This document shows, one piece after another, positions 1-64,000 of a stretch of DNA of 64,000 bases (positions are counted from its first letter, which is position 1; the number at the start of each line of letters is the position of its first letter). This DNA is from Betaproteobacteria bacterium (GTDB taxonomy: Bacteria; Pseudomonadota; Gammaproteobacteria; Burkholderiales; Casimicrobiaceae): NCBI GenBank assembly GCA_013298695.1, contig JAAFIS010000003.1, positions 310,001-374,000 of the forward strand, in the 5' to 3' direction. The position numbers were made by a program, and so were the translations under genes. The notes below the pieces were generated by a model. It was not told the origin of the DNA. It did not search any database and saw only the letters and a program-made list of their open reading frames with translations.

Positions 1-8
1 TGCTTGTC

Positions 9-25
9 GCCCAATTAAATAGGGC
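9..25. repeat. GCCC...GGGC intergenic hairpin (single copy)
   Basis: Palindrome of 17 nt (GCCCAATTAAATAGGGC), 3' of the leftward binding-protein gene. It belongs to the dispersed hairpin family described at 3733-3820 and differs by one base from the copy at 59369-59385. Its 66-bp partner, if any, would lie outside the window. Confidence 0.6.
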
Positions 26-80
26 AGGTGGCGAATAAGTTCGCGGGTCTATTTCAATGCGAGTAGTTCGCCTCTGAGAC

Positions 81-1109
81 TCACTTTACATTCAACGTTA
101 CAGCCCGTTCCGCTTTGGGCGGAAGGAAACTACGATCAAAAATATCTTCAGCACGTGGCTTATTCGTGAACTGGAACGATTCGCCAATTTGATCAATCGA
201 CTTGGTGAGCCGCTTCATGTCCACGTCGCCAAAACCATTGGCAAGCACCTCCTTGGTTGCGACGTTTTGGTCAATCGCCATTGCGAGCCGCACCGCTTCC
301 CACTGCTCATCCGCGATGGGATTTTTCTTTATAACTAGCTTCACAGCTTCGCGTTGCTTGCTCATTACTTCGATCCACGCGCGCGCCGTTGCTCGGACAA
401 AGCCCTGTACTGCCTTCGGATTCTTCGCCGCAAAATTTGGATTGACCATGATCGCGTTACCGTAGAGATCGAGGCCGTGATTTGAGAGCAACATCACGTT
501 CACACCATCCTGTGGCACACCGCGGCTGCGTAAATTGATGTAACTTGAAAAAGAAAATCCCGTGATCGCGTCGACTTTGCCTTCGGCGAGCATGGGTTCA
601 CGTACCGGGAATCCGACGTTTTCAATTTTTACTTTGCTTACGTCGATCTTGTTTGCTGCGACTAAGCCTTTCCACTGTGCGTACGCGCCGTCGGCTGCGG
701 GTGCACCAAGCGTTTTGCCTTCGAGATCCCTAGGTTTCTTGATGTTGTTTTTAGCTAGCGAAACAATCGAAAAAGGCGGCGCGTTGTAAATCATCAAAAC
801 CGCCTTCACCGGGGCGTTTTCCTTCTTGTCGCGAAAGCGCACCAGCGAATTGATGTCACCAAAACCCAAGTCATAGGTGCCTGATGCAACGCGGTTAATC
901 GCCTCAGTGGAATTCGCGCCGTTATCGATGGTGACGTCGAGTCCCTCTGCTTTGTAATAGCCTTTCTCCAGCGCCCACAAATACGGGGCGGCAGGGCCTT
1001 CAAAACGCCAATCAAGCGTAAATTTCACAGGTGTTTGCGCGAGCGTAAGGGTTGCCGCGGATGCGGCAAGAAGGGTGGTGCTCCAGCGGAACAAGTGTTT
1101 TGCGATCAT
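81..1109 (-). CDS. ABC transporter substrate-binding protein, NMT1/THI5-like
   Basis: Periplasmic solute-binding protein of the NMT1/SsuA superfamily, which binds small sulfur- or nitrogen-containing compounds such as thiamine-pyrimidine-like molecules, sulfonates or nucleobases. The protein has 342 residues. A signal peptide (residues 1 to about 24, ending LTLAQ) is followed by the family opening FTLDWRFEGPAAPYLWALEKG and a GLDVTIDNG segment. The start at 1109 is preferred over an upstream in-frame codon because CCGGAG lies about 8 nt before it and the signal peptide begins there. It is divergent from the ATPase gene at 1298 and presumably supplies that importer. The ligand cannot be read from sequence. 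Confidence 0.88.
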   Translation of the reverse strand: MIAKHLFRWSTTLLAASAATLTLAQTPVKFTLDWRFEGPAAPYLWALEKGYYKAEGLDVTIDNGANSTEAINRVASGTYDLGFGDINSLVRFRDKKENAPVKAVLMIYNAPPFSIVSLAKNNIKKPRDLEGKTLGAPAADGAYAQWKGLVAANKIDVSKVKIENVGFPVREPMLAEGKVDAITGFSFSSYINLRSRGVPQDGVNVMLLSNHGLDLYGNAIMVNPNFAAKNPKAVQGFVRATARAWIEVMSKQREAVKLVIKKNPIADEQWEAVRLAMAIDQNVATKEVLANGFGDVDMKRLTKSIDQIGESFQFTNKPRAEDIFDRSFLPPKAERAVTLNVK

Positions 1110-1297
1110 AGAAATCTCCGGAATTTGCTGTGTTTTAAGGCAAAGCACGTGCCAAGCGCGAGCGGTTTTACCCTCGATTGCGCGCTGTGACCGTTATGAG
1201 CCGTATTGCGACCGATACGCGTCAATTTGGAGGCGCACTAGGTTGCGGGCACGTTTCACGCTCATAGAATCGTGAAAACCAACAAAAGGTCAACAAG

Positions 1298-2086
1298 ATG
1301 CAGCTCGGGGAACCGCTGGTAGCGCTCAACCACGTCAGCATGGTCTACGGATCAGGCGAAACCGCCGTGAAAGCGGTTGACGATCTCACCCTCACTGTGC
1401 GCAAAGGCGAGTTCATCGCCGTCGTAGGCCCGTCCGGTTGCGGCAAAAGCTCGATGATGAAATTGATCAGCGGCTTGATGCCAATTGCCGGTGGCTCGCT
1501 GACGATTGAAGGCAAACCGATTAGCGGGCCGATCAATAAAGTGGGTATGGCGTTTCAAGCGTCCAACTTGCTGCCTTGGCGAACGGCGGTGGATAACGTG
1601 CTGCTGCCGCTTGAAATTGTGCAACCGCACCGCTCGCAGATTCGATCAAAACGCGACGAATATCGCCAAAAAGCGCGCTCACTACTGGAATCGGTGGGCT
1701 TAAAGGGGTTCACCGAGAAGTTTCCCTGGCAACTCTCTGGCGGCATGCAACAGCGCACCAGTATTTGCCGCGCACTAATTCACGAGCCCGAAATACTCAT
1801 GCTTGACGAACCGTTCAGTGCGCTCGACGCGTTCACCCGTGAAGAACTTTGGTGCATCATGCGCGATCTTCATGCACAAAAACAGATCACGGCGATGCTC
1901 GTTACGCACGATTTAAGGGAGGCCGTGTTTTTGTGCGACACCGTTTACGTGATGAGTGATCGCCCGGGCAAGATTGTGAAAGTGCAAAAGGTGGATTTGC
2001 CAAGACCGCGGGACTTGGACGTGACCTATACGCCGCACTTTCAAGAACTCGTGCAAGAGCTTCGCTCCTACATCGGTCGCCACTAG
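1298..2086 (+). CDS. ABC transporter ATP-binding protein (nitrate/sulfonate/taurine type)
   Basis: Cytoplasmic ATPase of an NMT1-type importer, 262 residues. Walker A GPSGCGKS lies at about residues 44-51, the signature LSGGMQQR in the middle, Walker B LMLDEP follows, and a switch histidine sits in VTHDLREAV. The ATG follows AAAGG. It belongs to the TauB/SsuB group, which works with one permease and one binding protein. The permease starts 245 bp downstream, after a tandem-repeat stretch, so the two genes probably share a transcript. Confidence 0.92.
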   Translation: MQLGEPLVALNHVSMVYGSGETAVKAVDDLTLTVRKGEFIAVVGPSGCGKSSMMKLISGLMPIAGGSLTIEGKPISGPINKVGMAFQASNLLPWRTAVDNVLLPLEIVQPHRSQIRSKRDEYRQKARSLLESVGLKGFTEKFPWQLSGGMQQRTSICRALIHEPEILMLDEPFSALDAFTREELWCIMRDLHAQKQITAMLVTHDLREAVFLCDTVYVMSDRPGKIVKVQKVDLPRPRDLDVTYTPHFQELVQELRSYIGRH

Positions 2087-2140
2087 CTGAAAACGCGACA
2101 CATCAAAATGAAAAGTGTTTTCCCTCTCTCACTCACCATC

Positions 2141-2256
2141 GCGAGCTTGCGATCAAAGACCCTCGCAAGCTTGCGATCAAAGACCCTCGCAAGCTTGCGA
2201 TCAAAGACCCTCGCAAGCTTGCGACCCAAGACCCTCGCAAGCTCGCGATCAAAGCG
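2141..2256 (+). repeat. 24-bp tandem repeat, about five copies
   Basis: Head-to-tail copies of a 24-bp unit containing CTTGCGATCAAAGACCCTC, starting at 2141, 2165, 2189 and 2213, with a diverged partial copy from 2237. Copies two and three are identical and the outer ones carry a few changes. The unit contains AAGCTT and TTGCGATC. It lies between the ATPase stop and the permease start. Because 24 is a multiple of three, the reading frame in phase with the permease stays open through it, but the resulting Ser-Gln-Ala-Cys-Asp-type peptide does not resemble a permease N-terminus. Confidence 0.85.
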
Positions 2257-2330
2257 ATCACCTGTCCCAGCGGGCGAAGCGAGATTCGTGTTCGCAAATT
2301 GCGTTTGTGAATTGCGCAGAAATTTCTAGC

Positions 2331-3101
2331 ATGCAAAAGTTCAAAGAAACCATCCTCGCGCCGACTCTCTTCGTGATCGGCTTGATCCTGTTGTGGGAAA
2401 TCATTTGTCGCGCGTTTTCGATTGCGCCGACGATCCTTCCGTCTCCACTCGACATTTGGAAAGCGCTCATTCAATTTTGGACGCCGATTGTCGATAACTC
2501 ATGGCAAACTTTGTTCACCACGCTCGCGGGTTTCGCGCTCGCCATTGTGTTCGGCCTGTTGCTTGGCGTGTTCATCGGTTGGTCGAAAACGATTTACGGC
2601 GCGCTCTATCCGGTGATGATCGGCTTCAATGCCGTGCCCAAAGTTGCCGTCGTGCCAATTCTCATTTTGTGGTTCGGCATCGGCACGGTACCTGCGATTC
2701 TGACCGCGTTTTTGATTTCATTTTTCCCAATTGTGGTGAACGTGGCAACGGGGATCGCAACAACCGAACCCGAACTTCGCGATGTGCTCCGTGCGCTCGG
2801 TGCGAGCAAGCTCGACATCATGCGCAAGGTGGGTATTCCGCGCTCAATGCCGTATTTTTTCGGCTCGCTTAAAGTCGCGATCACACTCGCATTTGTCGGT
2901 TCAGTGGTGAGCGAAACACAAGGGTCTAACGCAGGTCTAGGCAAACTGATGCTCGACGCGCAGGCCGCGTTCAAAGTGGAGCTTGTATTCGCAGCGCTGG
3001 TGGTGCTCGCGGTACTCGGCATCGTGCTCTACGCGATCACGGCGTGGGTAGAAAAGCGCATGACCGGTTGGGCGTTTCGTGGAGAAAATCAAGGTCTTTA
3101 A
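2331..3101 (+). CDS. ABC transporter permease (nitrate/sulfonate/taurine type)
   Basis: Inner-membrane permease with the BPD_transp_1 fold, 256 residues and about six membrane segments. The ATPase-contacting EAA-type loop reads LRALGASKLDIMRKVGIPRS. The open frame extends upstream to a GTG at 2115 through the 24-bp repeats. I chose the ATG at 2331 because the typical hydrophobic N-terminus begins there (KETILAPTLFVIGLILL), although no strong ribosome site precedes it. The stop TAA overlaps the next gene's ATG by one base (TAATG), so the two are translationally coupled. Confidence 0.9.
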   Translation: MQKFKETILAPTLFVIGLILLWEIICRAFSIAPTILPSPLDIWKALIQFWTPIVDNSWQTLFTTLAGFALAIVFGLLLGVFIGWSKTIYGALYPVMIGFNAVPKVAVVPILILWFGIGTVPAILTAFLISFFPIVVNVATGIATTEPELRDVLRALGASKLDIMRKVGIPRSMPYFFGSLKVAITLAFVGSVVSETQGSNAGLGKLMLDAQAAFKVELVFAALVVLAVLGIVLYAITAWVEKRMTGWAFRGENQGL

Positions 3102-3682
3102 TGCGAGTTCTGGTCATCCGCGCTCACCCGCTCGATGAGAGCTTCAACCATGCCGTCTTGCAGGCGACGTTGCGTGGACTGAAAAAAGCCGGGCACGAAA
3201 CAACGCTCATTGATCTCAACAAAGACGATTTCGATCCAAGACTCAAAGCTGAAGAACGCCGGACGTATCACGATCACGCATTCGTTCCTGAGGATCTGAA
3301 GCGTTATGTCGAACTGATTCGCTCACACGACGCGATGGTTTACGTGTTTCCAACGTGGTGTTTCGGCGTGCCCGCGATTCTCAAAGGTTTTTTTGATCGC
3401 GTATTTCGTCCCGGCGTCGCTTTTCACATTGATGGCCCGGTGGTTACGCCGTTGTTCACGCACATCACAAAAATCGCAGGTGTTTCCACCTACGGACGCG
3501 CTCGATGGATGGCGATTGGCATGGGCGATCCGCCGCGCACACAGATCGTGAAATACGTGAAATGGTTCTGCGCAAAAGGCTGCAAAACCGATTACATCGC
3601 CCACTACCAAATGAACGCAAGCACCGATGCGTCACGCGCGAAATTCCTCACAAAAGTAGAAGCGCGCATGGCTTCGTTTTAG
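3101..3682 (+). CDS. NAD(P)H dehydrogenase (quinone)-like flavoprotein
   Basis: Flavodoxin-fold oxidoreductase of the NQO1/MdaB/KefF group, 193 residues. The opening MRVLVIRAHPLDESFNH is the family's nucleotide-loop signature (AHP-x-SFN). A central FPTWCFGVPAILKGFFDRVF matches the conserved FP-WW--PA-LKGWFDRV block. These enzymes move two electrons from NAD(P)H through FAD or FMN to quinones or similar aromatics. It overlaps the permease stop by one base and so belongs to the transporter operon, which suggests that it acts on the imported compound. The substrate is unknown. Confidence 0.8.
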   Translation: MRVLVIRAHPLDESFNHAVLQATLRGLKKAGHETTLIDLNKDDFDPRLKAEERRTYHDHAFVPEDLKRYVELIRSHDAMVYVFPTWCFGVPAILKGFFDRVFRPGVAFHIDGPVVTPLFTHITKIAGVSTYGRARWMAIGMGDPPRTQIVKYVKWFCAKGCKTDYIAHYQMNASTDASRAKFLTKVEARMASF

Positions 3683-3732
3683 TCGTTAATCATGCGGGGT
3701 CGCCGCGATAGGTTTTAAAAAAACTTATAAAT

Positions 3733-3820
3733 GCCCAATATTATTGGGCGAGTAAAGCATAAAGACACTATTACGATTTAGATATGTATACGGCGTATCG
3801 CCCAGTATATAAGGCGATAC
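3733..3820. repeat. Paired GCCC...GGGC hairpin element
   Basis: Two palindromes lie downstream of the quinone reductase gene. The first, at 3733-3749, is GCCCAATA-T-TATTGGGC with perfect 8-bp arms. The second, at 3795-3820, has arms GTATCGCC and GGCGATAC around an AT-rich loop. Centres are 66.5 bp apart. The intervening 45 bases are AT-rich. The gap between genes (3683-3964) holds nothing else recognisable. Confidence 0.75.
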
Positions 3821-3964
3821 AGCGATAAAGCGGTAATACGGCACCTCAGGTACTATCTTTTGATACCGACCGAAAAAGCGTTGTGAAACTCTCAGACCGT
3901 GACAAGATTGCGGCGTCAAGCGGTCGTTGCACTCATCGTGTGACGCCGAACAGGGGGATACACA

Positions 3965-6895
3965 ATGATTTTCTGGGGAACATTATGGGGCGCGTTTCTA
4001 GGGCTGTTGTGGCCGGGAACGGGCGAATGGGGGTGGATTCCTGGTGCTGTCGTTGGCGCGCTGATGGGACTCACGTTGCGCTTTTCCGTCAGAAACGCAA
4101 TCGCCCGTGAATCGGAAAAACTCAAATCGTCAGCGCTAGCGCAGTTCGCTTCTTCGCAAAGCGCGAGCGTGGCTCAACCGGATTCGCCTCGGGAAGAAGA
4201 GCGTGCCGCCACCGCTATCGCAACGGGTGTCGCAAGCGCAAATTCTGTTGTGAGCCCGATTGAAGCCGCGTCCAATCTCTCCAGTGAAATTAGTCGAGAG
4301 CAAGCGCCAGATTCGACGCTTCAAGGTACGCTGATCGCGCAAACTCGGAGTATCCCTGCCGCTGCATCTTCTTCGAGCACGACTCAAACATCGAACTCCG
4401 CCTCGCAAAGAGCCAGCAAACCCCTACCGTCGGCTCCCGCCCCCTCGCCCAGCATTATTGAGCGCGGCATTAAGGCTGCGATAGCGTGGTTAACGGGTGG
4501 CAACACCGTTGTACGCGCTGGCGTCGTGGTTCTCTTCATCGGCCTTTCGTTTCTTGCAAAGTACGCTGCCGACAATTCGATGTTCCCGGTGGAGCTGCGG
4601 CTAGCGTTGGTTGGTATTGCTGGGCTCGCGCTGCTCGTCACGGGCTTTCGCTTACGCGACAAAAAACGTGGTTACGCGATGACGCTGCAAGGCGCAGGCG
4701 TCGCCGTGCTCTATCTCACGGTATTCGCGGGGTTCAAACTCTATTCACTCATGCCCGCCGGTTTCGCGCTTGCGATCATGGTCGGCCTTTGTGCGCTGTC
4801 GACCTCGATTGCGCTTCTGCAAAACTCGCGAACGCTTGCCGTGATTGGGTTTGCCGGCGGCTTTCTCGCGCCGATCCTCGCGTCCACTGGCGGCGGCAAT
4901 CACGTCGTGCTGTTTTCGTATTACTTATTGCTCAATCTTGCAATTCTCTTTGTCGCGTACAAACGCTCGTGGCGCGTGCTCAACCTCGTGGGATTCGCCT
5001 TCACCTTTGGCGTGTTTATGTTGTGGGTGAATGATCGCTATCGCGCAGAATTGCTTGCGAGTACCTTGCCATTCTTGATTGCGTTTTTCCTTGTGTACGT
5101 GATTGCCGCGATGCTCTACGCGCGACAGGAAACAACAAAGTTCAATGCCTCGGTGAACGGCGCAGTCGATGCCACACTCGTATTCGGCGCGCCTATCGTT
5201 GCGTTTGGTGTTCAAGCTGCGTTAGTGCGGCATATTGAATTCGCGCTCGCATTCTCAGCGCTCGCGCTCGGCGCGTTCTATTTATTGATAGCGTTTGTTT
5301 TGCTGAAACGGAAGCTCGCCACGCAGCGATTGCTGATGGAGTGTTTCATCGCGCTCGGTATCGGCTTCGCCACGCTCGCTGTGCCGCTTGCCTTCGATGC
5401 GCGCTGGACGGCGGCGATTTGGGCGGTAGAGGGCGCAGCGGTGTTCTGGGTTGGCATGCGGCAAGCGCGCTGGATGCCGCGCGCGTTTGGGCTGCTGTTG
5501 CAATTGGTTGCGACGGTGTCATTTTTAGAGGTGATCAATGGGTTAGCTACGGCGACCTATCCGTTCGCCAATGCACTGTTCGTCGGAGCGCTCATGCTCG
5601 CGCTGCCCGCATTCGCGCTCGCATGGTGGACACGAAAGCCGCTGGCGCACAGCGGAAGCAACGCTGCAAAACAATACGCGTCGTTTGAAGCGTTTTTGCC
5701 AAATCCACTGTTCATTGTCGGCTTTCTTTGGTGGCTTTGCGCGCTGTCGTTTGAAGTCACGCGACGCGTTCCTGGGAACGAAACTTTCGGAGAGTTCGCG
5801 ATCATTCCCGCGATGCACGCCAATCTCATGATGTTGGCCTTTGTCGCTAGCGCATTCATCGCAGAGCGTTTCGCGAAACGCACGAACTGGAACGTCGCCT
5901 CATGGCCCGCGTACGGCACAGCCGTCGTGCTTTTGCTAACAGCGCTTGCCAACATTGTTAGCGATCATCGTGTATTCGAGCATTTCGGCTGGGCGATTTG
6001 GCTCGCCGCGCTTGCGCTGCATTACGTTGCGCTGCGCCGTGTCGATCACAATGTACCGCGTCCGTGGTTTACTGCGATGCACGTGCTCGGCGTATGGACG
6101 ATTGTTTTGCTGCTCGCCGACGTGCTCGTCTACGCGGTTGATCGCGGTGATCTGTGGCGCACCGCGTGGGCATCGGTTGTGCTTCTGGTGGCAGCGACCC
6201 TGGTGTTAGTCGGCCTCGCGACCTCGGCAAGCAGCGCTCGAACCAGTGGCCGCTGGCCACTCGCTTTGTTTGCAAAAGCTTATCTGTGGTTTGCTGCTGC
6301 GCCGATTGCGGTGGTCGTGTTTTTTGGTGCATTGCTCGTCGCGCTCATCTCGAACGGTCGCGCTGATCCACTGCCTTATTTGCCGCTACTCAACCCAACT
6401 GATCTCGCGATTGCACTTGGGCTCGTGGGCGTTTTGTTGTGGTTGAAGCGCTTGCACTTAATGCGTGAAAGCCTGCCTGCCGCTGTGTTTTCCAATGCCC
6501 CGAGAATCGCGCTCGCGGGCGCTGCGTTTATTGCGATCAATACGGTATGGCTGCGCGTTGCGCATCATTTTGCGGGCGTAAGCTGGAACGCGAGTGCGCT
6601 ATTCAATTCATTTATTGTGCAAACAGGCTACGCGATTTTGTGGACGGCGCTCGCGCTTGTGCTGATGGTGCTCGCGCATCGCAAAGCGATGCGCAGCCTA
6701 TGGATGGTCGGCGCGGGGTTGCTCGCGCTCACCGTTGCCAAACTCTTCTTCGTTGATCTCTCAAACGCGGGCGGCACCGAGCGGATCGTCGCCTTCATCG
6801 TGGTTGGTGTGTTGATGTTGATTGTGGGTTATCTCGCGCCGTTGCCGCCTACAAAATCAGCGTCCGAAATTTCCTCGCGGACGAGCGCAATATGA
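3965..6895 (+). CDS. DUF2339 family polytopic membrane protein
   Basis: Very large inner-membrane protein, 976 residues. It begins with a short hydrophobic pair (WGTLWGAFLGLLWPGTGEWG), followed by a Ser/Ala/Gln-rich, apparently disordered cytoplasmic stretch (about residues 45-160). After that comes a long series of more than 20 hydrophobic segments, as expected for DUF2339. The function of the family is unknown; envelope-related roles have been suggested. The ATG follows GGGGGATACACA, a strong ribosome site. It is followed immediately by the DUF3999 gene, the usual partner, with which it forms a two-gene unit. Confidence 0.88.
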   Translation: MIFWGTLWGAFLGLLWPGTGEWGWIPGAVVGALMGLTLRFSVRNAIARESEKLKSSALAQFASSQSASVAQPDSPREEERAATAIATGVASANSVVSPIEAASNLSSEISREQAPDSTLQGTLIAQTRSIPAAASSSSTTQTSNSASQRASKPLPSAPAPSPSIIERGIKAAIAWLTGGNTVVRAGVVVLFIGLSFLAKYAADNSMFPVELRLALVGIAGLALLVTGFRLRDKKRGYAMTLQGAGVAVLYLTVFAGFKLYSLMPAGFALAIMVGLCALSTSIALLQNSRTLAVIGFAGGFLAPILASTGGGNHVVLFSYYLLLNLAILFVAYKRSWRVLNLVGFAFTFGVFMLWVNDRYRAELLASTLPFLIAFFLVYVIAAMLYARQETTKFNASVNGAVDATLVFGAPIVAFGVQAALVRHIEFALAFSALALGAFYLLIAFVLLKRKLATQRLLMECFIALGIGFATLAVPLAFDARWTAAIWAVEGAAVFWVGMRQARWMPRAFGLLLQLVATVSFLEVINGLATATYPFANALFVGALMLALPAFALAWWTRKPLAHSGSNAAKQYASFEAFLPNPLFIVGFLWWLCALSFEVTRRVPGNETFGEFAIIPAMHANLMMLAFVASAFIAERFAKRTNWNVASWPAYGTAVVLLLTALANIVSDHRVFEHFGWAIWLAALALHYVALRRVDHNVPRPWFTAMHVLGVWTIVLLLADVLVYAVDRGDLWRTAWASVVLLVAATLVLVGLATSASSARTSGRWPLALFAKAYLWFAAAPIAVVVFFGALLVALISNGRADPLPYLPLLNPTDLAIALGLVGVLLWLKRLHLMRESLPAAVFSNAPRIALAGAAFIAINTVWLRVAHHFAGVSWNASALFNSFIVQTGYAILWTALALVLMVLAHRKAMRSLWMVGAGLLALTVAKLFFVDLSNAGGTERIVAFIVVGVLMLIVGYLAPLPPTKSASEISSRTSAI

Positions 6896-6909
6896 AACAG
6901 GGATTCGTT

Positions 6910-8325
6910 ATGAAACGCTTTGTTATCGCTACGTTGAGTTTGCTTGTTGGCGTAAGCACGTTTGCAGCAAACGAGGTGGAGAGGCCGAACGCGTATGGGG
7001 TGCAGTTCCCTCTACAGATTGCGCCCAACGCGGGTTTACAAAGAGCTACTTTGCCGCCGCTCGCGCTCGCCGCGATTCAGTCGTGGCAGCTTGCGGATAT
7101 TCGAGTGTTCAACGGAAAGGGCGAAGCGGTGCCGCTCGCCCTCTTGCCGTTACGCACCGAATCAAACGTAGCCGCGCCGCGCGCTGTCGCAATTTATCCA
7201 ATCAATGCAACCGAGCAACAGCAGCAAGTGTTAAGCGGCTTACAACTACGCATTGATGAAAGTGCGGGCCGCCGGATCGTAACGGTCGATAGCGGCGGTA
7301 AAGCCGCGCCTTCGTCAAATACGACTAAACAAGTCGGCGCGCTGGTCGATACGCAATCGTTCACCGGCAAACTGGAGTCGCTCATCGTTGACGCTGAATT
7401 GCCCATTGGAGAGCCAGTTTCGCTCACAGTGAGCGCGAGTAAAGACTTGAAGAATTGGCGAACGCTCGCCAACGCAAGCCCGGTGTTTCGCTTTGGCGGT
7501 GAAGGCGCGCCGGGGAATCTGCGCGTTCCGCTCGGTAACGTCACGCTCGACAAAGAGTATTTGCGAGTCACTTGGCCCGTTCAGCCGGCGTTCGTGCTGC
7601 GTGCGGTGCGAATTACAGAAACGCCGACGTCTGCGACGCCGCCGCGCGTTGAATTGCCGCTGGTTGCAGTGCTCAATAACTCAACGGATGAATTGATCGT
7701 GGTGCTGCCGTTTGCAACGCCGCTACAAGGATTGCTTGTGCGGGCAGGCCCGGGCAACGCGTTGGCGCCGATTCGCATTGATTCACGTAACGCTAAGAGC
7801 GAGCCGTGGCGAAACGTCACAACGAGCACTATCTATCGAATTGCAAGCAACGGGAGCGAATCGGTCAATCCGCCGATTGAGTTGAATGGGCTCGTTGCGC
7901 GCGAGTTGAGAATTAAAGCCGATCGCAATCCGTCTGCCTTCGCCGACGGTAAGTTCACGGTGCAGGCGATCATCAATCCGATCAGCATCGCGTTCGTCGC
8001 GTCGGGGAACCCGCCGTTCACGCTCGCGATTGGAAATAAAGACGCAAAACCAATCGCCTTGCCGATATCGAGCGTGATCCCCGGCTACAAAGAGGGCGAC
8101 GAGGCAGCGTTAGCGCAAGCCAAGGTTGACACCGCGAATTCTTTCGCGGCACCTGTTGAACCGCCGTCGACACTCACTGCAATCAAAGAAAAAGTGGGTG
8201 CGCCGTCAGAGCGGTCGTTGCTACTGTGGGGCGTGTTGATCGGTGGCGTTTTGTTGCTCGGCGCAATCGCGTGGTCGATGTTGAAATCGACGGCAAAGAT
8301 CGATACCGATAAAACGAATGGGTAA
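6910..8325 (+). CDS. DUF3999 family exported protein
   Basis: Predicted envelope protein of 471 residues. It has a signal peptide (MKRFVIATLSLLVGVSTFAA), a long beta-rich region typical of DUF3999 (FPLQIAPNAGLQRATLPP, then LADIRVFNGKGEAVPLAL), and one C-terminal membrane helix (LLLWGVLIGGVLLLGAIAW), so most of it should lie in the periplasm. I prefer the ATG at 6910, which has AGGGA 7 nt upstream. An in-frame ATG at 6892 overlaps the DUF2339 stop as ATGA and may also be used. Co-occurrence with DUF2339 suggests one complex, but its activity is unknown. Confidence 0.86.
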   Translation: MKRFVIATLSLLVGVSTFAANEVERPNAYGVQFPLQIAPNAGLQRATLPPLALAAIQSWQLADIRVFNGKGEAVPLALLPLRTESNVAAPRAVAIYPINATEQQQQVLSGLQLRIDESAGRRIVTVDSGGKAAPSSNTTKQVGALVDTQSFTGKLESLIVDAELPIGEPVSLTVSASKDLKNWRTLANASPVFRFGGEGAPGNLRVPLGNVTLDKEYLRVTWPVQPAFVLRAVRITETPTSATPPRVELPLVAVLNNSTDELIVVLPFATPLQGLLVRAGPGNALAPIRIDSRNAKSEPWRNVTTSTIYRIASNGSESVNPPIELNGLVARELRIKADRNPSAFADGKFTVQAIINPISIAFVASGNPPFTLAIGNKDAKPIALPISSVIPGYKEGDEAALAQAKVDTANSFAAPVEPPSTLTAIKEKVGAPSERSLLLWGVLIGGVLLLGAIAWSMLKSTAKIDTDKTNG

Positions 8326-8354
8326 AAAAATCGTTAGCTCGGCAAAGCAGAGCG

Positions 8355-8420
8355 TTCCCACCCGAGCTTTGCGTCCTAGCGAAGCGACGTCCTATCGCAG
8401 CGACGTCCTCTCGTCTTTGC
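8355..8420. repeat. AGCGAAGCGACGTCCTA-type intergenic repeat
   Basis: The gap between the convergent DUF3999 and FAD-oxidase genes contains repeated blocks of the type CCTAGCGAAGCGACGTCC, then CTATCGCAGCGACGTCC. The same wording recurs at 13191-13231. This looks like a small dispersed repeat. An open frame across it (8318-8518) has no coding features. Confidence 0.5.
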
Positions 8421-8434
8421 GCGGAGTGCGCGCA

Positions 8435-9850
8435 TCAAAACTTCGGCAAGGTGCTCACATTCACTTTGCCCGCTTTCACATCCGCCGCAATCTGATCGCG
8501 AATGTCCCAACCGCGTAGCTTGCCGGGATTGATAAGCCCTTGTGGATCGAGTCGCAGTTTCGTCATCACGATGTCGGGATTCACTTGACCTTGCTTGCCA
8601 TCTTCCACGTGATAGACGTGAGGGTTCGCGATGTACACGCCGTTATCGCGATGCAATTGCATAATTTCGTTTAACCGCGCGGCGTTCGTATAGCGAACAA
8701 TTTGCAAGCCGCTAAACGTCATTTGGCCTTCTTTGAGGCGAATAAATTCGAGATGCAACAGGCATTCATCGCCGAGTAATTGCTTCATCTTGAGCGCGTG
8801 TTCGACATGCTGCCCCGCAGGGAAGCCGCTTTGAATGTAAGTGATCGTCTTGTCGACTTTGAGCGCGTGCAGCGTGGTGTGATTCCACGTGTATTCGAGA
8901 ATTGTTTTGCCTTTTTTGACTTGCTCAATGTGCGGCTCGTCGTAAGTGATTTCAGCACCATGCTTTGTCGCCCATTCTTTCAGGGCTTCACCACCGTTTT
9001 CTGCATAAATCACGAATAACGCAGACTTACCGCTTGCCCAACGATCATGGAACGTTGGCAAGAAAGGTTGAATGCCATCCTCGAAAAACGACACGGATTT
9101 CTTCGCAACACCCGGGCCATTCGCAATTTCATCGCCCAAGCGCAGCATGCGCTCGATGCCATCGCCAACGATCACGCATTCGCGCCACGCATGCACGGGT
9201 GCGAGCGCGATTTCCATTTCGAGCACGACGCCGCTAGTGCCGTACACATGATGCAACAGCAGTGCTTCGGGCGCACGCAGTTCGATGAGCTGGGGTTCAC
9301 GCTCAATGGTGATTGCCTTCACGCCGAGCACATTGCCAGTGCTCGCGAGTGGTCCGTAATTGATCGAACCAATACCGCCGAAGCCGCCGCCGTATAAACC
9401 GCCCACCGTCGCGATGCGAAAGGTGGACGGCATGCAGCGCAATTCCCATCCTGCGGGTTGCGTCGCTTTATCAATGTCGAGCAAACGCATGCCCGCTTGC
9501 ACGCGCGCGACACCGCCTTTATGCCACACGAGCTGGTTGTACTGCGACAAATCGATGATGACGCCGCCGAAAAGCGGCGTGCATTGCCCGTAGTTGCCGG
9601 AGCCTGCGCCGCGCGGCGTGATCGGCACGCTGTGTTTCGCACAAGCCGCAACGATACGAACGATCTCGTCTTCCGTTTTCGGGCGAACGACGATGTCAGC
9701 GCGATACGGCTCCAATTGTTCGGTGAGCACCGGAGAGAACCACGAAAAATCGCGCGACAGACGCGTGACTTGCGATTCGTCTTCGATGAGGTGAACGCCG
9801 TCGAGTTCAGTGCGGAGAGCGGAGAGTTGTTGGGCGGTCGGTTTATTCAT
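8435..9850 (-). CDS. FAD-binding oxidoreductase (GlcD-like, PCMH fold)
   Basis: FAD-linked oxidase or dehydrogenase of the glycolate oxidase GlcD / D-lactate dehydrogenase superfamily, 471 residues. The N-terminal PCMH-type FAD domain shows the binding loop TPRGAGSGNYGQCTPLFGG and the second loop ATVGGLYGGGFGGIGSINYG. The C-terminus carries LRLDPQGLINPGKLRGW, the family's closing motif (DP-GL-NPGK). The ATG at 9850 is taken; a GTG two codons upstream is possible. It lies downstream of the aminohydrolase in the same direction, so it probably oxidises a step of the same catabolic route. The actual substrate is unknown. Confidence 0.85.
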   Translation of the reverse strand: MNKPTAQQLSALRTELDGVHLIEDESQVTRLSRDFSWFSPVLTEQLEPYRADIVVRPKTEDEIVRIVAACAKHSVPITPRGAGSGNYGQCTPLFGGVIIDLSQYNQLVWHKGGVARVQAGMRLLDIDKATQPAGWELRCMPSTFRIATVGGLYGGGFGGIGSINYGPLASTGNVLGVKAITIEREPQLIELRAPEALLLHHVYGTSGVVLEMEIALAPVHAWRECVIVGDGIERMLRLGDEIANGPGVAKKSVSFFEDGIQPFLPTFHDRWASGKSALFVIYAENGGEALKEWATKHGAEITYDEPHIEQVKKGKTILEYTWNHTTLHALKVDKTITYIQSGFPAGQHVEHALKMKQLLGDECLLHLEFIRLKEGQMTFSGLQIVRYTNAARLNEIMQLHRDNGVYIANPHVYHVEDGKQGQVNPDIVMTKLRLDPQGLINPGKLRGWDIRDQIAADVKAGKVNVSTLPKF

Positions 9851-9862
9851 TGGCACACGTAG

Positions 9863-9914
9863 GCGCGGGCTTGAACGCGCGTGAAAACTTAAGTGAGCGC
9901 GGTCAAGCCCGCGC
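9863..9914. repeat. 12-bp inverted repeat after the aminohydrolase stop
   Basis: Perfect arms GCGCGGGCTTGA (9863-9874) and TCAAGCCCGCGC (9903-9914), separated by 28 bases, fill almost the whole gap between the aminohydrolase stop (9915) and the oxidase start (9850). No T-tract follows on the minus strand, so it is not a standard terminator. It could reduce read-through or protect the upstream mRNA. Confidence 0.6.
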
Positions 9915-11300
9915 TTACAGGTCGCTCGTCATCATCTTCACAAGTCGCCGCGCATCGCGCTTCAACTGTTGCATATCGAAACCAGGAATTGCGCCGTCTT
10001 CCACAACGACGCGTCCATTGCAAATCACCGCTTTGCATTGCGTTGCGCCGCCTGAAACGACGGGTCCGACCGCGACATCATGCAAGCCGAAATAGCGCGG
10101 ATGATCGAGCGAATAGATCGCTAGATCAGCGGCCTTGCCGACTTCAATTGTGCCGATGCCATTCCAACCCATCACTTGTGCGCCGCCTTGGGTGCCGATG
10201 TTGATGACCGTTTCCGCATCGATGTTCGCCGCGTTCTGTTTTGCGGCGCGATGCACCATCCATGCGGTGTGGGCTTCGTTGGCCATGTCCGCGGCTTCGT
10301 TGCTCGCCGCGCCGTCGACTGCGAGTGACACCGGCACGTTCGCCGCGAGCATCTCCGGCACGTTGGCGATGCCTGATCCCAGGCGACAATTGCTCTGCGG
10401 GCAATGCGAAATACCGGTTTGCGTTTTGCCACACTTCTCAATTTCCGCCTGCGACAAATGCACCATGTGCGCGAACCACACGTCGCTGCCGAGCCATTCG
10501 TATTTATCGCAAAAATCAATCGGCGTCGTGTTGTGAACTTCTCGACAGTACTTCACATAATCGTAGGTTTCGCTCAGGTGCGAATGCAGGCGGATGCCTA
10601 ACCGCCGCGCATGACGCGCCAACTCAACCAGCTCATCGGTTTTGCAACTCCATGTCGGTGTCGTGATCGCACTCGCTACGCGTCGCATCGAAAAATCGCT
10701 GGGGTCGTGAAAACGTTTCACATCGTCTTCGATCCGACGCATGATGAGATCAATGGGCTCCGGCGCGCATTGCGGCGGTGGCGCTTGATCGATGATGCGC
10801 ATGTGCGTTTGCCCGCCGCGCAGCAGCGCGAAGCGAACGCCTAACTTTTCTGCTTCGTTGAATACTACTTCGGAAGCGTTGTAGGTAATGTCGGGGTAGT
10901 AGTGATACTGATGATCGGCGACGGTAGTACAACCTGAGAGCAGTAGTTCAACTAAACCGACGCGCGCCGCAATCGCGAGCGCTTCCTCGCGATCAAAGTA
11001 GCGGCGATAAGGAACGGGCACCGCAGAGAGCCAAGGCACCAGCGCTAGATTGATACCCGCGGGGATGCCTTTGAGCAACGACTGAAACAGGTGATGATGG
11101 GTGTTGATCCAGCCCGGATAGATCACGCAATCGGTGGCGTCGATCACGCGTTCGTTGGGCTCGGGTGAGAGGTTGCCGATGGCGGTGATTTTGCCGTTGC
11201 GGATACGGATATCGCCGCCGTTTGCGATGTCGAGTCGCGCGTGCGCGCCCGCGAGTCCGGTCATCACCGCGAGCGGACTCTTGATTAGTAGATCACTCAT
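9915..11300 (-). CDS. COG0402 amidohydrolase: purine/pterin/triazine-type deaminase
   Basis: Metal-dependent aminohydrolase, 461 residues. Metal-site motifs are NTHHHLFQ (residues 66-73, containing the HxH), HSHLSE in the middle and AVDGAASNEAAD with the catalytic Asp. The closing GTIEVGKAADLAIYSLD is typical of the family. The best-matching group includes 8-oxoguanine deaminase, isoxanthopterin deaminase and hydroxyatrazine hydrolases, which remove ammonia or an amine from a heterocycle. GGTGA precedes the ATG. Its place beside an NMT1-type importer supports an imported nucleobase-like substrate. Assignment to one of the named enzymes is not possible by eye. Confidence 0.82.
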   Translation of the reverse strand: MSDLLIKSPLAVMTGLAGAHARLDIANGGDIRIRNGKITAIGNLSPEPNERVIDATDCVIYPGWINTHHHLFQSLLKGIPAGINLALVPWLSAVPVPYRRYFDREEALAIAARVGLVELLLSGCTTVADHQYHYYPDITYNASEVVFNEAEKLGVRFALLRGGQTHMRIIDQAPPPQCAPEPIDLIMRRIEDDVKRFHDPSDFSMRRVASAITTPTWSCKTDELVELARHARRLGIRLHSHLSETYDYVKYCREVHNTTPIDFCDKYEWLGSDVWFAHMVHLSQAEIEKCGKTQTGISHCPQSNCRLGSGIANVPEMLAANVPVSLAVDGAASNEAADMANEAHTAWMVHRAAKQNAANIDAETVINIGTQGGAQVMGWNGIGTIEVGKAADLAIYSLDHPRYFGLHDVAVGPVVSGGATQCKAVICNGRVVVEDGAIPGFDMQQLKRDARRLVKMMTSDL

Positions 11301-11306
11301 AAATCA

Positions 11307-11409
11307 CCGTCATTCCCGCGAAGGCGGGAACCCACTCGTTGCGTTGCAAATAGCGGAACACGGGCGAGCTCTTGTCATCAGTGGGTCCCCGCTTTCGCGG
11401 GGATGACGG
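11307..11409. repeat. REP-like inverted element (CGTCATTCCCGCGAAGGCGGGAA type)
   Basis: About 103 bp bounded by CCGTCAT and ATGACGG. It contains two hairpins, CCCGC-GAAG-GCGGG at the left and CCCCGC-TTTC-GCGGGG at the right. This wording is widely scattered in proteobacterial genomes. It sits between the aminohydrolase and the permease genes. A diverged relative lies at 13051-13153, beyond the ATPase gene. Confidence 0.75.
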
Positions 11410-11419
11410 AATGGTGAGA

Positions 11420-12199
11420 TCACTCCTCATGCTTCACCTCACTCTCATGCCAATGCGAAAGCGCGAGCTTTGAAAGCCAATTCATCAACACGAACAGCAC
11501 AATACCCGCAACCGTAATCAACAACAACGCCGCGAACATGCGTGGAATATTGAGCTGATAACCGCTTTGCAAAATTTGATAGGCGAGACCCACGCCCGTG
11601 CCGCCAGTGCCCGCGACGAATTCTGCGACGACGGCACCGATCAGCGCGAGCCCGGAGCTGATACGCAGCCCGCCGAAAAAGTACGGCGCTGCGGATGGAA
11701 TGCGCAATCGCGTGAGCGTCTTCCAGCGCGAAGCGTGATTCATTTTGAAATAGCTGGCGAGCCCCGGGTTCACGCTGCGAAGCCCGAGCGTTGTGTTCGA
11801 AATCATCGGAAACAGCGCCACAATCGTCGCGCAAATCACGAGCGATACCGTCGGGTTTTTCACCCAAATAATGATGAGCGGCGCGATGGCCACAATCGGA
11901 GTGACTTGCAATAACACCGCGTACGGAAAAAATGCCGTCTCAATCCATTTGCTTTGCACAAACGCAAACGCGATCAAGCTACCGAGCGCGACTGCTGTGA
12001 CGAACGCGAAAAACGTAATCTTCATCGTATTGAAAAGCGCCGAGCCGAGCAAGCCCCAATCTTTGATGAGCGTCTGCACAACCAGGTCTGGGCCCGGCAA
12101 CAGGAAAGGTTTGATGTCGAGCGCGACGACCAAGCCCTTCCACAACGCGACGAGCAAGATGGCAACGATGAGGGGCAGCAACCACTTTTGATGTTTCAT
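11420..12199 (-). CDS. ABC transporter permease (NMT1-type importer)
   Basis: Inner-membrane BPD_transp_1 permease, 259 residues and about six membrane segments. The coupling loop reads KMNHASRWKTLTRLRIPSA, and the following APYFFGGLRIS matches the other permease in this window (PYFFGSLKVA). The ATG at 12199 overlaps the ATPase stop by one base (TGATG), indicating translational coupling. A GTG one codon upstream is possible. It partners the ATPase at 12199-13002 and the binding protein at 13275-14270. Confidence 0.9.
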   Translation of the reverse strand: MKHQKWLLPLIVAILLVALWKGLVVALDIKPFLLPGPDLVVQTLIKDWGLLGSALFNTMKITFFAFVTAVALGSLIAFAFVQSKWIETAFFPYAVLLQVTPIVAIAPLIIIWVKNPTVSLVICATIVALFPMISNTTLGLRSVNPGLASYFKMNHASRWKTLTRLRIPSAAPYFFGGLRISSGLALIGAVVAEFVAGTGGTGVGLAYQILQSGYQLNIPRMFAALLLITVAGIVLFVLMNWLSKLALSHWHESEVKHEE

Positions 12200-13002
12200 C
12201 ACGCAACCTCGTTTGATGGCGCACCCATCGCGGCGGCGCGAAGCAGGCTGTCTTGCAAGCGTTTTGCGTACATCGAAAACTGCGGCGACACCCGGAAGTC
12301 GTTGTCACGCGGATAAGGTTCATCAATCGCGACCTCTTCAATCACACGACCCGGCCGCGCGGCCATCACTACGACGCGCGTTGAGAGATACACCGCTTCG
12401 TAGATCGAATGAGTTACAAACACCACAGTGAGTTTTTTTTGCGCCCACAATTCGAGTAAATCGCTATCGAGTTTGTTACGCGTGATTTCGTCGAGCGCGC
12501 CGAACGGCTCGTCCATCAACAGCAAATCGGGTTGCGTGACGAGCGCGCGCGCGATCGATACGCGCATCTGCATACCGCCGGAGAGTTCGCGCGGATAAGC
12601 GTTTGCAAATTTGTCGAGGCCGACCAATGCGAGCGACTCATCAACGCGACGATTACCATCATCACTCGTGTCACCCCGCAAATCAAGCGGCAACCGCACA
12701 TTCGGTCGCACCCGTGACCACGGCATCAGCGTTGCTTCTTGAAACACAAACGCAACTCTATGCCCATTCGCTTCGACTTGATCGACCGGTTTGTTCCACA
12801 ACAGAATCCGTCCGTCGGTCGGCGTGAGTAATCCCGCGACCATTTTGAGTAGCGTGCTTTTTCCGCAGCCGGAAGGTCCAAGCAGCGTCACAAATTCGCC
12901 GGGCTGAATTTTCAAGCTCACCGGCTCTAGCGCACGGGTGCCGTTCGAATAGGTTTTGTCTGCAGACAATATTTCGACAGCTGGCGGCGCGGGTGAACTC
13001 AT
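12199..13002 (-). CDS. ABC transporter ATP-binding protein (NMT1-type importer)
   Basis: ATPase subunit, 267 residues. Walker A GPSGCGKS lies at residues 42-49, the Q-loop in VFQEATLMPWSRV, the signature LSGGMQMR, Walker B LLLMDEPFGALD and the switch His in VTHSIYEAV. It has the same domain organisation as the ATPase at 1298 but only moderate similarity, so the two importers are old paralogues and not a recent duplication. The stop overlaps the permease ATG. Confidence 0.92.
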   Translation of the reverse strand: MSSPAPPAVEILSADKTYSNGTRALEPVSLKIQPGEFVTLLGPSGCGKSTLLKMVAGLLTPTDGRILLWNKPVDQVEANGHRVAFVFQEATLMPWSRVRPNVRLPLDLRGDTSDDGNRRVDESLALVGLDKFANAYPRELSGGMQMRVSIARALVTQPDLLLMDEPFGALDEITRNKLDSDLLELWAQKKLTVVFVTHSIYEAVYLSTRVVVMAARPGRVIEEVAIDEPYPRDNDFRVSPQFSMYAKRLQDSLLRAAAMGAPSNEVA

Positions 13003-13050
13003 TAACTACTCGTGTTTACAGATTTGCGTTCAGCGATCAGTTTAGTCGCT

Positions 13051-13153
13051 TCATTCCGGCAAGGGCCGGAACCCATCGATCATTAGATTTTCTTCAACTA
13101 CCAACAGAAGTCTCGAAGGATGGATCCCGGCCTTCGCCGGGACGACGCGTTTG
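13051..13153. repeat. REP-like inverted element, second copy
   Basis: The left part has TTCCGG-CAAGG-GCCGGAA followed by CCCATCGATC. The right part has GATGGATCCCGGCC-TTCG-CCGGGA followed by CGACGCG. It has the same architecture as 11307-11409 (two inward-facing hairpins about 100 bp apart) with a diverged sequence. It lies between the ATPase and binding-protein genes. Confidence 0.65.
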
Positions 13154-13186
13154 AGACGGAATGAAAACGACAGCAAAGCTTTGCGT

Positions 13187-13275
13187 CATAGCGACCAACG
13201 GGAGCGACGTCTTAGCGAAGCGTCGTCCTAGAAGTGCGCAAAGCGCACTTCGTCGTCCTCCAAATAGCCAAAGGC
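13187..13275. repeat. Cluster of short palindromes between importer genes
   Basis: The stretch contains AGCGACGTC / AGCGAAGCGTCGTCC blocks like those at 8355-8420. These are followed by GAAGTGCG-CAAA-GCGCACTTCG-type and AAATAGCC-AAA-GGCTATTT inverted repeats that run up to the binding-protein stop. The last hairpin is close enough to the stop codon to act in 3'-end formation or mRNA protection. Confidence 0.5.
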
Positions 13276-14270
13276 TATTTGGGCGCCATGATTCTTAGAT
13301 CTTTCACGAACTGTGTGTTGTACGTTTTCTTCACATCGACTTTTGCCGCATCAAGCATTTTGTTTGCGACCATGAAGTCGTAGAACTGCTTCATCCGTGC
13401 GTCGGTGATCGTGCCGATACCCATCGTTTTGGTGTCGCCGCTATCGACGATACCCATTTGCTTGAGGATCGAAATGCCGTGCGCGATTTTTTCATCCGTC
13501 ATGTTCGGATTGTCTTTTTTGATCATCGCGTTGGCGGCGTCGGGGTTGCCCCACAAATAATTTTTCCAGCCTTCCATCGCGCCTTTCACAAACGCGGCGA
13601 CCGCTTGCGGTTTCTTCTTGATCGTGTCTTCCATACACACAATCGTCGTTGAGTATTGTGGCCAACCTAGATCAGCGAGCAGGAACACCGTCGGCTTGAA
13701 CTTCGCTTCTTTCTCAATCGCGAACGGCTCAGAGGATAAGTAACCTTGTTGGGCAATGTTTTTATCGGCAACGAACGGCTGAATGTTGAACGTGTACGGA
13801 CGCGATTGCGCATCGGTGAATCCGTATTTCGATTTCACCCAGGGCCAATACGTCGTGTTCGCCGCGCTCGAAATCAAAATCGTTTTGTCTTTAAGCTCTT
13901 CAAACTTTTTGATGTGCGGATGCGCGATGATGACTTGCGGGTCTTTCTGAAACGCTGCGGCAACCGTCACCGCGTTAATGCCTTGCTCCCACGCCTTCAT
14001 TGTTTGCGCGTCGTAACCCATAAAGCAATCGACTTGCCCTGCAGCAAGCAACTGCATGCCGTTCACCTGCGGGCCGCCCATGCGAATGGTCACATCAAGG
14101 CCGTATTTTTTGAATGTGCCATCCGCGACCGACTGATAGAAGCCGCCGTGTTCGGCTTGCGCATACCAATTGGTGAGATACGTGAATTTTTCTTGAGCCG
14201 CGACAGTGCTTGCCGCGGCGAGGGCGCAAAGGCCTACGATCGTTGCACGGTGAAGTGATTGCGTGAACAT
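13275..14270 (-). CDS. ABC transporter substrate-binding protein, NMT1/THI5-like
   Basis: Periplasmic binding protein of 331 residues. The signal peptide (MFTQSLHRATIVGLCALAAA, cleavage near TVAA-QEK) is followed by FTYLTNWYAQAEHGGFYQSV, the NMT1 opening in which the aromatic residues line the ligand pocket. The ATG at 14270 has AAGGATT 8 nt upstream; the longer open frame lacks this. It leads the leftward cluster importer - aminohydrolase - oxidase. The cluster context favours a pyrimidine, purine or related heterocycle as ligand. Confidence 0.9.
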   Translation of the reverse strand: MFTQSLHRATIVGLCALAAASTVAAQEKFTYLTNWYAQAEHGGFYQSVADGTFKKYGLDVTIRMGGPQVNGMQLLAAGQVDCFMGYDAQTMKAWEQGINAVTVAAAFQKDPQVIIAHPHIKKFEELKDKTILISSAANTTYWPWVKSKYGFTDAQSRPYTFNIQPFVADKNIAQQGYLSSEPFAIEKEAKFKPTVFLLADLGWPQYSTTIVCMEDTIKKKPQAVAAFVKGAMEGWKNYLWGNPDAANAMIKKDNPNMTDEKIAHGISILKQMGIVDSGDTKTMGIGTITDARMKQFYDFMVANKMLDAAKVDVKKTYNTQFVKDLRIMAPK

Positions 14271-14521
14271 AGTGAATCCTTGTGAATCAAAACTAGGGAT
14301 AACCAAACGATACAAAGCAGCAATCGCCATGCCAGGAGACGCACAAAAGCGCTCGCGCCGGGCGTTAACCATGGAGATTATCGTTGTCGCCACGTCGGTT
14401 GCAACACAAGGTTCCGCAGATTTTCGTTAACGTTTGAGCGCTACAGCTATCAACCTTTTACGCTGCTTAAATACGGCTATGCGCCAATCAATCAATTAAA
14501 AGACTAAAGCTAGAAAACTCA

Positions 14522-15379
14522 TTATTGCCCAATCAAAACGGACGTTCCGCTTTGATGTTGGAGCGCACCACGCAGGCGACTCAAGTAACGCAAACCTTCG
14601 ATTGCGCGCACGCCGTACCAGCTGGGATATTCACCATCGATGAGCAGCGCAGGAGTGTTCAGCGACTTCGTTTCATTGAGTGCGCGAACGTCCTCGTCGT
14701 CAAAACTATAGGGTTCCGTCGATAGCAGCACTCGATCGACTTCGCGCCACAGCGGCTCGTCATCAGAAATTTCTGGATAGCGTTTTGAGGCTTGAACGGG
14801 ATGAGTTTTCCAGCCCACAGTCGCAAGCATCGCGCTTACGTAGGTATCGCGAGAGACCGTCATCCACGGTTTCTTCCAAATGAGATAGAGCACCTTTTCG
14901 AGCGCTAGCCGGGCGCCGACATCGCGCGCCTCGCGCAGTGCAATCCACAACGATTGCGTCAATTCATCGGCTTCGCGCGGACGAACAAAAATGTGACCGA
15001 GGAGTTGGAAAAGTGCCGCGTTGTCCTCGGGAACCAGCGGGTGGGTGACGATGACGTTCGGAATCGATTTGCGAATGATGTCGACGTCAGGCTTTCGGTT
15101 TTCGTCGATATTGACGATCACATGCGTTGGCTCAGTGGCCGCAAGTTTCGCAATGTCGATGTCCTTGGTGCCGCCCACTTTCACGACTTCACGCACAGCA
15201 GGCGACGGATGGATGCAAAAACCGGTGCGCGCGACGACGTGGTCACCGAGACCCATCGCAAACAAGGTTTCGGTAATCGAGGGCACGAGGCTTGCGATGC
15301 GCGGCGATGCGTGCGGCGAGTGATACACACCGATCGCATCGCGAACGGTGGTTTGGAGTGAAGAGGTCATCGACGTCAT
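14522..15379 (-). CDS. Cobalamin-binding-like protein (BtuF fold) without signal peptide
   Basis: 285 residues with the helical-backbone metal-receptor fold of BtuF and FhuD. The opening RIASLVPSITETLFAMGLGD is the classic BtuF motif, and a mid segment KVGGTKDIDIAKLAATEPTHV also matches. The family normally delivers vitamin B12 or iron chelates to an ABC importer from the periplasm. This copy begins MTSMTSSLQTTVRDAIGVYH, with no hydrophobic export signal, and no btuC or btuD gene is near. It may be a cytoplasmic corrinoid-binding protein or an importer part with an unusual export route. Confidence 0.75.
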   Translation of the reverse strand: MTSMTSSLQTTVRDAIGVYHSPHASPRIASLVPSITETLFAMGLGDHVVARTGFCIHPSPAVREVVKVGGTKDIDIAKLAATEPTHVIVNIDENRKPDVDIIRKSIPNVIVTHPLVPEDNAALFQLLGHIFVRPREADELTQSLWIALREARDVGARLALEKVLYLIWKKPWMTVSRDTYVSAMLATVGWKTHPVQASKRYPEISDDEPLWREVDRVLLSTEPYSFDDEDVRALNETKSLNTPALLIDGEYPSWYGVRAIEGLRYLSRLRGALQHQSGTSVLIGQ

Positions 15380-15497
15380 GTGCGGTGCAACGGCCTGAAT
15401 GCAACCTGAATTTGCGCGTGCAGTGATTGTTGGCTGCGAGCATCATGCTCACATTGCGAGGAACCGGCGGGTTCGATGATGCGATTGATGTATTTCA

Positions 15498-15602
15498 ACG
15501 TGTAAAAAACTCAACATAGCGCCTACTTAAATGGGCTTAGTTGAGTGTTACACGTGTTATCGAGAAATAACAAAAAACACTTCATCGCCCGTAAAAATAG
15601 GC
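15498..15602. repeat. Paired GCCC...GGGC hairpin element
   Basis: The first hairpin core, GCCTACTTAAATGGGC (15521-15536), is enclosed by outer arms CTCAAC / GTTGAG and further by AACGTGTAA / TTACACGT, giving a long stem. The second, GCCCGTAAAAATAGGC, spans 15587-15602. Centres are 66 bp apart. It lies beyond the dsbA terminator, in the gap before the BtuF-like gene. Confidence 0.7.
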
Positions 15603-15625
15603 ACAGTTAGCACATAGCCAGAAAT

Positions 15626-15653
15626 AAAAAAAGCCGCACGCGGCGGCTTTTTT
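15626..15653 (-). terminator. Rho-independent terminator after dsbA
   Basis: GC-rich stem AGCCGC-(CACG or ACG loop)-GCGGCT flanked by A6 on one side and T6 on the other, so it can work in both directions. It begins 13 bp beyond the dsbA stop and closes the argS - SPOR - dsbA unit. Confidence 0.88.
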
Positions 15654-15665
15654 CATATTAACCAC

Positions 15666-16307
15666 TTACTTTCGTTCGCTTTTTGCTTTCGCAATCAGGA
15701 AGTCGAGCGCGGCAGGAACCTCACGGTGCGAGCCTTTCAAGTTACCTGGCTGCAGCTTAAATTTGCCGTCTACGAAAATCATCGGAACGCCATCAACGCT
15801 GTAGTTACCGGCCAGCGTTTTCGCGCGGTTCATTTTGCTATTAATGGAGAAAGAATTCCAAAGCTCTTTGACCTTTGCCGCATCGAGCCCGTTTGACGCG
15901 GCCCAATCGAAGAACACTTTTTCTTCCTGCAACTTTACGTTCGCGCTGTGGATTGATTGAAACACCTTCATAGTGAGATCGTCGCGGCCCATCGCCTCTA
16001 AGGTGTAGTAGATCTTCCCCAGATTCGCCCATGCAGGTTGAAACGCTACTGGAACGCGCTTGAAGCTCACGTTTTCAGGCAGCTTTTTGATCCACGGGCC
16101 GAGGAATTCTTCGAGGTCGCGGCAGTGCGGGCACGCATAGCTGTAGAACTCGATGACTTCGATCTTGGCGCCTGTTTCCACCGCCTGCGGATTCTTCAGC
16201 CGAAAATATTCCTTGCCTTCGGCGAATTGTTGTTGCGCAGCGGCGCTAAACGAAACCGCGGCTACACCCATCGCCATCCACTTCAATACATTGACCCAAC
16301 GTTGCAT
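15666..16307 (-). CDS. dsbA: Thiol:disulfide interchange protein DsbA
   Basis: Periplasmic oxidase that puts disulfide bonds into exported proteins. It has 213 residues with a signal peptide (MAMGVAAVSFSAAA). The thioredoxin-fold active site CPHC is at residues 59-62, preceded by EFYSYA, and the cis-proline loop is GVPMIFVDGK. The only two cysteines are those of the active site. It is the third gene of argS - SPOR - dsbA, an order common in betaproteobacteria, with 130 bp between it and the SPOR gene. DsbB, which reoxidises it, is not in the window. Confidence 0.95.
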   Translation of the reverse strand: MQRWVNVLKWMAMGVAAVSFSAAAQQQFAEGKEYFRLKNPQAVETGAKIEVIEFYSYACPHCRDLEEFLGPWIKKLPENVSFKRVPVAFQPAWANLGKIYYTLEAMGRDDLTMKVFQSIHSANVKLQEEKVFFDWAASNGLDAAKVKELWNSFSINSKMNRAKTLAGNYSVDGVPMIFVDGKFKLQPGNLKGSHREVPAALDFLIAKAKSERK

Positions 16308-16437
16308 TTTTTCTACCTACGATAAATAAAAATCACTGATTGCGTACGACTAACGCCGCTTGACTTGGTTCGATGACATGGTTTGCGCGGAGTCGTTCAG
16401 GCGACAAGCGTTGAACGTTGCCACGGAAACGCTTTCG

Positions 16438-17037
16438 CTACGGCTTAACCACGCTAACTTCGATGCCCTGACGCGCCAGATCGCCGCGCGCCTTGCCCAT
16501 TTCCTCAGGGTCTCTGTAGGGGCCAACGCGCACCCGGTGCACGGTGCCTTTTTCGGGAATCTCTGCCGCGAGAACAATGGCTTCGTAGCCGAGCAAAGCA
16601 AATTTGGCTCGCTGGGCTTCGGCATCGGCTGGGTTAGCGTAAGCGCCTACTTGCAACCACAAACGACCGCGCGGCTCGGCGCTTGGGCTGGGTTCATTGG
16701 CACCGAGTTTTGGCGGCGTCTGAGTTGCGCTGGTGGAGCCTGGCGCTATGACGGCCGCCGGCGGCGTAATGCGCTGGGAGTCGGCTTTGCCTTCTTCTTT
16801 TGCGGTGACCGCAACGCCGGTCGCGCTCGGCTTTGACGGGTCAGATTTGCTGCCATCGGCCTTGCGGATCGAATCGATTTTCGCCGGTGGCGTGGATTCA
16901 GATCGGTAGGGCGAAGATTGATAAATCCAGACCGCGACCACGCCAGCGGCGGCCATACCCGCAACAAAACCAATCAGTCCGCCAAATAAAAACGGCGCGG
17001 TGTTGGGGCGTGCGGTGGGTGCGTTGGCAGAATCCAC
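16438..17037 (-). CDS. SPOR domain protein (FtsN-like)
   Basis: Single-pass inner-membrane protein, 199 residues. A short cytoplasmic N-terminus is followed by one helix (about residues 15-38, FLFGGLIGFVAGMAAAGVVA), a Pro/Ser/Lys-rich periplasmic linker, and a C-terminal SPOR domain (about 122-199, LWLQVGAYANPADAEAQRAK ... VHRVRVGPYRD). SPOR domains bind denuded septal peptidoglycan, so a cell-division role like that of FtsN is likely. The start lies 3 bp after the argS stop. It is shorter than E. coli FtsN and has no recognisable essential-helix motif. Confidence 0.85.
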   Translation of the reverse strand: MDSANAPTARPNTAPFLFGGLIGFVAGMAAAGVVAVWIYQSSPYRSESTPPAKIDSIRKADGSKSDPSKPSATGVAVTAKEEGKADSQRITPPAAVIAPGSTSATQTPPKLGANEPSPSAEPRGRLWLQVGAYANPADAEAQRAKFALLGYEAIVLAAEIPEKGTVHRVRVGPYRDPEEMGKARGDLARQGIEVSVVKP

Positions 17038-17040
17038 GAT

Positions 17041-18678
17041 CTACATTCTCTCTGGCGCCGAAACGCCAATCAGGTCTAACCCGTTTTTTAGCACTTGTGC
17101 GGTTGCAGCGGCGAGCGCCACGCGCGCAGTCTTCTGCCGTAGATCGTCCACCAAAAAGCGCTCGGCGTTGTAATACGTGTGAAAACTCGCGGCAAGCTCG
17201 CGCAAATAATAGGGAATCATATGGGGCGCAAGGTCGCGCGCAGCCGCTGCCACAAGCGTTGGGTAGTCGGCAAGCTTGGTCGCCAGAGCTTCCGCTTTTT
17301 CATGCTCCAACGCGGAGAGATCCGCATTCGCGAGCGCCGCGGCATCGAGCCCTGAGTCACGCAAAACGGAACAGATTCGAGCGTGCGCGTATTGGACGTA
17401 ATACACCGGATTTTCTTCAGATTGCGAAAGCGCAAGGTCAATGTCGAACGTGAATTCACTATCGGCTTTGCGCGACACCAAGAAGAAGCGCACGGCGTCT
17501 TTGCCGACCCATTCGATTAGCTCACCAAGCGTGACAAAACTGCCGGCGCGCTTTGAGAGTTTGACTTCTTCACCGCCTTTCATCACGCGCACCATCGAAT
17601 GCAAAAGGTAATCGGGATAGCCTTTCGGAATGCCCATATTGAGCGCTTGCAATCCGGCACGCACGCGTGCGATCGTGCCGTGATGGTCGGTGCCTTGAAT
17701 ATTCACGACATAGGTAAATCCGCGTTCCCACTTCGCGACGTGATAGGCGACATCCGGCACGAAATAGGTGTAACCGCCGACCGCTTTTCGCATTACGCGG
17801 TCTTTGTCGTCGCCGAAATCGGTCGTCTTCAGCCAGAGCGCGCCTTCTTGCTCATAGGTGTGACCTGAGGCCTTCAGCGCCGCAACGGTTTTATCGACGC
17901 GCCCGTCGGTGTAGAGCGAACTCTCCAAGTAATAGCAGTCGAATTTTTTGACATTGAATGCGGTCAAGTCTTTGTCTTGCTCAGCGCGCAGCACTTCCAC
18001 TGCGAGTTTACGAACGGCGTCCGCGTCGTCGGGATTGCCGCCGCGCGCCACAAAATCTCTGGCAATTTCAACGATGTAGTCACCGCGATAGCCGTCGTCG
18101 GGCCAGCCTTCCATTCCGGGCTCGACGCCCTTCGCGCGAAGTTGCACCGAACGAGTGAGGTTGTCGATTTGATTGCCCGCGTCGTTGTAATAGAACTCGC
18201 GGTGCACCATCGCGCCCTGCGTTTCCAGAATTCGGCAAAGCGAATCGCCGAGCGCGGCTTGTCGAGCGTGACCAGTGTGAAGCGGTCCGGTCGGATTCGC
18301 CGAGACAAATTCCACGCAAGCGTGTTGGTTCGCGTTGAACTTGTTTGAGCCAAACGCGGCGCGCGCTGAGAGGACATCCGCTACAACTTTGAACTTAGAC
18401 GCGCGATTCAATCGAACGTTGATGAAGCCTGGACCGGCGATAGCGACCTCTTGCACATTTGCGTGCATCGCCCTATTGAGTTGGGCAACCAGCAGTGTGG
18501 CCACTTCTCGTGGGTTTTTTCCGAGCGGCTTGGCTAATTGAAGTGCAATGTTGGTTGCCCAGTCACCATGTTCGGCCTGCTTAGGTCGCTCAAGCGCGAG
18601 CACCGGCATCGGCTCAACAACAAGCCCAGCGGCTGCAAGCCCCTCACTAAGCCACAAAATCAGTTCTTCTTTTTGCAT
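17041..18678 (-). CDS. argS: Arginyl-tRNA synthetase
   Basis: Class I aminoacyl-tRNA synthetase charging tRNA-Arg, 545 residues. The HIGH-type motif is [10 protein letters not shown] (in [15 protein letters not shown]) and the KMSKS-like loop is KLSKRAG. The C-terminal DALR anticodon-binding domain ends in [13 protein letters not shown]. The open frame runs 81 codons further upstream, but the family N-terminus begins at [16 protein letters not shown], so 18678 is the start. First gene of argS - SPOR - dsbA. Confidence 0.95.
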
Positions 18679-18847
18679 GGAACGCCTTGTTTTATTTGGC
18701 AAATTATAGTTTTTTGAGGCGCCGCGCGTGCCGCAGCGCAGCAAATCGAAGAATGTAAAAAATTGTGATGCGGGTTTTCCGTGTCGGCGAACGCGGTCGC
18801 AAAAGCGTTGGCAGATCACACGCAAACTCTTTTTTTCAGGAGCACGT

Positions 18848-19363
18848 ATGAAAAAAGCACTTCTCGCCGTCGCCGTTGTTGCACTTAGTTCAGGCGTTGC
18901 CCTGACCCATGCGGGCGACAAGAAACACCTCTACGTCAATGTGAACGCTCCGGTTTATCGCGGCGCGCCACCTGCGTATCACGGCGGATACTACCAAGCA
19001 CCTCGGTATGGCTATTCCGGCGGCTACTATGGGCGCGGTGGCTATGGTCACGGTCACGGCGGTTACTGGCGCAATGGTCGATGGATTGCGCCAGTAGTGG
19101 TCGGCGCGACTCTGGGTGCGCTCGCTATCTCTGCATCGACGCCTGTGTACGCAAGTCCGCCTCCGGTGTACTACGCGCCACCGGTGAATCACTATGCCCC
19201 AGTTGACCGTTTCTCTGCGGCTGATTTAAATAACGATGAGTATTTGAGTTACTACGAAGCACGCCGCTACGGAAACTTGCACCGCAACTTCCGCGCGATT
19301 GATTGGAATGGCGACGGCTACCTCTCGCGCGATGAAGTCAACGCCTGGCGCTATCACTGGTAG
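18848..19363 (+). CDS. Secreted Gly/Tyr/His-rich EF-hand protein
   Basis: 171 residues. The signal peptide ([20 protein letters not shown]) is followed by a Gly/Tyr/His-rich low-complexity region (about 35-75), a second hydrophobic stretch ([13 protein letters not shown]), a Pro/Tyr patch, and two C-terminal calcium loops: [12 protein letters not shown] (degenerate) and [12 protein letters not shown] (canonical DxNxDGxxxxxE). AGGAG lies 6 nt before the ATG. It is the first of three consecutive exported EF-hand genes, presumably a calcium-binding envelope protein of unknown role. Confidence 0.75.
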
Positions 19364-19487
19364 ACCTTAAATGAGCGCGCGCTGACGAACAAGCGTTTCG
19401 CCAGCGCGGCGCCGTGTGTAGCCACACGCGGTGATCGCAAGAATTCGCGCTACGATGCGCACGCCGAGTCATTCATGGGGAAAACTG

Positions 19488-19925
19488 ATGAACTCTACGA
19501 ACCGCACCATTGCGAAACGCACGCTTAGTTGTTTGCTGCTTATTTCGGCCGCAGCCTTTCTTAACGGGGCTCACGCGCATTTCCGCGATTTATCGGTAAC
19601 TGCTTCTGTTGCGACTAAACCGAGTAATTACGCGGCGAGAGCGTATCAAGCCAAAAACATTTACCCGGTTGCAAGACATGGTGTTTACTACGTCATCCCG
19701 CGCGCGTTGCCACTTCTCGCGCAGCCCGTTGATGGCGACGGGTATGAAGAGGCCTACGACGATATCGACGAATTCGACGCCACCGATAGTGATAACGACG
19801 GCTTCATTTCATTTCGCGAAGCGCGACGCGCGAACCCCGACTGGGCGCGAGACTTTCGGCGAATCGATGTCAGCGGCGACGGCTATCTAACTCGCGAAGA
19901 AATCGAAGCGTTCTACCGCAAGTAA
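19488..19925 (+). CDS. Secreted EF-hand protein
   Basis: 145 residues. The signal peptide (TLSCLLLISAAAFLNGAHA) is followed by a short linker and two calcium loops: DSDNDGFISFRE and DVSGDGYLTREE, each matching DxDxDGxIxxxE well. GGGGAA precedes the ATG at 19488; an upstream in-frame ATG at 19431 lacks such a site. It ends 25 bp before the next EF-hand gene, so these two are probably co-transcribed. Confidence 0.78.
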   Translation: MNSTNRTIAKRTLSCLLLISAAAFLNGAHAHFRDLSVTASVATKPSNYAARAYQAKNIYPVARHGVYYVIPRALPLLAQPVDGDGYEEAYDDIDEFDATDSDNDGFISFREARRANPDWARDFRRIDVSGDGYLTREEIEAFYRK

Positions 19926-19950
19926 TCTAACAACAAATAAGGGGAGCTCC

Positions 19951-20220
19951 ATGAACAAAGTATTGCTGGTGATGGTCGCGTTTTGCACGGCTGCTGCGGG
20001 AACGGTTGCTTTCGCAGCGCCGAACAAGTTTTCGCGCGCGGATGGAAACCGAGATGGCGCGCTTAACCGCATCGAAGCGTGCGTTGGCAAAACGCCAAAC
20101 GTATGCCGCAATTTTGTTCGTATGGACGTCAATCGCGACGGCGTGGTGACGCGCTCTGAAATTCGTGCGTACAACAACGTGCGGCGAACGTCGCGTGGTT
20201 TACCGCCGAAGCGGTATTGA
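19951..20220 (+). CDS. Small secreted EF-hand protein
   Basis: 89 residues. Signal peptide MNKVLLVMVAFCTAAAGTVAFA, then a mature part of under 70 residues with two calcium loops, DGNRDGALNRIE and DVNRDGVVTRSE, spaced as a canonical EF pair. Between them a CVGKTPNVC segment could form a disulfide, fitting an exported protein. AGGGGAG lies 6 nt upstream of the ATG. Third gene of the EF-hand cluster, convergent with the pyrC-like gene 18 bp away. Confidence 0.8.
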   Translation: MNKVLLVMVAFCTAAAGTVAFAAPNKFSRADGNRDGALNRIEACVGKTPNVCRNFVRMDVNRDGVVTRSEIRAYNNVRRTSRGLPPKRY

Positions 20221-20238
20221 TTTTTGTAACGCCTGAAC

Positions 20239-21501
20239 TTAAGCGACGTGCTCGTAGGCCAGATGGCCGGCCGCAATCGTCGCGCGTACAACGCCGGGTA
20301 ATTCGTACCCAATAAACGGCGTATTTTTCCCTGCGCTTTTCAAGCTCGCTGCGGTGATGTGGCGATAAGCGCCCGCGTCGAACACACACACGTCTGCCAC
20401 CGCGCCGACGGCGAGTCCACCGCCTGGAATTCCGGCCGCCGCCGCCGCCCGCGACGTAATCATTGCGAGCGCGTCGGGCAGCGAGAACTTCGCGGATTCG
20501 GCAAGTCTCAAGGTGAGCGATAGCAACAACTCAACGGCCGTTGCGCCGGGCGCAGCTTCACCAAACGGGGCTTGTTTCGCCTCAAGCGGGCGCGGTGTGT
20601 GATCGGAAACCACTGCGTTGATCGTGCCGTCGCGAACACCTTCGATCAAAGCGTCGCGATCGCGCCCAGTGCGAAGCGGCGGCGACAGGCGGAAATTTGA
20701 ATTGAAGTGGCCGATATCGACTTCGGTCAAGTGAAGTTGATGAATCGACACGTCGGAAGTTAATTTCAAACCGCGCGCCTTTGCGTCACGGATCATCTGA
20801 ACGCCTCGCGCGGTCGAGATTTTTGAAATATGGCACTTAACGTTTACGCCTTGCATTAATTCGGTGATTCGGGCTATTGCAACCGTTTCGGCAAATGATG
20901 GAATCCCGTTTAAGCCCAAGCGCGATGAGACTTCACCATCGTGTGCCGATCCGTCTTTAGCGAGGTGAAAGTCCTCAGCACGAAGCCAGAGCGTGTAGCC
21001 AAACGTCGCCGCGTATTGCATCGCGCGCCAAAGCGCTTGCGTGTCGATCATTGGTGCATCGGCTTGCGAAAAACCGATGCAACCGGCCTGCGCGAGTTTC
21101 GACAACTCCGCGAGCTGTTCACCGCCGAGCGCTTTGGTTAGCGCGCCGAGCGGATAGACGTGCGCGCTGTGCTGCGCGTCGGCACGCATTCGCAACATGT
21201 CAACGAGACCGGGTTCATCGAGCACCGGATCGGTGTCAGGAGGACACACAATGCTCGTCACGCCGCCAGCGACCGCTGCCGCGAGTTCGGTTGCGAGCGT
21301 ACCGCGCTTGACGTGAACCGCGAGATCGACGAGTCCTGGTGCGACAACCAAACCGGCCGCGTTAACTTCTTTGTTGGCATGCCAATCGTTCGGCGGCGCG
21401 CCGATTGCAGCAATTTTTCCGGCGGCAATGAACACGTCGCTGATGCGATCAACACCGGTTGAAGGGTCAATCACGCGTCCGCCGCGAATAGCAATTTTCA
21501 T
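20239..21501 (-). CDS. Dihydroorotase-like protein, probably non-catalytic (PyrX type)
   Basis: 420-residue amidohydrolase-fold homologue of dihydroorotase encoded directly after pyrB. Active enzymes carry DxHVH in the first metal site; here it reads [12 protein letters not shown], so the first His is Ala. The usual PHH is SIHQL with one His. The Asp of SDHTPR and the His of CHISK remain. In pseudomonads such a homologue (PyrC') is inactive but holds PyrB in a stable complex, and I infer the same role here. An active pyrC is expected elsewhere. The ATG overlaps the pyrB stop by 4 bp (ATGA). Confidence 0.85.
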
Positions 21502-22460
21502 CGCGTCGCTCCTGCCAAGATCGCCATGACAGCCATGCGTACAGCAATACCGTAGGTCACCTGTGGCAAGATGACCGACTGCTTTCCATCAGCGACCGCA
21601 GAATCGATTTCAACGCCGCGATTCATAGGGCCGGGATGCAACACAATTGCATCGGGCTTAGCGAGCGCGAGCTTTTGCGGAGTGAGCCCGTAGCGTGAAA
21701 AATACTCGCTTGCCGATGGCAGCAAAGCCCCGGTCATGCGCTCGTTTTGGAGCCGCAGCATCGTAACCACGTCGACCCCTTTGAGCCCGGCCTCCAACGA
21801 AGTGAAAACACGAACGCCCAGACGCTCGATTTCGGTAGGCAATAGCGTTTGTGGACCAATCACGCGAAGCTCAGGCACACCGAGCGTGGTGAGCGCATGA
21901 ATCTGCGAGCGCGCGACTCGCGAATGCAGGATGTCGCCGACGATGGCCACGGTTAAGTTCGAGAAATCTTTCTTGTAGCGCCGGATGGTGAACACATCGA
22001 GCAGTCCCTGCGTGGGGTGCTCGTGTCGCCCGTCACCCGCGTTGATCACGTGAACGTGTGGTGCAACGTTTTGTGCAATGAGGTAAGGCGCACCGCTCGC
22101 GGCATGGCGAACGACAAACATGTCTGCATGCATTGCGCTTAAGTTGGCGATGGTGTCAAGAATCGATTCGCCCTTGCTGGTCGATGATCGCGCTACATCA
22201 AGGCTCACCACGTCGGCGGAGAGTCGTTTCGCCGCGATCTCAAACGTGGTTCGCGTGCGCGTCGAGTTCTCAAAAAACACGTTGAAAATTGACTTTCCAC
22301 GCAGCAGCGGCACGACTTTCACTTCCCGCTCGTTGACACCTACAAAGCTCTCAGCGGTATCGAGAATCCGCTCAAGAATCTTTCGTGGCAGACCTTCAAT
22401 CGCGAGCAAATGATGCAACTCACCGCGCTCGTTCAGTTGTAAATTTTTCTTTGAGAGCAT
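21498..22460 (-). CDS. pyrB: Aspartate carbamoyltransferase catalytic subunit
   Basis: Condenses carbamoyl phosphate with aspartate, the second step of pyrimidine synthesis. 320 residues with the carbamoyl-phosphate motifs [12 protein letters not shown] and [10 protein letters not shown], and the C-terminal [13 protein letters not shown]. It lies between pyrR and the dihydroorotase-like gene in a tight leftward operon, and overlaps the latter by 4 bp. No regulatory pyrI gene is present. Confidence 0.96.
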
Positions 22461-22481
22461 TGAGTTTTATGGGTCTGAGGT

Positions 22482-23000
22482 TTATCGCTTCGGCCAGGGC
22501 TCGGAAATTAAGGTCAACTTTCCATCTTCGCGTTTTTCAAGTGCGAGCATGGTGTCAGCGGGCACGATGAGGGCCTCGCCGATGTAGTCGGCTGCGATCG
22601 GCAACTCGCGACCACCACGATCGACAAGCACGGCTAGCTGAATGCTCGCAGGACGCCCGTAGTCAAATAGCGTGTTGATGGCTGCGCGGATGGATCGGCC
22701 GGTAAACAACACATCGTCAACGATCACCACATGAGCGCCATCTACCGAAAACGGAATTTGTGTCGAGCGCACCACGGGCTTGAGCCCCGCCGTGCTCAGA
22801 TCATCGCGGTAAAACGAAACATCGATGTAGCCGACTTCGTGTTCGCCATCGAGTTCTTGCTTAAGGCGGTCAGCGAGCCATGCGCCACCTGAGAAAACGC
22901 CTACTAGTTTGGCGTCAAAAGCGATGCTCGCCGCCATTTGCATTTTCAGCGTTTCGAAATACTGTTCTGCGTCTGAGTCCAGCGTAGTCTGACTATTCAT
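22482..23000 (-). CDS. pyrR: PyrR-type regulator / uracil phosphoribosyltransferase family protein
   Basis: 172-residue type I phosphoribosyltransferase. The PRPP-binding loop reads VVIVDDVLFTGRSIRAA and a second motif VDRGGRELPIAADY is present, both typical of PyrR. The ATG at 23000 lies within the last codons of ruvX (8-bp overlap); a longer open frame to 23177 overlaps ruvX and has no family similarity. In Gram-positive bacteria PyrR controls pyr attenuation. In betaproteobacteria its regulatory role is less certain, but its place directly before pyrB fits. Confidence 0.9.
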   Translation of the reverse strand: MNSQTTLDSDAEQYFETLKMQMAASIAFDAKLVGVFSGGAWLADRLKQELDGEHEVGYIDVSFYRDDLSTAGLKPVVRSTQIPFSVDGAHVVIVDDVLFTGRSIRAAINTLFDYGRPASIQLAVLVDRGGRELPIAADYIGEALIVPADTMLALEKREDGKLTLISEPWPKR

Positions 23001-23460
23001 GATCGCTTTTCGCGTCCGCAGAGAGTGTGACGGGCTCAACGTGCAAGCCACTCTGAAAGAAGCGGCGCAAAATTTCTGCGGCCGCCTCGGCGTCGAGCGT
23101 GAGTTTGTCTTTGCGTTTCGCGTTTCGCGACGCATACAACAAGATTGCCGCATCGAGGCTCGAATAACGCTCGTCAACGAGATGAGCCTTCAGTTTGAAG
23201 CGCCCCTCAAGTTGTCGCGCAAACCTTTCGGCTCGTGCGGTCATCGCATGTGCGGTGCCGTCGGGGTGGCTCGGATGACCGACCACGAATGCCGCGGGCT
23301 GCCAGCTCGCAACAATCGGCTCGATGGCTTTGAATCGTTCCTCGTCATTGGTTGCGACGATGGTGGTTAGCGGGTTCGTGGATTCAGCGACGTCGCTGCC
23401 TACCGCTACACCGATGCGTTTTTCTCCGAAATCAAAAGCGAGATACGTTTTGCCCTTCAT
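22993..23460 (-). CDS. ruvX: Putative Holliday junction resolvase / pre-16S rRNA nuclease (YqgF)
   Basis: 155-residue RNase H-fold nuclease. The first acidic motif, FDFGEKRIGVAVG, and DERYSSLDA with the other acidic residues are present. Family members process the 5' end of 16S rRNA and may cleave branched DNA. The ATG overlaps the algH stop by one base (TGATG) and the end overlaps pyrR by 8 bp, so algH, ruvX and pyrR are translationally coupled. Confidence 0.93.
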   Translation of the reverse strand: MKGKTYLAFDFGEKRIGVAVGSDVAESTNPLTTIVATNDEERFKAIEPIVASWQPAAFVVGHPSHPDGTAHAMTARAERFARQLEGRFKLKAHLVDERYSSLDAAILLYASRNAKRKDKLTLDAEAAAEILRRFFQSGLHVEPVTLSADAKSDHE

Positions 23461-24020
23461 CAGGCATGCCCCGCAACACTCGACAACGCGAACTTCGAGA
23501 CCCCAAGTTGCCCCATCGCCGCATCAAACAAAAGCTCACTCGGCGTTTCGAAAATTAGGTCGGCACTGGCCGGGACAGTAAGCCAAGCGTTTTGAGCAAT
23601 TTCTTGTTCCAGCTGACCCGCGCCCCAACCCGCGTATCCCAGCGTCAACAACCAGTCTTCCGGCCCAGAACCGCTAGCAACCGCTTCCAAAATGTCTTTC
23701 GAAGTGGTTAACGCGAGGTCGTCGCCAACTGAGATTGATGAACTCCAAACGCCGTGCGGGCGATGCAACACAAAGCCATGCTCGGTACTCACCGGACCGC
23801 CATAGTGCACGCTTCGATCGACGATTGTTTCAGGCGATATCTTGATTTCGATTTGCTCGAACAAGTCTTCGAGCGTAATGTCCGTTTTGCGGTTAATCAC
23901 GACGCCGAGCGCGCCTTTTTCCGAATGCTCGCAAACGTACGTCACGGTTCCTTCGAAATTGGAATCAACCATGTTGGGCATGGCGAGTAGAAGATGACCG
24001 GTCAAGCAAGTGGAGTGCAT
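23460..24020 (-). CDS. YqgE/AlgH family protein
   Basis: 186-residue UPF0301 protein of unknown biochemical function; it was linked to alginate regulation in Pseudomonas. The family opening is LTGHLLLAMPNMVDSNFEGT, followed by VTYVCEHSEKGALGVVINR and YAGWGAGQLEQEI, all diagnostic. The start at 24020 is chosen because the open frame upstream (to 24095) has no similarity and would run into the divergent photolyase region. First gene of the algH - ruvX - pyrR - pyrB - pyrC-like operon. Confidence 0.92.
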   Translation of the reverse strand: MHSTCLTGHLLLAMPNMVDSNFEGTVTYVCEHSEKGALGVVINRKTDITLEDLFEQIEIKISPETIVDRSVHYGGPVSTEHGFVLHRPHGVWSSSISVGDDLALTTSKDILEAVASGSGPEDWLLTLGYAGWGAGQLEQEIAQNAWLTVPASADLIFETPSELLFDAAMGQLGVSKFALSSVAGHA

Positions 24021-24142
24021 AAGCCAAGATTTTACGTTTTCAGCCAAAATTGGGTCAATTCGGCATCCGCATGCATTCGGCAAGTGGCTTTGCACCGGAA
24101 TCGCTCGCTACTCACCGTTGTGCGGCAGCATCAAATAGCAGT

Positions 24143-25594
24143 ATGTCTTCAGCAGCAAAACCACATTTTTCCCGCTCTTTATTTTGGTTTCGACGCGATC
24201 TCCGCGCGTTTGACAACGCGGGGCTCTTCGCTGCGCTTGAGGCCAGCGAGGCGGTGTATGCGGTGTTTGTGTTTGACCGCGAGATATTGGACGCGCTCGA
24301 CGATCCAGCGGACCGCCGCGTCGAATTCATCTGGGAAAGCGTCGCCGAACTCAAGGCGGCGCTCTTGGAGTTGGGTTGCCAACTTCACGTGCTACACGAC
24401 CATGCGGTCGAGGCAATCCCTTCGCTTGCGAGCCAGCTCAAGGTGGACGCCGTATTTACGAATCACGATTACGAGCCCGGCGCAGTCGTGCGCGATGACA
24501 AAGTCGCGGCAAAGCTGCAGCAAGCTGGAATTGCGTTTGAGACCAGAAAAGATCACGTTGTATTTGAGAAAGACGAAGTGCTGACTCAGGGCGGTAAATT
24601 CTTTTCGGTATTCACGCCGTATAAAAACGCGTGGCTTAAAAAAATCGACGCTTCGCGCGTTGCCCCGTTTGACGTTGCCTCGCTCGCCGGAAGATTTAGC
24701 GCCAACAATGCGCTTGACGCGCTCATTCCGCTCGAAAAAATGGGGTTTAAGCGAACCAACCTGAGCGAACTTAAGTTTCCTGTCGGCGCTCGCGGCGGAG
24801 AGCTCCTCTTCGAACAGTTTTTAGAGCGTATTGATCGCTACGATGACGCAAGAAATTTTCCGGCGATCAAAGGCCCATCGTATTTATCAACGCATCTACG
24901 ATTTGGTACTGTGTCTATCCGCGCGCTCGTGCGCGCAGCATGGACGCGCTGGCAAGAAGGTTCGCGCGGTGCCGAAATCTGGTTGTCGGAGCTGATTTGG
25001 CGCGATTTCTACGCGCACATCCTGCATCACAACCCTCGTGTCGTCGGCAAAAGCTTCAAACCAGAATACGACCAGATTCAATGGCGTAACGACACGACCG
25101 AGTTCACCGCGTGGTGCGACGGGCGCACCGGCTACCCTATTGTGGATGCAGCCATGCGCCAGCTCAATCAAACGGGCTACATGCATAACCGCTTGCGCAT
25201 GGTCGCCGCGAGTTTTTTAGTCAAAGACTTATTGATCGACTGGCGCTGGGGTGAAGCGTATTTCGCCAAAAAGCTCAATGATTTTGATCTCGCGTCGAAC
25301 AATGGTGGCTGGCAGTGGGCGGCGTCAACGGGTTGCGACGCACAGCCCTATTTCCGCATTTTCAATCCCTTGAGTCAAAGCGAGAAATTCGATGCTGAGG
25401 GCGTATTCATTCGGAAGTACGTGCCGGAAGTTGCAACACTCTCGAACAAAGATATTCATGCGCCGTGGCTGACCTCGCCCATTGAGCAAAAAGCCCGAGG
25501 GTTTGTTCCTGGCCGCGATTATCCGTTGCCGATTGTCGATCATGCGAAAGCGCGCGAGAGTACGCTTGCGGAATTTAAACGTGCGTTGAAATGA
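24143..25594 (+). CDS. phrB: Deoxyribodipyrimidine photolyase, class I
   Basis: Light-driven repair of cyclobutane pyrimidine dimers. 483 residues, close to E. coli PhrB. The N-terminal Rossmann domain starts SLFWFRRDLRAFDNAGL and binds an antenna cofactor. The C-terminal FAD domain has LIWRDFYAHIL, the FAD loop NRLRMVAASFLVKDLLIDWR and NNGGWQWAASTGCDAQPYF, including the Trp residues of the electron-transfer chain. The ATG at 24143 is chosen because the upstream frame lacks similarity. Divergent from algH. Confidence 0.94.
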   Translation: MSSAAKPHFSRSLFWFRRDLRAFDNAGLFAALEASEAVYAVFVFDREILDALDDPADRRVEFIWESVAELKAALLELGCQLHVLHDHAVEAIPSLASQLKVDAVFTNHDYEPGAVVRDDKVAAKLQQAGIAFETRKDHVVFEKDEVLTQGGKFFSVFTPYKNAWLKKIDASRVAPFDVASLAGRFSANNALDALIPLEKMGFKRTNLSELKFPVGARGGELLFEQFLERIDRYDDARNFPAIKGPSYLSTHLRFGTVSIRALVRAAWTRWQEGSRGAEIWLSELIWRDFYAHILHHNPRVVGKSFKPEYDQIQWRNDTTEFTAWCDGRTGYPIVDAAMRQLNQTGYMHNRLRMVAASFLVKDLLIDWRWGEAYFAKKLNDFDLASNNGGWQWAASTGCDAQPYFRIFNPLSQSEKFDAEGVFIRKYVPEVATLSNKDIHAPWLTSPIEQKARGFVPGRDYPLPIVDHAKARESTLAEFKRALK

Positions 25595-25665
25595 ACGCTG
25601 AAGATTTTCTGCGCGCTCACGCGGCCGTAGCTCAAGAAAAACCGTAACCCAACCGCTGATTAATA

Positions 25666-26454
25666 ATGAAGTCTCTTGAAAATAAAGTTGCAGTCGTCAC
25701 TGGATCTACGTCGGGCATTGGTCTTGCGATCGCGCAACGCATGGCACACGCGGGCGCTGAGATCGTGATGAACGGCTTTGGTGACCCCGCTGAGATCGAG
25801 CGCACTCGCGAAGCACTCGCAGCGTCGGCGAAGGTGCCCGTGCATTTCATTCCCGCCGACTTATCGAAGGGCGCTGAAGCGCAGATGCTCATAAGGCAGG
25901 CGATCGCGATTGCAAAACGCGTCGACATTCTGGTTAACAACGCGGGTATTCAACACGTTGCATCGATTCCCGAATTCCCCGATGAAAAGTGGGATGCGGT
26001 GATCGCGATTAATTTGTCGAGTGCTTTCCACACTTCGAAGATTGCGCTGGCCGATATGCAAAAGCGCGGCTGGGGGCGCGTGATTAACATCGCGTCCGCA
26101 CATGGTCTGGTTGCATCAGTGAACAAATCCGCCTATGTCGCCGCCAAACATGGCATCGTTGGCCTCACCAAGGTGACCGCTCTCGAAAACGCGAAAACCA
26201 ACATTACCTGCAACGCAATCTGTCCCGGTTGGGTCGACACACCGCTGGTGCGAAAGCAAATTGAAGCCCGCGCGGCGGCGCAGTCAATTTCCGTTGAAGA
26301 AGCCACTCAGCAGTTGGTTGGCGAGAAGCAGCCGAGCGAGCGCTTTGTTTCGCCTGAACACCTCGCCGAGCTGGCAGTTTTTTTGTGCAGCGAAGCGGGC
26401 AGTTCAATCACCGGATCGTCGTACACGATGGACGGCGGATGGACGGCGCAATAG
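25666..26454 (+). CDS. 3-hydroxybutyrate dehydrogenase (SDR)
   Basis: NAD-dependent short-chain dehydrogenase, 262 residues. The cofactor motif is TGSTSGIG, followed by NNAGIQHVA, the catalytic SAHGLVASVNKSAYVAAKHG (Y-x3-K) and CPGWVDTPLVRKQIE, the segment typical of the bacterial D-3-hydroxybutyrate dehydrogenase group. It interconverts 3-hydroxybutyrate and acetoacetate in polyhydroxybutyrate and ketone-body turnover. No PHB synthesis genes are in the window. It lies 71 bp after phrB on the same strand. Confidence 0.88.
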   Translation: MKSLENKVAVVTGSTSGIGLAIAQRMAHAGAEIVMNGFGDPAEIERTREALAASAKVPVHFIPADLSKGAEAQMLIRQAIAIAKRVDILVNNAGIQHVASIPEFPDEKWDAVIAINLSSAFHTSKIALADMQKRGWGRVINIASAHGLVASVNKSAYVAAKHGIVGLTKVTALENAKTNITCNAICPGWVDTPLVRKQIEARAAAQSISVEEATQQLVGEKQPSERFVSPEHLAELAVFLCSEAGSSITGSSYTMDGGWTAQ

Positions 26455-26492
26455 CGCACGACGAATCGGCGTTGGCCTCTGGCGAACAGCAC

Positions 26493-26912
26493 ATGCGGCT
26501 GGTGATCGATACCAATGTACTCGTCTCCGCGTTGGTCTTCAAAGATTCTCGGCATCTCTTGCTTCGCGAGGCTTGGACAGCAAAACGCGTCACTCCGCTC
26601 ATGTCGATGGCCACCTATCGCGAATTGAAGCGCGTGCTTTGCTATCCCATGTTTGCGTTAGGTGATGACGTGATTCAATCCGCGATCGAACGTGTCGGAC
26701 CATTCATCGAATGGGTGGAGATTGACCTAGAGCGCGTTTCAACACTACCGAAATGCAGCGACCGCGATGACCAAAAATTTTTGGAAGTGGCCGCTTGTGG
26801 AGACGCCGACGCGCTCGTGACCTACGACAAGGCGCTGCTAAAGCTCAACCGTAAACAACTTCGCTTCATCATCGCAAAGCCAGAGAATTTAATAGCGTCT
26901 TTCTTTGCTTAA
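26493..26912 (+). CDS. PIN-domain protein, VapC-like putative toxin
   Basis: 139-residue PIN nuclease of the COG1569 type. The conserved acidic residues are in LVIDTNVLVSALVF (first Asp), the Glu of YRELKRVL, and DRDDQKFLEVAACGDADALVTYD (further Asp residues). Such proteins are usually RNase toxins neutralised by a small antitoxin. No antitoxin-sized gene is adjacent: upstream is the dehydrogenase (38 bp away) and downstream is a hairpin and a convergent gene. An in-frame ATG at 26439 inside the dehydrogenase is possible, but 26493 matches the family start. Confidence 0.8.
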   Translation: MRLVIDTNVLVSALVFKDSRHLLLREAWTAKRVTPLMSMATYRELKRVLCYPMFALGDDVIQSAIERVGPFIEWVEIDLERVSTLPKCSDRDDQKFLEVAACGDADALVTYDKALLKLNRKQLRFIIAKPENLIASFFA

Positions 26913-26928
26913 GCCCAATTGGATTGGG
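26913..26928. repeat. GCCC...GGG intergenic hairpin (single copy)
   Basis: GCCCAATTGGATTGGG directly after the PIN-gene stop. It is enclosed by CTTTG / CAAAG, which lengthens the stem. It is a member of the dispersed family. The expected partner about 66 bp away (near 26986) keeps only a CCCC half and has no matching right arm. It lies between convergent genes. Confidence 0.6.
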
Positions 26929-27015
26929 ACAAAGCGTTAATTTAACGTATTCTCAATAAGTCTACGAAAGACATGCTCACCCCACATATATCGACGTCGC
27001 AGGGGATTTACTGAG

Positions 27016-28170
27016 TCAAAGCCGATAGCATTCGTCGACTGCTGAAAATGAGTCAAGCAGGCTCGCGGCGCTTTCATTGCCAACAATCAGCACCTTAAAA
27101 AGCTCACCCATCTCCGTCGGTGAGATCAGCTTTTGCAAGGCCCCCGTCGCTTCGAGACGTTCAGAATCGTTCGTAAATGATGCCTGCTCAAACGTACTCA
27201 AGATCCCAGAAGCGAGCAAAAACTTCGCTTGAGTCGTGTAACAAATCACCTGTGCGCCAGCGTCTACCGCAGCCTCAGCAATTGCGGTGAAATCAACGTG
27301 TGCGGTAATGTCTTGCAGACCGGGAAGCATCAGCGCGTCGCTGTGAACATGATGTTTGTAGTGACACATCAGCGTGCCGGAAGCACGATCCGGTATGTAA
27401 AACTCGCGGCGAGGAAATCCATAATCGATGAAGCACAGCGCAGACGGTGCATCGGGTTCAAGTTTCTCCGCGAGCGTTCGGGTCAGCGCCTCGGCTTCGA
27501 GGTTGATCTCGCTAACGTAGCCCTCAAGCGGCGGGATTCTTGTTTTCGCAGCATCAAACAGCGCGCCTTGAAACAACGGAAGCCAGCGCAGCGAAAATCG
27601 GAAACCGTCGCAGGCAACCATTGCTCGCTCATAGGCCGAGTTTTGGAAGCGAACTATTTCGCACGGAACGGCGTCGAGCACTTCGTTAGCAACTACGAGC
27701 CCGGAAATCTGCTCTGGCAGCTGATTGATCCATGTAATCGGCAATCCATCGAGTGCCGTGCGCTGGCGATCACGCAAATCATCACTGAGATCGAGAATCT
27801 GGTAGGTTGCGTTTGGCAGCTCCGCGAGCATCGCTTTTGCGAGTGCGCCGCTGCCCGCGCCCAGTTCAAGCACGCTCTTCGCGGCGAGAGCGTGGAGCGC
27901 TTTAGCAATCGATGCGCCAAATAGTGGCGACATTTCCGGAGCGGTTGTAAAGTCTCCGGTGCGGCCGAGTTTCGTGGAGCCCGCCACGTAGTAGCCGAGC
28001 GAGGGTTCGTACAAGCACGCGCGCATAAAATCGGAAAACGAAATGCAAGCATTCGCACTCGCCTGGATGCGAGCTGCAATGGTCTGCGCAAGTCGCTCGC
28101 CATGCATTACCGATGTCGCATCAGGCAGCGGCAGCCCTCTATCGGCGACCTGAAACAAAGAACTCCACAT
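27016..28170 (-). CDS. MidA/NDUFAF7-family SAM-dependent methyltransferase
   Basis: 384-residue protein of the DUF185 family, whose mitochondrial member methylates an arginine of complex I. Visible are FMRACLYEPSLGYYVAGSTK, GRTGDFTTAPEMSPLFG, the SAM motif VLELGAGSGALAKAML and ANEVLDAVPCEIV. The bacterial substrate is not established. The ATG at 28170 shares bases with the ATG of the divergent gene at 28169. An internal ATG at 28107 would remove the overlap, but residues 13-21 (GLPLPDATS) look like the usual family N-terminus. Confidence 0.85.
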   Translation of the reverse strand: MWSSLFQVADRGLPLPDATSVMHGERLAQTIAARIQASANACISFSDFMRACLYEPSLGYYVAGSTKLGRTGDFTTAPEMSPLFGASIAKALHALAAKSVLELGAGSGALAKAMLAELPNATYQILDLSDDLRDRQRTALDGLPITWINQLPEQISGLVVANEVLDAVPCEIVRFQNSAYERAMVACDGFRFSLRWLPLFQGALFDAAKTRIPPLEGYVSEINLEAEALTRTLAEKLEPDAPSALCFIDYGFPRREFYIPDRASGTLMCHYKHHVHSDALMLPGLQDITAHVDFTAIAEAAVDAGAQVICYTTQAKFLLASGILSTFEQASFTNDSERLEATGALQKLISPTEMGELFKVLIVGNESAASLLDSFSAVDECYRL

Positions 28171-28918
28171 GACCAACCATCAACCCCAAAAAGTAGCGCT
28201 AGTAACGGGCGCTGCAAAGCGTGTTGGCGCTGCAATTGCGCGCCGCTTACACCGCGAAGGATTCGCGATTGCAATTCATTATCGCGCATCAAAAACTGAT
28301 GCAAGCGCATTGGTGGAATCGCTTAACGCGATTCGAGCGCAGTCAGCCGCTGCGTTTCAGGCTGACCTGTTGAAAACAGAAATGCTTGGCGCGCTGGTTG
28401 AAAGCGTAACTGCGCGTTTCGGTCGTATCGACGTCCTGGTGAACAACGCATCAACTTTCTATGGCGGTACGCTGGCAAGCGTCGATGAAACCGCGTGGCA
28501 TGAATTGATCGGCAGCAATCTCAAAGCGCCACTTTTTTTGAGCAAAGCGTGCGCGCCGCGACTGCAGGCAAGCGGAGGATGCATCGTCAACATCACTGAC
28601 ATCCACGCCGAGCGGCCAATGTCAAATTATGTGGTCTACAACGTCGCAAAGGCCGGCTTGCGTGGACTTACGCACGCGCTCGCCTGTGATCTTGCGCCGA
28701 CGATCCGCGTGAACGCGGTCGCGCCTGGCCCCATTCATTGGCCAGACGACGACCAGATCGATGCAACTGAGAAATCGCGCATTCTTGAGCACGTTCCGCT
28801 CAAGCGCGAAGGCGGCGTTGATCAAATCGCAGAGGCAGTGAAGTATCTGGTTTGCGATGCGACGTACGTCACCGGGCAGACGATAAACGTAGACGGCGGA
28901 CGCTCAGTAGCGATCTAG
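28169..28918 (+). CDS. Pteridine reductase-like SDR
   Basis: 249-residue short-chain dehydrogenase. The cofactor loop TGAAKRVGAAIARRL has Arg in place of the second Gly (TGxxxRxG), the hallmark of NADPH-dependent pteridine reductases (PTR1/FolM), which make tetrahydropterins or rescue folate. NNASTFYGG and the catalytic YVVYNVAKAG (Y-x3-K) follow. The end VTGQTINVDGGRSV is typical of SDRs. There is no alternative downstream start before the cofactor loop, so the ATG at 28169 is needed and overlaps the divergent methyltransferase start. Confidence 0.84.
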   Translation: MTNHQPQKVALVTGAAKRVGAAIARRLHREGFAIAIHYRASKTDASALVESLNAIRAQSAAAFQADLLKTEMLGALVESVTARFGRIDVLVNNASTFYGGTLASVDETAWHELIGSNLKAPLFLSKACAPRLQASGGCIVNITDIHAERPMSNYVVYNVAKAGLRGLTHALACDLAPTIRVNAVAPGPIHWPDDDQIDATEKSRILEHVPLKREGGVDQIAEAVKYLVCDATYVTGQTINVDGGRSVAI

Positions 28919-29036
28919 TAGAGCTGGCTGTTTAACTATCGAGCGTTTCGATAATTGCTATCTAATTTATTCGTTTTACAGATATAAAAAAACGTTAGAT
29001 AGTTGTGTTTTCGATCAATTCGATAGGATTCCCGTT

Positions 29037-29543
29037 ATGCTTTCTCGTTTTAATCTTCTAACACTCGTCGCTCCGCTCGCAATTCTGGCGGGCACCGTCG
29101 TCGCGCAAACACCCGCATCGCTCGTTCCCGCTGGTGAGAGCGAAAAAATGAACTACGCTGCAATCGGGGTCCAAATATATGAATGCAAGCAAGGTGAAAA
29201 AGGGGCGGCGTGGTCGTTCGTTGCACCCGAGGCCGACTTGTTTGACAGTACTGGCAAACTAGTTGGTAAACATTACGCTGGACCCGCGTGGGAATCGAGT
29301 GACGGCAGCAAGATCGTCGGCTCCGTGAAGGCGCGCGCTGATTCATCGCGTTCTGGCGCGATCCCGCATCTTTTACTCACGGCTAAGAGCGAAGGAAGAG
29401 GCGGTGTTCTGGATAATGTAAGCTCGTTGCAGCGTATCAACACCCTAGGCGGAATTGCGCCTGCTAGCGGGTGTGACGCGAGTAAGATCGGGCAGCAATC
29501 TCGCGTTTATTACAGCGCGAACTATGTTTATTTTGTGAAGTAA
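29037..29543 (+). CDS. DUF3455 family exported protein
   Basis: 168 residues with a signal peptide (FNLLTLVAPLAILAGTVVAQ). The DUF3455 body includes GVQIYECKQGEKGAAWSFVAPEA, KHYAGPAWESSDGSKIVG and a C-terminal GCDASK with a second Cys, so a disulfide between the two cysteines is plausible. Function unknown. AGGA lies 9 nt before the ATG. It is followed 11 bp later by the TPR gene and probably shares its transcript. Confidence 0.85.
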   Translation: MLSRFNLLTLVAPLAILAGTVVAQTPASLVPAGESEKMNYAAIGVQIYECKQGEKGAAWSFVAPEADLFDSTGKLVGKHYAGPAWESSDGSKIVGSVKARADSSRSGAIPHLLLTAKSEGRGGVLDNVSSLQRINTLGGIAPASGCDASKIGQQSRVYYSANYVYFVK

Positions 29544-29554
29544 AGGAATTCGTG

Positions 29555-30040
29555 ATGTTATTGACAAGTCGACTTCAAAAGGTGTGTGTCGCGCTTTGTG
29601 TTTCCCTCTATACATGCAGCGTTGCAAATACAGTTTATGCAGCGGGAATAGAAACGACGCCAATTGAAAACAAGGCGAATCCTGCGTATGAAGCGGGCAT
29701 GGCGGCTAGTAAACGCAAAGACTGGAGCGCCGCGGCAAAGCATTTTGAAGCGGCGGTTGCAGCAGCGCCCGATAGCGCAGACGCACACAACATGCTGGGC
29801 TATTCTTATCGTTGGCTCGGGCGCTACAAAGAGGCCTTCGCTAGCTACGATCGTGCGTTCGCTATAGATCCTAACCATCGAGGCGCGCACGAGTATGTCG
29901 GTGTTGCCTACCTTAAGCAAAACAACCTTGAAAAGGCGCGCTGGCATTTGTCGCAGCTCGAAAAAATCTGCGGCAAGCAGTGTGAGGAATACGTTGATCT
30001 TGATCGCGCGATCAAGGCACATGTAAAACCGAAAAGCTAA
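29555..30040 (+). CDS. Exported TPR-repeat protein
   Basis: 161 residues. The N-terminal signal sequence (LQKVCVALCVSLYTCSVANT) is followed by about three tetratricopeptide units, for example AYEAGMAASKRKDWSAAAKH and AHNMLGYSYRWLGRYKEAFA, that form a helical protein-binding surface. A late CGKQC could form a disulfide. AAAGGAATT precedes the start, and a GTG one codon before the ATG is possible. The partner is unknown. The LysR gene begins 19 bp downstream. Confidence 0.8.
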   Translation: MLLTSRLQKVCVALCVSLYTCSVANTVYAAGIETTPIENKANPAYEAGMAASKRKDWSAAAKHFEAAVAAAPDSADAHNMLGYSYRWLGRYKEAFASYDRAFAIDPNHRGAHEYVGVAYLKQNNLEKARWHLSQLEKICGKQCEEYVDLDRAIKAHVKPKS

Positions 30041-30059
30041 TTTCGAGCCTCAACGCGAC

Positions 30060-30953
30060 GTGATTAACCTCGATATTGATAGTCTGCGCACGTTCGTGAC
30101 GCTCGCCGACAACCAGAGCTTTACGCTCACCGCTAGTTGCGTTGCGCGTACGCAGTCGACGGTGAGCGCGCAAATCAAAAAGCTTGAGGAACGCCTGGGT
30201 TTTGTTCTGTTTGAGCGTGATCGCCGTAATTTTTCCGTAACGAGCAAAGGAGAAGCCCTGCTTCGCTACGCGCGCGAAGTTTTGCGAATTCACGATGAAG
30301 GCGTGAAACAAGTGACGTCGGAAGAAATTCGTGGCGCCATTCGCGTCGGGATCACCGATTATTTTGTACCGCGCGCTTTGCCCGACCTTCTCGTGCAATT
30401 TCGGCGATCGTATCCCGCAGCACAGGTCGAGGTGACATGTGGCCTCACTGGCGAATTGCTAGCGAAAAAGAAAAACGGCGAGATTGACATTGTGGTGGGA
30501 CGGCGGGATGCCACTGACTCATCTGTGCGAAATCAGAACAAGTTGCTTGTTTTGCGCAGAGAAAAGCTGTTCTGGGTTGGGCCGAAAGGCGCTACGCGTA
30601 TGAGCGCGCGCAGTGCGCCGGTAGACCCACTTCCGCTCGTGCTGCTGCCTGTCGGCTGCGGCGTACGCGCGCACGCCGCCAAAGCGTTGACGCGTGCTCG
30701 AAGGCGTTGGTACGTCGCCTATTGCGGGCAAAGTGTGTCTGCTCTGCAAGGCGCGATTAGCGCTGGTCTCGGGATAGGCGCGCTGACTGAAGGGTCGCTC
30801 AACACTGAGCTATGCATGCTGGGCAAGCGCGAAGGATTGCCGCCATTGATTGACTCTGAGATCGTGTTGCATCCAGCAGTCGCCGCGTCCAGCGAAATTG
30901 ATGCGTTGACCGATCTTTTAGTTGCTCACTTCGAGCGCGCCCCTAAAAACTAG
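30060..30953 (+). CDS. LysR-family transcriptional regulator
   Basis: 297 residues starting at GTG. The N-terminal winged helix-turn-helix reads LRTFVTLADNQSFTLTASCVART and STVSAQIKKLEERLGFVLFERD. The C-terminal half is the periplasmic-binding-like effector domain. It is convergent with fabI (15 bp between stops) and follows the DUF3455 and TPR genes. Targets and ligand cannot be read from sequence; the effector core is somewhat basic (ARRRWYVAYCGQS). Confidence 0.85.
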   Translation: MINLDIDSLRTFVTLADNQSFTLTASCVARTQSTVSAQIKKLEERLGFVLFERDRRNFSVTSKGEALLRYAREVLRIHDEGVKQVTSEEIRGAIRVGITDYFVPRALPDLLVQFRRSYPAAQVEVTCGLTGELLAKKKNGEIDIVVGRRDATDSSVRNQNKLLVLRREKLFWVGPKGATRMSARSAPVDPLPLVLLPVGCGVRAHAAKALTRARRRWYVAYCGQSVSALQGAISAGLGIGALTEGSLNTELCMLGKREGLPPLIDSEIVLHPAVAASSEIDALTDLLVAHFERAPKN

Positions 30954-30968
30954 CAGCAGGCCGCAGCA

Positions 30969-31772
30969 CTACTCTTTGGGCTTCTCCCCGCCATCATCCA
31001 TTCCTGCGGCGACGTTCGAATAGCCGTTATCCACATAAAGAATCTCGCCGGTCATTGCACTCGCCCAATCGCTCATCAAAAACGCAGCGACGTTACCGAC
31101 CTCATCAATCGTCACGTTGCGTCGAAGAGGCGCCGCTTCGGCAAAGTTCTTGAGCATTTTTGAAAAACCTGCGATGCCTGATGCCGCGAGTGTTTTGATC
31201 GGCCCCGCGCTGATCGCGTTTACGCGGGTGCCTTCAGGCCCGAGCGTGGCGGCCATGTAGCGCGTGATTGATTCGAGCGCAGCTTTTGCTACCCCCATCG
31301 TGTTGTAGTTTGGCACGGCGCGGATCGACCCAAGATAAGAAAGCGTGAGTAACGCGCCCTTTTGGCCCTTCATCAATTCACGTGATGCTTTACCGAGCGC
31401 TGCGAAACTATAAGCGGAAATGTCTAAGGCTGTGTTGAACGAGGAGCGCGACAAGCCCTCCAAAAAGTCTCCTGCAATCGCCTCGCGAGGCGCATAGCCA
31501 ATCGAGTGAACCACGCCGTCGAGCGCGCCCCATTCACTTTTGAGCTTAGCGAAAACGGCATCAATCTCGTCCTGTTTTGTGACATCCATGCTCATTACGA
31601 GCCCGCCACCCAACTCCGGCGCGAGTTTTTCCATACGCTCACGCATCGCCTCGCCCGCATAGGTAAACGCGAGCGTCGCACCTTCGCGCTTGAGTGCCTG
31701 CCCAATCCCAAAAGCAATGGAGCGGCTGGAGAGAACGCCTGTTAAAAGGATTTTTTTGTTTTTGAGAATCAT
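30969..31772 (-). CDS. fabI: Enoyl-ACP reductase (NADH)
   Basis: Last reductive step of each fatty-acid elongation cycle. 267 residues of divergent SDR type: LLTGVLSSRSIAFGIGQAL at the N-terminus replaces the usual Gly motif, MDVTKQDEI follows, and the catalytic pair is Y-x6-K in NYNTMGVAKAAL with an upstream Tyr in LSYLGS. The C-terminus EILYVDNGYSNVAAG is typical of FabI. It is the target class of triclosan and related inhibitors. It appears monocistronic. Confidence 0.95.
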   Translation of the reverse strand: MILKNKKILLTGVLSSRSIAFGIGQALKREGATLAFTYAGEAMRERMEKLAPELGGGLVMSMDVTKQDEIDAVFAKLKSEWGALDGVVHSIGYAPREAIAGDFLEGLSRSSFNTALDISAYSFAALGKASRELMKGQKGALLTLSYLGSIRAVPNYNTMGVAKAALESITRYMAATLGPEGTRVNAISAGPIKTLAASGIAGFSKMLKNFAEAAPLRRNVTIDEVGNVAAFLMSDWASAMTGEILYVDNGYSNVAAGMDDGGEKPKE

Positions 31773-31928
31773 GATGGCTCGCAGAAGCGTGAATCAGCGA
31801 ATTCTATGTGTGAACCCATTGTCGTGAAACTTCACGTTGACTTCATCGCCGCCCGCTAGCATCTCAGACAGCGCTCTTCCGTCGAGTCGTTGGCCTCAAT
31901 AAGTTGATTTTTTGGACCATTGCACACA

Positions 31929-32906
31929 ATGAATCTAGCCATTGCGCGTTCAACGCTCGTTTTTTTCCCGATGATCTGCGTCGCACTTTTCGTCGCGCTG
32001 ATGGCATTTGGCCCGGCTGCTCAAAAGCTCAACATCTATGGATTCTTCTTCAATGTGTGCTTTTGGCTGACCATTCCCTATGCGGTGATCGCGATCGTCA
32101 CCGGGTGGCTCGCGGCGCGTGCAGGGCGCTGGGCAACGTGCATTTTTGTGCTGATTCTTGCATTGCTTGCGACCATCGCGTTTTATTCGCGATTTGTGGA
32201 GCCAAAGCGAATCGTAATTCGTGAGCACACGTTGCAAGTGGGCACGTCGCTGCGCATTGCGTTCATTGCAGATATGCACATCGGTTTTTTCGATGGTAAG
32301 GAGCGCGTTCAACAAATCGTTGATGAGCTCAATCGTCTTCAAGTGGATGTAGTTGCCGTGGGCGGCGACTGGACTTACGAACCCACGGAGCCGCTCACTG
32401 AGCTGCTATCACCACTTGCACAACTCAAGCACCGTATTGTTGCCGTGCTCGGCAACCATGACGAAGGGCTTCCAGGCATGCGCGTCGTTGAGCAGCTTGA
32501 GCCTGCGCTCAGGCAATTGCGCGTCGAACTCATCGAAGGAAAGATTGTCATCATTGACGGCGTGCGAATTGCTGGAATCGGCGATCGCTTCGCGGAGAAA
32601 GACAAGCTCCCTCTGTTCGAAGTCGCGAACACGCCACATGTCGTGTTGGGTCACAATCCCGATTCGATTGATCGCCTGCACGGCACAAAAATTCCACTTT
32701 TGCTAGCGGGTCATACGCACGGCGGTCAAATTAATGTGCCAATTTTCACCGATTGGATTTTGTCCCGTTTCACTAACGGGAAGTACAAAGAAGGGCTTTA
32801 TTCCGACGGAAATTACCGAGTATTTGTGACTGCGGGATTGGGCACCGTCGGACTACCGCTTCGTTTATTCCAACCCCCCGTGATCGACATCATCAATCTA
32901 CGCTAA
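31929..32906 (+). CDS. Membrane-anchored calcineurin-like phosphoesterase
   Basis: 325 residues. Three N-terminal membrane helices (about residues 8-30, 38-62 and 68-85) are followed by a metallophosphoesterase domain with ADMHIGFFDG, VGGDW, VLGNHDEG, LGHNPD and LLAGHTHGGQINVP, the YkuE/YaeI pattern of dimetal ligands. The second motif ends in Trp (GGDW) where relatives usually have Phe. Related enzymes act on phospholipid or lipid A intermediates, but the substrate here is unknown. The ATG at 31929 is preferred over a TTG three codons earlier. Followed 75 bp later by hslU. Confidence 0.85.
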   Translation: MNLAIARSTLVFFPMICVALFVALMAFGPAAQKLNIYGFFFNVCFWLTIPYAVIAIVTGWLAARAGRWATCIFVLILALLATIAFYSRFVEPKRIVIREHTLQVGTSLRIAFIADMHIGFFDGKERVQQIVDELNRLQVDVVAVGGDWTYEPTEPLTELLSPLAQLKHRIVAVLGNHDEGLPGMRVVEQLEPALRQLRVELIEGKIVIIDGVRIAGIGDRFAEKDKLPLFEVANTPHVVLGHNPDSIDRLHGTKIPLLLAGHTHGGQINVPIFTDWILSRFTNGKYKEGLYSDGNYRVFVTAGLGTVGLPLRLFQPPVIDIINLR

Positions 32907-32981
32907 ATCGCTGGCTTCGCTTTCGCGCATCGAGATGAGGCCGCTCCTACAATACGGCCATCGTTGTGTTGTGTTGAATTC

Positions 32982-34313
32982 ATGTCTTCCCTGATGACCC
33001 CCAAAGAAATTGTTCACGAGTTGGATCGCCACATTGTGGGGCAGGCGGCGGCGAAGAAGGCGGTCGCAATTGCGCTACGTAACCGTTGGCGGCGACAACA
33101 AGTCGCCGAGCCGCTTCGAAATGAGATCACCCCAAAGAACATTTTGATGATCGGTCCGACCGGTGTTGGTAAGACCGAAATCGCGCGCCGTTTAGCAAAG
33201 CTTGCGAATGCACCATTCGTGAAAGTGGAAGCGACTAAATTTACCGAGGTAGGCTACGTCGGGCGCGATGTCGACACCATCATTCGCGATCTGGTGGAAG
33301 TGTCGATTAAACAAACGCGAGAGCAAGCGACAAAGGCGGTACGTGATCGTGCGTTAGATGCGGCTGAAGATCGCGTGCTCGATGCACTGCTGCCGCCGCC
33401 GCAAGCCGTCAACTTTGATGACTTAAAGCCAACCGATAGCTCAACCCGCCAAAAGTTTCGCAAGATGTTGCGCGAGGGCCAGCTTGACGACAAGGAAATC
33501 GAGATCGAAGTGGCGCAAGCCGCAGCGCAGATGGAAGTCATGGCACCGCCAGGCATGGAGGAATTAACGCAGCAGATTCAAGGCATGTTCTCGAACCTGC
33601 AACAGGGGCGCAAGAAACTCAAGAAGATGCGCGTAGATGAAGCGCTGAAACTATGTCAGGACGAAGAGGCCGCGAAGCTTGTGAACGAGGAGGAGTTGCG
33701 CGCAAAAGCGCTTGAAAATGCCGAGCAAAACGGCATCGTGTTTCTCGATGAAATTGACAAAATCGCAGCGCGCCAAGAAACAAGCGGCGCGGACGTGTCG
33801 CGACAAGGCGTACAGCGGGACTTGCTGCCGTTGGTTGAGGGCACCACGGTGAACACGAAATACGGCGCGATCAAAACCGATCATGTGCTGTTCATCGCAA
33901 GCGGCGCGTTTCATCTCTCGAAACCCAGCGATTTGATTCCAGAATTGCAAGGTCGGTTTCCAATACGTGTTGAACTATCAGCGCTGACCGTCAATGATTT
34001 TGAACGCATTCTCACGGCAACTGATGCGAGCTTGACTCAGCAATACGCCGCACTACTCCAAACTGAGCAAGTCACACTAGACTTCAAACCAGACGCTATC
34101 ACGCGACTCGCAGAAATCGCATTTACGGTAAACGAACGCCAAGAAAACATTGGCGCGCGTCGCCTACATACGGTGATGGAACGGTTGATTGAAGATGTGA
34201 GTTTCGAGGCCGACTCTCTTACCGGTTCCGTGATTGATATCGATGCAACGTTTGTTGATAAAAAACTTGCGAGCATTGCGCAGGACGAGAATCTGTCGCA
34301 ATTCATTCTCTAG
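32982..34313 (+). CDS. hslU: HslU, ATPase subunit of the HslUV protease
   Basis: 443-residue AAA+ unfoldase. Walker A GPTGVGKT is at residues 58-65, the pore loop lies in [12 protein letters not shown], the intermediate domain spans about residues 110-240, Walker B is [10 protein letters not shown], and the C-terminal tail LSQFIL docks into HslV. Length and motifs are complete. The peptidase gene hslV, normally directly upstream, is absent; the preceding gene is a phosphoesterase. Start at 32982, with a second in-frame ATG four codons later. Confidence 0.95.
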
Positions 34314-34337
34314 TTTGATTCCAAATAAGTCGAGTTA

Positions 34338-34421
34338 GCCCCGTTTTATATGGGCGATCGCGAAATAAATTTATATTCTTGATTATTAAACATAACCACC
34401 TCCAGGCCCAATGCAATGGGA
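34338..34421. repeat. Paired GCCC...GGGC hairpin element
   Basis: The first hairpin, GCCCCGTTTTATATGGGC, spans 34338-34355; the second, GCCCAATGCAATGGG, spans 34406-34420. Centres are 66.5 bp apart, with an AT-rich spacer. It lies 24 bp after the hslU stop. The rest of the 226-bp gap to the MFS gene shows nothing recognisable. Confidence 0.72.
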
Positions 34422-34539
34422 CTACAGGCGCTTTAGTTATTGCTGCGTTGAATCAGCGAATAACCCATAAATCGGCTTCGGATCTTTCGGTCAAATCTTC
34501 TGCGCCGAGCGTGTTCGCGTGGGCGGCCGGTTCAAGCTC

Positions 34540-35805
34540 ATGAGCGTAGCGGTCAGCGCGAAACCGTTTAGCGCGCTTTCATTCGCGCTTGCGGTTTTCA
34601 CGCCATTCGGTTGCGCGTATCTCATCAGCTACGGCTTGCGAACGGTGAATGCAGCCATCGCGCCGGAGCTTACGCGCGAGTTCGGACTTGACGCTGCGCA
34701 GTTAGGCTTTCTAACGGCGGCGTACTTTCTTGCGTTCGCATTCACCCAGCTGCCGCTTGGCAGCCTGTTAGATCGCTACCGCCCGCGCCGTGTTGAGGCA
34801 GCGCTCATGATGATCTGCGCAGCGGGCTGCTTTGTTTTTGCATCCGCCACGTCGTCCATCGGATTGATCGTGGGTCGCGCGTTGATCGGTATCGGTGTCG
34901 CCGCGTGTTTGATGGCAACGTTGCGAACCTTTGGGTTGTGGTTGCCTAAACCACGACTGCCCGCGATGAATGGCTACATGCTTGCCGTTGGCAATGCGGG
35001 CGCCATTGCTTCGACTGCACCGGTGCTTTGGGTGCTTGGGTTTATAAGCTGGTCGCAGATGTTTTTTGTTGTCGGTCTGCTCTCGATTGCAGTTGCAATT
35101 TGGCTTGGATTTATTGTGCCCGATCCACCGAGTGCGCGCACCGCTCAGAACACGTCGCCCCGAGTGTCGGTGGCCGTCGTTCTGCGATCGCCATTGTTTT
35201 GGGCGGTGGCACCCATCACCTGCTTTGGCAACGCGGTAGGCCTCGCGGTGCAGGGGCTATGGGCTGGACCTTGGTTGGTCGATGTCATGGGCATGCAGCC
35301 CAACGCGATTGGCGGTCACCTACTACTCGTTTCTGCTGGCATGTTCGTGGCCAACATTGCGCTTGGCACATTGATGGGTCGCTTTGTTACGCGGGGTGGT
35401 TCTGCACCTTATTTTGCGAGCGTTGCGTGCATAGGCTACGTGCTCGGATTGCTTCCTTTTGTGTTTTCCTGGGCGCCTTCCGCCGCGTTGTTGCTGACAT
35501 GGTTTGGTTTAACCCATGTGGCGGGCAATCTAGTTTTCGCGGCACTCACGCCACATTTCCCCATGGCGGTCGCCGGCCGCTTGTCGACCATCATCAACTT
35601 CATGATGTTCGGGCTCGGCTTTTTAGTGCAATGGTGCATCGGGTTGGTGGTGAATCGATACCCAATCGCAACAGGTAGCGGCAGCGCACGCTACTCGCAT
35701 GAGGGCTATGAAGTGGCCTTTACTATCATCGTGCTCATTGAAATTGCCCTAATCGCCTGGACGTTTTTCGCGATTCGCCGAGCCACTCGAAACCCGCCGA
35801 TATGA
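34540..35805 (+). CDS. MFS transporter
   Basis: Major facilitator superfamily carrier, 421 residues and about 12 membrane helices. The loop between helices 2 and 3 reads GSLLDRYRPRRVE, matching the family motif G-xxx-D-R-xx-RR. The early segment YGLRTVNAAIAPELTREFGL is typical of the NarK/CynX-like group. The ATG at 34540 is chosen over an in-frame GTG at 34519. Its stop overlaps the AEC carrier start (ATGA), so the two carriers form an operon. Substrate unknown. Confidence 0.85.
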   Translation: MSVAVSAKPFSALSFALAVFTPFGCAYLISYGLRTVNAAIAPELTREFGLDAAQLGFLTAAYFLAFAFTQLPLGSLLDRYRPRRVEAALMMICAAGCFVFASATSSIGLIVGRALIGIGVAACLMATLRTFGLWLPKPRLPAMNGYMLAVGNAGAIASTAPVLWVLGFISWSQMFFVVGLLSIAVAIWLGFIVPDPPSARTAQNTSPRVSVAVVLRSPLFWAVAPITCFGNAVGLAVQGLWAGPWLVDVMGMQPNAIGGHLLLVSAGMFVANIALGTLMGRFVTRGGSAPYFASVACIGYVLGLLPFVFSWAPSAALLLTWFGLTHVAGNLVFAALTPHFPMAVAGRLSTIINFMMFGLGFLVQWCIGLVVNRYPIATGSGSARYSHEGYEVAFTIIVLIEIALIAWTFFAIRRATRNPPI

Positions 35806-36683
35806 ACACCGCACTCCGCATCGCAGAAATTGTTCTGCCCGTGTTGCTGATAATTGTCTTGGGCTACGCGCTCGGACGCACATGGAAGCCCGACATGCGG
35901 GTGATGAATCGGTTCAACCTCGACGTGTTCGGGCCGTTTTTGGTGCTCGCCTATTTGAGCGACAAGAGCGTCGATTTGCTTTCGCTTTGGCCGCTTGCTG
36001 CTGCATCCATTGTTGTGGTGATTGGCTCCGGATTGCTCGCCTGGCCCTTTGCAAAACTCAGTGGCGAGAGCCCGCGAACGTTTGTTCCGCCGATGATGTT
36101 CAATAACTGCGGCAATATGGGTTTGCCGCTCGCGTTGTTCGCTTTTGGCCCGGCTGGCGTGGCTGGAATGGTCGCGCTTTTCACGACGTCAAATCTATTG
36201 CACTTCACCATCGGCCCGTTCATCGTGCATCGACACGCCGAGATCAAGCTGCTCATCAAGAGTCCGATGATCTGGGCAACAGTGATTGGTGGGGCAATCG
36301 GCATTGCGGGATTGCACATCCCCGACGTGATTCACAAACCGATGAAAATGATTGGTGATTCTGCGATTCCGCTCATGCTGCTTTCACTCGGCGTGCGAAT
36401 GAACGAAGTGAAGCGAGAAGATTTTTCGATGTCGCTTCTCGCCGCAGCGGTGTGCCCAATTGTCGGGCTCATTGCGGCGTGCATTGCAACCTATCTGATC
36501 CCGATGACCAAGGAGCAAATCGGGCTTACTTATTTGTTTGGTGCGCTACCGCCTGCGGTGCTTAATTTCTTGGTTGCCGATTACTACAAACAAGAGCCTG
36601 CGAAAGTCGCCTCGATTGTGCTCGTGGGGAATATTGCGAGCGTTGTTTTCGTGCCGCTCGGGCTTCTATTCGCGTTGCGCTAA
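35802..36683 (+). CDS. AEC-family transporter (auxin efflux carrier-like)
   Basis: 293 residues with about ten membrane helices of the AEC/BASS-like fold. The conserved MFNNCGNMGLPLALFAFG block marks the first half, and SAIPLMLLSLGVRM the second. Bacterial members move organic acids such as malate or malonate. It overlaps the MFS gene by 4 bp, so the two carriers are probably translated together. Confidence 0.87.
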   Translation: MNTALRIAEIVLPVLLIIVLGYALGRTWKPDMRVMNRFNLDVFGPFLVLAYLSDKSVDLLSLWPLAAASIVVVIGSGLLAWPFAKLSGESPRTFVPPMMFNNCGNMGLPLALFAFGPAGVAGMVALFTTSNLLHFTIGPFIVHRHAEIKLLIKSPMIWATVIGGAIGIAGLHIPDVIHKPMKMIGDSAIPLMLLSLGVRMNEVKREDFSMSLLAAAVCPIVGLIAACIATYLIPMTKEQIGLTYLFGALPPAVLNFLVADYYKQEPAKVASIVLVGNIASVVFVPLGLLFALR

Positions 36684-36715
36684 TTGCGCAGCGCTGTGCT
36701 GAATGCGTTGTCCGA

Positions 36716-37288
36716 CTAAACGCGCAACGCGAGTTGTTCTGCACCCCAATTAGCACTGGGCTTGCGCTTAAAGCCGCTCTTAGCGTAAGTGTGCCAACGC
36801 CCGAGCGCGTAGGCAACACATGCGGACGCGCAGGCCGTCGGATTTAAATCGACTTGCGGATTCGCAGCGGTGACCAGCTGTAAAGACTGTTTGATTGACG
36901 CTTCGATGCGATCAAGTATTTGATTAATTCTCGTTTGCAAGCGCGCATCTTCATTCACTAGCGCATCGCCGATCAACACGCGCACCATCCCCGGATTTTT
37001 CTCGGCAAAGGTGAGCATCATCGCAACGATCGAGAGCGCTTGAGTGCGCCCTTCTTTCTCTGCTGTCACAATTTGATTGATGAGCGAGAACATGGTCTCT
37101 TCAATAAATTCAATCAGCGCTTCAAACATTTGCGCTTTGCTCGCGAAATGGCGATAGAGTGCTGCTTCCGAAACCCCCACCTTTGCGGCGAGAGCGGCGG
37201 TCGTTATTTTTTCGCCTTGTGGTGTCTCCAGCATTTCTGCAAGCGCTTGCAGAATTTGCGTTCGACGCTCCCCCGGTTTACCCGCCAT
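36716..37288 (-). CDS. slmA: Nucleoid occlusion factor SlmA (TetR family)
   Basis: 190-residue TetR-type DNA-binding protein. The helix-turn-helix reads ITTAALAAKVGVSEAALYRHFASK, followed by MFEALIEFIEETMFSLINQI, which closely follows E. coli SlmA. SlmA binds dispersed palindromic sites and disrupts FtsZ polymers over unsegregated DNA. It lies 69 bp downstream of argB on the same strand, a frequent betaproteobacterial arrangement. AGGAGC precedes the start. Confidence 0.88.
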   Translation of the reverse strand: MAGKPGERRTQILQALAEMLETPQGEKITTAALAAKVGVSEAALYRHFASKAQMFEALIEFIEETMFSLINQIVTAEKEGRTQALSIVAMMLTFAEKNPGMVRVLIGDALVNEDARLQTRINQILDRIEASIKQSLQLVTAANPQVDLNPTACASACVAYALGRWHTYAKSGFKRKPSANWGAEQLALRV

Positions 37289-37357
37289 ATTTTTTGCTCC
37301 TCAATTGCGTGTGCAATTGAATCCGATCAGTTCAGTGGGATTCGTAGACGAAACACG

Positions 37358-38242
37358 TTAGTTTGCGCGAATCATGGTGCCCACGCCCTCAGACGTGAGA
37401 ATCTCCAACAGTAGCGCATGCTCTACACGCCCGTCAATGATATGAACCGCTTTTACGCCGTGCAGCGCAGCATCAAGTGCGCCTTGGATCTTCGGGCGCA
37501 TGCCGCCGGAAATGGTTCCGTCAGCGAAGAGCGCTTCGATTTTTGCGTGCGTAAGGCCCGTCAGCAGGTTGCCGCCTTTGTCTAGTACGCCCGGCGTATT
37601 GGTCATCAGCAACAGCTTCTCGGCTTTGAGCGTTTGAGCCAACTCTGACGCCACTAAATCGGCATTTATGTTGTACGCCTGTCCGTCTTCGCCAACGCCA
37701 ATCGGCGCAACCACCGGGATGAAATCTGCAGCGTCGAGATGATGAATCAGCGTCGGGTCGATGAATTCAATGTCGCCGACGAAACCAATATCGAGTTTTT
37801 CGCCTTGGTTCGTGTCGGATTCCAACATCAATTTTTTGGCGCGGATGAAGCCCGCGTCTTGCCCATTGAGGCCGACGGCCTTGCCGCCCTCTTGATTGAT
37901 CAGGCCGACGATTTCTTGATTGAGTTCACCGAGAACCGCTTCGACAACGTACAGCGTCTCGTCATCGGTGACGCGCATGCCCTGAACGAAGGTGCCTTTT
38001 TTTCCCGTTTTGTCGAGCATTTCGTTGATTTGCGGACCGCCGCCGTGGACCACTACCGGGTTCATGCCCACCAGTTTCAACATCACAACGTCAAATGCAA
38101 ACTTCTTTTTGAGCGCAGGGTCGGTCATCGCATTGCCGCCATACTTAATCACGAGCGTTTTGTCGTGAAACTGCCGGATATACGGCAGCGCATCGGCGAG
38201 AATTCGAGCGCGGTCGGCGGCAGAGGCTGCGGATAGAGGCAT
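37358..38242 (-). CDS. argB: Acetylglutamate kinase
   Basis: Phosphorylates N-acetylglutamate in arginine biosynthesis. 294 residues of the amino-acid kinase fold: VIKYGGNAM (phosphate-binding loop), [20 protein letters not shown] and [13 protein letters not shown] (ATP and substrate contacts). The N-terminal extension [19 protein letters not shown] is the helix that arginine-inhibited forms use for hexamer assembly, so feedback by arginine is plausible. It is divergent from the CARDB-like gene at 38382. Confidence 0.95.
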
Positions 38243-38381
38243 GATGGAATTAAGTTTGATGGCGCGAGAACGTCTGCGATTCTATTCGGCTTGTGTCGGT
38301 AAGTCTGTCCGTTTTGCGTCTGTTAGTTCACGCGCGAAGTTCTCGCGCATCAGATCACGTCACTTACTACCGGAGTCCACA

Positions 38382-39011
38382 ATGAAATACCGTTATTCGG
38401 CTGCGCTCAGCGCAATCTCTTTGCAGCACAACGCCTTGCGCGCTTTGGTGTCTGCGTTTTCGGCGTTTGCATGCGCCTTGGTGAGTGCGCAGACCGTTCA
38501 GCTAAATTCGCCACCCAAGCCGAACGTAGCACCGTTGTCCGAACAAAAAATCAATCCCGGATCGCTGAAGCAAATTACGCTGGGTGATCTCGTTATCACC
38601 AAAGCCGAAGCCCGCATCTTTCCTGCCGCCTTGGCTGGATTGCCTGCGCCGAAACAGCAGCTACGAGTGAACTACTGCGTAAAAAATGTTGGCGCTACCG
38701 CAGTAAACGGGCCTATTCGCGCTAAGTTCTACTGGGCTTCGGTTGGGGCCTTCAGCGCAGTACCTGCGATCCCCGGCATGTCGGGAAATCTATTTGATGT
38801 AAGCGGAACCCTCAACCCCAACGCCGAACACTGCGGGATGATCAGCTTGAATTTCGATTCAGCGGCGGTGCTCAACGAATTAGGCGTGCTCAAACAAAAT
38901 CCAACGGTCGGCGCGTGGGCGCAGGGCAGCAATGAAGGCTCAAACACGGCGAACAAAGTTGCGAACAACACCAAAGCCGTGACATTGATCGGAGCCAATC
39001 CAACGCCATAG
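38382..39011 (+). CDS. Secreted CARDB-like protein
   Basis: 209 residues, no firm family assignment. A signal peptide (ALVSAFSAFACALVSAQ) is followed by one immunoglobulin-like domain resembling CARDB: ITLGDLVITKAEARI, then NYCVKNVGATAVNGP, and near the end SNEGSNTANKVANNTKAV, like the ExNExNN ending of CARDB units. Two cysteines (CVKN and EHCG) could pair. GGAG precedes the ATG at 38382; the longer frame to 38241 runs into the divergent argB start. It resembles the protein at 49769. Confidence 0.65.
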   Translation: MKYRYSAALSAISLQHNALRALVSAFSAFACALVSAQTVQLNSPPKPNVAPLSEQKINPGSLKQITLGDLVITKAEARIFPAALAGLPAPKQQLRVNYCVKNVGATAVNGPIRAKFYWASVGAFSAVPAIPGMSGNLFDVSGTLNPNAEHCGMISLNFDSAAVLNELGVLKQNPTVGAWAQGSNEGSNTANKVANNTKAVTLIGANPTP

Positions 39012-39040
39012 TCGATGTCTTATCGGAAATATCCGTATAG

Positions 39041-39131
39041 ACCCAAATCTAGTGGGCACGCGTGTTATTTACTAAAATAACCGGTGCGAGGTATAAAAAC
39101 GCTTACCGCCCAGTTTATTCGGGCGGTAAGC
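39041..39131. repeat. Paired GCCC...GGGC hairpin element (best stem)
   Basis: The first hairpin, 39041-39057 (ACCC...GGGC), is imperfect. The second, 39101-39131, has perfect 11-bp arms GCTTACCGCCC and GGGCGGTAAGC around a 9-nt AT-rich loop. Centres are 67 bp apart. It fills the gap between two convergent genes, so it may act as a bidirectional 3'-end element. Confidence 0.78.
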
Positions 39132-39194
39132 ATTAGTGCCACTTAGGTTTGTGCGGCACGCGTGAACTATGATCGCGTCCACTCTCGTAAGTGG

Positions 39195-40319
39195 CTAGCG
39201 CAAGAAAATACCCTCACGCGAAATAATCGTTTCCTCAACAAACTCGGAACCGCTGCGATCGTTGGGTCCGTAGCTGATGACGAAGTCGCCGAGACCAAAC
39301 TTGGTCATTGAAGTGAGCGCGGTTTTCAGCGTTTCGCGATTCAAGTTTTTTCCCGCACGACGCAGCGCCTCCACGAACACACGAGCGCCGACATAGGCAA
39401 CTAAACCGTTGTAGCTCGGCGCGAGTTTTGCCTCGGCACACAGCGCTTGATAGTCTTTCGAGAGCTTCACCACGCGAGAGGTGGGCAGCGGCATTACTTG
39501 CATCACGATTACGCCTCGTCCAGCCGGCCCCAAGCCTTTCACAAAAGAGTTTGAACTGTTGTTTGAGAGCGTAATGAACTGCGCGACACCGCCGCGTTGC
39601 TTGTATTGCTTTACAAAATCCGAAGCACAGATTGCGCTACATAGAAGTACGATCACGTCGGGCTTTTTGTCCAAAAAACTTGCCAGGCCAGGCCCGAGTT
39701 CAGCGGCTCGGTTATCCACCTTTTCAGCAATCGGCGTGAGACCAAGTGGCGCCAGCTTTTTGGTCGCTGCCTCAAGCAGCGGGTTGCCGTACGAGTCATT
39801 AGACGTGAGGAATGCAAATTTCTTTCGATCAAACTTCAGTTGCAGGTCAATCGCGCGTACGAGCTCGGCTTCGTAGCTCGCCCTCACGGTGAAAAACGTG
39901 CGCTGATCGGGCGCGTACATAAAATTTGGGCCTACCTGCGGCGCGATGATCGGAATGCCAACCGGCGCCGCGTTTTTCAACAGCATCTGATTGGTCGGCG
40001 AGGTTCGCGGAAGAAAGAAGGCAAGCACTTCGTCGCGCTCCACAACTTCGCGAGATAACGTGTCGGCGAGCGTAGGTTCTTGCTGATCGTCAAGCAGCAC
40101 CATTTCGATTTGACGCCCAGCGACACCACCTTCGCGATTGACCTGATCAAGGTAGGCCTGCGCGCTTGCGAGCGCTTCTTTGTTGGTGGGAACCAGAGGA
40201 CCTTTTGACAGCACGCCGACGTGATGGATGCGCACTTTCGTCGGTGTCACTGCGGGCGTTTGCGCTTGCGCGCCGAAACAAAAAGCGAACGCGACACCAA
40301 AAACAGCAATGCTTTTCAC
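39195..40319 (-). CDS. ABC-type branched-chain amino-acid-like binding protein (orphan)
   Basis: 374-residue periplasmic binding protein of the Peripla_BP_6 (LivJ/LivK) type. The signal peptide MKSIAVFGVAFAFCFGAQA is followed by IHHVGVLSKGP, YLDQVNREGGVAGRQIEMVL and later FLTSNDSYGNPLLEAATKKL, the two-lobe signature. Ligands of this group range from branched-chain amino acids to aromatic acids and ureas. No livHMGF-like membrane or ATPase genes are adjacent. It is divergent from miaB. Confidence 0.85.
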   Translation of the reverse strand: MKSIAVFGVAFAFCFGAQAQTPAVTPTKVRIHHVGVLSKGPLVPTNKEALASAQAYLDQVNREGGVAGRQIEMVLLDDQQEPTLADTLSREVVERDEVLAFFLPRTSPTNQMLLKNAAPVGIPIIAPQVGPNFMYAPDQRTFFTVRASYEAELVRAIDLQLKFDRKKFAFLTSNDSYGNPLLEAATKKLAPLGLTPIAEKVDNRAAELGPGLASFLDKKPDVIVLLCSAICASDFVKQYKQRGGVAQFITLSNNSSNSFVKGLGPAGRGVIVMQVMPLPTSRVVKLSKDYQALCAEAKLAPSYNGLVAYVGARVFVEALRRAGKNLNRETLKTALTSMTKFGLGDFVISYGPNDRSGSEFVEETIISREGIFLR

Positions 40320-40453
40320 AAAACCCTCCCTCTTTTAATCACCTATTACAACTTCCGCACGTTACATGAGCTTGGCGTCGCAGCGCAACAGGAACTCCCT
40401 ACAATTAAGGGTTTCCAAAGCAACGCCGGATAACGCCGCGCGCCCTGCCTATC

Positions 40454-41890
40454 ATGCCGAATCAAGCTGACATTTTGGCGACAACGTCGCCTACACAACA
40501 ATCCGATCTCGCGCCACTCGCGCCACTCGCGCAAGCGGCGAACCCGAAGAAAAAGCTATTCATTCGCACCTTCGGTTGCCAAATGAATGAATACGACTCC
40601 GACAAGATGGCCGATATCTTGAACGCATCGGATGGATTTGAAAAAACTGATACACCGGATGACGCGGATGTGATTCTGTTCAACACCTGTTCGGTGCGCG
40701 AAAAAGCGCAGGAAAAGGTGTTTCACGATTTGGGTCGTGTGCGTGAGCTAAAAAAAACGAATCCGAATCTTGTGATTGGCGTTGGCGGCTGCGTTGCTTC
40801 CCAGGAAGGCGCAGCGATTGTCGAGCGCGCACCGTTTGTAGACGTCGTGTTCGGTCCACAAACGCTGCATCGTTTGCCGCAGCTGATTGCAAAAAAACGC
40901 GCGACGGGCAAATCGCAAGTAGACATCTCGTTTCCCGAAATCGAGAAGTTCGACAACATGCCGCCTGCGCGCGTGGAAGCGGCAAGCGCGTTCGTGTCGA
41001 TCATGGAAGGGTGTAGCAAATATTGCAGCTTCTGCGTGGTGCCATACACCCGCGGCGAAGAGGTATCGCGACCGTTTGAAGATGTGCTCACCGAAGTCGC
41101 AGAGCTTGCGATCAAAGGCGTAAAGGAAATCACGCTGCTTGGCCAAAACGTGAACGCTTACCGCGGCAGGATGGGTAGCAGCGCTGGCGATAGCGCGCAG
41201 ATCGCGGATTTCGCAACACTTATCGAATACATCGATGAAATTCCCGGCATTGAGCGCATTCGCTACACGACGTCACATCCACGCGAGATGAATACGTCGC
41301 TGATCGAGGTGTACGCCAAAGTGCCGAAACTTGTGTCGCAATTGCATTTGCCCGTTCAACACGGATCGGATCGCATCCTCGCTGCAATGAAACGCGGCTA
41401 CACTGCGCTTGAATTCAAATCAACCGTTCGCAAACTGCGCGCGGTGCGTCCGAACATTTCGCTCACTTCCGATTTCATCGTCGGCTTTCCGGGCGAAACG
41501 CAAAAAGATCACGACCTCACGATGAAATTGATCGATGACGTTGCGTTCGACGGAGCGTTTAGTTTCACCTACAGCGCGAGGCCGGGCACGCCCGCAGCGG
41601 ATCTTGTTGATGACACGCCTGCCGCAGAAAAATCAGCGCGCTTGAGTCAATTGCAAAAGCGCATCGATGAACTTTTCTACGGATACTCGCAGGCGATGGT
41701 TGGCAACGTTGAACGAGTGCTCGTTGAAAGTGTCTCGAAAAAAAGTAAAGACGAGCTTGCGGCGCGCACTGAAAATAATCGCGTGGTGAACTTTCCGGGT
41801 AACTCGCGCTTGATCGGGCAATATGTCGACGTGACCATCACCGAAGCAGTCGCGCACACGCTGCGCGGAGAAATTGTGACGCGCGCTTAA
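40454..41890 (+). CDS. miaB: tRNA-2-methylthio-N6-dimethylallyladenosine synthase MiaB
   Basis: Radical SAM methylthiotransferase that modifies A37 of tRNAs reading UNN codons. 478 residues. The N-terminal domain carries three cluster cysteines in [23 protein letters not shown] and GVGGCVAS. The radical SAM motif is CSKYCSFC (CxxxCxxC), and a C-terminal TRAM domain ends the protein. The first 27 residues are an extra low-complexity stretch ([11 protein letters not shown]); translation could start later, but the only clear start is the ATG at 40454. Confidence 0.95.
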
Positions 41891-41937
41891 TCTCGAGGCT
41901 TCGGTGCTGCGCTGACGTCGTTTCAGCGATGGTCTTT

Positions 41938-41967
41938 GTTGCCCAGTACCCTTTCCAATTGGGCAAC
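41938..41967. repeat. GCCC...GGGC intergenic hairpin (long-loop copy)
   Basis: Arms GTTGCCCA and TGGGCAAC (8 bp, perfect) around a 14-nt loop, between the convergent miaB and GST genes. No good second hairpin is present at the usual 66-bp distance; a weak GCCCC...GAGC lies at 42015-42032. Confidence 0.62.
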
Positions 41968-42052
41968 TACGTGTTTTTACTCAAGAACTGACTTGAACGT
42001 TTATCGTGCGTGTGCCCCAAACTAATAGAGCGGATCACGCTGTAGCAGATGT

Positions 42053-42682
42053 CTATTTTTTATTCGCGTTGCGAGCGAGTTCAACCCACGCTTGCACGCT
42101 CGGGCGAGCCCACTGTGTTTGCACATAGCGGCTGAGCTTTTCCGGCACTTCGTCACCGTTATGAACGAGGCGATTCAACATCATTGCTAAATCGACATCG
42201 GCGATGCACCACTCATCGAACAAGTGCCCCGATGAATTGCCGACCAGGACATTAGCCGCGTCGAGGAGTTTTTTAGCCGCCTGCTGCGCATCATTTGAAA
42301 GGGGCTTAGCGATATCGTTTTGAAACACCGTGCTCGTTGAACGCTCAATGCGAATCGGCATCAAATCGCTTCGAACAAATGCTTGAATTTGTCGCGCTCG
42401 AGCGCGCTCTTTCACGTCGCGCGGATAGACGCGTGGCGCATCAGGAAACGCTTCTTCCAAGTATTCACAAATCGCGGACGATTCGGAGAGCGCGAAATCA
42501 TCATGTACCAGCGTCGGGATTCGCTGCGTGAGCGATTGTTTCGCATACGCCGCACCTTGATGCGCGTTTGCTCCCAAATCAACTTCGCTGATCGTGAATG
42601 ACAAACCTTTTTCTTTAAGCGTTACGAACGCAGCAAGCGCGTAAGGGCTGGTGTATCCGGTGTTGACATAGAGATTCAGCAT
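42053..42682 (-). CDS. Glutathione S-transferase, YfcF-like
   Basis: 209 residues. The thioredoxin-fold N-terminus has the glutathione-binding SESSAICEYLEEAF. ARARQIQAFVRSDLMPIR and EWCIADVDLAMMLNRLVHNG follow E. coli YfcF closely, an enzyme with glutathione transferase and peroxidase activity in oxidative stress defence. Monocistronic or co-transcribed with the hydrolase gene whose stop lies 18 bp upstream of this start. Confidence 0.87.
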   Translation of the reverse strand: MLNLYVNTGYTSPYALAAFVTLKEKGLSFTISEVDLGANAHQGAAYAKQSLTQRIPTLVHDDFALSESSAICEYLEEAFPDAPRVYPRDVKERARARQIQAFVRSDLMPIRIERSTSTVFQNDIAKPLSNDAQQAAKKLLDAANVLVGNSSGHLFDEWCIADVDLAMMLNRLVHNGDEVPEKLSRYVQTQWARPSVQAWVELARNANKK

Positions 42683-42700
42683 AAAAAAGTCACTCGAGAT

Positions 42701-43264
42701 TTAGGCGTTATGTTGCGCTATCGACGCAAGAATAGTAGACGTGTTTTGAACGTTTGCGAATGATCCCGAAAGCGCTGCGAGATAGGCGAGTTGAACGTCT
42801 TTCGCGGCAACGGTGTTGTCACCAAACGTAAGTGCTTTCGTTGCGCACGCGTCCGCCGCAAGCGCACAGCGAAAACCGAGATCGGATGCCGCACGCACCG
42901 TCGTGTCAACGCACATGTGCGTCATCATGCCCGCGATCACCAGCGAATCGATCTGCTGATCGCGCAAGCGTTGAAGCAGCGCTGTCTCTCTAAAACTATT
43001 GGGGAAATGCTTCACAATGATCGTTTCGCCATCACGCGGCGCAACACTTTGGTGAATCTCTGCGCCTTCTGTGTTCGGCAAGAAAAATGTTGCACCAGCG
43101 CGCGTCGAAATGTGTTGCACGTGGACGATCGGCTTACCCTGCGCTCGAAACGCGGCAAGCAACGGCGTTGCTTGTTCTGAGGCCGCGACGGGCTCATGCA
43201 AAGCTGCCGCGCCGCCAGGAAAGTAGTCGTTCTGGATGTCGATTAACACAAGCGCTTCGTTCAT
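42701..43264 (-). CDS. Isochorismatase-family cysteine hydrolase
   Basis: 187 residues. The N-terminal catalytic Asp is in ALVLIDIQNDYFPGG. A mid-protein Lys is in VKHFPNSF, and the nucleophile Cys is in GMMTHMCVDTTVRAASDLGF. This triad defines nicotinamidase-like and isochorismatase-like hydrolases. The substrate is unknown; the sequence matches the uncharacterised YcaC/YrdC-like group better than nicotinamidase. GGAGAG precedes the ATG at 43264. The upstream open frame to 43462 overlaps the DUF2917 gene and is not similar to the family. Confidence 0.86.
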   Translation of the reverse strand: MNEALVLIDIQNDYFPGGAAALHEPVAASEQATPLLAAFRAQGKPIVHVQHISTRAGATFFLPNTEGAEIHQSVAPRDGETIIVKHFPNSFRETALLQRLRDQQIDSLVIAGMMTHMCVDTTVRAASDLGFRCALAADACATKALTFGDNTVAAKDVQLAYLAALSGSFANVQNTSTILASIAQHNA

Positions 43265-43304
43265 TTTTCTCTCCGATGATGCATGACGAGGCTCGCGATT
43301 CGAT

Positions 43305-43703
43305 CTAAGCGCGGGCGAGTTTCGGATCGAGTTTCGTCGCAAGACGACCCAGAGCAGCGGCGGCTCTACACAAGAGAGCGGCAAACGGGCGCAGCACTGA
43401 AACGCCAAGCGCTTCGGCAAACGACGGCCCCAAATGCGAAACGAGCTGCGATTGCGCCGCAAGCGCGACGCGCACCACTGACGTTGCGCTGGTCGCTTCG
43501 ATCACGACATTGCCAACGTGACACGGGATGTTGATGGACTGACCTGAGCCAACAAAAAAGTCGTTGCAGTTTCCATCGATGGTCACCCAAAGCTCACCTT
43601 TGAGTGATTCCAATGCGCGAACTTGGCTGGCTTGTAGTACCAATGTGCGATGCCGCGTGAGCGACCAGTCTTGCGTTGCGAAGGGATAATGATTGTGGTC
43701 CAT
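43305..43703 (-). CDS. DUF2917 family protein
   Basis: 132 residues. A small beta-rich domain of DUF2917 type includes LVLQASQVRALESLKGELW, VTIDGNCNDFF and GSGQSINIP, like a cupin-style fold, followed by an Ala/Leu-rich C-terminal helix. No signal peptide. Function unknown. AAGGA lies 7-8 nt before the ATG at 43703. It is divergent from a GcvA-type LysR gene, a pairing seen elsewhere in Burkholderiales, which suggests control by that regulator. Confidence 0.8.
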   Translation of the reverse strand: MDHNHYPFATQDWSLTRHRTLVLQASQVRALESLKGELWVTIDGNCNDFFVGSGQSINIPCHVGNVVIEATSATSVVRVALAAQSQLVSHLGPSFAEALGVSVLRPFAALLCRAAAALGRLATKLDPKLARA

Positions 43704-43850
43704 GACTGAGTTCCTTTCAGACACTATTCGCGAGTGAGGAGACTCGCGTGATCGTATTTAAGAGAACAATTGAGCCTGTGTCCAACGCATTGATTGCGGG
43801 GAAGACTGAGGAAATTGCATGCATAATAGAGCGATTACTTTGGAGCGCCT

Positions 43851-44882
43851 ATGTCTGATTCATCGTCTCTCTCGGTTGCCGCACTACACCATCGCCCGCT
43901 CACGCTGGCGGGCTTGCGTGGATTTGAGGCCGCCGCTCGCCACACCAGTCTGACTCGCGCTGCGATGGAGTTAAACCTCACGCAATCTGCAATCAGTCGA
44001 CAAGTACAAGGGCTAGAAGAGGAATTTGGCATCTCGTTATTTGTTCGGAAAGCGCGGGAAGTCGCACTTACTGATGAAGGCAAGCAGTTTCTGCCCGTGG
44101 TGCAACGCTTGCTCTCGGAGCTTGATGCCTGCGTAGAGCGGATGCGGCGAGATGCGTTTTCACCGCGCATTTCGGTGAGCACGTTCGCTTCGTTTGCATC
44201 GTTGTGGCTGATTCCGCGCCTCGCTGGTTTCCGCGCGCTGCGGCCGACCGCAGACATCGAAATTGGCGCAACGGATCGTCAGCTCGATCTTGAACTTGAA
44301 AATATCGACGTCGCCATTCGCTATTTGCGCCATGAAGCGGCCCCAGCTGACGCCGAACTTCTTCTCGACGAGGTAATTTTTCCAATTGTCGGCCCGAGCT
44401 ATTTGAAGACCGCGCCCGCGCTTAAAGATTTGAAAGACCTCGCGAAACATACGCTGATCGAGAGCACGCCCGGCGGCCCCGCAGAAACCGGCGCGACGTG
44501 GGTGTCGTTTTTCTCGGCGCTTGGGATGGCTGATGTGCGCGGTCGGTCGCAGCTCAAGTTCGATTTCATCGCGCAAACCATGATGGCGGCGCAACGCGGC
44601 CAAGGGGTCGCGCTCTCGCGAATTTACGGCGCCGACATGGCCATGAGCGGCGAATTGGTGCGCCCGTTCGATGTTGCGGTGCGCTCGAATTCCGGTTGCT
44701 TTTTGATCGTGTCGCCGCGCGGTGCGCGCCGACCTGAGGTGCGAGCGTTCGTCGATTGGCTGCGGCAGGAAATCGCCAAGTTCAACGCAGCGCATTCGCA
44801 ATGGCTCGAGTGCTGTGGCGCAACAAAAACGCTCGTTACGAAGGCTGCTGCGAGACGCCCCGCGCCTGGCAAACGCAGTTAG
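43851..44882 (+). CDS. LysR-family regulator, GcvA-like
   Basis: 343 residues. The helix-turn-helix lies at about residues 22-65 (LRGFEAAARHTSLTRAAMEL and SAISRQVQGLEEEFGISLF), followed by the effector domain with SVSTFASFASLWLIPRLAGF and IDVAIRY, typical of the GcvA branch. The C-terminus is extended and basic (KAAARRPAPGKRS). It probably controls the divergent DUF2917 gene; the intergenic region is 147 bp. Confidence 0.87.
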   Translation: MSDSSSLSVAALHHRPLTLAGLRGFEAAARHTSLTRAAMELNLTQSAISRQVQGLEEEFGISLFVRKAREVALTDEGKQFLPVVQRLLSELDACVERMRRDAFSPRISVSTFASFASLWLIPRLAGFRALRPTADIEIGATDRQLDLELENIDVAIRYLRHEAAPADAELLLDEVIFPIVGPSYLKTAPALKDLKDLAKHTLIESTPGGPAETGATWVSFFSALGMADVRGRSQLKFDFIAQTMMAAQRGQGVALSRIYGADMAMSGELVRPFDVAVRSNSGCFLIVSPRGARRPEVRAFVDWLRQEIAKFNAAHSQWLECCGATKTLVTKAAARRPAPGKRS

Positions 44883-45183
44883 CGTAGAGCAGCGCATGTT
44901 TCTTTTTCGCAACGGGAACTTTGCACTTCGTTCACTTGAAGTCGTCATTCGTCGCACGCGTTCCGCTGGCTGCGTTTGAGCCAGAAGCTTGCAAGCGCCG
45001 ATACGTACACTTATCAGAGTTTTGATCGAAAACGTTTTGATTCAACAAAAACCGCGTCGCGCCAGATACATCGGGTGACGAGCGGGATTATGGTGACTAA
45101 CAACGCGCTCTTCAAATTTCTTCTAGCCCGTTGCTTTTAATGTCTAGCGGTCAAAAGCCGCTTTGCCAATTGTGGGGAGTTTC
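44883..45183. other. 301-bp gap with no recognised feature
   Basis: The stretch between the LysR gene and the metalloprotease contains no coding frame with family similarity and no GCCC...GGGC hairpin. An AT-richer part around 45015-45055 could hold the metalloprotease promoter, but no convincing -35/-10 pair is visible. Confidence 0.5.
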
Positions 45184-48003
45184 ATGTCACGATTTCACCT
45201 TCGCCCGCTCGCCTTTGCCACCACGGTAACAGTCGCGAGTGCCACTGCGATCCTAATTTCTGGCTGCGCGTCAAGCCCAACCGCCCAGACCGCTCCCGCT
45301 GCAGCGCCAGCAACGGATGCTGCCAAAGCTGCACTCGCATCTGCAACCGGCGACGCCGCTAAAGCTGCCGCGGAGAAAGTTGTCGCCGCTAAAGCCGCTC
45401 CCGCCGGCGCACCTGCGGCTGCCGCGCCGGGCACACCGCCGCCGCCGCGACCATTCGCCGACATTATCAAAGACGCGAAAGAAGACAAAGGGTTCTTCAC
45501 CACGTGGCACAAAGACGACAAGGTTTGGATTGAGATTCCCGAATCGATGTGGGATCGCCCGTTTTTCTTTTCGGTTAACGTGACCAACGCGATCGGTGAT
45601 TCGGGAATTTTCGGCAACCAAATGGGCGGCTATCTTGCCACTGGCCGCGGCTCCTACATGGCGAGCTTCCGCAAGTTTGGTACGCAAGGCGTGCAGATGA
45701 TCGCGCGCAACACCGCATTTACTGCAGCTGATAAATCGCCAGCTAAAGACATGATCAGCCGCGCATTTTCGGATTCACTGATTGGTACGGCGGCAATTGT
45801 TTCAGCACCGCATCCCGAGCGTAAAAGCGTGTTGATCGAAGCAAACGCACTGCTGATCAACGATTTCCCCTCAGCCGCCTCGCGTCTGGAGCAAGCGTAC
45901 CGTCAGCCGTACGCATTTGACCGCGCAAACTCAGGTATCGAGCGCTCAAAAAACAGTGAGAGCGAAACCGGATTTCATGTTCGCGCGCACTACGGTCTCC
46001 AGAAAGTCGTGCTGCCGCCGCCCATACCGAATCCGATGGCGCCTCCTTCGCGCCTGCCAACCACGTTGCCGGATGTGCGCTCGATGTTCTTCGGCTTCTA
46101 CTATGGGTTCTCGAAGCTTCCTGCGCAGCCGATGACACCCCGCGTGTCCGATCCGCGCGTCGGGTATTTCTCGACGGCAGTGGCGGACTACACCAATCCT
46201 GACATGCGCGATCCGCGTTCGCGTTTCATCCACCGCTGGCGTTTAGAGAAGAAAGACCCCAGTGCTGCGATGAGTGAACCGAAAGAGCCAATCGTGTTTT
46301 GGCTCGATAAAAATATTCCAACGAAATACCGCGACACCGTCAGTGCGGGCATTCTTGAATGGAACAAAGCGTACGAAAAGATTGGTTTCAAGAACGCAAT
46401 CGTGGTGAAACAGCAAGCCGACGACGCTGACTTCGACACCTCGGCAACGCGTTTTGCCTCGGTACGCTGGGTGGCCGGTCGTGCCATTCCGTTCGGTGCA
46501 CGCGGTCCGTCAAAGGTCGATCCACGCACTGGCGAAATCCTCGACGCCGATATCGAAATGAATGAGGACATCACCCGCATCTACACTGGGCGCGCTAGCG
46601 AAGATCCGCCGCGCCCCGTTGCATTTGACCGTTTGTTTGGCAATTCCGCTGAGCTTTGCAGCTACGCAGGAAGCAAGCTCAACGAAACCGCGCTCGCCCT
46701 CGACTTACTCGTCGGCCGCGGAGAATTTGAATACGGTTCCCCCGAAGCCGAGCGCTTTGTGATGGATGCCATGAAGGACATCACCACGCACGAGGTGGGT
46801 CACACCATTGGTCTGCGTCACAATTTCCGCGCGTCCACGTCGATCACACCCGAGCAACTTCGCGACGCGAAGTTCGGCGCTGAAACCGGTATTTCATCTT
46901 CGGTGATGGACTACAACGCGTTGAATATTGCCACCAAAGAGGAGCGCCAAGGTCAGTACTCGATGGTCACGGTCGGCCCGTACGATATTTGGGCGGTCGA
47001 ATATGGATACCAGCAAACGGCACCTGAGGCAGAAAAGACCACGCTTGCAAAAACGCTCTCCCGCGCCACAGAGCCGCTGCTCGCGTACGCAACAGACGAA
47101 GATGCTGGTTTCGGCTCTTTTGTCGAAGGCATCGACCCTGAAGTCAATCGCAGCGACTTGGGCTCAGATCCGCTTGCCTTCTACGAGAAACGATTCACCG
47201 TTGTTCGCGAGCTCTGGGATCGTTGGCAGACAAAACAGTTGCCAGCGGGAACGCAGTATGAGCAACTTCGCCGTAACTTCGAGCGTGGCTTCAATTTGAT
47301 CGGTCAGGTCAGCGAACTGGCTGCGAAGTACGTCGGTGGCGTGACCGTGCTGCGCGATGTTTCAGGCACTGGCCGTCAACCGCTCACCCCGGTCGACGCC
47401 GAGAAACAGCGCCGCGCACTTAATCTGTTGACCAAAAACTTGTTCGAAGTGAATTCGTTCAAATTCCGCCCTGATTTCCTCGGCAAACTCACCATCGACT
47501 TCGACGCGAGATTCGATAACTTCGACGACGATTTTGGATTGGGCGGCATCACCCCGGTTGATTATTCAGTGGCAGGGCGCGTGCTCGGTATTCAACGTGC
47601 AGCCCTGCAGCAACTGATGCGTGATAGTGTTGCTGCGCGCTTGATTACTGCGCCCGAACGCATGGCCGACTCGAGCAAAATGCTCAGCGTTGCCGAGCTC
47701 TACGGCACGCTACAAAAAGCGGTGTGGAGCGAGCTTGGCAGCAACACCGACATCAGCCAGATGCGTCGTAATTTGCAACGCGAGCACGTGCGCATGATGG
47801 CGCAAGCCGTTGCCAGCCCGAGCCCGCGCACGCCCGCCGACGCAAGAAGCTTGCAACGCGAGTTCGCCGTGGATTTGCTCGCAAAGCTCAAAGCGGCCTC
47901 TGCGAAACGCACGCTCACCATCGAGAACCGCGCGCATCTGAACGAGTCGATTGCGCTGCTTGATGGCGCGCTTAAGGCGCAAGTCACAAAAGCACTCGGT
48001 TAG
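45184..48003 (+). CDS. Zinc metalloprotease lipoprotein (DUF5117/DUF4953 type)
   Basis: 939-residue predicted lipoprotein. The signal ends in a lipobox, ILISGC, with Cys at about residue 26. A long Ala/Pro-rich linker (about 30-90) follows, then a DUF5117-like domain (FFTTWHKDDKVWIEIPE). The metzincin-type site HEVGHTIGLRHN begins at residue 536 (HExxHxxGxxH), with a Met-turn-like SSVMDYNALN downstream, and a C-terminal DUF4953-like region ends the protein. Likely an envelope protease; the substrate is unknown. GGGGAG precedes the ATG at 45184. Confidence 0.9.
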   Translation: MSRFHLRPLAFATTVTVASATAILISGCASSPTAQTAPAAAPATDAAKAALASATGDAAKAAAEKVVAAKAAPAGAPAAAAPGTPPPPRPFADIIKDAKEDKGFFTTWHKDDKVWIEIPESMWDRPFFFSVNVTNAIGDSGIFGNQMGGYLATGRGSYMASFRKFGTQGVQMIARNTAFTAADKSPAKDMISRAFSDSLIGTAAIVSAPHPERKSVLIEANALLINDFPSAASRLEQAYRQPYAFDRANSGIERSKNSESETGFHVRAHYGLQKVVLPPPIPNPMAPPSRLPTTLPDVRSMFFGFYYGFSKLPAQPMTPRVSDPRVGYFSTAVADYTNPDMRDPRSRFIHRWRLEKKDPSAAMSEPKEPIVFWLDKNIPTKYRDTVSAGILEWNKAYEKIGFKNAIVVKQQADDADFDTSATRFASVRWVAGRAIPFGARGPSKVDPRTGEILDADIEMNEDITRIYTGRASEDPPRPVAFDRLFGNSAELCSYAGSKLNETALALDLLVGRGEFEYGSPEAERFVMDAMKDITTHEVGHTIGLRHNFRASTSITPEQLRDAKFGAETGISSSVMDYNALNIATKEERQGQYSMVTVGPYDIWAVEYGYQQTAPEAEKTTLAKTLSRATEPLLAYATDEDAGFGSFVEGIDPEVNRSDLGSDPLAFYEKRFTVVRELWDRWQTKQLPAGTQYEQLRRNFERGFNLIGQVSELAAKYVGGVTVLRDVSGTGRQPLTPVDAEKQRRALNLLTKNLFEVNSFKFRPDFLGKLTIDFDARFDNFDDDFGLGGITPVDYSVAGRVLGIQRAALQQLMRDSVAARLITAPERMADSSKMLSVAELYGTLQKAVWSELGSNTDISQMRRNLQREHVRMMAQAVASPSPRTPADARSLQREFAVDLLAKLKAASAKRTLTIENRAHLNESIALLDGALKAQVTKALG

Positions 48004-48025
48004 CGAAGATTCGCTCAGTTCTACG

Positions 48026-48053
48026 AAAACGCGACCTCGGTCGCGTTTTTTTT
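48026..48053 (+). terminator. Rho-independent terminator after the metalloprotease gene
   Basis: Stem AACGCGAC-CTCG-GTCGCGTT followed by eight T residues, 22 bp after the metalloprotease stop and before the next gene on the same strand. Confidence 0.9.
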
Positions 48054-48085
48054 GGCGCGAGCGTTGCGAATGAGAAAATGCGGAG

Positions 48086-48832
48086 ATGAAGTTTCTGATT
48101 CAAAGCTCGCGACGCTTTAGCGTGGACGCAGCTCTCGTCTTGATCTTGGCATTAGCCAAGCACGCTATCGCACAGCCGATGTTAGTGTCAACAACGGAAA
48201 CGATTCAGCCTGCTGTTCCGTCCGTCGCGGCAATTCCCGCAATCGTGGCACCGGGTGCTGCTCAATTTTCCAAGCTCTGCACAAACACCGCCGACCCTGC
48301 CGACTGCGGCAAAAAAATTGAGTTGTTTCAAATTGCGCAACCCGGTGCAGATAGAGTGGTGAAGCGCGTTGGGCGTTTGCTCGCAGTGACCATCCCAAAC
48401 GAGCCGCCCTTCATTTTTGAGGATGTGGATTCGGAGGCTGGGCCAAACACTAGTTTTTATGCGTACGTGCCGAGCGCCGACGCGGTCGTGCTCTATCGCG
48501 CGCGAGCGGACAAAGTGGAATTTTTACTGCTTCAACGCGCTACCGGAAGCCTTACAGAACTCCCCAACGAACCCAAATTTAATCGGGATGGGCGCTACTT
48601 TGCGACCGCAGATTTTTGCAAGGAAGGCTGTGAAAATCGGCTTGCGTTGTGGCGGATTGAACGACGTGGAGCGCTGCGAGAACGCGTGTTCACGCCGCGC
48701 ACATTGTGGGACGACGCTGACGTAAGCTGGGCGAGCAATATTCGCCTCATTGTTGAAATCACCGAGAACGCAAAATCTAGCGCGATCAGCTTGGATGTCG
48801 CCGATGCTCGATGGACAGTGCTTGCGCCTTAG
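48086..48832 (+). CDS. Exported protein of unknown function
   Basis: 248 residues, no family recognised. The N-terminal hydrophobic segment (VDAALVLILALAKHAIAQ) looks like a signal peptide. The mature part has four cysteines (KLCTNTADPADCG and DFCKEGCEN) that could form two disulfides, and beta-strand-rich repeats such as EFLLLQRATGSLTEL and RLALWRIERRG, suggestive of a beta-propeller fragment. It stands alone after a terminator, 49 bp before trmB. Confidence 0.7.
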   Translation: MKFLIQSSRRFSVDAALVLILALAKHAIAQPMLVSTTETIQPAVPSVAAIPAIVAPGAAQFSKLCTNTADPADCGKKIELFQIAQPGADRVVKRVGRLLAVTIPNEPPFIFEDVDSEAGPNTSFYAYVPSADAVVLYRARADKVEFLLLQRATGSLTELPNEPKFNRDGRYFATADFCKEGCENRLALWRIERRGALRERVFTPRTLWDDADVSWASNIRLIVEITENAKSSAISLDVADARWTVLAP

Positions 48833-48881
48833 CGCTACGAACACCGCCTCCACTCGCGATAATTAAATTAGAGACGCTGCC

Positions 48882-49574
48882 ATGACAGAACAGCTTGAAC
48901 AGGGAATGCATCGTCCAATCCGCAGCTTTGTGGTGCGAGCTGGCCGAATGTCGCCGAAGCAACAACGCGGGCTCACAGACGGCATGGCGCGTCTCGGCGT
49001 GCCGTATCGAGAAGATGTGATGGACTGGTCGCAGGCGTTTGGCCGCGTTGCGCCACTTATTCTAGAAATCGGCTGCGGCATGGGACAAACGACAGCTGCG
49101 ATTGCAGCGGCGCAGCCAGAAAACGACTTCATCGGCGTTGAGGTGCACCCACCAGGGGTCGGCAACCTGTGCAATTTGCTAGAGGAGCAACGCGTTGCGA
49201 ACGTGCGCGTCATTCAGCATGACGCGGTTGACGTGCTGCAGCACATGATCGCACCGCATTCGCTTCACGGCGTTCATATTTATTTCCCCGACCCGTGGCA
49301 CAAGAAACGACACAATAAACGTCGCTTGGTGCAACCCGCGTTGGTTTCGCTGATCGCCTCGCGACTGGCAAACGGTGGCTATCTGCATATGGCAACCGAT
49401 TGGGTGCCCTACGCCGACCAAATGCTCGAAGTCCTAAATTCCGAGCCATCGCTTAAAAATTCAGCAGACGGCTTCGCGGCAAAACCTGAGTGGCGACCCC
49501 TGACCAAATTCGAATTGCGCGGGATAAAGCTAGGTCACGAGGTGCGTGATATTTTGTTCTACCGCCCAATATAA
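48882..49574 (+). CDS. trmB: tRNA (guanine-N7-)-methyltransferase
   Basis: Makes m7G46 in the variable loop of tRNA. 230 residues. The SAM motif is [17 protein letters not shown], and the diagnostic tRNA-binding block is [18 protein letters not shown], followed by [13 protein letters not shown]. Complete length. Its stop codon TAA lies within the left half of a dispersed GCCC hairpin (49564-49579), so the 3' end of the gene merges with the repeat. Confidence 0.95.
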
Positions 49575-49595
49575 GAGGCTGTTGACCTATAAAGC
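49564..49595 (+). repeat. GCCC...GGC hairpin overlapping the trmB stop
   Basis: GCCCAATATAAGAGGC (49564-49579) then TGTTGACCTATAAAGC. Aligned base for base with 59369-59400 (GCCCAATTAAATTGGGC then GTGAACATATAAAGC), it has the same length and the same ATAAAGC tail, but the right arm is decayed. It supplies the last codons and stop of trmB. Confidence 0.6.
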
Positions 49596-49768
49596 CGGAA
49601 TAAGACAGTTTCTCAGGAATGCAACAAAGCCGGCGCGTTTGTCGTGCTGCGCCTCTGAATTGCGTTTGTACCTGTAAGCGTCATCGACGCCGCGCTCATT
49701 TCATTGAACCGGCAGACCCAGCGGCGCGACTCATTGAGCGTCCATCAACTCTGTCTAGGTGAAACTGT

Positions 49769-50374
49769 ATGAATCTTCGTCTCCTCTCGTTCGCGATTTC
49801 GTCGCTTGTTATTGCGGCAAGCGCAGTTGCTCAACCTGGCGTTACGCCGGTGATCACGCCTAGCAGACCGCTGACTGAAATCAAACCAAACCTGCAGCTT
49901 GCGCGCCCGATTCGGCTCCCAGATCTAACGGTCATGAGTATGGAGCCACGCATGCTGAGCGGCGTGCCTTACCTCTACGTTTGTGTGAAAAACACGGGCA
50001 CTGCTACGGGGCCGTTTGACGTTGAAGCCATGATGCAACAAGGCACGCCGTCAGGTTCACCGCCTATCTCTTGGGCCGTGTTGATCGGAAAAATTCGCTA
50101 CCCTAGCGCGCCCGCCAACGGCGGTTTCGTTTGCAATGATTTCCGCATTCCGGGCAATCAACTACCGAACTGTGTGAAGTATTCAGCGCGCGCCGATTCA
50201 AGCAATGAAATCGCGGAGAGCAACGAGGCTAACAACGGTGGCGAAAAAGTAGGCACTTGCCTCGGCACGCCGCCTCTACCAGCAAGTTCACCGAAACTCG
50301 GCGACATTTCAAGGCCGCAGTTGCCACGCATCCCTACGCCACCGCGCCCGCCTGAGCCGTTGACTCAACAGTAA
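49769..50374 (+). CDS. Secreted CARDB-like protein
   Basis: 201 residues, no firm family. The signal peptide (LLSFAISSLVIAASAVAQ) is followed by one Ig-like CARDB-type domain: LPDLTVMSMEPRML, LYVCVKNTGTATGPF, and the closing SSNEIAESNEANNGGEKVG, which is close to the CARDB ending. The C-terminus is Pro-rich (RIPTPPRPPEPLTQQ). Cysteines in YVCVK, FVCND, PNCVK and GTCLG could form two disulfides. It resembles the protein at 38382 in architecture. Convergent with the PglL-like gene. Confidence 0.68.
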   Translation: MNLRLLSFAISSLVIAASAVAQPGVTPVITPSRPLTEIKPNLQLARPIRLPDLTVMSMEPRMLSGVPYLYVCVKNTGTATGPFDVEAMMQQGTPSGSPPISWAVLIGKIRYPSAPANGGFVCNDFRIPGNQLPNCVKYSARADSSNEIAESNEANNGGEKVGTCLGTPPLPASSPKLGDISRPQLPRIPTPPRPPEPLTQQ

Positions 50375-50384
50375 TTGCCGTTTG

Positions 50385-52175
50385 CTAGCGCTTTCGCGTT
50401 TGTTCGCGAAAGTCGCTCGCAGCCAGCTCACGCCTTAACGATGCGTTGGGTGTTTTTGAATTTTCGACTGGAGGCAATCCGCCAAACGCCTGCGCGGCGG
50501 GGAACTCAAACGCGCGCGACGCCAAATGCGAAGCGCGAGCGACGTCACCCGCACGATCGTAGCTGCGTGCCCATTGCGCAAGCAGCCGCTCATCAATCAA
50601 GGAGCGTGTAGGTCGTGCAAATAGCGAGAGCTCTGCGCGATCAGGATCGAGCATGATTAGCGCATAGTCGCCGTAGTGACCATACACGGTGTGCGTCTTA
50701 GCCCGCTGTGCTGCCTGCAGTGCGAGATCAAGCCGCTCACGTTGGTTGTAAATCGCTGCGACCTGCAAATAGCCGTAAATAAACCAGCTCGCAATCGCCA
50801 CACTCGCAGCGCCAGTCAGTCCGGCGATCACCATCTTGGTTCGCGTTGTGCGGATCGACAACGTGGCGCGATCGGTACTTTCTTCTTCGGTCGACGCGCC
50901 GCAAAGCAGCGCGGCTGCAAAAACGGTAGGCAGCAAAAAATGCGCGAACCATAGCGGGTATTCAAACAAACTTTGCACCAGCACCGCAGCGATGAACGCA
51001 ACGATCGTCCATTGCCAGAACTTGAGTCCGGTTTTTAACGCCCGCAACAGCGCGATCAGCAAAAAAAACAGCACAGCCGTCGCTATCGGTGCGCCCAGCT
51101 CGACAACGAGTTGAAGAATCAAATTGTGTGCGTGATCAAACACATCGGGTGAGCGCTGAGCGAACGGTGTCAACGTCCACGCAAAATTAAGTTGACCAAA
51201 GCCAACGCCTGTCCACGGCTCGGCTTTAATCAGGCCTAGAACATTTTTCCAAAGCAATACACGTTGCTCCGTCGACGTAACGCGCGTGTCGTATTCCCAA
51301 AGATAACCGCCAACGAGCAACGCGACGCCCACGAGCGCAACGCAGGCTCCGATGAACCACCAATAGCCGCCGCTGTGCTTCTTGCGAGCCTGTTGCGTTG
51401 CAGCGCCGCGCGTTCGTGCCGCAATTTGACGCGACCACAGTAACCCCGCGATGATGATTGCAACTGCGATCACCAGAGCGATCATTCCCGCTCTCGATCC
51501 GCTCGCAAAGACGGCCCAGAAAAGTAATGCGCACACGACCCAATTGAGCGAGCGCCAGCCGTCGAGGGCCTCCCAAATCGCGCAAATGCCCCAGACGCAC
51601 ACTAGCGCGAGCAGGTTAGGCTGCCGCAAATTGCCGAAAACACGATCACCTTGAAGCTGCGCAACAAACAGCTCGTTTCCAAAACTGGGCGCATTCCACT
51701 GCACTAGCGCCACTACGGCGTTGGCAACAGCAGCGATTACGATACCCATCGAAAAGTATCGAAATAGCATGCGGCGTTCAAGAAAACCAAGTCTTGCCGT
51801 TGTGACGCTGAGAACGCACCCCAGAGTCAACACACACAGTGCGGGTAGCGCAACGAACCACGGCGTGACGCCGACCACGGCATGGAGGATGATCGCAAGA
51901 ATGAGGATGAGCAGCGCCACCAGCATTGGCCGAGCCGCGCGAAGTGAGCTATCGGAAAACCAATCGCGAAACGAAGTTGCGGCGGCCGACGTCACTATAA
52001 ATACAGCAGCAACGAAACCCCACAACAACGCGCTCAGCCATTGATTAAAGAACGCGGGCTGCGGCGGCTGTTGGTAAGCAACCACTAGTGGCAAAGCGGT
52101 CGCCAAACCAACGAACCAGCCAACGGCGACGGAAACTCGTGGCTTGCTGATGCTGGTAAGCGAGGGGGTTGCCAT
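50385..52175 (-). CDS. PglL-type O-oligosaccharyltransferase (Wzy_C family)
   Basis: Polytopic inner-membrane enzyme, 596 residues. The N-terminal helices include PLVVAYQQPPQPAFFNQW, the PglL_A signature. The central Wzy_C domain has the periplasmic loop GVGFGQLNFAWTLTPF and FDHAHNLILQLVVELG with the catalytic-type His. A C-terminal Wzy_C_2-like region follows. Enzymes of this type transfer lipid-linked glycans to pilin or other exported proteins. No pilin or glycan gene is adjacent. The ATG at 52175 is chosen over an in-frame TTG at 52199. Confidence 0.85.
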   Translation of the reverse strand: MATPSLTSISKPRVSVAVGWFVGLATALPLVVAYQQPPQPAFFNQWLSALLWGFVAAVFIVTSAAATSFRDWFSDSSLRAARPMLVALLILILAIILHAVVGVTPWFVALPALCVLTLGCVLSVTTARLGFLERRMLFRYFSMGIVIAAVANAVVALVQWNAPSFGNELFVAQLQGDRVFGNLRQPNLLALVCVWGICAIWEALDGWRSLNWVVCALLFWAVFASGSRAGMIALVIAVAIIIAGLLWSRQIAARTRGAATQQARKKHSGGYWWFIGACVALVGVALLVGGYLWEYDTRVTSTEQRVLLWKNVLGLIKAEPWTGVGFGQLNFAWTLTPFAQRSPDVFDHAHNLILQLVVELGAPIATAVLFFLLIALLRALKTGLKFWQWTIVAFIAAVLVQSLFEYPLWFAHFLLPTVFAAALLCGASTEEESTDRATLSIRTTRTKMVIAGLTGAASVAIASWFIYGYLQVAAIYNQRERLDLALQAAQRAKTHTVYGHYGDYALIMLDPDRAELSLFARPTRSLIDERLLAQWARSYDRAGDVARASHLASRAFEFPAAQAFGGLPPVENSKTPNASLRRELAASDFREQTRKR

Positions 52176-52222
52176 GGACTGTCGCTGGATCAGACTCAAT
52201 CAATCCTCTGTGGTCGTTAGAC

Positions 52223-52304
52223 GCCTAAAAAGCCAGGCGAAAGACGTAAAAACTCAGCATATCGAAATTACCGCCAAAAGTACTTACGCCCATTTATCAC
52301 TGGC
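52223..52304. repeat. Paired GCCC...GGC hairpin element
   Basis: The first, GCCTAAAAAGCCAGGC (52223-52238), is flanked by AC/GA; the second, GCCCATTTATCACTGGC (52288-52304), sits in ACGCC...GGCGT. Centres are 65.5 bp apart. Unlike the other pairs it lies between two divergent starts, 5' of both the PglL-like and IPTL-CTERM genes. The rest of the 307-bp gap (52176-52482) shows no other feature. Confidence 0.6.
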
Positions 52305-52482
52305 GTTTGGCGTGGAGTGCCGTTCGCTCTAGATGTGAGCCTTGTCGCAGAGTTGCGACAAGCTTTGTTGTATCCGTACGCAACAGGTGTTGCCACTGAT
52401 TCTCGCTCGTTGAGAAATCATGGTTCGCGGCAAAATAGGTATTCAGTAAACCCATACCGCCGCACTTTCCTTCATCACTTTC

Positions 52483-53451
52483 ATGATTCTAGAGCGACCT
52501 TTCGCGCTCGCGACTGCCCAAACGGACAGCTCGCCAGCAGGCTTCTGCACTCGTATTTTCACGGGTCTGCTGGCGCTTGGCTTCGGCGCAATTGTTGCTG
52601 CCGCACCGATCGGCTATTCGGTTCGCAGTGATGGTGATGACAACCTGTATCGAATCGATCTCGCAACTGGTGAAGCGAGTGTGATCGGGCCGTCGGGTTT
52701 TACCAAGATCGAAGGCATGGCGATGAGCCCTGCCGGTGAGGTGTTTGCGGTTGATCCGCAAACTGCGTCGCCGCGACTACTGAAATGCTCGACGACGCCG
52801 AGCAGCTCTGCCGTTTGCGCTGCAACAGGCACTGTCGCCTTGGGTGTTGCCGCCGTCGCGTCACCGGTTGGTCTCGCGTTTTTGCCTAACGGCGAACTCT
52901 ACATGGCGATGAGTGCAACAATTTTTTCGCTCAACACAACAACCGGCGCCGCAACGCCACGCGGCCCTGCCGGATCGGTTGCAATCGCCGGGCTTGCCGG
53001 ACGGTCGCCGTCTGCTAACTGCAGCTCGGGTTTGTTCGCGCTCGGTGCCAATGTTTCGCCCGCGCAGCTCTACTGCGTCAACACAACCTCTGGCGCACTA
53101 ACTGCACTCGGCCCAGTGACGCCGTCAACACTCGACGCGGGATTTGACGCTGATACCGTTACCGGACTGTTATGGGAGATTACCAATGCGAACCCATCTC
53201 AGGTGTTTTCGATTAATGCGGAAACGCGTGCCACTTCTACGCCTGTAAATGTGACGCTGAACGGTCTCGCCATTGGCGGATTTGAAGGCCTCGCCGTCGC
53301 GCCGAGTCCAACTGTGGTGCGTGGTTTCGGCGAACCGATCCCGACACTCAGCACTTGGTGGACACTGCTAGCTGGTCTGTTGCTTGCGATGGCAAGCGCA
53401 ATGCATTTTTCGAAACTCGAAGCTGCATCGGCACGTCGCCTACGAAAATAG
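52483..53451 (+). CDS. IPTL-CTERM exported protein with repeat-rich body
   Basis: 322 residues. A signal sequence ([20 protein letters not shown]) is followed by a body of beta-propeller-like repeats resembling DUF4394: [49 protein letters not shown]. The C-terminal sorting signal is [20 protein letters not shown] followed by a basic tail ending ARRLRK, which matches the IPTL-CTERM pattern (motif, helix, Arg cluster) that is processed by an exosortase-type enzyme (XrtH). None is encoded here. The last 12 bp overlap the trpC end on the other strand. Confidence 0.82.
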
Positions 53452-54231
53452 TGTCGCGAGTGCGATGCCTGGATCGGGCGCACGCATGAACGCTTCGCCT
53501 ACGAGGAACCCGTGAACCTGATGTTCTCGCATCTGCGCCACATCTTCGCGCGTCAAAATTCCGCTCTCCGTAATAACTGTTTTGTCACTCGGAATCTGAG
53601 CGAGTAAATCAATCGTGGTTTGTAGCGACACATTAAACGTGCGCAAATCGCGATTGTTGATGCCGATTAGTGGCGTTGCCAAAGTCAGTGCGGCTTCAAG
53701 CTCCTCAGCGTCGTGGGATTCCACGAGTACATCCATGTTGAGCTCATGTGCAAGCGCTTCGAGCGCGAGCATCTGATTCCACTCAAGCGCGCCGACGATC
53801 AGCAAAATGCAATCGGCACCCATCGCTCGTGCCTCATAGACTTGATAAGGATCTACGATGAAGTCCTTGCGAACGATTGGCAAATCGCAGGCAGCGCGAG
53901 CTTGCTTTAGATATTCGGGCGAGCCGTGGAAATACGAAACATCAGTGAGCACTGAGAGACAGGCAGCGCCGCCCGCTTGGTAACTCCTTGCGATTTCTGC
54001 AGGAACGAAATGCTCACGCAACACACCTTTACTAGGGCTCGCTTTCTTGATCTCAGCGATCACCGCTGATTTCTTTTCGCCAAGCTTCGTCCAAATCGCT
54101 CCCGCAAAATCGCGTACATCGTCGCGCGCGGCTTCAGCTTCTGCGCGAACAGCGGAAAGTGGTTTCGCACGCATCGCCGCCGCGATTTCATCGTGTTTAG
54201 TTGCGATAATTTTGTTGAGGATGTCGGACAT
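53440..54231 (-). CDS. trpC: Indole-3-glycerol phosphate synthase
   Basis: Fourth step of tryptophan synthesis, ring closure of CdRP. 263-residue TIM barrel. The catalytic residues are in [14 protein letters not shown] (Lys), [21 protein letters not shown] and [12 protein letters not shown]. The start at 54231 is the first ATG (a TTG two codons earlier is possible). Last gene of trpE - ltaE-like - trpG - trpD - trpC, 14 bp after trpD. trpF, trpB and trpA are not in the window. Confidence 0.95.
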
Positions 54232-54245
54232 AGCCAATTCAAAAC

Positions 54246-55277
54246 CTATTTGAATTGCTGCGTAAACGCAGCAAACTCGTCAACTTTTTTACGCGCAGCC
54301 CCCGACTCAATAGTCTTCCTCGCGAGATTGATGCCGTCGCGCAACGTTGGTGAAACGTTTGCAGCGTAGAGCGCACCGCCTGCATTGAGCAACACGACAT
54401 TGAGCGCGGGAGAATGCTTGCCTTCAAGCGCGTTCAACATCATCGCCTTTGATTCTTCGGGCGTTTCAACGCGCAGATTGCGAGTTGCGCTCATAGTGAA
54501 ACCGAAGTCTTCGGGATGAATCTCGTATTCAGTGATCTTTCCATCTTTCAGCTCGCCGACCAACGTGCCCGCGCCGAGCGAAATCTCATCGAGCGAATCG
54601 CGCCCGTGAACAACGAGCACATGTTGCGCGCCTAAGCGCTGCATCACCCGCACTTGAATGCCCACGAGATCAGCATGAAACACGCCCATCATGGTATTCG
54701 GCGCACTTGCGGGGTTGGTGAGTGGCCCAAGAATGTTGAAGATCGTTTTCACACCCAACTCACGACGCACAGGCGCAACCGCTTTCATTGCCGCATGATG
54801 ATTCGGGGCGAACATGAAGCCAATACCTGTTGCGCGGATACTCGATGCAATCTGCTCTGGGGTGAGCATGATGTTCACACCAAGCGTTTCGAGCACGTCC
54901 GCTGCACCGCTGCGCGATGACACGCCACGATTTCCATGCTTCGCAACTTTCGCGCCAGCGGCGGCTGCAACAAACATTGACGCGGTGGAGATATTGAACG
55001 TATGCGACATATCACCGCCAGTGCCCACGATATCCACCAGATTTGGCTCGTTATCAATCGGCACTTTGGTGGAGAGCTCGCGCATCACTTGCGCAGCCGC
55101 GGCAACTTCACCAATCGTTTCTTTCTTAACGCGCAGTCCCATCAAAAAAGCCGCCGCCTGAGCAGGTGTGAATTCACCCTTCATGAGTTGATGCATAAGC
55201 GACAGCATCTCGTCATGAAAAATTTCGCGATGCTCGACGGAGCGTTGAATCGCTTCTTGAATTGAAATCGGTGGCAT
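54246..55277 (-). CDS. trpD: Anthranilate phosphoribosyltransferase
   Basis: Second step of tryptophan synthesis: anthranilate plus PRPP. 343 residues. The PRPP-binding glycine loop is [17 protein letters not shown], with [20 protein letters not shown] and [12 protein letters not shown]. It is separate from trpG, not fused. It lies 52 bp after trpG, so it is likely co-transcribed with it. Confidence 0.96.
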
Positions 55278-55329
55278 TTGAGTTACCTGCGGTATTGGAC
55301 GAATGACAAGTGATGAATGACGACCGAAG

Positions 55330-55893
55330 TCATAAGCTCACGAAGTTCTTGAGTAGATTATGGCCGTGTTCGGTCAAAATCGACTCAGGATGAAATTGCA
55401 CACCCCAGACGGGTAGTGTTTTGTGGCGAACCCCCATGATTTCGCCATCGTCACTTTCGGCAGTGATGGAGAGCTCTTTCGGAAGCGTTGCGCGCTCGAT
55501 AACGAGTGAGTGATAGCGAATCACTGTGTAGGGCGTGGGAATGTTCGCAAAGCAATCTTGACGATTGTGTGACAAGGTGGATGTTTTTCCATGCATCACG
55601 CGCTTCGCGCGAACGATGTTTCCACCAAACGCAGCACCAATTGATTGATGCCCGAGGCAGACACCAAGGATTGGAATTTTTCCAGCAAACTCGCGAATGA
55701 GCGACACTGAAATACCTGCTTCATTCGGCGTGCACGGCCCCGGTGAAACGACGATTCGTTCGGGCTTTTTTGCGGCAACACCAGCGAGGTCAATCGCATC
55801 GTTACGAATGACTTCTACATCTTGCCCTAGCTCGCCCAGATACTGCGCGAGGTTGTAAGTGAAGCTGTCGTAGTTGTCGATGAGCAGAATCAT
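55330..55893 (-). CDS. trpG: Anthranilate synthase glutamine amidotransferase component
   Basis: Supplies ammonia from glutamine to TrpE. 187-residue class I amidotransferase: the nucleophile Cys is in [12 protein letters not shown], and the His and Glu are in [13 protein letters not shown]. In many bacteria this subunit also serves p-aminobenzoate synthase. The start overlaps the aldolase-like gene by 4 bp (ATGA). Confidence 0.95.
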
Positions 55894-56921
55894 TTCGCTG
55901 CTCCTTTGAAATAGTCGCTAACTGCCATAACAAAACGATTGACATCACCGTGCGTGATATCCAGATGCGTAACAAGTCGCGCTGCGTAAACCCCTTGCAT
56001 CAAGATACCGCGTTGCGCGAGAAATGTTTCCAGCGGTTTCGCATGCGCTTCGGGCAGTTTGAGGAACACCATATTCGTCGCTTGTCCGACCACTTCAATC
56101 TCAGAAATTTTTCGCAAACCTTGTGCGAGCAGCTGTGCGTTGGCGTGATCTTCGGCAAGACGACTCACATGGTGATCGAGCGCATAGATTGACGCTGCTG
56201 CAAGGTAGCCTGATTGCCGCATGCCGCCACCGAGCATTTTTCTCCAGCGATACGCTTTGTCGATCAACTCGCGAGTGCCCACGAGCACCGCGCCCACGGG
56301 TGTACCTAAACCTTTCGAAGTGCAAATCGAAACAGTGTCAAACGGCTTACAAATATCTGCGATTGACACGTTTGATGCGACTGCTGCGTTAAACGCGCGC
56401 GCGCCGTCAAGATGTGTCGACAAACCTTTTGACCGCGCAAAGTTGGTGGCTTCGGTAACGTATGCCGCGGGCAACACGCGACCGCCCCACGTGTTTTCTA
56501 GCGCGAGCAACCTCGTTCGCGCGAAGTGCGCACCGAGTCCGGGTCCGTGAGGTTTAATTGCAGCGGCGATTTTTGCGAGTGGCAAACTGCCATCGGCTTC
56601 ATTCTCAATTGGCTGTGGCTGAATGCTCCCGAGCACGGCCGCGCCGCCGCCTTCCCAACGATAAGTGTGCGCCATTTGCCCGACGATGTATTCATCACCG
56701 CGCTCACAATGCGCCATGAGGGCGGCGAGGTTGCTTTGTGTGCCAGAGGGGAAAAAGAGCGCTGCTTCTTTACCAGTGCGCTCTGCCGCCATCGCTTGTA
56801 GTCGATTGACGGTCGGGTCGTCGCCCCACACGTCGTCGCCGACCTCCGCTGCGGCCATCGCCGCTTGCATCGCGGGTGTTGGTCGAGTGACGGTGTCGCT
56901 GCGCAAATCAATTACTTTCAT
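55890..56921 (-). CDS. ltaE: Low-specificity L-threonine aldolase
   Basis: PLP enzyme splitting threonine or allo-threonine into glycine and acetaldehyde. 343 residues. The N-terminal [18 protein letters not shown] and [16 protein letters not shown], and the PLP lysine in [16 protein letters not shown], are diagnostic. It is embedded between trpE and trpG with 4-bp overlaps at both ends, so it is translationally coupled to the tryptophan genes although its reaction is not part of the pathway. Confidence 0.92.
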
Positions 56922-58402
56922 TGCGTGCCTCCGTCCAATCCCTGCTGCACCATCTCAGCCGCGCGCAACACCGAACGCGTTTTCTGCAACGTCTCTTCCC
57001 ATTCTTTAGTAGGCACTGAATCATGCACGATACCTGCGCCTGCTTGGGCATAGAGCTTGCCGTCTTTGATGACCGCGGTGCGTATCGCGATGCACATATC
57101 CATGTCGCCCTGATAACTCATATAGCCCACTGCGCCGCCGTAAATATTTCGCTTCACCGGCTCGACTTCGTGAATGATTTCTAGAGCACGAATTTTTGGC
57201 GCGCCAGAGAGTGTGCCTGCGGGAAACGTAGCTCGAAGCACATCGATATTGTTCGTGCCCGGTTTCAGCGTGCCTTCGACGTTACTCACGATATGCATCA
57301 CATGCGAGTAACGCTCAACAATCATTTTGTCTTTCACGATCACGCTGCCCGTTTTTGCGATGCGCCCTACATCATTTCGACCGAGATCAATGAGCATCAC
57401 ATGCTCGGCGACTTCTTTTTCGTCCGCAAGTAATTCTTCTGCAAGCGCATCATCTTCCTCGCGCGTTGCACCACGCTTTCGAGTGCCCGCAATTGGGCGC
57501 ACGGTGACCGTTTCACCTTCTTTGCGCACCAGAATTTCAGGCGAAGCACCAACCACATGAAAGTCGCCGAAGTTATAAAAGAACATGTACGGCGACGGGT
57601 TTAACGTGCGCAGAGCGCGATAGAGCGATATGGGCGGCTCCGGGAAATCCATCGACATCCGCTGCGATGGCACGACCTGCATGCAATCGCCTGCGGCGAT
57701 GTAGTCCTTGCACACATGCACCGCTGCTTCGTACGCCGCCTGCCCCATCTGCGATTGTGCGTTGATCATTGTTGTCGCCGGTTGCAGCGGCAATTTCGCA
57801 GGCTCACGCAGCCGCGCTCGCAATTCTGAAAGGCGCTGATTCGCGCGCATGAACGCATCGGGCTTCGCAGGATCCGCATACACGATCAGCGAAATCTTTC
57901 CAGACAGATTGTCGATCACCGCTAGCTCTTCAGTGAGTAGCAGCAAAATGTCGGGCACGCCAAGTTGATCGGGCTTTGCGTGTTCTTTGTAGCGCTTCGC
58001 TAGGCGCGGCTCAATGTAGCCCGCCGTCTCAAATCCAAAGTAACCGGTAAGCCCGCCCGCAAAACGCGGCAATCCTGGCACGGTCGCCACTTTGAATTGC
58101 GCTTGATACGCGGCGATGTAATCGAGCGGATCAGCAACGTTTTGTTTGGTCGGGCCGTATTCGGTGATGTGGGTGATTTCATTGCCGCGCACCTCGATGC
58201 GTGAGCGCGTGCGCAAACCAATAAAACTGTATCGCCCGAATCGCTCGCCGCCAACGACGGACTCCAGCAGAAACGTGTAGCGATCATTCGCGAGTTTCAA
58301 GTAAATCGAGAGCGGTGTATCGAGGTCGGCGAGCGTGTGTTCAACGAGCGGAATGCGCGTGAAGCCTTGCTGGGCGAGCTTTAGGAATTCTTGTTCAGTC
58401 AT
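56918..58402 (-). CDS. trpE: Anthranilate synthase component I
   Basis: Makes anthranilate from chorismate, the first committed step to tryptophan. 494 residues. The N-terminal LEHT-like region ([19 protein letters not shown]) includes residues of the tryptophan feedback site. The C-terminal chorismate-binding domain has [29 protein letters not shown] and [14 protein letters not shown]. The ATG lies 19 bp after a strong hairpin and 115 bp after the trpL stop, and no Shine-Dalgarno is obvious. First structural gene of the trp operon. Confidence 0.96.
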
Positions 58403-58420
58403 ACATGTTCAAGGTACGGT

Positions 58421-58448
58421 GAGCGGCGATCGGCGATCGCCGTAGCTC
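58421..58448 (-). promoter_or_regulatory. Hairpin just upstream of trpE, candidate part of attenuator
   Basis: Stem CGGCGATC-(GCC)-GATCGCCG, extended by GAG/CTC, ends 19 bp before the trpE start on the transcribed strand. No T-run follows, so it is not a classical terminator. It could block the ribosome site or be part of an alternative fold. Upstream in the leader, two TGCCAC copies can pair with the GTGGCA in the Trp codon region of trpL, giving candidate competing structures. Confidence 0.5.
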
Positions 58449-58517
58449 AGGGGTTTGAAGAAACTCGTTTCGGTGTCTGTGGCACGCGTTTGTGGCACGC
58501 GGCAGGCGCAAATAGAT

Positions 58518-58574
58518 CTAGATGGCTTGACGCCACCAACCTTTTTGCCACCAAGAACCGTTGAGTTTGAACAT
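58518..58574 (-). CDS. trpL: trp operon leader peptide (attenuator)
   Basis: Open frame of 18 codons: MFKLNGSWWQKGWWRQAI, then TAG. It contains four tryptophans as two tandem pairs (TGG TGG twice) and lies 115 bp upstream of trpE on the same strand, the defining arrangement of a transcription-attenuation leader. Ribosome stalling at the TGG pairs when charged tRNA-Trp is scarce would change downstream RNA folding. The ribosome site is weak (AAAGAC). It starts 29 bp after the gph stop, so either a promoter lies within gph or the operon reads through from rpe - gph. It is shorter than typical gene-call limits. Confidence 0.85.
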   Translation of the reverse strand: MFKLNGSWWQKGWWRQAI

Positions 58575-58603
58575 GAAGTCTTTTGTGTTTCGCGAGAGCG
58601 CTG

Positions 58604-59278
58604 CTATGTGAGCAACGGCGGAATATCGGTAAATGTACTCACAATCGCGTTAGGACGCAAATCAGTAAGCGCCTCGCCCTCGCTATATCCGTAGTCCAGT
58701 AACACCACCGGCGAGCCCGCCGCTTGTGCGCTGCGGCTGTCGTTGCCGGAGTCGCCGAGCATCAACATTTCTTTGGGGTGCACGCCATGTTTCCCCGCTG
58801 ACCAATAAATCATCGCCGGGTGCGGTTTATTGTGCTCAAGCGTTTCACCACAGACGACGTGATGAAAATACTTCGCGAGACCAAAATGTTCGAGCAATGT
58901 GTGGGTATAGCTCGTCCATTTGTTGGTCACCACTGACATCGTGAAACCGCGCGCCTTGAACGCCTCAAGCCCGTCGATCACGCCGGGATAAAGGGTTGTT
59001 TCATCGGCGATGTGCTCAGCGTAATGGCGACGATAGCGCGCCATCGCGTCGGCCTTTTCTTGATCCGTCGGTTCACGCCCCAACACAACGCGTAGCGATT
59101 TACGCATGTGTTCACCAAGTCCGCCGCCGACAAAACTTTTTACCAAGTGAAGATCGAGCGTGTGATGCCCGAGTTCTGCAAGCACGCGATTGACCGCGCC
59201 GGCAAGATCGGGAATGGTGTCGAGCAGCGTGCCGTCAAGATCAATTGCCACTGCGCGGATATTGGAAATGTGAGTCAT
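58604..59278 (-). CDS. gph: Phosphoglycolate phosphatase
   Basis: HAD-superfamily phosphatase that clears 2-phosphoglycolate. 224 residues. Motif I IDLDGTLLDT, motif II SVVTNKW, the conserved Lys in HNKPHPAMIYW, and motif III MLGDSGNDSRSAQAAG are all present. The order rpe - gph - trpE is a usual betaproteobacterial arrangement. Separated from rpe by a paired hairpin element. Confidence 0.93.
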   Translation of the reverse strand: MTHISNIRAVAIDLDGTLLDTIPDLAGAVNRVLAELGHHTLDLHLVKSFVGGGLGEHMRKSLRVVLGREPTDQEKADAMARYRRHYAEHIADETTLYPGVIDGLEAFKARGFTMSVVTNKWTSYTHTLLEHFGLAKYFHHVVCGETLEHNKPHPAMIYWSAGKHGVHPKEMLMLGDSGNDSRSAQAAGSPVVLLDYGYSEGEALTDLRPNAIVSTFTDIPPLLT

Positions 59279-59300
59279 TAAATTTAACTTCGTGCCTATT

Positions 59301-59400
59301 CCCCCGTTCCGTTTGGGCGACCGGCGTTATTATCTTAATTATCGAATACTAGAATATATTACGTAGCAGCCCAATTAAATTGGGCGTGAACATATAAAGC
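59301..59400. repeat. Paired GCCC...GGGC hairpin element with ATAAAGC tail
   Basis: The first hairpin, 59301-59318, is weak (CCCCC...GGGC). The second, GCCCAATTAAATTGGGC at 59369-59385, is nearly perfect and is followed by GTGAACATATAAAGC. Centres are 67.5 bp apart. It lies between gph and the end of rpe, so it is 3' of rpe. Confidence 0.74.
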
Positions 59401-59406
59401 GGAATG

Positions 59407-60090
59407 CTATATCGAGGCTAGCGAAACTCGCATTTGGCTGATCGCTGCGGCGTAATCTTTCGCGCCATAAATCGCCGATCCGGCAACAAACGTATCCGCG
59501 CCTGCCGCTGCGACTTTCGCGATGTTGTCGGCTTTGATGCCGCCATCGACTTCGAGCAAAATTTTTCTACCCGTTCGTTGTTCCGCTGCATCGATACGCC
59601 TACGAACCTCAACTATTTTTGGCAACACGCCTTCAATGAATTTCTGCCCACCAAAACCCGGGTTCACGCTCATGAGCAAAATCAAATCGAGTTTGTCGAT
59701 GGTGTAATCGAGATACGACAGCGGCGTTGCCGGATTGAACACGAGCCCTGGTTTGCAACCTGAGTCACGAATGAGTCCGATCGTTCGATCAATATGGTCA
59801 CTCGCCTCAGGATGAAAACTGATGATGTTTGCGCCCGCTTTCGCAAATTCTGTAGCGACTGCGTCAACGGGTTTCACCATTAAATGAACATCAATGGGCG
59901 TGTCGCCCACATGCGGCTTGATTGCCGCGCACACCATCGGCCCGATCGTTAAGTTCGGCACGTAATGATTGTCCATCACGTCGAAATGAATCAAATCCGC
60001 GCCCGCAGCGATTACTGCACGCACCTCATCCCCCAGTTTTGCGAAGTCCGCCGAAAGAATCGACGGGGCGATTTTGAAATTGCGAGACAA
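59407..60090 (-). CDS. rpe: Ribulose-phosphate 3-epimerase (TTG start)
   Basis: Interconverts ribulose-5-phosphate and xylulose-5-phosphate. 227-residue TIM barrel: [43 protein letters not shown] and [12 protein letters not shown] are diagnostic. No ATG fits. The best start is the TTG at 60090, which has GAGGG 6 nt upstream and gives the normal N-terminus (SRNFKIAPS). A second TTG at 60117 is possible but lacks this site. Divergent from apaG. Confidence 0.92.
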
Positions 60091-60146
60091 TTGAGTTCCC
60101 TCTAACGCAGCGTTCAAGCGCGTAACATGTGTAAGCGAGATCGCCC

Positions 60147-60518
60147 GTGAAATACGGTGTAACTATTGATCCCACGCCATTCTATTTGGCTGAGCAAAGC
60201 GATCCCGATCGCGGGTTATTCACCTTCGCTTATCACATCAATATTGTGAACACGGGTGACGAGACGGTGCAGCTTATTTCACGCCACTGGATCATCACTG
60301 ATGGCAATGGTGAAATTGAAGAAGTTAAAGGCGAAGGCGTTGTCGGTAAACAGCCGATCCTCGCGTCCGGCGAAAGCTTCCAGTACACCAGCGGTACGCA
60401 ATTTAAAACCCCGGTTGGCACGATGCACGGCAGCTACACCTTTACCGCCGCCGATGGCACCTCGTTCGAAGCCCCCATCCCACGATTTACATGCAGCGCA
60501 AAACGTGTGTTGCACTAA
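60147..60518 (+). CDS. apaG: ApaG protein
   Basis: 123-residue single-domain beta-sandwich protein (DUF525). [40 protein letters not shown] and [13 protein letters not shown] cover the fold. The biochemical role is uncertain; the E. coli gene lies beside apaH and is linked to cobalt sensitivity. It starts with GTG after AGCGAGA. Divergent from rpe. Confidence 0.92.
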
Positions 60519-60550
60519 CCGTCGATGTCCCGAGACACGGCTAGCCGCCA

Positions 60551-60727
60551 TTAGCGGTTCATATTGGGTGGATCTTCGCCCTGAACTTTCGCATTACGCC
60601 TAGCTTCTTCCATCTTTGCGCGATCCTTGGCCGATGTACCCTTCATCACCCACCAGATCAAGCCTGCGAACAGCGTACCGGCGACAACTGCTTCAACAAT
60701 AAAAATCCAAAATCCGCTCTCAATCAC
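60551..60727 (-). CDS. Small single-pass membrane protein (GTG start)
   Basis: 58 residues starting at GTG, with an excellent ribosome site (GGGAGGAAC, spacing about 7). Residues 6-28 form one hydrophobic helix (WIFIVEAVVAGTLFAGLIWW), followed by a charged tail (KDRAKMEEARRNAKVQGEDP). No family is recognised. It lies between apaG (convergent, 32 bp) and the enoyl-CoA hydratase (divergent). Its strong translation signal and helix-plus-charged-tail pattern argue that it is real. Confidence 0.68.
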   Translation of the reverse strand: MIESGFWIFIVEAVVAGTLFAGLIWWVMKGTSAKDRAKMEEARRNAKVQGEDPPNMNR

Positions 60728-60810
60728 AGCGCAGTTCCTCCCAACAATTCTTCAATTTTAGGCGCAGCTTTGGTAAGCCCGACGCAGAAACCCGCGCCTA
60801 CAATCGCAGC

Positions 60811-61551
60811 GTGAACTCCGCCTCTCTATTCACTGAAAAACACGGCACAATCACCCGTCTCACGCTCAACCGTGCCGCTAAGGCGAACGCGTTGGATGAC
60901 GCAACGGTTTGCGCATTACAGCAAGCGCTTGATGCAGCGCTGGTCGACGGCACCGAACTGCTGGTGATCGCGGGCGAGGGGAAAAATTTCTGCGCGGGGT
61001 TTGATTTGTCGAATCTTGATGCGGAGAGCGATGCCAGTTTGATCACACGACTCCAGCGCGCGGAAGCGCTGTTGCAGTCGGTTTATTACGCGCCGTTTGC
61101 AACCGTAGCGCTCGTCCAGGGCGGCGCTTACGGCGCGGGCTTTGATCTCGCAATGGCTTGCGATTATCGAATCGCTGCGCCAGGCGCAACGCTGCGAATG
61201 CCGAGCTGGAAAATGGGCATTGCCATTGGCACGCGGCGGCTCGCGTCACGGGTTGGTGCGGACATCGCATTCCAGTGCCTGCGCAGCGCCGCAGTACTGA
61301 ACGTAGGCGACGCGCTCGCCGGCAATTTCCTCACTGAAATCGCGGACAGCGCGGCTTGGCCGCGTCGCGTTGAAGAAATCGCAGGCGATGTTCGTGCGCT
61401 TTCGGCGGGCGCCTATGCACAATTAAAACGAACAGTTTTGACCGACACTCGCGCTGAAGACATGCGTTCACTTACCGAATCGCTCGTGAGCGAACCGCTT
61501 AAGCCGCGCATGCAGCGGTACGCGAATTTACGAAAAGCAGAAACTATGTGA
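60811..61551 (+). CDS. Enoyl-CoA hydratase/isomerase family protein
   Basis: 246-residue crotonase-fold protein starting at GTG. The oxyanion-hole segment GEGKNFCAGFDLSNL and the second hole ALVQGGAYGAGFDLAMACDYR are present. The usual catalytic Glu of hydratases is not obvious in the MPSWKMGIAIGTRRLASRVG stretch, where the second active-site residue normally lies, so the reaction (hydratase, isomerase or hydrolase) is unclear. It has no fatty-acid neighbours. Confidence 0.82.
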   Translation: MNSASLFTEKHGTITRLTLNRAAKANALDDATVCALQQALDAALVDGTELLVIAGEGKNFCAGFDLSNLDAESDASLITRLQRAEALLQSVYYAPFATVALVQGGAYGAGFDLAMACDYRIAAPGATLRMPSWKMGIAIGTRRLASRVGADIAFQCLRSAAVLNVGDALAGNFLTEIADSAAWPRRVEEIAGDVRALSAGAYAQLKRTVLTDTRAEDMRSLTESLVSEPLKPRMQRYANLRKAETM

Positions 61552-61553
61552 AA

Positions 61554-61636
61554 CCACGATTTCATTGGGCGGAGCACTAAGGAAACGTAAAACTCGAAAA
61601 ACTAGTGAACTAGCGCTTAACCCAAAAAATACGGTT
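61554..61636. repeat. Degenerate paired hairpin element
   Basis: The right arm TTGGGC at 61565-61570 has a decayed left arm (CCACGA). The second unit, AACCCAAAAAATACGGTT (61619-61636), keeps AACC/GGTT arms. Centres are 65.5 bp apart, like the intact pairs, just after the hydratase stop. Identification rests mainly on spacing. Confidence 0.42.
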
Positions 61637-61977
61637 GCTCTGGTTTATTGTCACATGCCGAGTCTTGCCCGTACGCAAAATACGACTTCCTAAGCGCGGC
61701 GGCACCGATCGCGCTATGCCGTGACGGGAGCGTTCGGCTTCATCGGGCATTACGTTTCACCAAGCGACGTTGGCCCCGACGTCGTCGAGCCGCTCGAGCA
61801 CGCAAGCGTTGAAAACCGCCAGGGCGCACGCGAATAGCTTGCGGCGACTGCACGCGGCTTTTGGGAAAACATCGATCTTGGCAATATAGCCTGAGCAAAT
61901 TCGCTCCACCGTGCCAGCGGGTGACGGCAACTCGCTTATCAAAAGCGTACACCGTGCGACTCCGTTACGATTGACGC
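61637..61977. other. Gap without recognised gene
   Basis: Frames on both strands (for example a leftward one at 61740-61952, Arg-rich) show no family similarity and no ribosome site. A plus-strand stretch near 61740-61840 stays open for about 32 codons before a TAG but has no start. I see no promoter or RNA structure here. Confidence 0.4.
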
Positions 61978-62718
61978 ATGCCCATTGAATACGCTCGCAG
62001 TTTGACGATGGAAAATCGCTCTCCCCGGAGCGATCGACACCTCGGATTTGGGCTCGCGTTTGTCGCAGGTGCGACCAATGCTGGAGCGTTTCTCGCGGTT
62101 CAGCTCTACACCTCGCACATGACCGGCTTGGTGTCATCGATGGCCGATCACATTGCATTGGGTGAGAGCACGCTGGCGCTCGGAGCGCTAGGTGCGGTGA
62201 CCTCCTTTTTGCTCGGCGCGATGACCTCCGTCGTCATCATCAATTTTGCGAAGCGCCACGAGCTTCGCAGCGCGTTCGCATTGCCGTTGCTTCTAGAGGC
62301 CGTCCTGCTCATCTCGTTTGGGTTCCTCGGAGCGCGATTGGCTCAAATTCAAGGGTTATTTGTTCCGGTCACCGTAATGCTGCTCTGCTTCATCATGGGA
62401 TTGCAGAACGCGGTGGTCACCAAAATTTCTGGTGTGCCCGTGCGAACCACCCACCTGACGGGCGTTGTCACCGATCTTGGTATCGAACTCGGCCGCCTGT
62501 TTTATTGGAATCGAAGCGCGCGAGGCGCGGACAAAAAAGTGGTGGCTGACCGCGAGCGGCTGAGCATTCTGTTTCTGCTTTGTTTGTTTTTCGTGATTGG
62601 CGGTGTTACGGGTGCGCTTGGTTTCAAGCACTTCGGCTACGTCGCGACCGTACCGTTGGCCGCCGTGCTCGTTGCCATGTCGGTGGTTCCAGTTTTTGAT
62701 GACCTGAGAGCCGCGTAA
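61978..62718 (+). CDS. DUF1275 (YoaK) family membrane protein
   Basis: 246 residues with about six membrane helices. LGFGLAFVAGATNAGAFLAV and YTSHMTGLVSSMADHIALGE are the hallmark DUF1275 N-terminal segments, and GLQNAVVTKISGVPVRTTHL marks the second half. Function unknown. The first ATG at 61978 is taken; a second in-frame ATG at 62008 is closer to the usual family start. Confidence 0.85.
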   Translation: MPIEYARSLTMENRSPRSDRHLGFGLAFVAGATNAGAFLAVQLYTSHMTGLVSSMADHIALGESTLALGALGAVTSFLLGAMTSVVIINFAKRHELRSAFALPLLLEAVLLISFGFLGARLAQIQGLFVPVTVMLLCFIMGLQNAVVTKISGVPVRTTHLTGVVTDLGIELGRLFYWNRSARGADKKVVADRERLSILFLLCLFFVIGGVTGALGFKHFGYVATVPLAAVLVAMSVVPVFDDLRAA

Positions 62719-62926
62719 TTCGCCACATCGATCAACGAACTCTGGCTATCTTGAGAGTTATTGGCAGCAACGTCGTCGTCAACACAAGACGGCTCAGCGA
62801 GCGCTCGCGAGATCGAACCACGACCGTCTCGTTTCATGCGCAACCACTTTCATTTGTGGAGTCCGACGCGCAGTACGCTGCCGCCCCCTCACTACAATTT
62901 GTGAGTCAGAAAACTAGGATCAAGAC

Positions 62927-63319
62927 ATGTTCAGTCACATTATGGTGGGCACCAACGACATCGAGCGCGCAAAGCGGTTTTACGATGCCGTACTCGGCGT
63001 ATTAGGCGCAGGCGAACCGCACAAAAATACAGCCGGAACGGGGCATGCTCGGCTCTTCTACCGTCATGATGGCGCAACGTTTTGCATCAGCGAACCGATC
63101 AACGGAGAAGCCGCCACCGTCGCCAACGGCGGCACCATCGGTTTCAAGTGCAGCTCCGCCGAGCAAGTGCAACAGTTTCACGACGTAGCCGTCGCTCATG
63201 GCGGCGTTTCTATCGAAGACGCGCCTGGCCTGCGCGAAGGCAAGATGGGTGCGCTGCATCTTGCCTATGTGCGTGATCCGGATGGCAACAAGCTCTGTGC
63301 GCTGTATCGGCCAAAATAA
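62927..63319 (+). CDS. VOC-family (glyoxalase-like) protein
   Basis: 130-residue vicinal-oxygen-chelate protein with two beta-alpha-beta-beta-beta units. HIMVGTNDIERAKRFYDAVL and HLAYVRDPDGNKLCALYRP are typical N- and C-terminal strands. Potential metal ligands include the His in SHIMVG and the His in GALHLAYV, but the usual Glu ligands are not clear. It could be a lyase, a dioxygenase-like enzyme or a resistance protein. Isolated gene. Confidence 0.85.
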   Translation: MFSHIMVGTNDIERAKRFYDAVLGVLGAGEPHKNTAGTGHARLFYRHDGATFCISEPINGEAATVANGGTIGFKCSSAEQVQQFHDVAVAHGGVSIEDAPGLREGKMGALHLAYVRDPDGNKLCALYRPK

Positions 63320-63440
63320 TTCGAATCACGTTTGAAAACGTCCGATCCTTTTCAGCAGCTAAGCCGTAGTCGTGCTACTTTTCGGCCAACAGTCGCGGCG
63401 TGGGTCGTTTAACTTTTCGATATCAGCTAAAGCGCGAAGC

Positions 63441-63532
63441 GCCCGCGCAATGCGGGCGTTAACGCTTATTCAGTAGATTAGTGTGTGATGACTGAATCGC
63501 GTGTATCGCCCGAATAAATCGGGCAATTACAC
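63441..63532. repeat. Paired GCCC...GGGC hairpin element
   Basis: The first, GCCCGC-GCAAT-GCGGGC, spans 63441-63457. The second, at 63501-63532, has core GCCCGA-ATAAA-TCGGGC and outer GTGTA/TACAC, followed by TTAAAGC. Centres are 67 bp apart. It lies between the convergent VOC gene and the cytochrome c' remnant. Confidence 0.76.
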
Positions 63533-63548
63533 TTAAAGCTTTATCGCT

Positions 63549-63706
63549 TATTGCTTCTGGAAATCGTCGTGACACGCTTTGCAGGTGCCGCCGACGACGC
63601 CAAACTGTTTCTTAAATTCTGCTTCGTTGCCTGCGTTTGCGGCAGCGGCGAGTTTCACCATTTCAGCTTCCATCTTCGCGCCGGCTTCTTTGAATTTGCT
63701 GTTGTC
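63549..63706 (-). pseudogene. Remnant of a cytochrome c' gene (3' end only)
   Basis: On the minus strand the last 51 codons read like the C-terminal helix of cytochrome c': DNSKFKEAGAKMEAEMVKL, then QFGVVGGTCKACHDDFQKQ and TAA, with the haem-binding CKACH. Upstream the frame meets a TGA (near 63740) with no start codon, and no other frame there resembles the missing N-terminal helices, though the window continues far enough to hold them. A truncated, decayed gene is the simplest reading. Confidence 0.7.
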
Positions 63707-64000
63707 TGCGTGCCGACAACAACTGCGGCGCGACTCCAGTCAGCGACCGCAGGCTGTGACATAAGATCCTCAACATCAGACAGAGCCATCAAGTGTCAAA
63801 CGGCTCACTGAGCCCGTTGCCTGCGCGCTGCTCACCGCGCTGCAACGCAGTGGCGCATTCCCCTTTTGATAGTTGCGATTCTTAATGCGTCGCGATATAA
63901 ACACCTGCACAATGAACACGTGCACGACAGCGTGCTAGAAAGGTGCCGCGCGTGTACGTTGCGAAAAAGTCCTTCTTTGCCTACAGGTGTTTTTATGGTT
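63707..64000. other. Unassigned end of window
   Basis: No recognisable gene follows the cytochrome remnant. Near the edge, AAAGG is followed by a GTG at 63952 that opens a frame running off the window (VYVAKKSFFAYRCFYG), and an ATG occurs at 63995. Either could begin a gene, but too little is visible to judge. Confidence 0.3.

Follow-up and report, generated by a model that had tools for sequence, protein, structure and literature searches.

The window, a 64-kb stretch of a 405-kb contig (C16) of the genome under study (G000), holds predicted genes, including an HslU-like AAA gene and an FAD-linked-oxidase-like reading frame, and dispersed copies of a 124-bp element, mostly in the gaps between them (Table 1); the labels 'inside' and 'intergenic' are approximate, because the genes were called with a simple script. 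The original prediction had listed eight pairs of GCCC/GGGC palindromes in the window. Six of them (3733, 15521, 34338, 39041, 59301, and 63441; 32-80 bits with a matrix trained outside the contig) are copies of the element, and those at 52223 and 61554 (about -1 bit) were not counted. Three further sites that had not been paired before (8950, 26893, and 41928; 25-30 bits) and a doubtful candidate at 14440 (6 bits) were also found.

Table 1. Copies of the 124-bp element and an adjoining hairpin in the 64-kb window
Feature	Position	Strand	Score and remarks	Congener comparison
Right part of 124-bp site C16:309922-310045	1..45	.	71.8 bits; first 79 bases precede window; includes palindrome at position 9 as right half	Sister species has site in orthologous gap
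Site, tandem intergenic	3713..3836	.	61 bits; 33 bp past predicted gene end	Sister species has site in same gap
Weak site inside ORF (FAD-linked-oxidase-like by eye)	8950..9073	.	23-25 bits	Sister-species gene bears 31-bit site at aligned place
Site, tandem intergenic	15500..15623	.	32-34 bits	Absent from G002; gap there shorter by 204 bp
Ordinary terminator-like hairpin with A/T runs	15624..15656	.	Adjoins site 15500..15623, separate from it	
Site, convergent intergenic	26893..27016	.	30 bits	
Site 3' of HslU-like AAA gene (gene end 34313)	34319..34442	.	57-60 bits	
Site	39021..39144	.	49-55 bits	
Site, convergent intergenic	41928..42051	.	27-31 bits	Absent from G002; gap 23 bp there, 162 bp here
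Strong site filling gap between two predicted genes	59282..59405	.	80-84 bits; 6 and 4 bp from gene ends	
Site	63421..63544	.	62-69 bits	

Distances between GCCC-N9-GGGC palindromes (at most one mismatch) in the contig showed a sharp peak at 67 bp (22 pairs; runner-up, 2), which was lacking for the reversed motif in the same contig. Genome-wide, the pattern CCC-N9-GGG-N(52-54)-CCC-N9-GGG matched 84 times against zero for its reversed control, establishing that the dispersed family of palindrome pairs is real; the genome-wide excess of spaced pairs, named beforehand as a test, was thus found, and the spacing is fixed as had been proposed, with a mode of 67 bp in place of 66 bp. The sites are more numerous than chance provides: a scoring matrix trained on 46 copies outside the contig and then run on it gave 58 sites at a cut-off of at least 15 bits, the reversed or complemented contig gave none at this cut-off, and five third-order Markov simulations contained no match of 10 bits or more. 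The matrix of the congener G002 found 95 matches of at least 10 bits in the contig (reversed, 1), so that the number of weak sites varies with the matrix. By extrapolation, a genome carries ~400-600 copies.

The unit is a dyad-symmetric DNA sequence of 124 bp with near-fixed geometry, of which the paired hairpins are the visible part. Its consensus reads CAGCTTT-n-GCCC-n9-GGGC-n-W tract-n-TCGA-(mirror image), with CAGCTTTT at the ends, GGGC ~27 bp from the dyad, the W tract ~13 bp out, and TCGA at the dyad itself. The consensus of the right end, AAAGCTG, mirrors CAGCTTT on the left, and the ATAAAGC noticed earlier behind several palindromes belongs to the element as this right end. The information content ranges from 36 to 70 bits across the genomes compared, the congener G005 having 70 bits. 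The inner GGGC of G002 lies one base closer to the dyad, and the geometry is therefore not base-rigid across species. In three species, the A/T content has a period of ~10 bp in phase with the dyad (column-permutation p, 0.011, 0.029, and 0.0015; best-fit period, 10.0, 10.0, and 9.75 bp), although the invariant GGG/CCC and TCGA blocks contribute in part to this fitted period.

The element was detected in its own genome and in 15 of 16 congeners, G016 being the exception. None of 25 further family members searched had it, and one weak match occurred among 28 genomes of the order, in a search that used a model from three congeners and stricter filters and scored up to 50 candidates in each genome, so that a strongly diverged form elsewhere could escape. 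Within the genomes searched, the element thus appears restricted to one genus. Pattern matches inspected by eye in G023, G024, G056, and G079, which belong to other genera, looked unlike it and comprised a family of REPIN type, runs rich in G+C, repeats of other kinds and, in G079, a CRISPR-like array. Between congeners the consensus drifts while the geometry is kept. The G000 matrix gave 17 matches of at least 8 bits in G002 (reversed, 0) and 12 in G005 (control, 0); after refinement, 73 sites of at least 15 bits were obtained in G002 (reversed, 0), and the G005 matrix found 22 matches in a held-out 320 kb of G005 (reversed, 1; complement, 1). The G002 and G005 site lists come from matrices refined on the same genome, with reversed or held-out controls that are clean or nearly so. 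Four congeners (G003, G007, G012, and G014) have no strict double palindrome, yet the sequence model gives at least 36-50 matches in them. A vertically inherited, genus-specific element appears to be the best reading of this distribution.

As the original prediction had placed them, the sites lie largely in intergenic gaps adjoining gene 3' ends, mostly tandem and convergent ones. Divergent (promoter) gaps make up 26 of 152, 34 of 159, and 60 of 255 of the gaps of at least 100 bp, yet they contain just 3 of 58 sites, 7 of 73, and 8 of 49. Site positions are orthologous between species. When orthologous gaps no shorter than 90 bp were compared between G000 and G002, G002 had a site for all 10 site-bearing G000 gaps and for 5 of 28 site-less ones (p=6e-6); in the comparison with G005, the counts were 4 of 6 and 2 of 17 (p=0.02). 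The sites are also spaced fairly evenly, with coefficients of variation of 0.61, 0.61, and 0.47 in three genomes (G005 counted without one 105-kb interval) versus 0.84-0.87 when non-divergent gaps were drawn at random (p, 0.0015, 0.0015, and 0/2000); this null models operon structure only in part, and operon structure could account for some of the regularity. The 105-kb stretch of G005 that is devoid of sites is an ICE-like island with conjugation, Tn3, and defence-type genes (10 of its 79 called genes tested).

Two readings offered by the original prediction, a structured RNA and a mobile repeat, fare poorly against these data. The RNA reading, with two hairpins serving at mRNA 3' ends as a terminator, small RNA, or stabiliser, has in its favour that most own-genome copies allow the hairpins to be drawn, that many sites lie directly past stop codons, and that in two copies (L155 and L114) a terminator-like hairpin, separate from the palindromes, occupies the centre. 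However, the compensatory variation described for the outer arms was not borne out, since a scan of all column pairs in 81 copies placed no hairpin pair in the top 60. When the pairs were tested in groups, complementarity was slightly in excess (by 0 to 5 points; z, -0.1 to 2.8), two hairpin sets being matched by just 1 and 2 of 200 shuffles, and out-of-register controls reached z 2.9. A contrary count came from alignment A1, with paired cells of 68.6% versus 66.0% shuffled and a covariation score of 0.162 versus 0.130 shuffled (0/500 shuffles each), and base-pair covariation of the arms is overall marginal. Both hairpins are intact in 62% of 104 own-genome copies, but in 0% of 67 copies in G002 and 4% of 49 in G005, where the element is nevertheless the richer one. 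The RNA hairpin model was rejected because covariation is marginal and the sister species keep the element mostly without hairpins; moreover, the element, being symmetric, singles out neither strand as that of an RNA, no Rfam family matched the window at gathering thresholds, some copies sit within called genes, and, in agreement with the earlier view that these are not simple terminators, inspection by eye showed no T run behind the palindromes. We regard an RNA element as the least probable of the explanations. Spread as a REP/REPIN or MITE-like repeat, whether through a Y1 (RAYT) transposase or another one, is scarcely more credible, although the copies are dispersed, palindromic, of fixed length, and mostly intergenic, often at gene 3' ends, and REPIN doublets likewise combine conserved ends with a spacer of constant length. 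The copies share no common ancestry: in the unconserved columns of 76 copies the mean pairwise identity is 0.303 against 0.312 expected by chance, and the closest pair is 65% identical overall, with no clonal pair, whereas the REPIN-like family of G023, from another genus, has near-identical spacers among several of the copies listed. The transposase search suggested at the outset returned a single Y1 gene in the genome (C1:100270-100635), flanked on both sides by an unrelated GTAG-type REP (GTAGGGTGGGCAC.../...GTGCCCACC), and its 4-kb locus contains no 124-bp site of at least 15 bits. Three in-gene copies, the only ones aligned with solved homologues, show two 2-residue gaps (net +4 residues in a 42-residue span) in a HutF-type gene, an ungapped alignment, covering 27 of the 42 residues, in an epimerase-type gene, and net +1 residue in formate dehydrogenase beta, so that the stretches covered hold no 41-residue insertion. 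On the Y1 locus, the spacer identity, these alignments, and the occupancy of orthologous gaps, the REP/RAYT and MITE models were rejected, and the element seems to have been built in place instead of being copied around.

The readings left concern double-stranded DNA. A mosaic of two dimeric transcription-factor operators with unrelated flanking signals, to which the resemblance of each GCCC-N9-GGGC palindrome to a dimer operator lends some appeal, is highly unlikely given a single near-fixed geometry across 124 bp that includes centre and ends, the under-use of promoter gaps, and a copy number far above that of a typical regulon. The main rival is a strong DNA gyrase site, in which ~130 bp would be wrapped symmetrically about a 4-bp cleavage window, here TCGA; the genus would have evolved unusually well-matched, evenly spaced sites between transcription units that supply supercoiling or anchor the enzyme. 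We take the pBR322-type gyrase site to lie at about position 990, and no in-register peak was seen for that site. As yardsticks, the tet region of pSC101 gave no support and phage Mu weak support: at the annotated Mu cut (17879^17880) the A/T profile correlation has its peak in register (offset 0; r, 0.13-0.23) and, at the best offset, the cut falls in the top 0.9-4.8% of positions, but with an A/T profile rank of 352-1991 of 36594 the Mu site is outside the top matches. The length of 124 bp, the dyad on a 4-bp centre, the ~10-bp A/T period, and the preference for tandem and convergent gaps all suit gyrase. Against it, the enzyme is universal, while the site was found in one genus and has a drifting consensus; the fitted period of 9.75-10.0 bp differs from the ~10.75 bp of gyrase arms; and the GyrA C-terminal repeats, inspected for oddities, look ordinary (six repeats in one 877-aa reading frame). 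The E. coli gyrase motif resembles the element, as does the Mu strong site, in being ~130 bp long and symmetric about a 4-bp centre, with arms whose A/T and G/C periodicity is attributed to wrapping (PMC6379681). The motif is described there as degenerate, and the passages concerned leave even spacing unmentioned. The present element, in contrast, has 36-70 bits and base-specific blocks and was found in one genus. On balance, we consider the gyrase reading rather unlikely.

The evidence points instead to the nucleoid-protein site that the original prediction had listed among its options. With moderate confidence, we propose that a symmetric protein complex binds and wraps DNA at this 124-bp genus-specific site and serves chromosome organisation; protein binding, wrapping, the organising role, and a dedicated binder are all four inferred. 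The element would be a double-stranded recognition site of ~124 bp with two-fold symmetry and even spacing, at which the putative complex contacts the CAGCTTTT ends, GGGC, the W tract, and TCGA. Each wrapped site could then anchor the chromosome or control its topology at one of a series of evenly spaced points that separate transcription units. A clade-specific architectural protein would be the most likely main binder, because the site is sequence-rich, has been found in a single genus, and has a consensus that drifts while its geometry is kept. More tentatively, the genus may possess a chromatin-like system in which a dedicated complex wraps ~124 bp at several hundred sequence-defined, evenly spaced stations between transcription units and divides the chromosome into units of ~5-12 kb; the stations would keep their positions through inheritance, and point changes would rebuild them while the specificity of the protein drifts. 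The boundaries of the ~10-kb domains of bacterial chromosomes are usually held to be diffuse and sequence-poor. A sequence-rich dyad site every 5-12 kb, conserved in position and missing from an imported island, would, if this proposal is true, amount to readable chromosome stations, and domain size and boundary function would become testable by single-site deletion. Were the binder gyrase, this would be an extreme natural system of strong sites; were it a new protein, it would be a new architectural factor of one genus.

Such a site was undescribed in the titles and abstracts covered by a thin search of one open-access library, and the earlier remark that no known family is obvious holds for the element. 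Like BIME-2/REP sequences and REPINs, some BIME-2 being reported to bind gyrase, it is dispersed, palindromic, and intergenic, often at gene 3' ends; unlike them, it has no cognate RAYT that we could find and, by eye, no GTAG foot at the palindrome, and its spacers are without common ancestry, apparently built in place. The matS, parS, and KOPS sites, which are tied to macrodomains, the origin, or polarity, are likewise symmetric or oriented sites that are scattered over the chromosome and have a dedicated protein to read them, but they span ~8-16 bp, as compared with 124 bp and even spacing here. Phased nucleosome-positioning sequences share the ~10-bp A/T phasing around a dyad, whereas the present element adds blocks of specific bases at set positions, and does so in a bacterium.

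The paired palindromes of the original prediction were confirmed. Within contig C16 of the source genome (G000; 4.08 Mb, 22 contigs), which is 405 kb long and contains the window at 310001-374000, distances between GCCC-N9-GGGC palindromes, counted with at most one mismatch, clustered at precisely 67 bp, with 22 pairs against 2 for the next most frequent distance and no peak for the reversed motif used as control, and CCC-N9-GGG-N(52-54)-CCC-N9-GGG occurred at 84 places genome-wide versus 0 for the control. The source is probably a betaproteobacterium, as the closest relative of its HslU-type protein (88% identical) is from a betaproteobacterial reactor MAG. The feature is unusual, and the palindromes are part of a longer symmetric unit: the consensus of 81 aligned copies (67-bp spacing, at most two mismatches over 16 positions) reads YARCTTT-n-TATC-GCCCAATTnAATTGGGC-GATAA-n-W tract-n-TTATCGATAA up to the dyad, followed by its mirror image. 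"Paired hairpins" is a misdescription of a symmetric 124-bp DNA site. A 124-bp matrix trained on 60 non-overlapping copies (at most one mismatch) found 59 sites of at least 10 bits in C16 but none in its reversed sequence. Because 14 of these copies came from C16 itself, the matrix was retrained on the 46 from other contigs; it found 61 sites of at least 10 bits and 58 of at least 15 bits, and none of at least 10 bits in reversed C16, complemented C16, or five third-order Markov simulations. Extrapolation from contig size, or from the C16 share of the strongest genome-wide matches (13 of 91 distinct places among the matches listed, counted by hand), gives roughly 400–600 sites per genome. The TCGA centre, a W tract ~13 bp out, the inner GGGC, and AAAAG(C/T)TG-type ends are common to G000 and the congeners G002 and G005. 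A terminator-like hairpin lies at the dyad in two excerpted loci, so that the centre can double as a bidirectional terminator.

Coordinates of sites and related features
Feature	Genome	Position
Site a short way downstream of the final GyrA C-terminal repeat (repeat ends at 241019)	G000	C18:241075-241194
In-gene sites	G000	C16:83413; C16:22022
In-gene sites (excerpted loci)		L140; L133
Sites with a terminator-like hairpin at the dyad		L155:2033-2156; L114 near 1960
Y1 transposase gene	G000	C1:100270 (L156, C1:98500-102500)
Site-free interval (L188-L193)	G005	C1:110000-215000
CRISPR-like array	G079	C3:156-52444

Among the genomes searched, the site is confined to one genus, vertically inherited, and evenly spaced. 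A sequence-only model from three species, run on 70 genomes with stricter filters and a ceiling of 50 scored candidates in each, gave 22–50 matches (both strands counted) in the source genome and in each of 15 of 16 congeners, none in 25 genomes from the family's other genera, and one weak match (E 0.002) among 28 genomes at the order level. The sole congener with no detectable site, G016 (2.6 Mb, 97% complete), offers a natural contrast for finding the putative binding protein. Pattern matches in four inspected genomes of other genera look unrelated; one of them, G079, carries what looks like a CRISPR array (repeat GTCCCCTCTTAGAGGGGATTACAAC, variable spacers), whose ~67-bp period would match the spacing pattern by accident. 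Between G000 and G002 (median protein identity, 80%), orthologous gaps of at least 90 bp held a G002 site in 10/10 cases with a G000 site versus 5/28 without (Fisher p 6e-6; gap table without length filter, 10, 2, 6, 68, p 1e-7), and at the two G000 sites lost in G002 the gaps are shorter by 204 and 139 bp. The more distant G005 gave 4, 2, 2, 15 (p 0.02). Orthologous sites in register are barely more identical than mismatched pairs (0.46 versus 0.42 in conserved columns, 0.31 versus 0.28 in the others), indicating that place is retained while sequence turns over. Mean site-to-site distances were 7.0 kb (G000, 58 sites), 5.5 kb (G002, 73), and 12.1 kb (G005, 49, computed without one 105-kb interval), with coefficients of variation of 0.61, 0.61, and 0.47 versus 0.84–0.87 for random non-divergent gaps (p 0.0015, 0.0015, and 0 of 2000). 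The omitted G005 interval, lacking any match of at least 10 bits, is an imported, ICE-like island: among the 10 of its 79 called genes that were tested are those for TraD, a TraC-type ATPase, topoisomerase III, and a Tn3 transposase, together with BREX- or DISARM-like defence genes (BREX-3 PglZ-like, DrmD-like, HerA-like). Sites occur in core DNA and are absent from this imported stretch.

Were the element an RNA hairpin, symmetric columns should covary, since the arms would be selected to pair. The compensatory variation described originally was not confirmed: no hairpin pair ranked among the top 60 of all column pairs, and in grouped tests pairing exceeded expectation by 0 to 5 percentage points (z −0.1 to 2.8), about as much as in out-of-register controls (up to z 2.9). 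Some measures nevertheless favour pairing: for two hairpin sets, just 1 and 2 of 200 shuffles did as well, and 0/500 shuffles reached the observed paired cells (68.6% versus a mean of 66.0%) or covariation score (0.162 versus 0.130). Slid controls had lower scores (0.100 and 0.101) but equalled the element in cells changed on both sides (91 at −1 and 104 at +1, versus 92 in register). More telling for rejecting the hairpin is its loss in congeners that keep the element. Both hairpins are intact in 62% of 104 G000 copies, in 4% of 49 in G005, where the element nonetheless carries more information (70 bits), and at these columns in 0% of 67 in G002, where the inner GGGC is shifted by one base towards the dyad. 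Four congeners that lack strict double palindromes altogether still have 36–50 model matches. A REP/MITE-like mobile repeat, also proposed originally, was likewise rejected. The 76 non-overlapping copies include no clonal pairs, none sharing more than 65% identity overall; in unconserved columns the mean identity is 0.303, versus 0.312 expected from same-strand column composition. The suggested RAYT link failed, the only Y1 gene found being flanked by a different, GTAG-type REP (GTAGGGTGGGCAC.../...GTGCCCACC on both flanks); this RAYT-type gene adjoins a transposase-like ORF, IS110-type by eye. With a simple gene caller, all 49 G005 sites (called at >30 bits) are intergenic, and 12/58 G000 and 21/73 G002 sites fall inside called genes. 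Three in-gene copies aligned to homologues lack the 41-residue insertion expected of a jump: the HutF-type protein has two 2-residue gaps in a 42-residue span relative to a solved homologue (net 4 extra residues), formate dehydrogenase beta a net change of one residue, and the epimerase-type protein no gap over the 27/42 residues aligned. The four tabulated in-gene sites force peptides such as AQLNWA or INWAM onto unrelated proteins, in the epimerase-type protein close to the YxxxK motif (by eye). In G023, of the same family and another genus, REPIN-like doublets CCCCGCG(A/C)AGGCGGGGACCCAG...GTCCCCGCC have a similar outer spacing, several with near-identical spacers.

As judged from sequence, the element is a putative protein-binding site. 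In G000, G002, and G005, A/T content follows a ~10-bp period locked to the dyad, with maxima near 4, 13, 23, 31–36, 44, and 53 bp (p 0.011, 0.029, and 0.0015 by column permutation). Together with the symmetry and near-fixed length, this suggests that the DNA winds around a symmetric protein complex. Restriction to one genus, high information content, and a consensus that differs between species favour a dedicated binder, to which we give about an even chance, ahead of DNA gyrase as a possible but less probable candidate; the two could coexist. The A/T profile has an in-register peak at the annotated phage Mu gyrase cut, but this peak is weak and ranks well below the best positions; at a pBR322-type site (near position 990) there is no such peak. 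The GyrA C-terminal repeats appear ordinary. As outlined in PMC6379681 (also PMC12393610), the Escherichia coli gyrase motif covers 130 bp, has a 4-bp staggered cut as its centre of symmetry, and has arms periodic at 10.75 bp, a plan similar to that of the 124-bp site.
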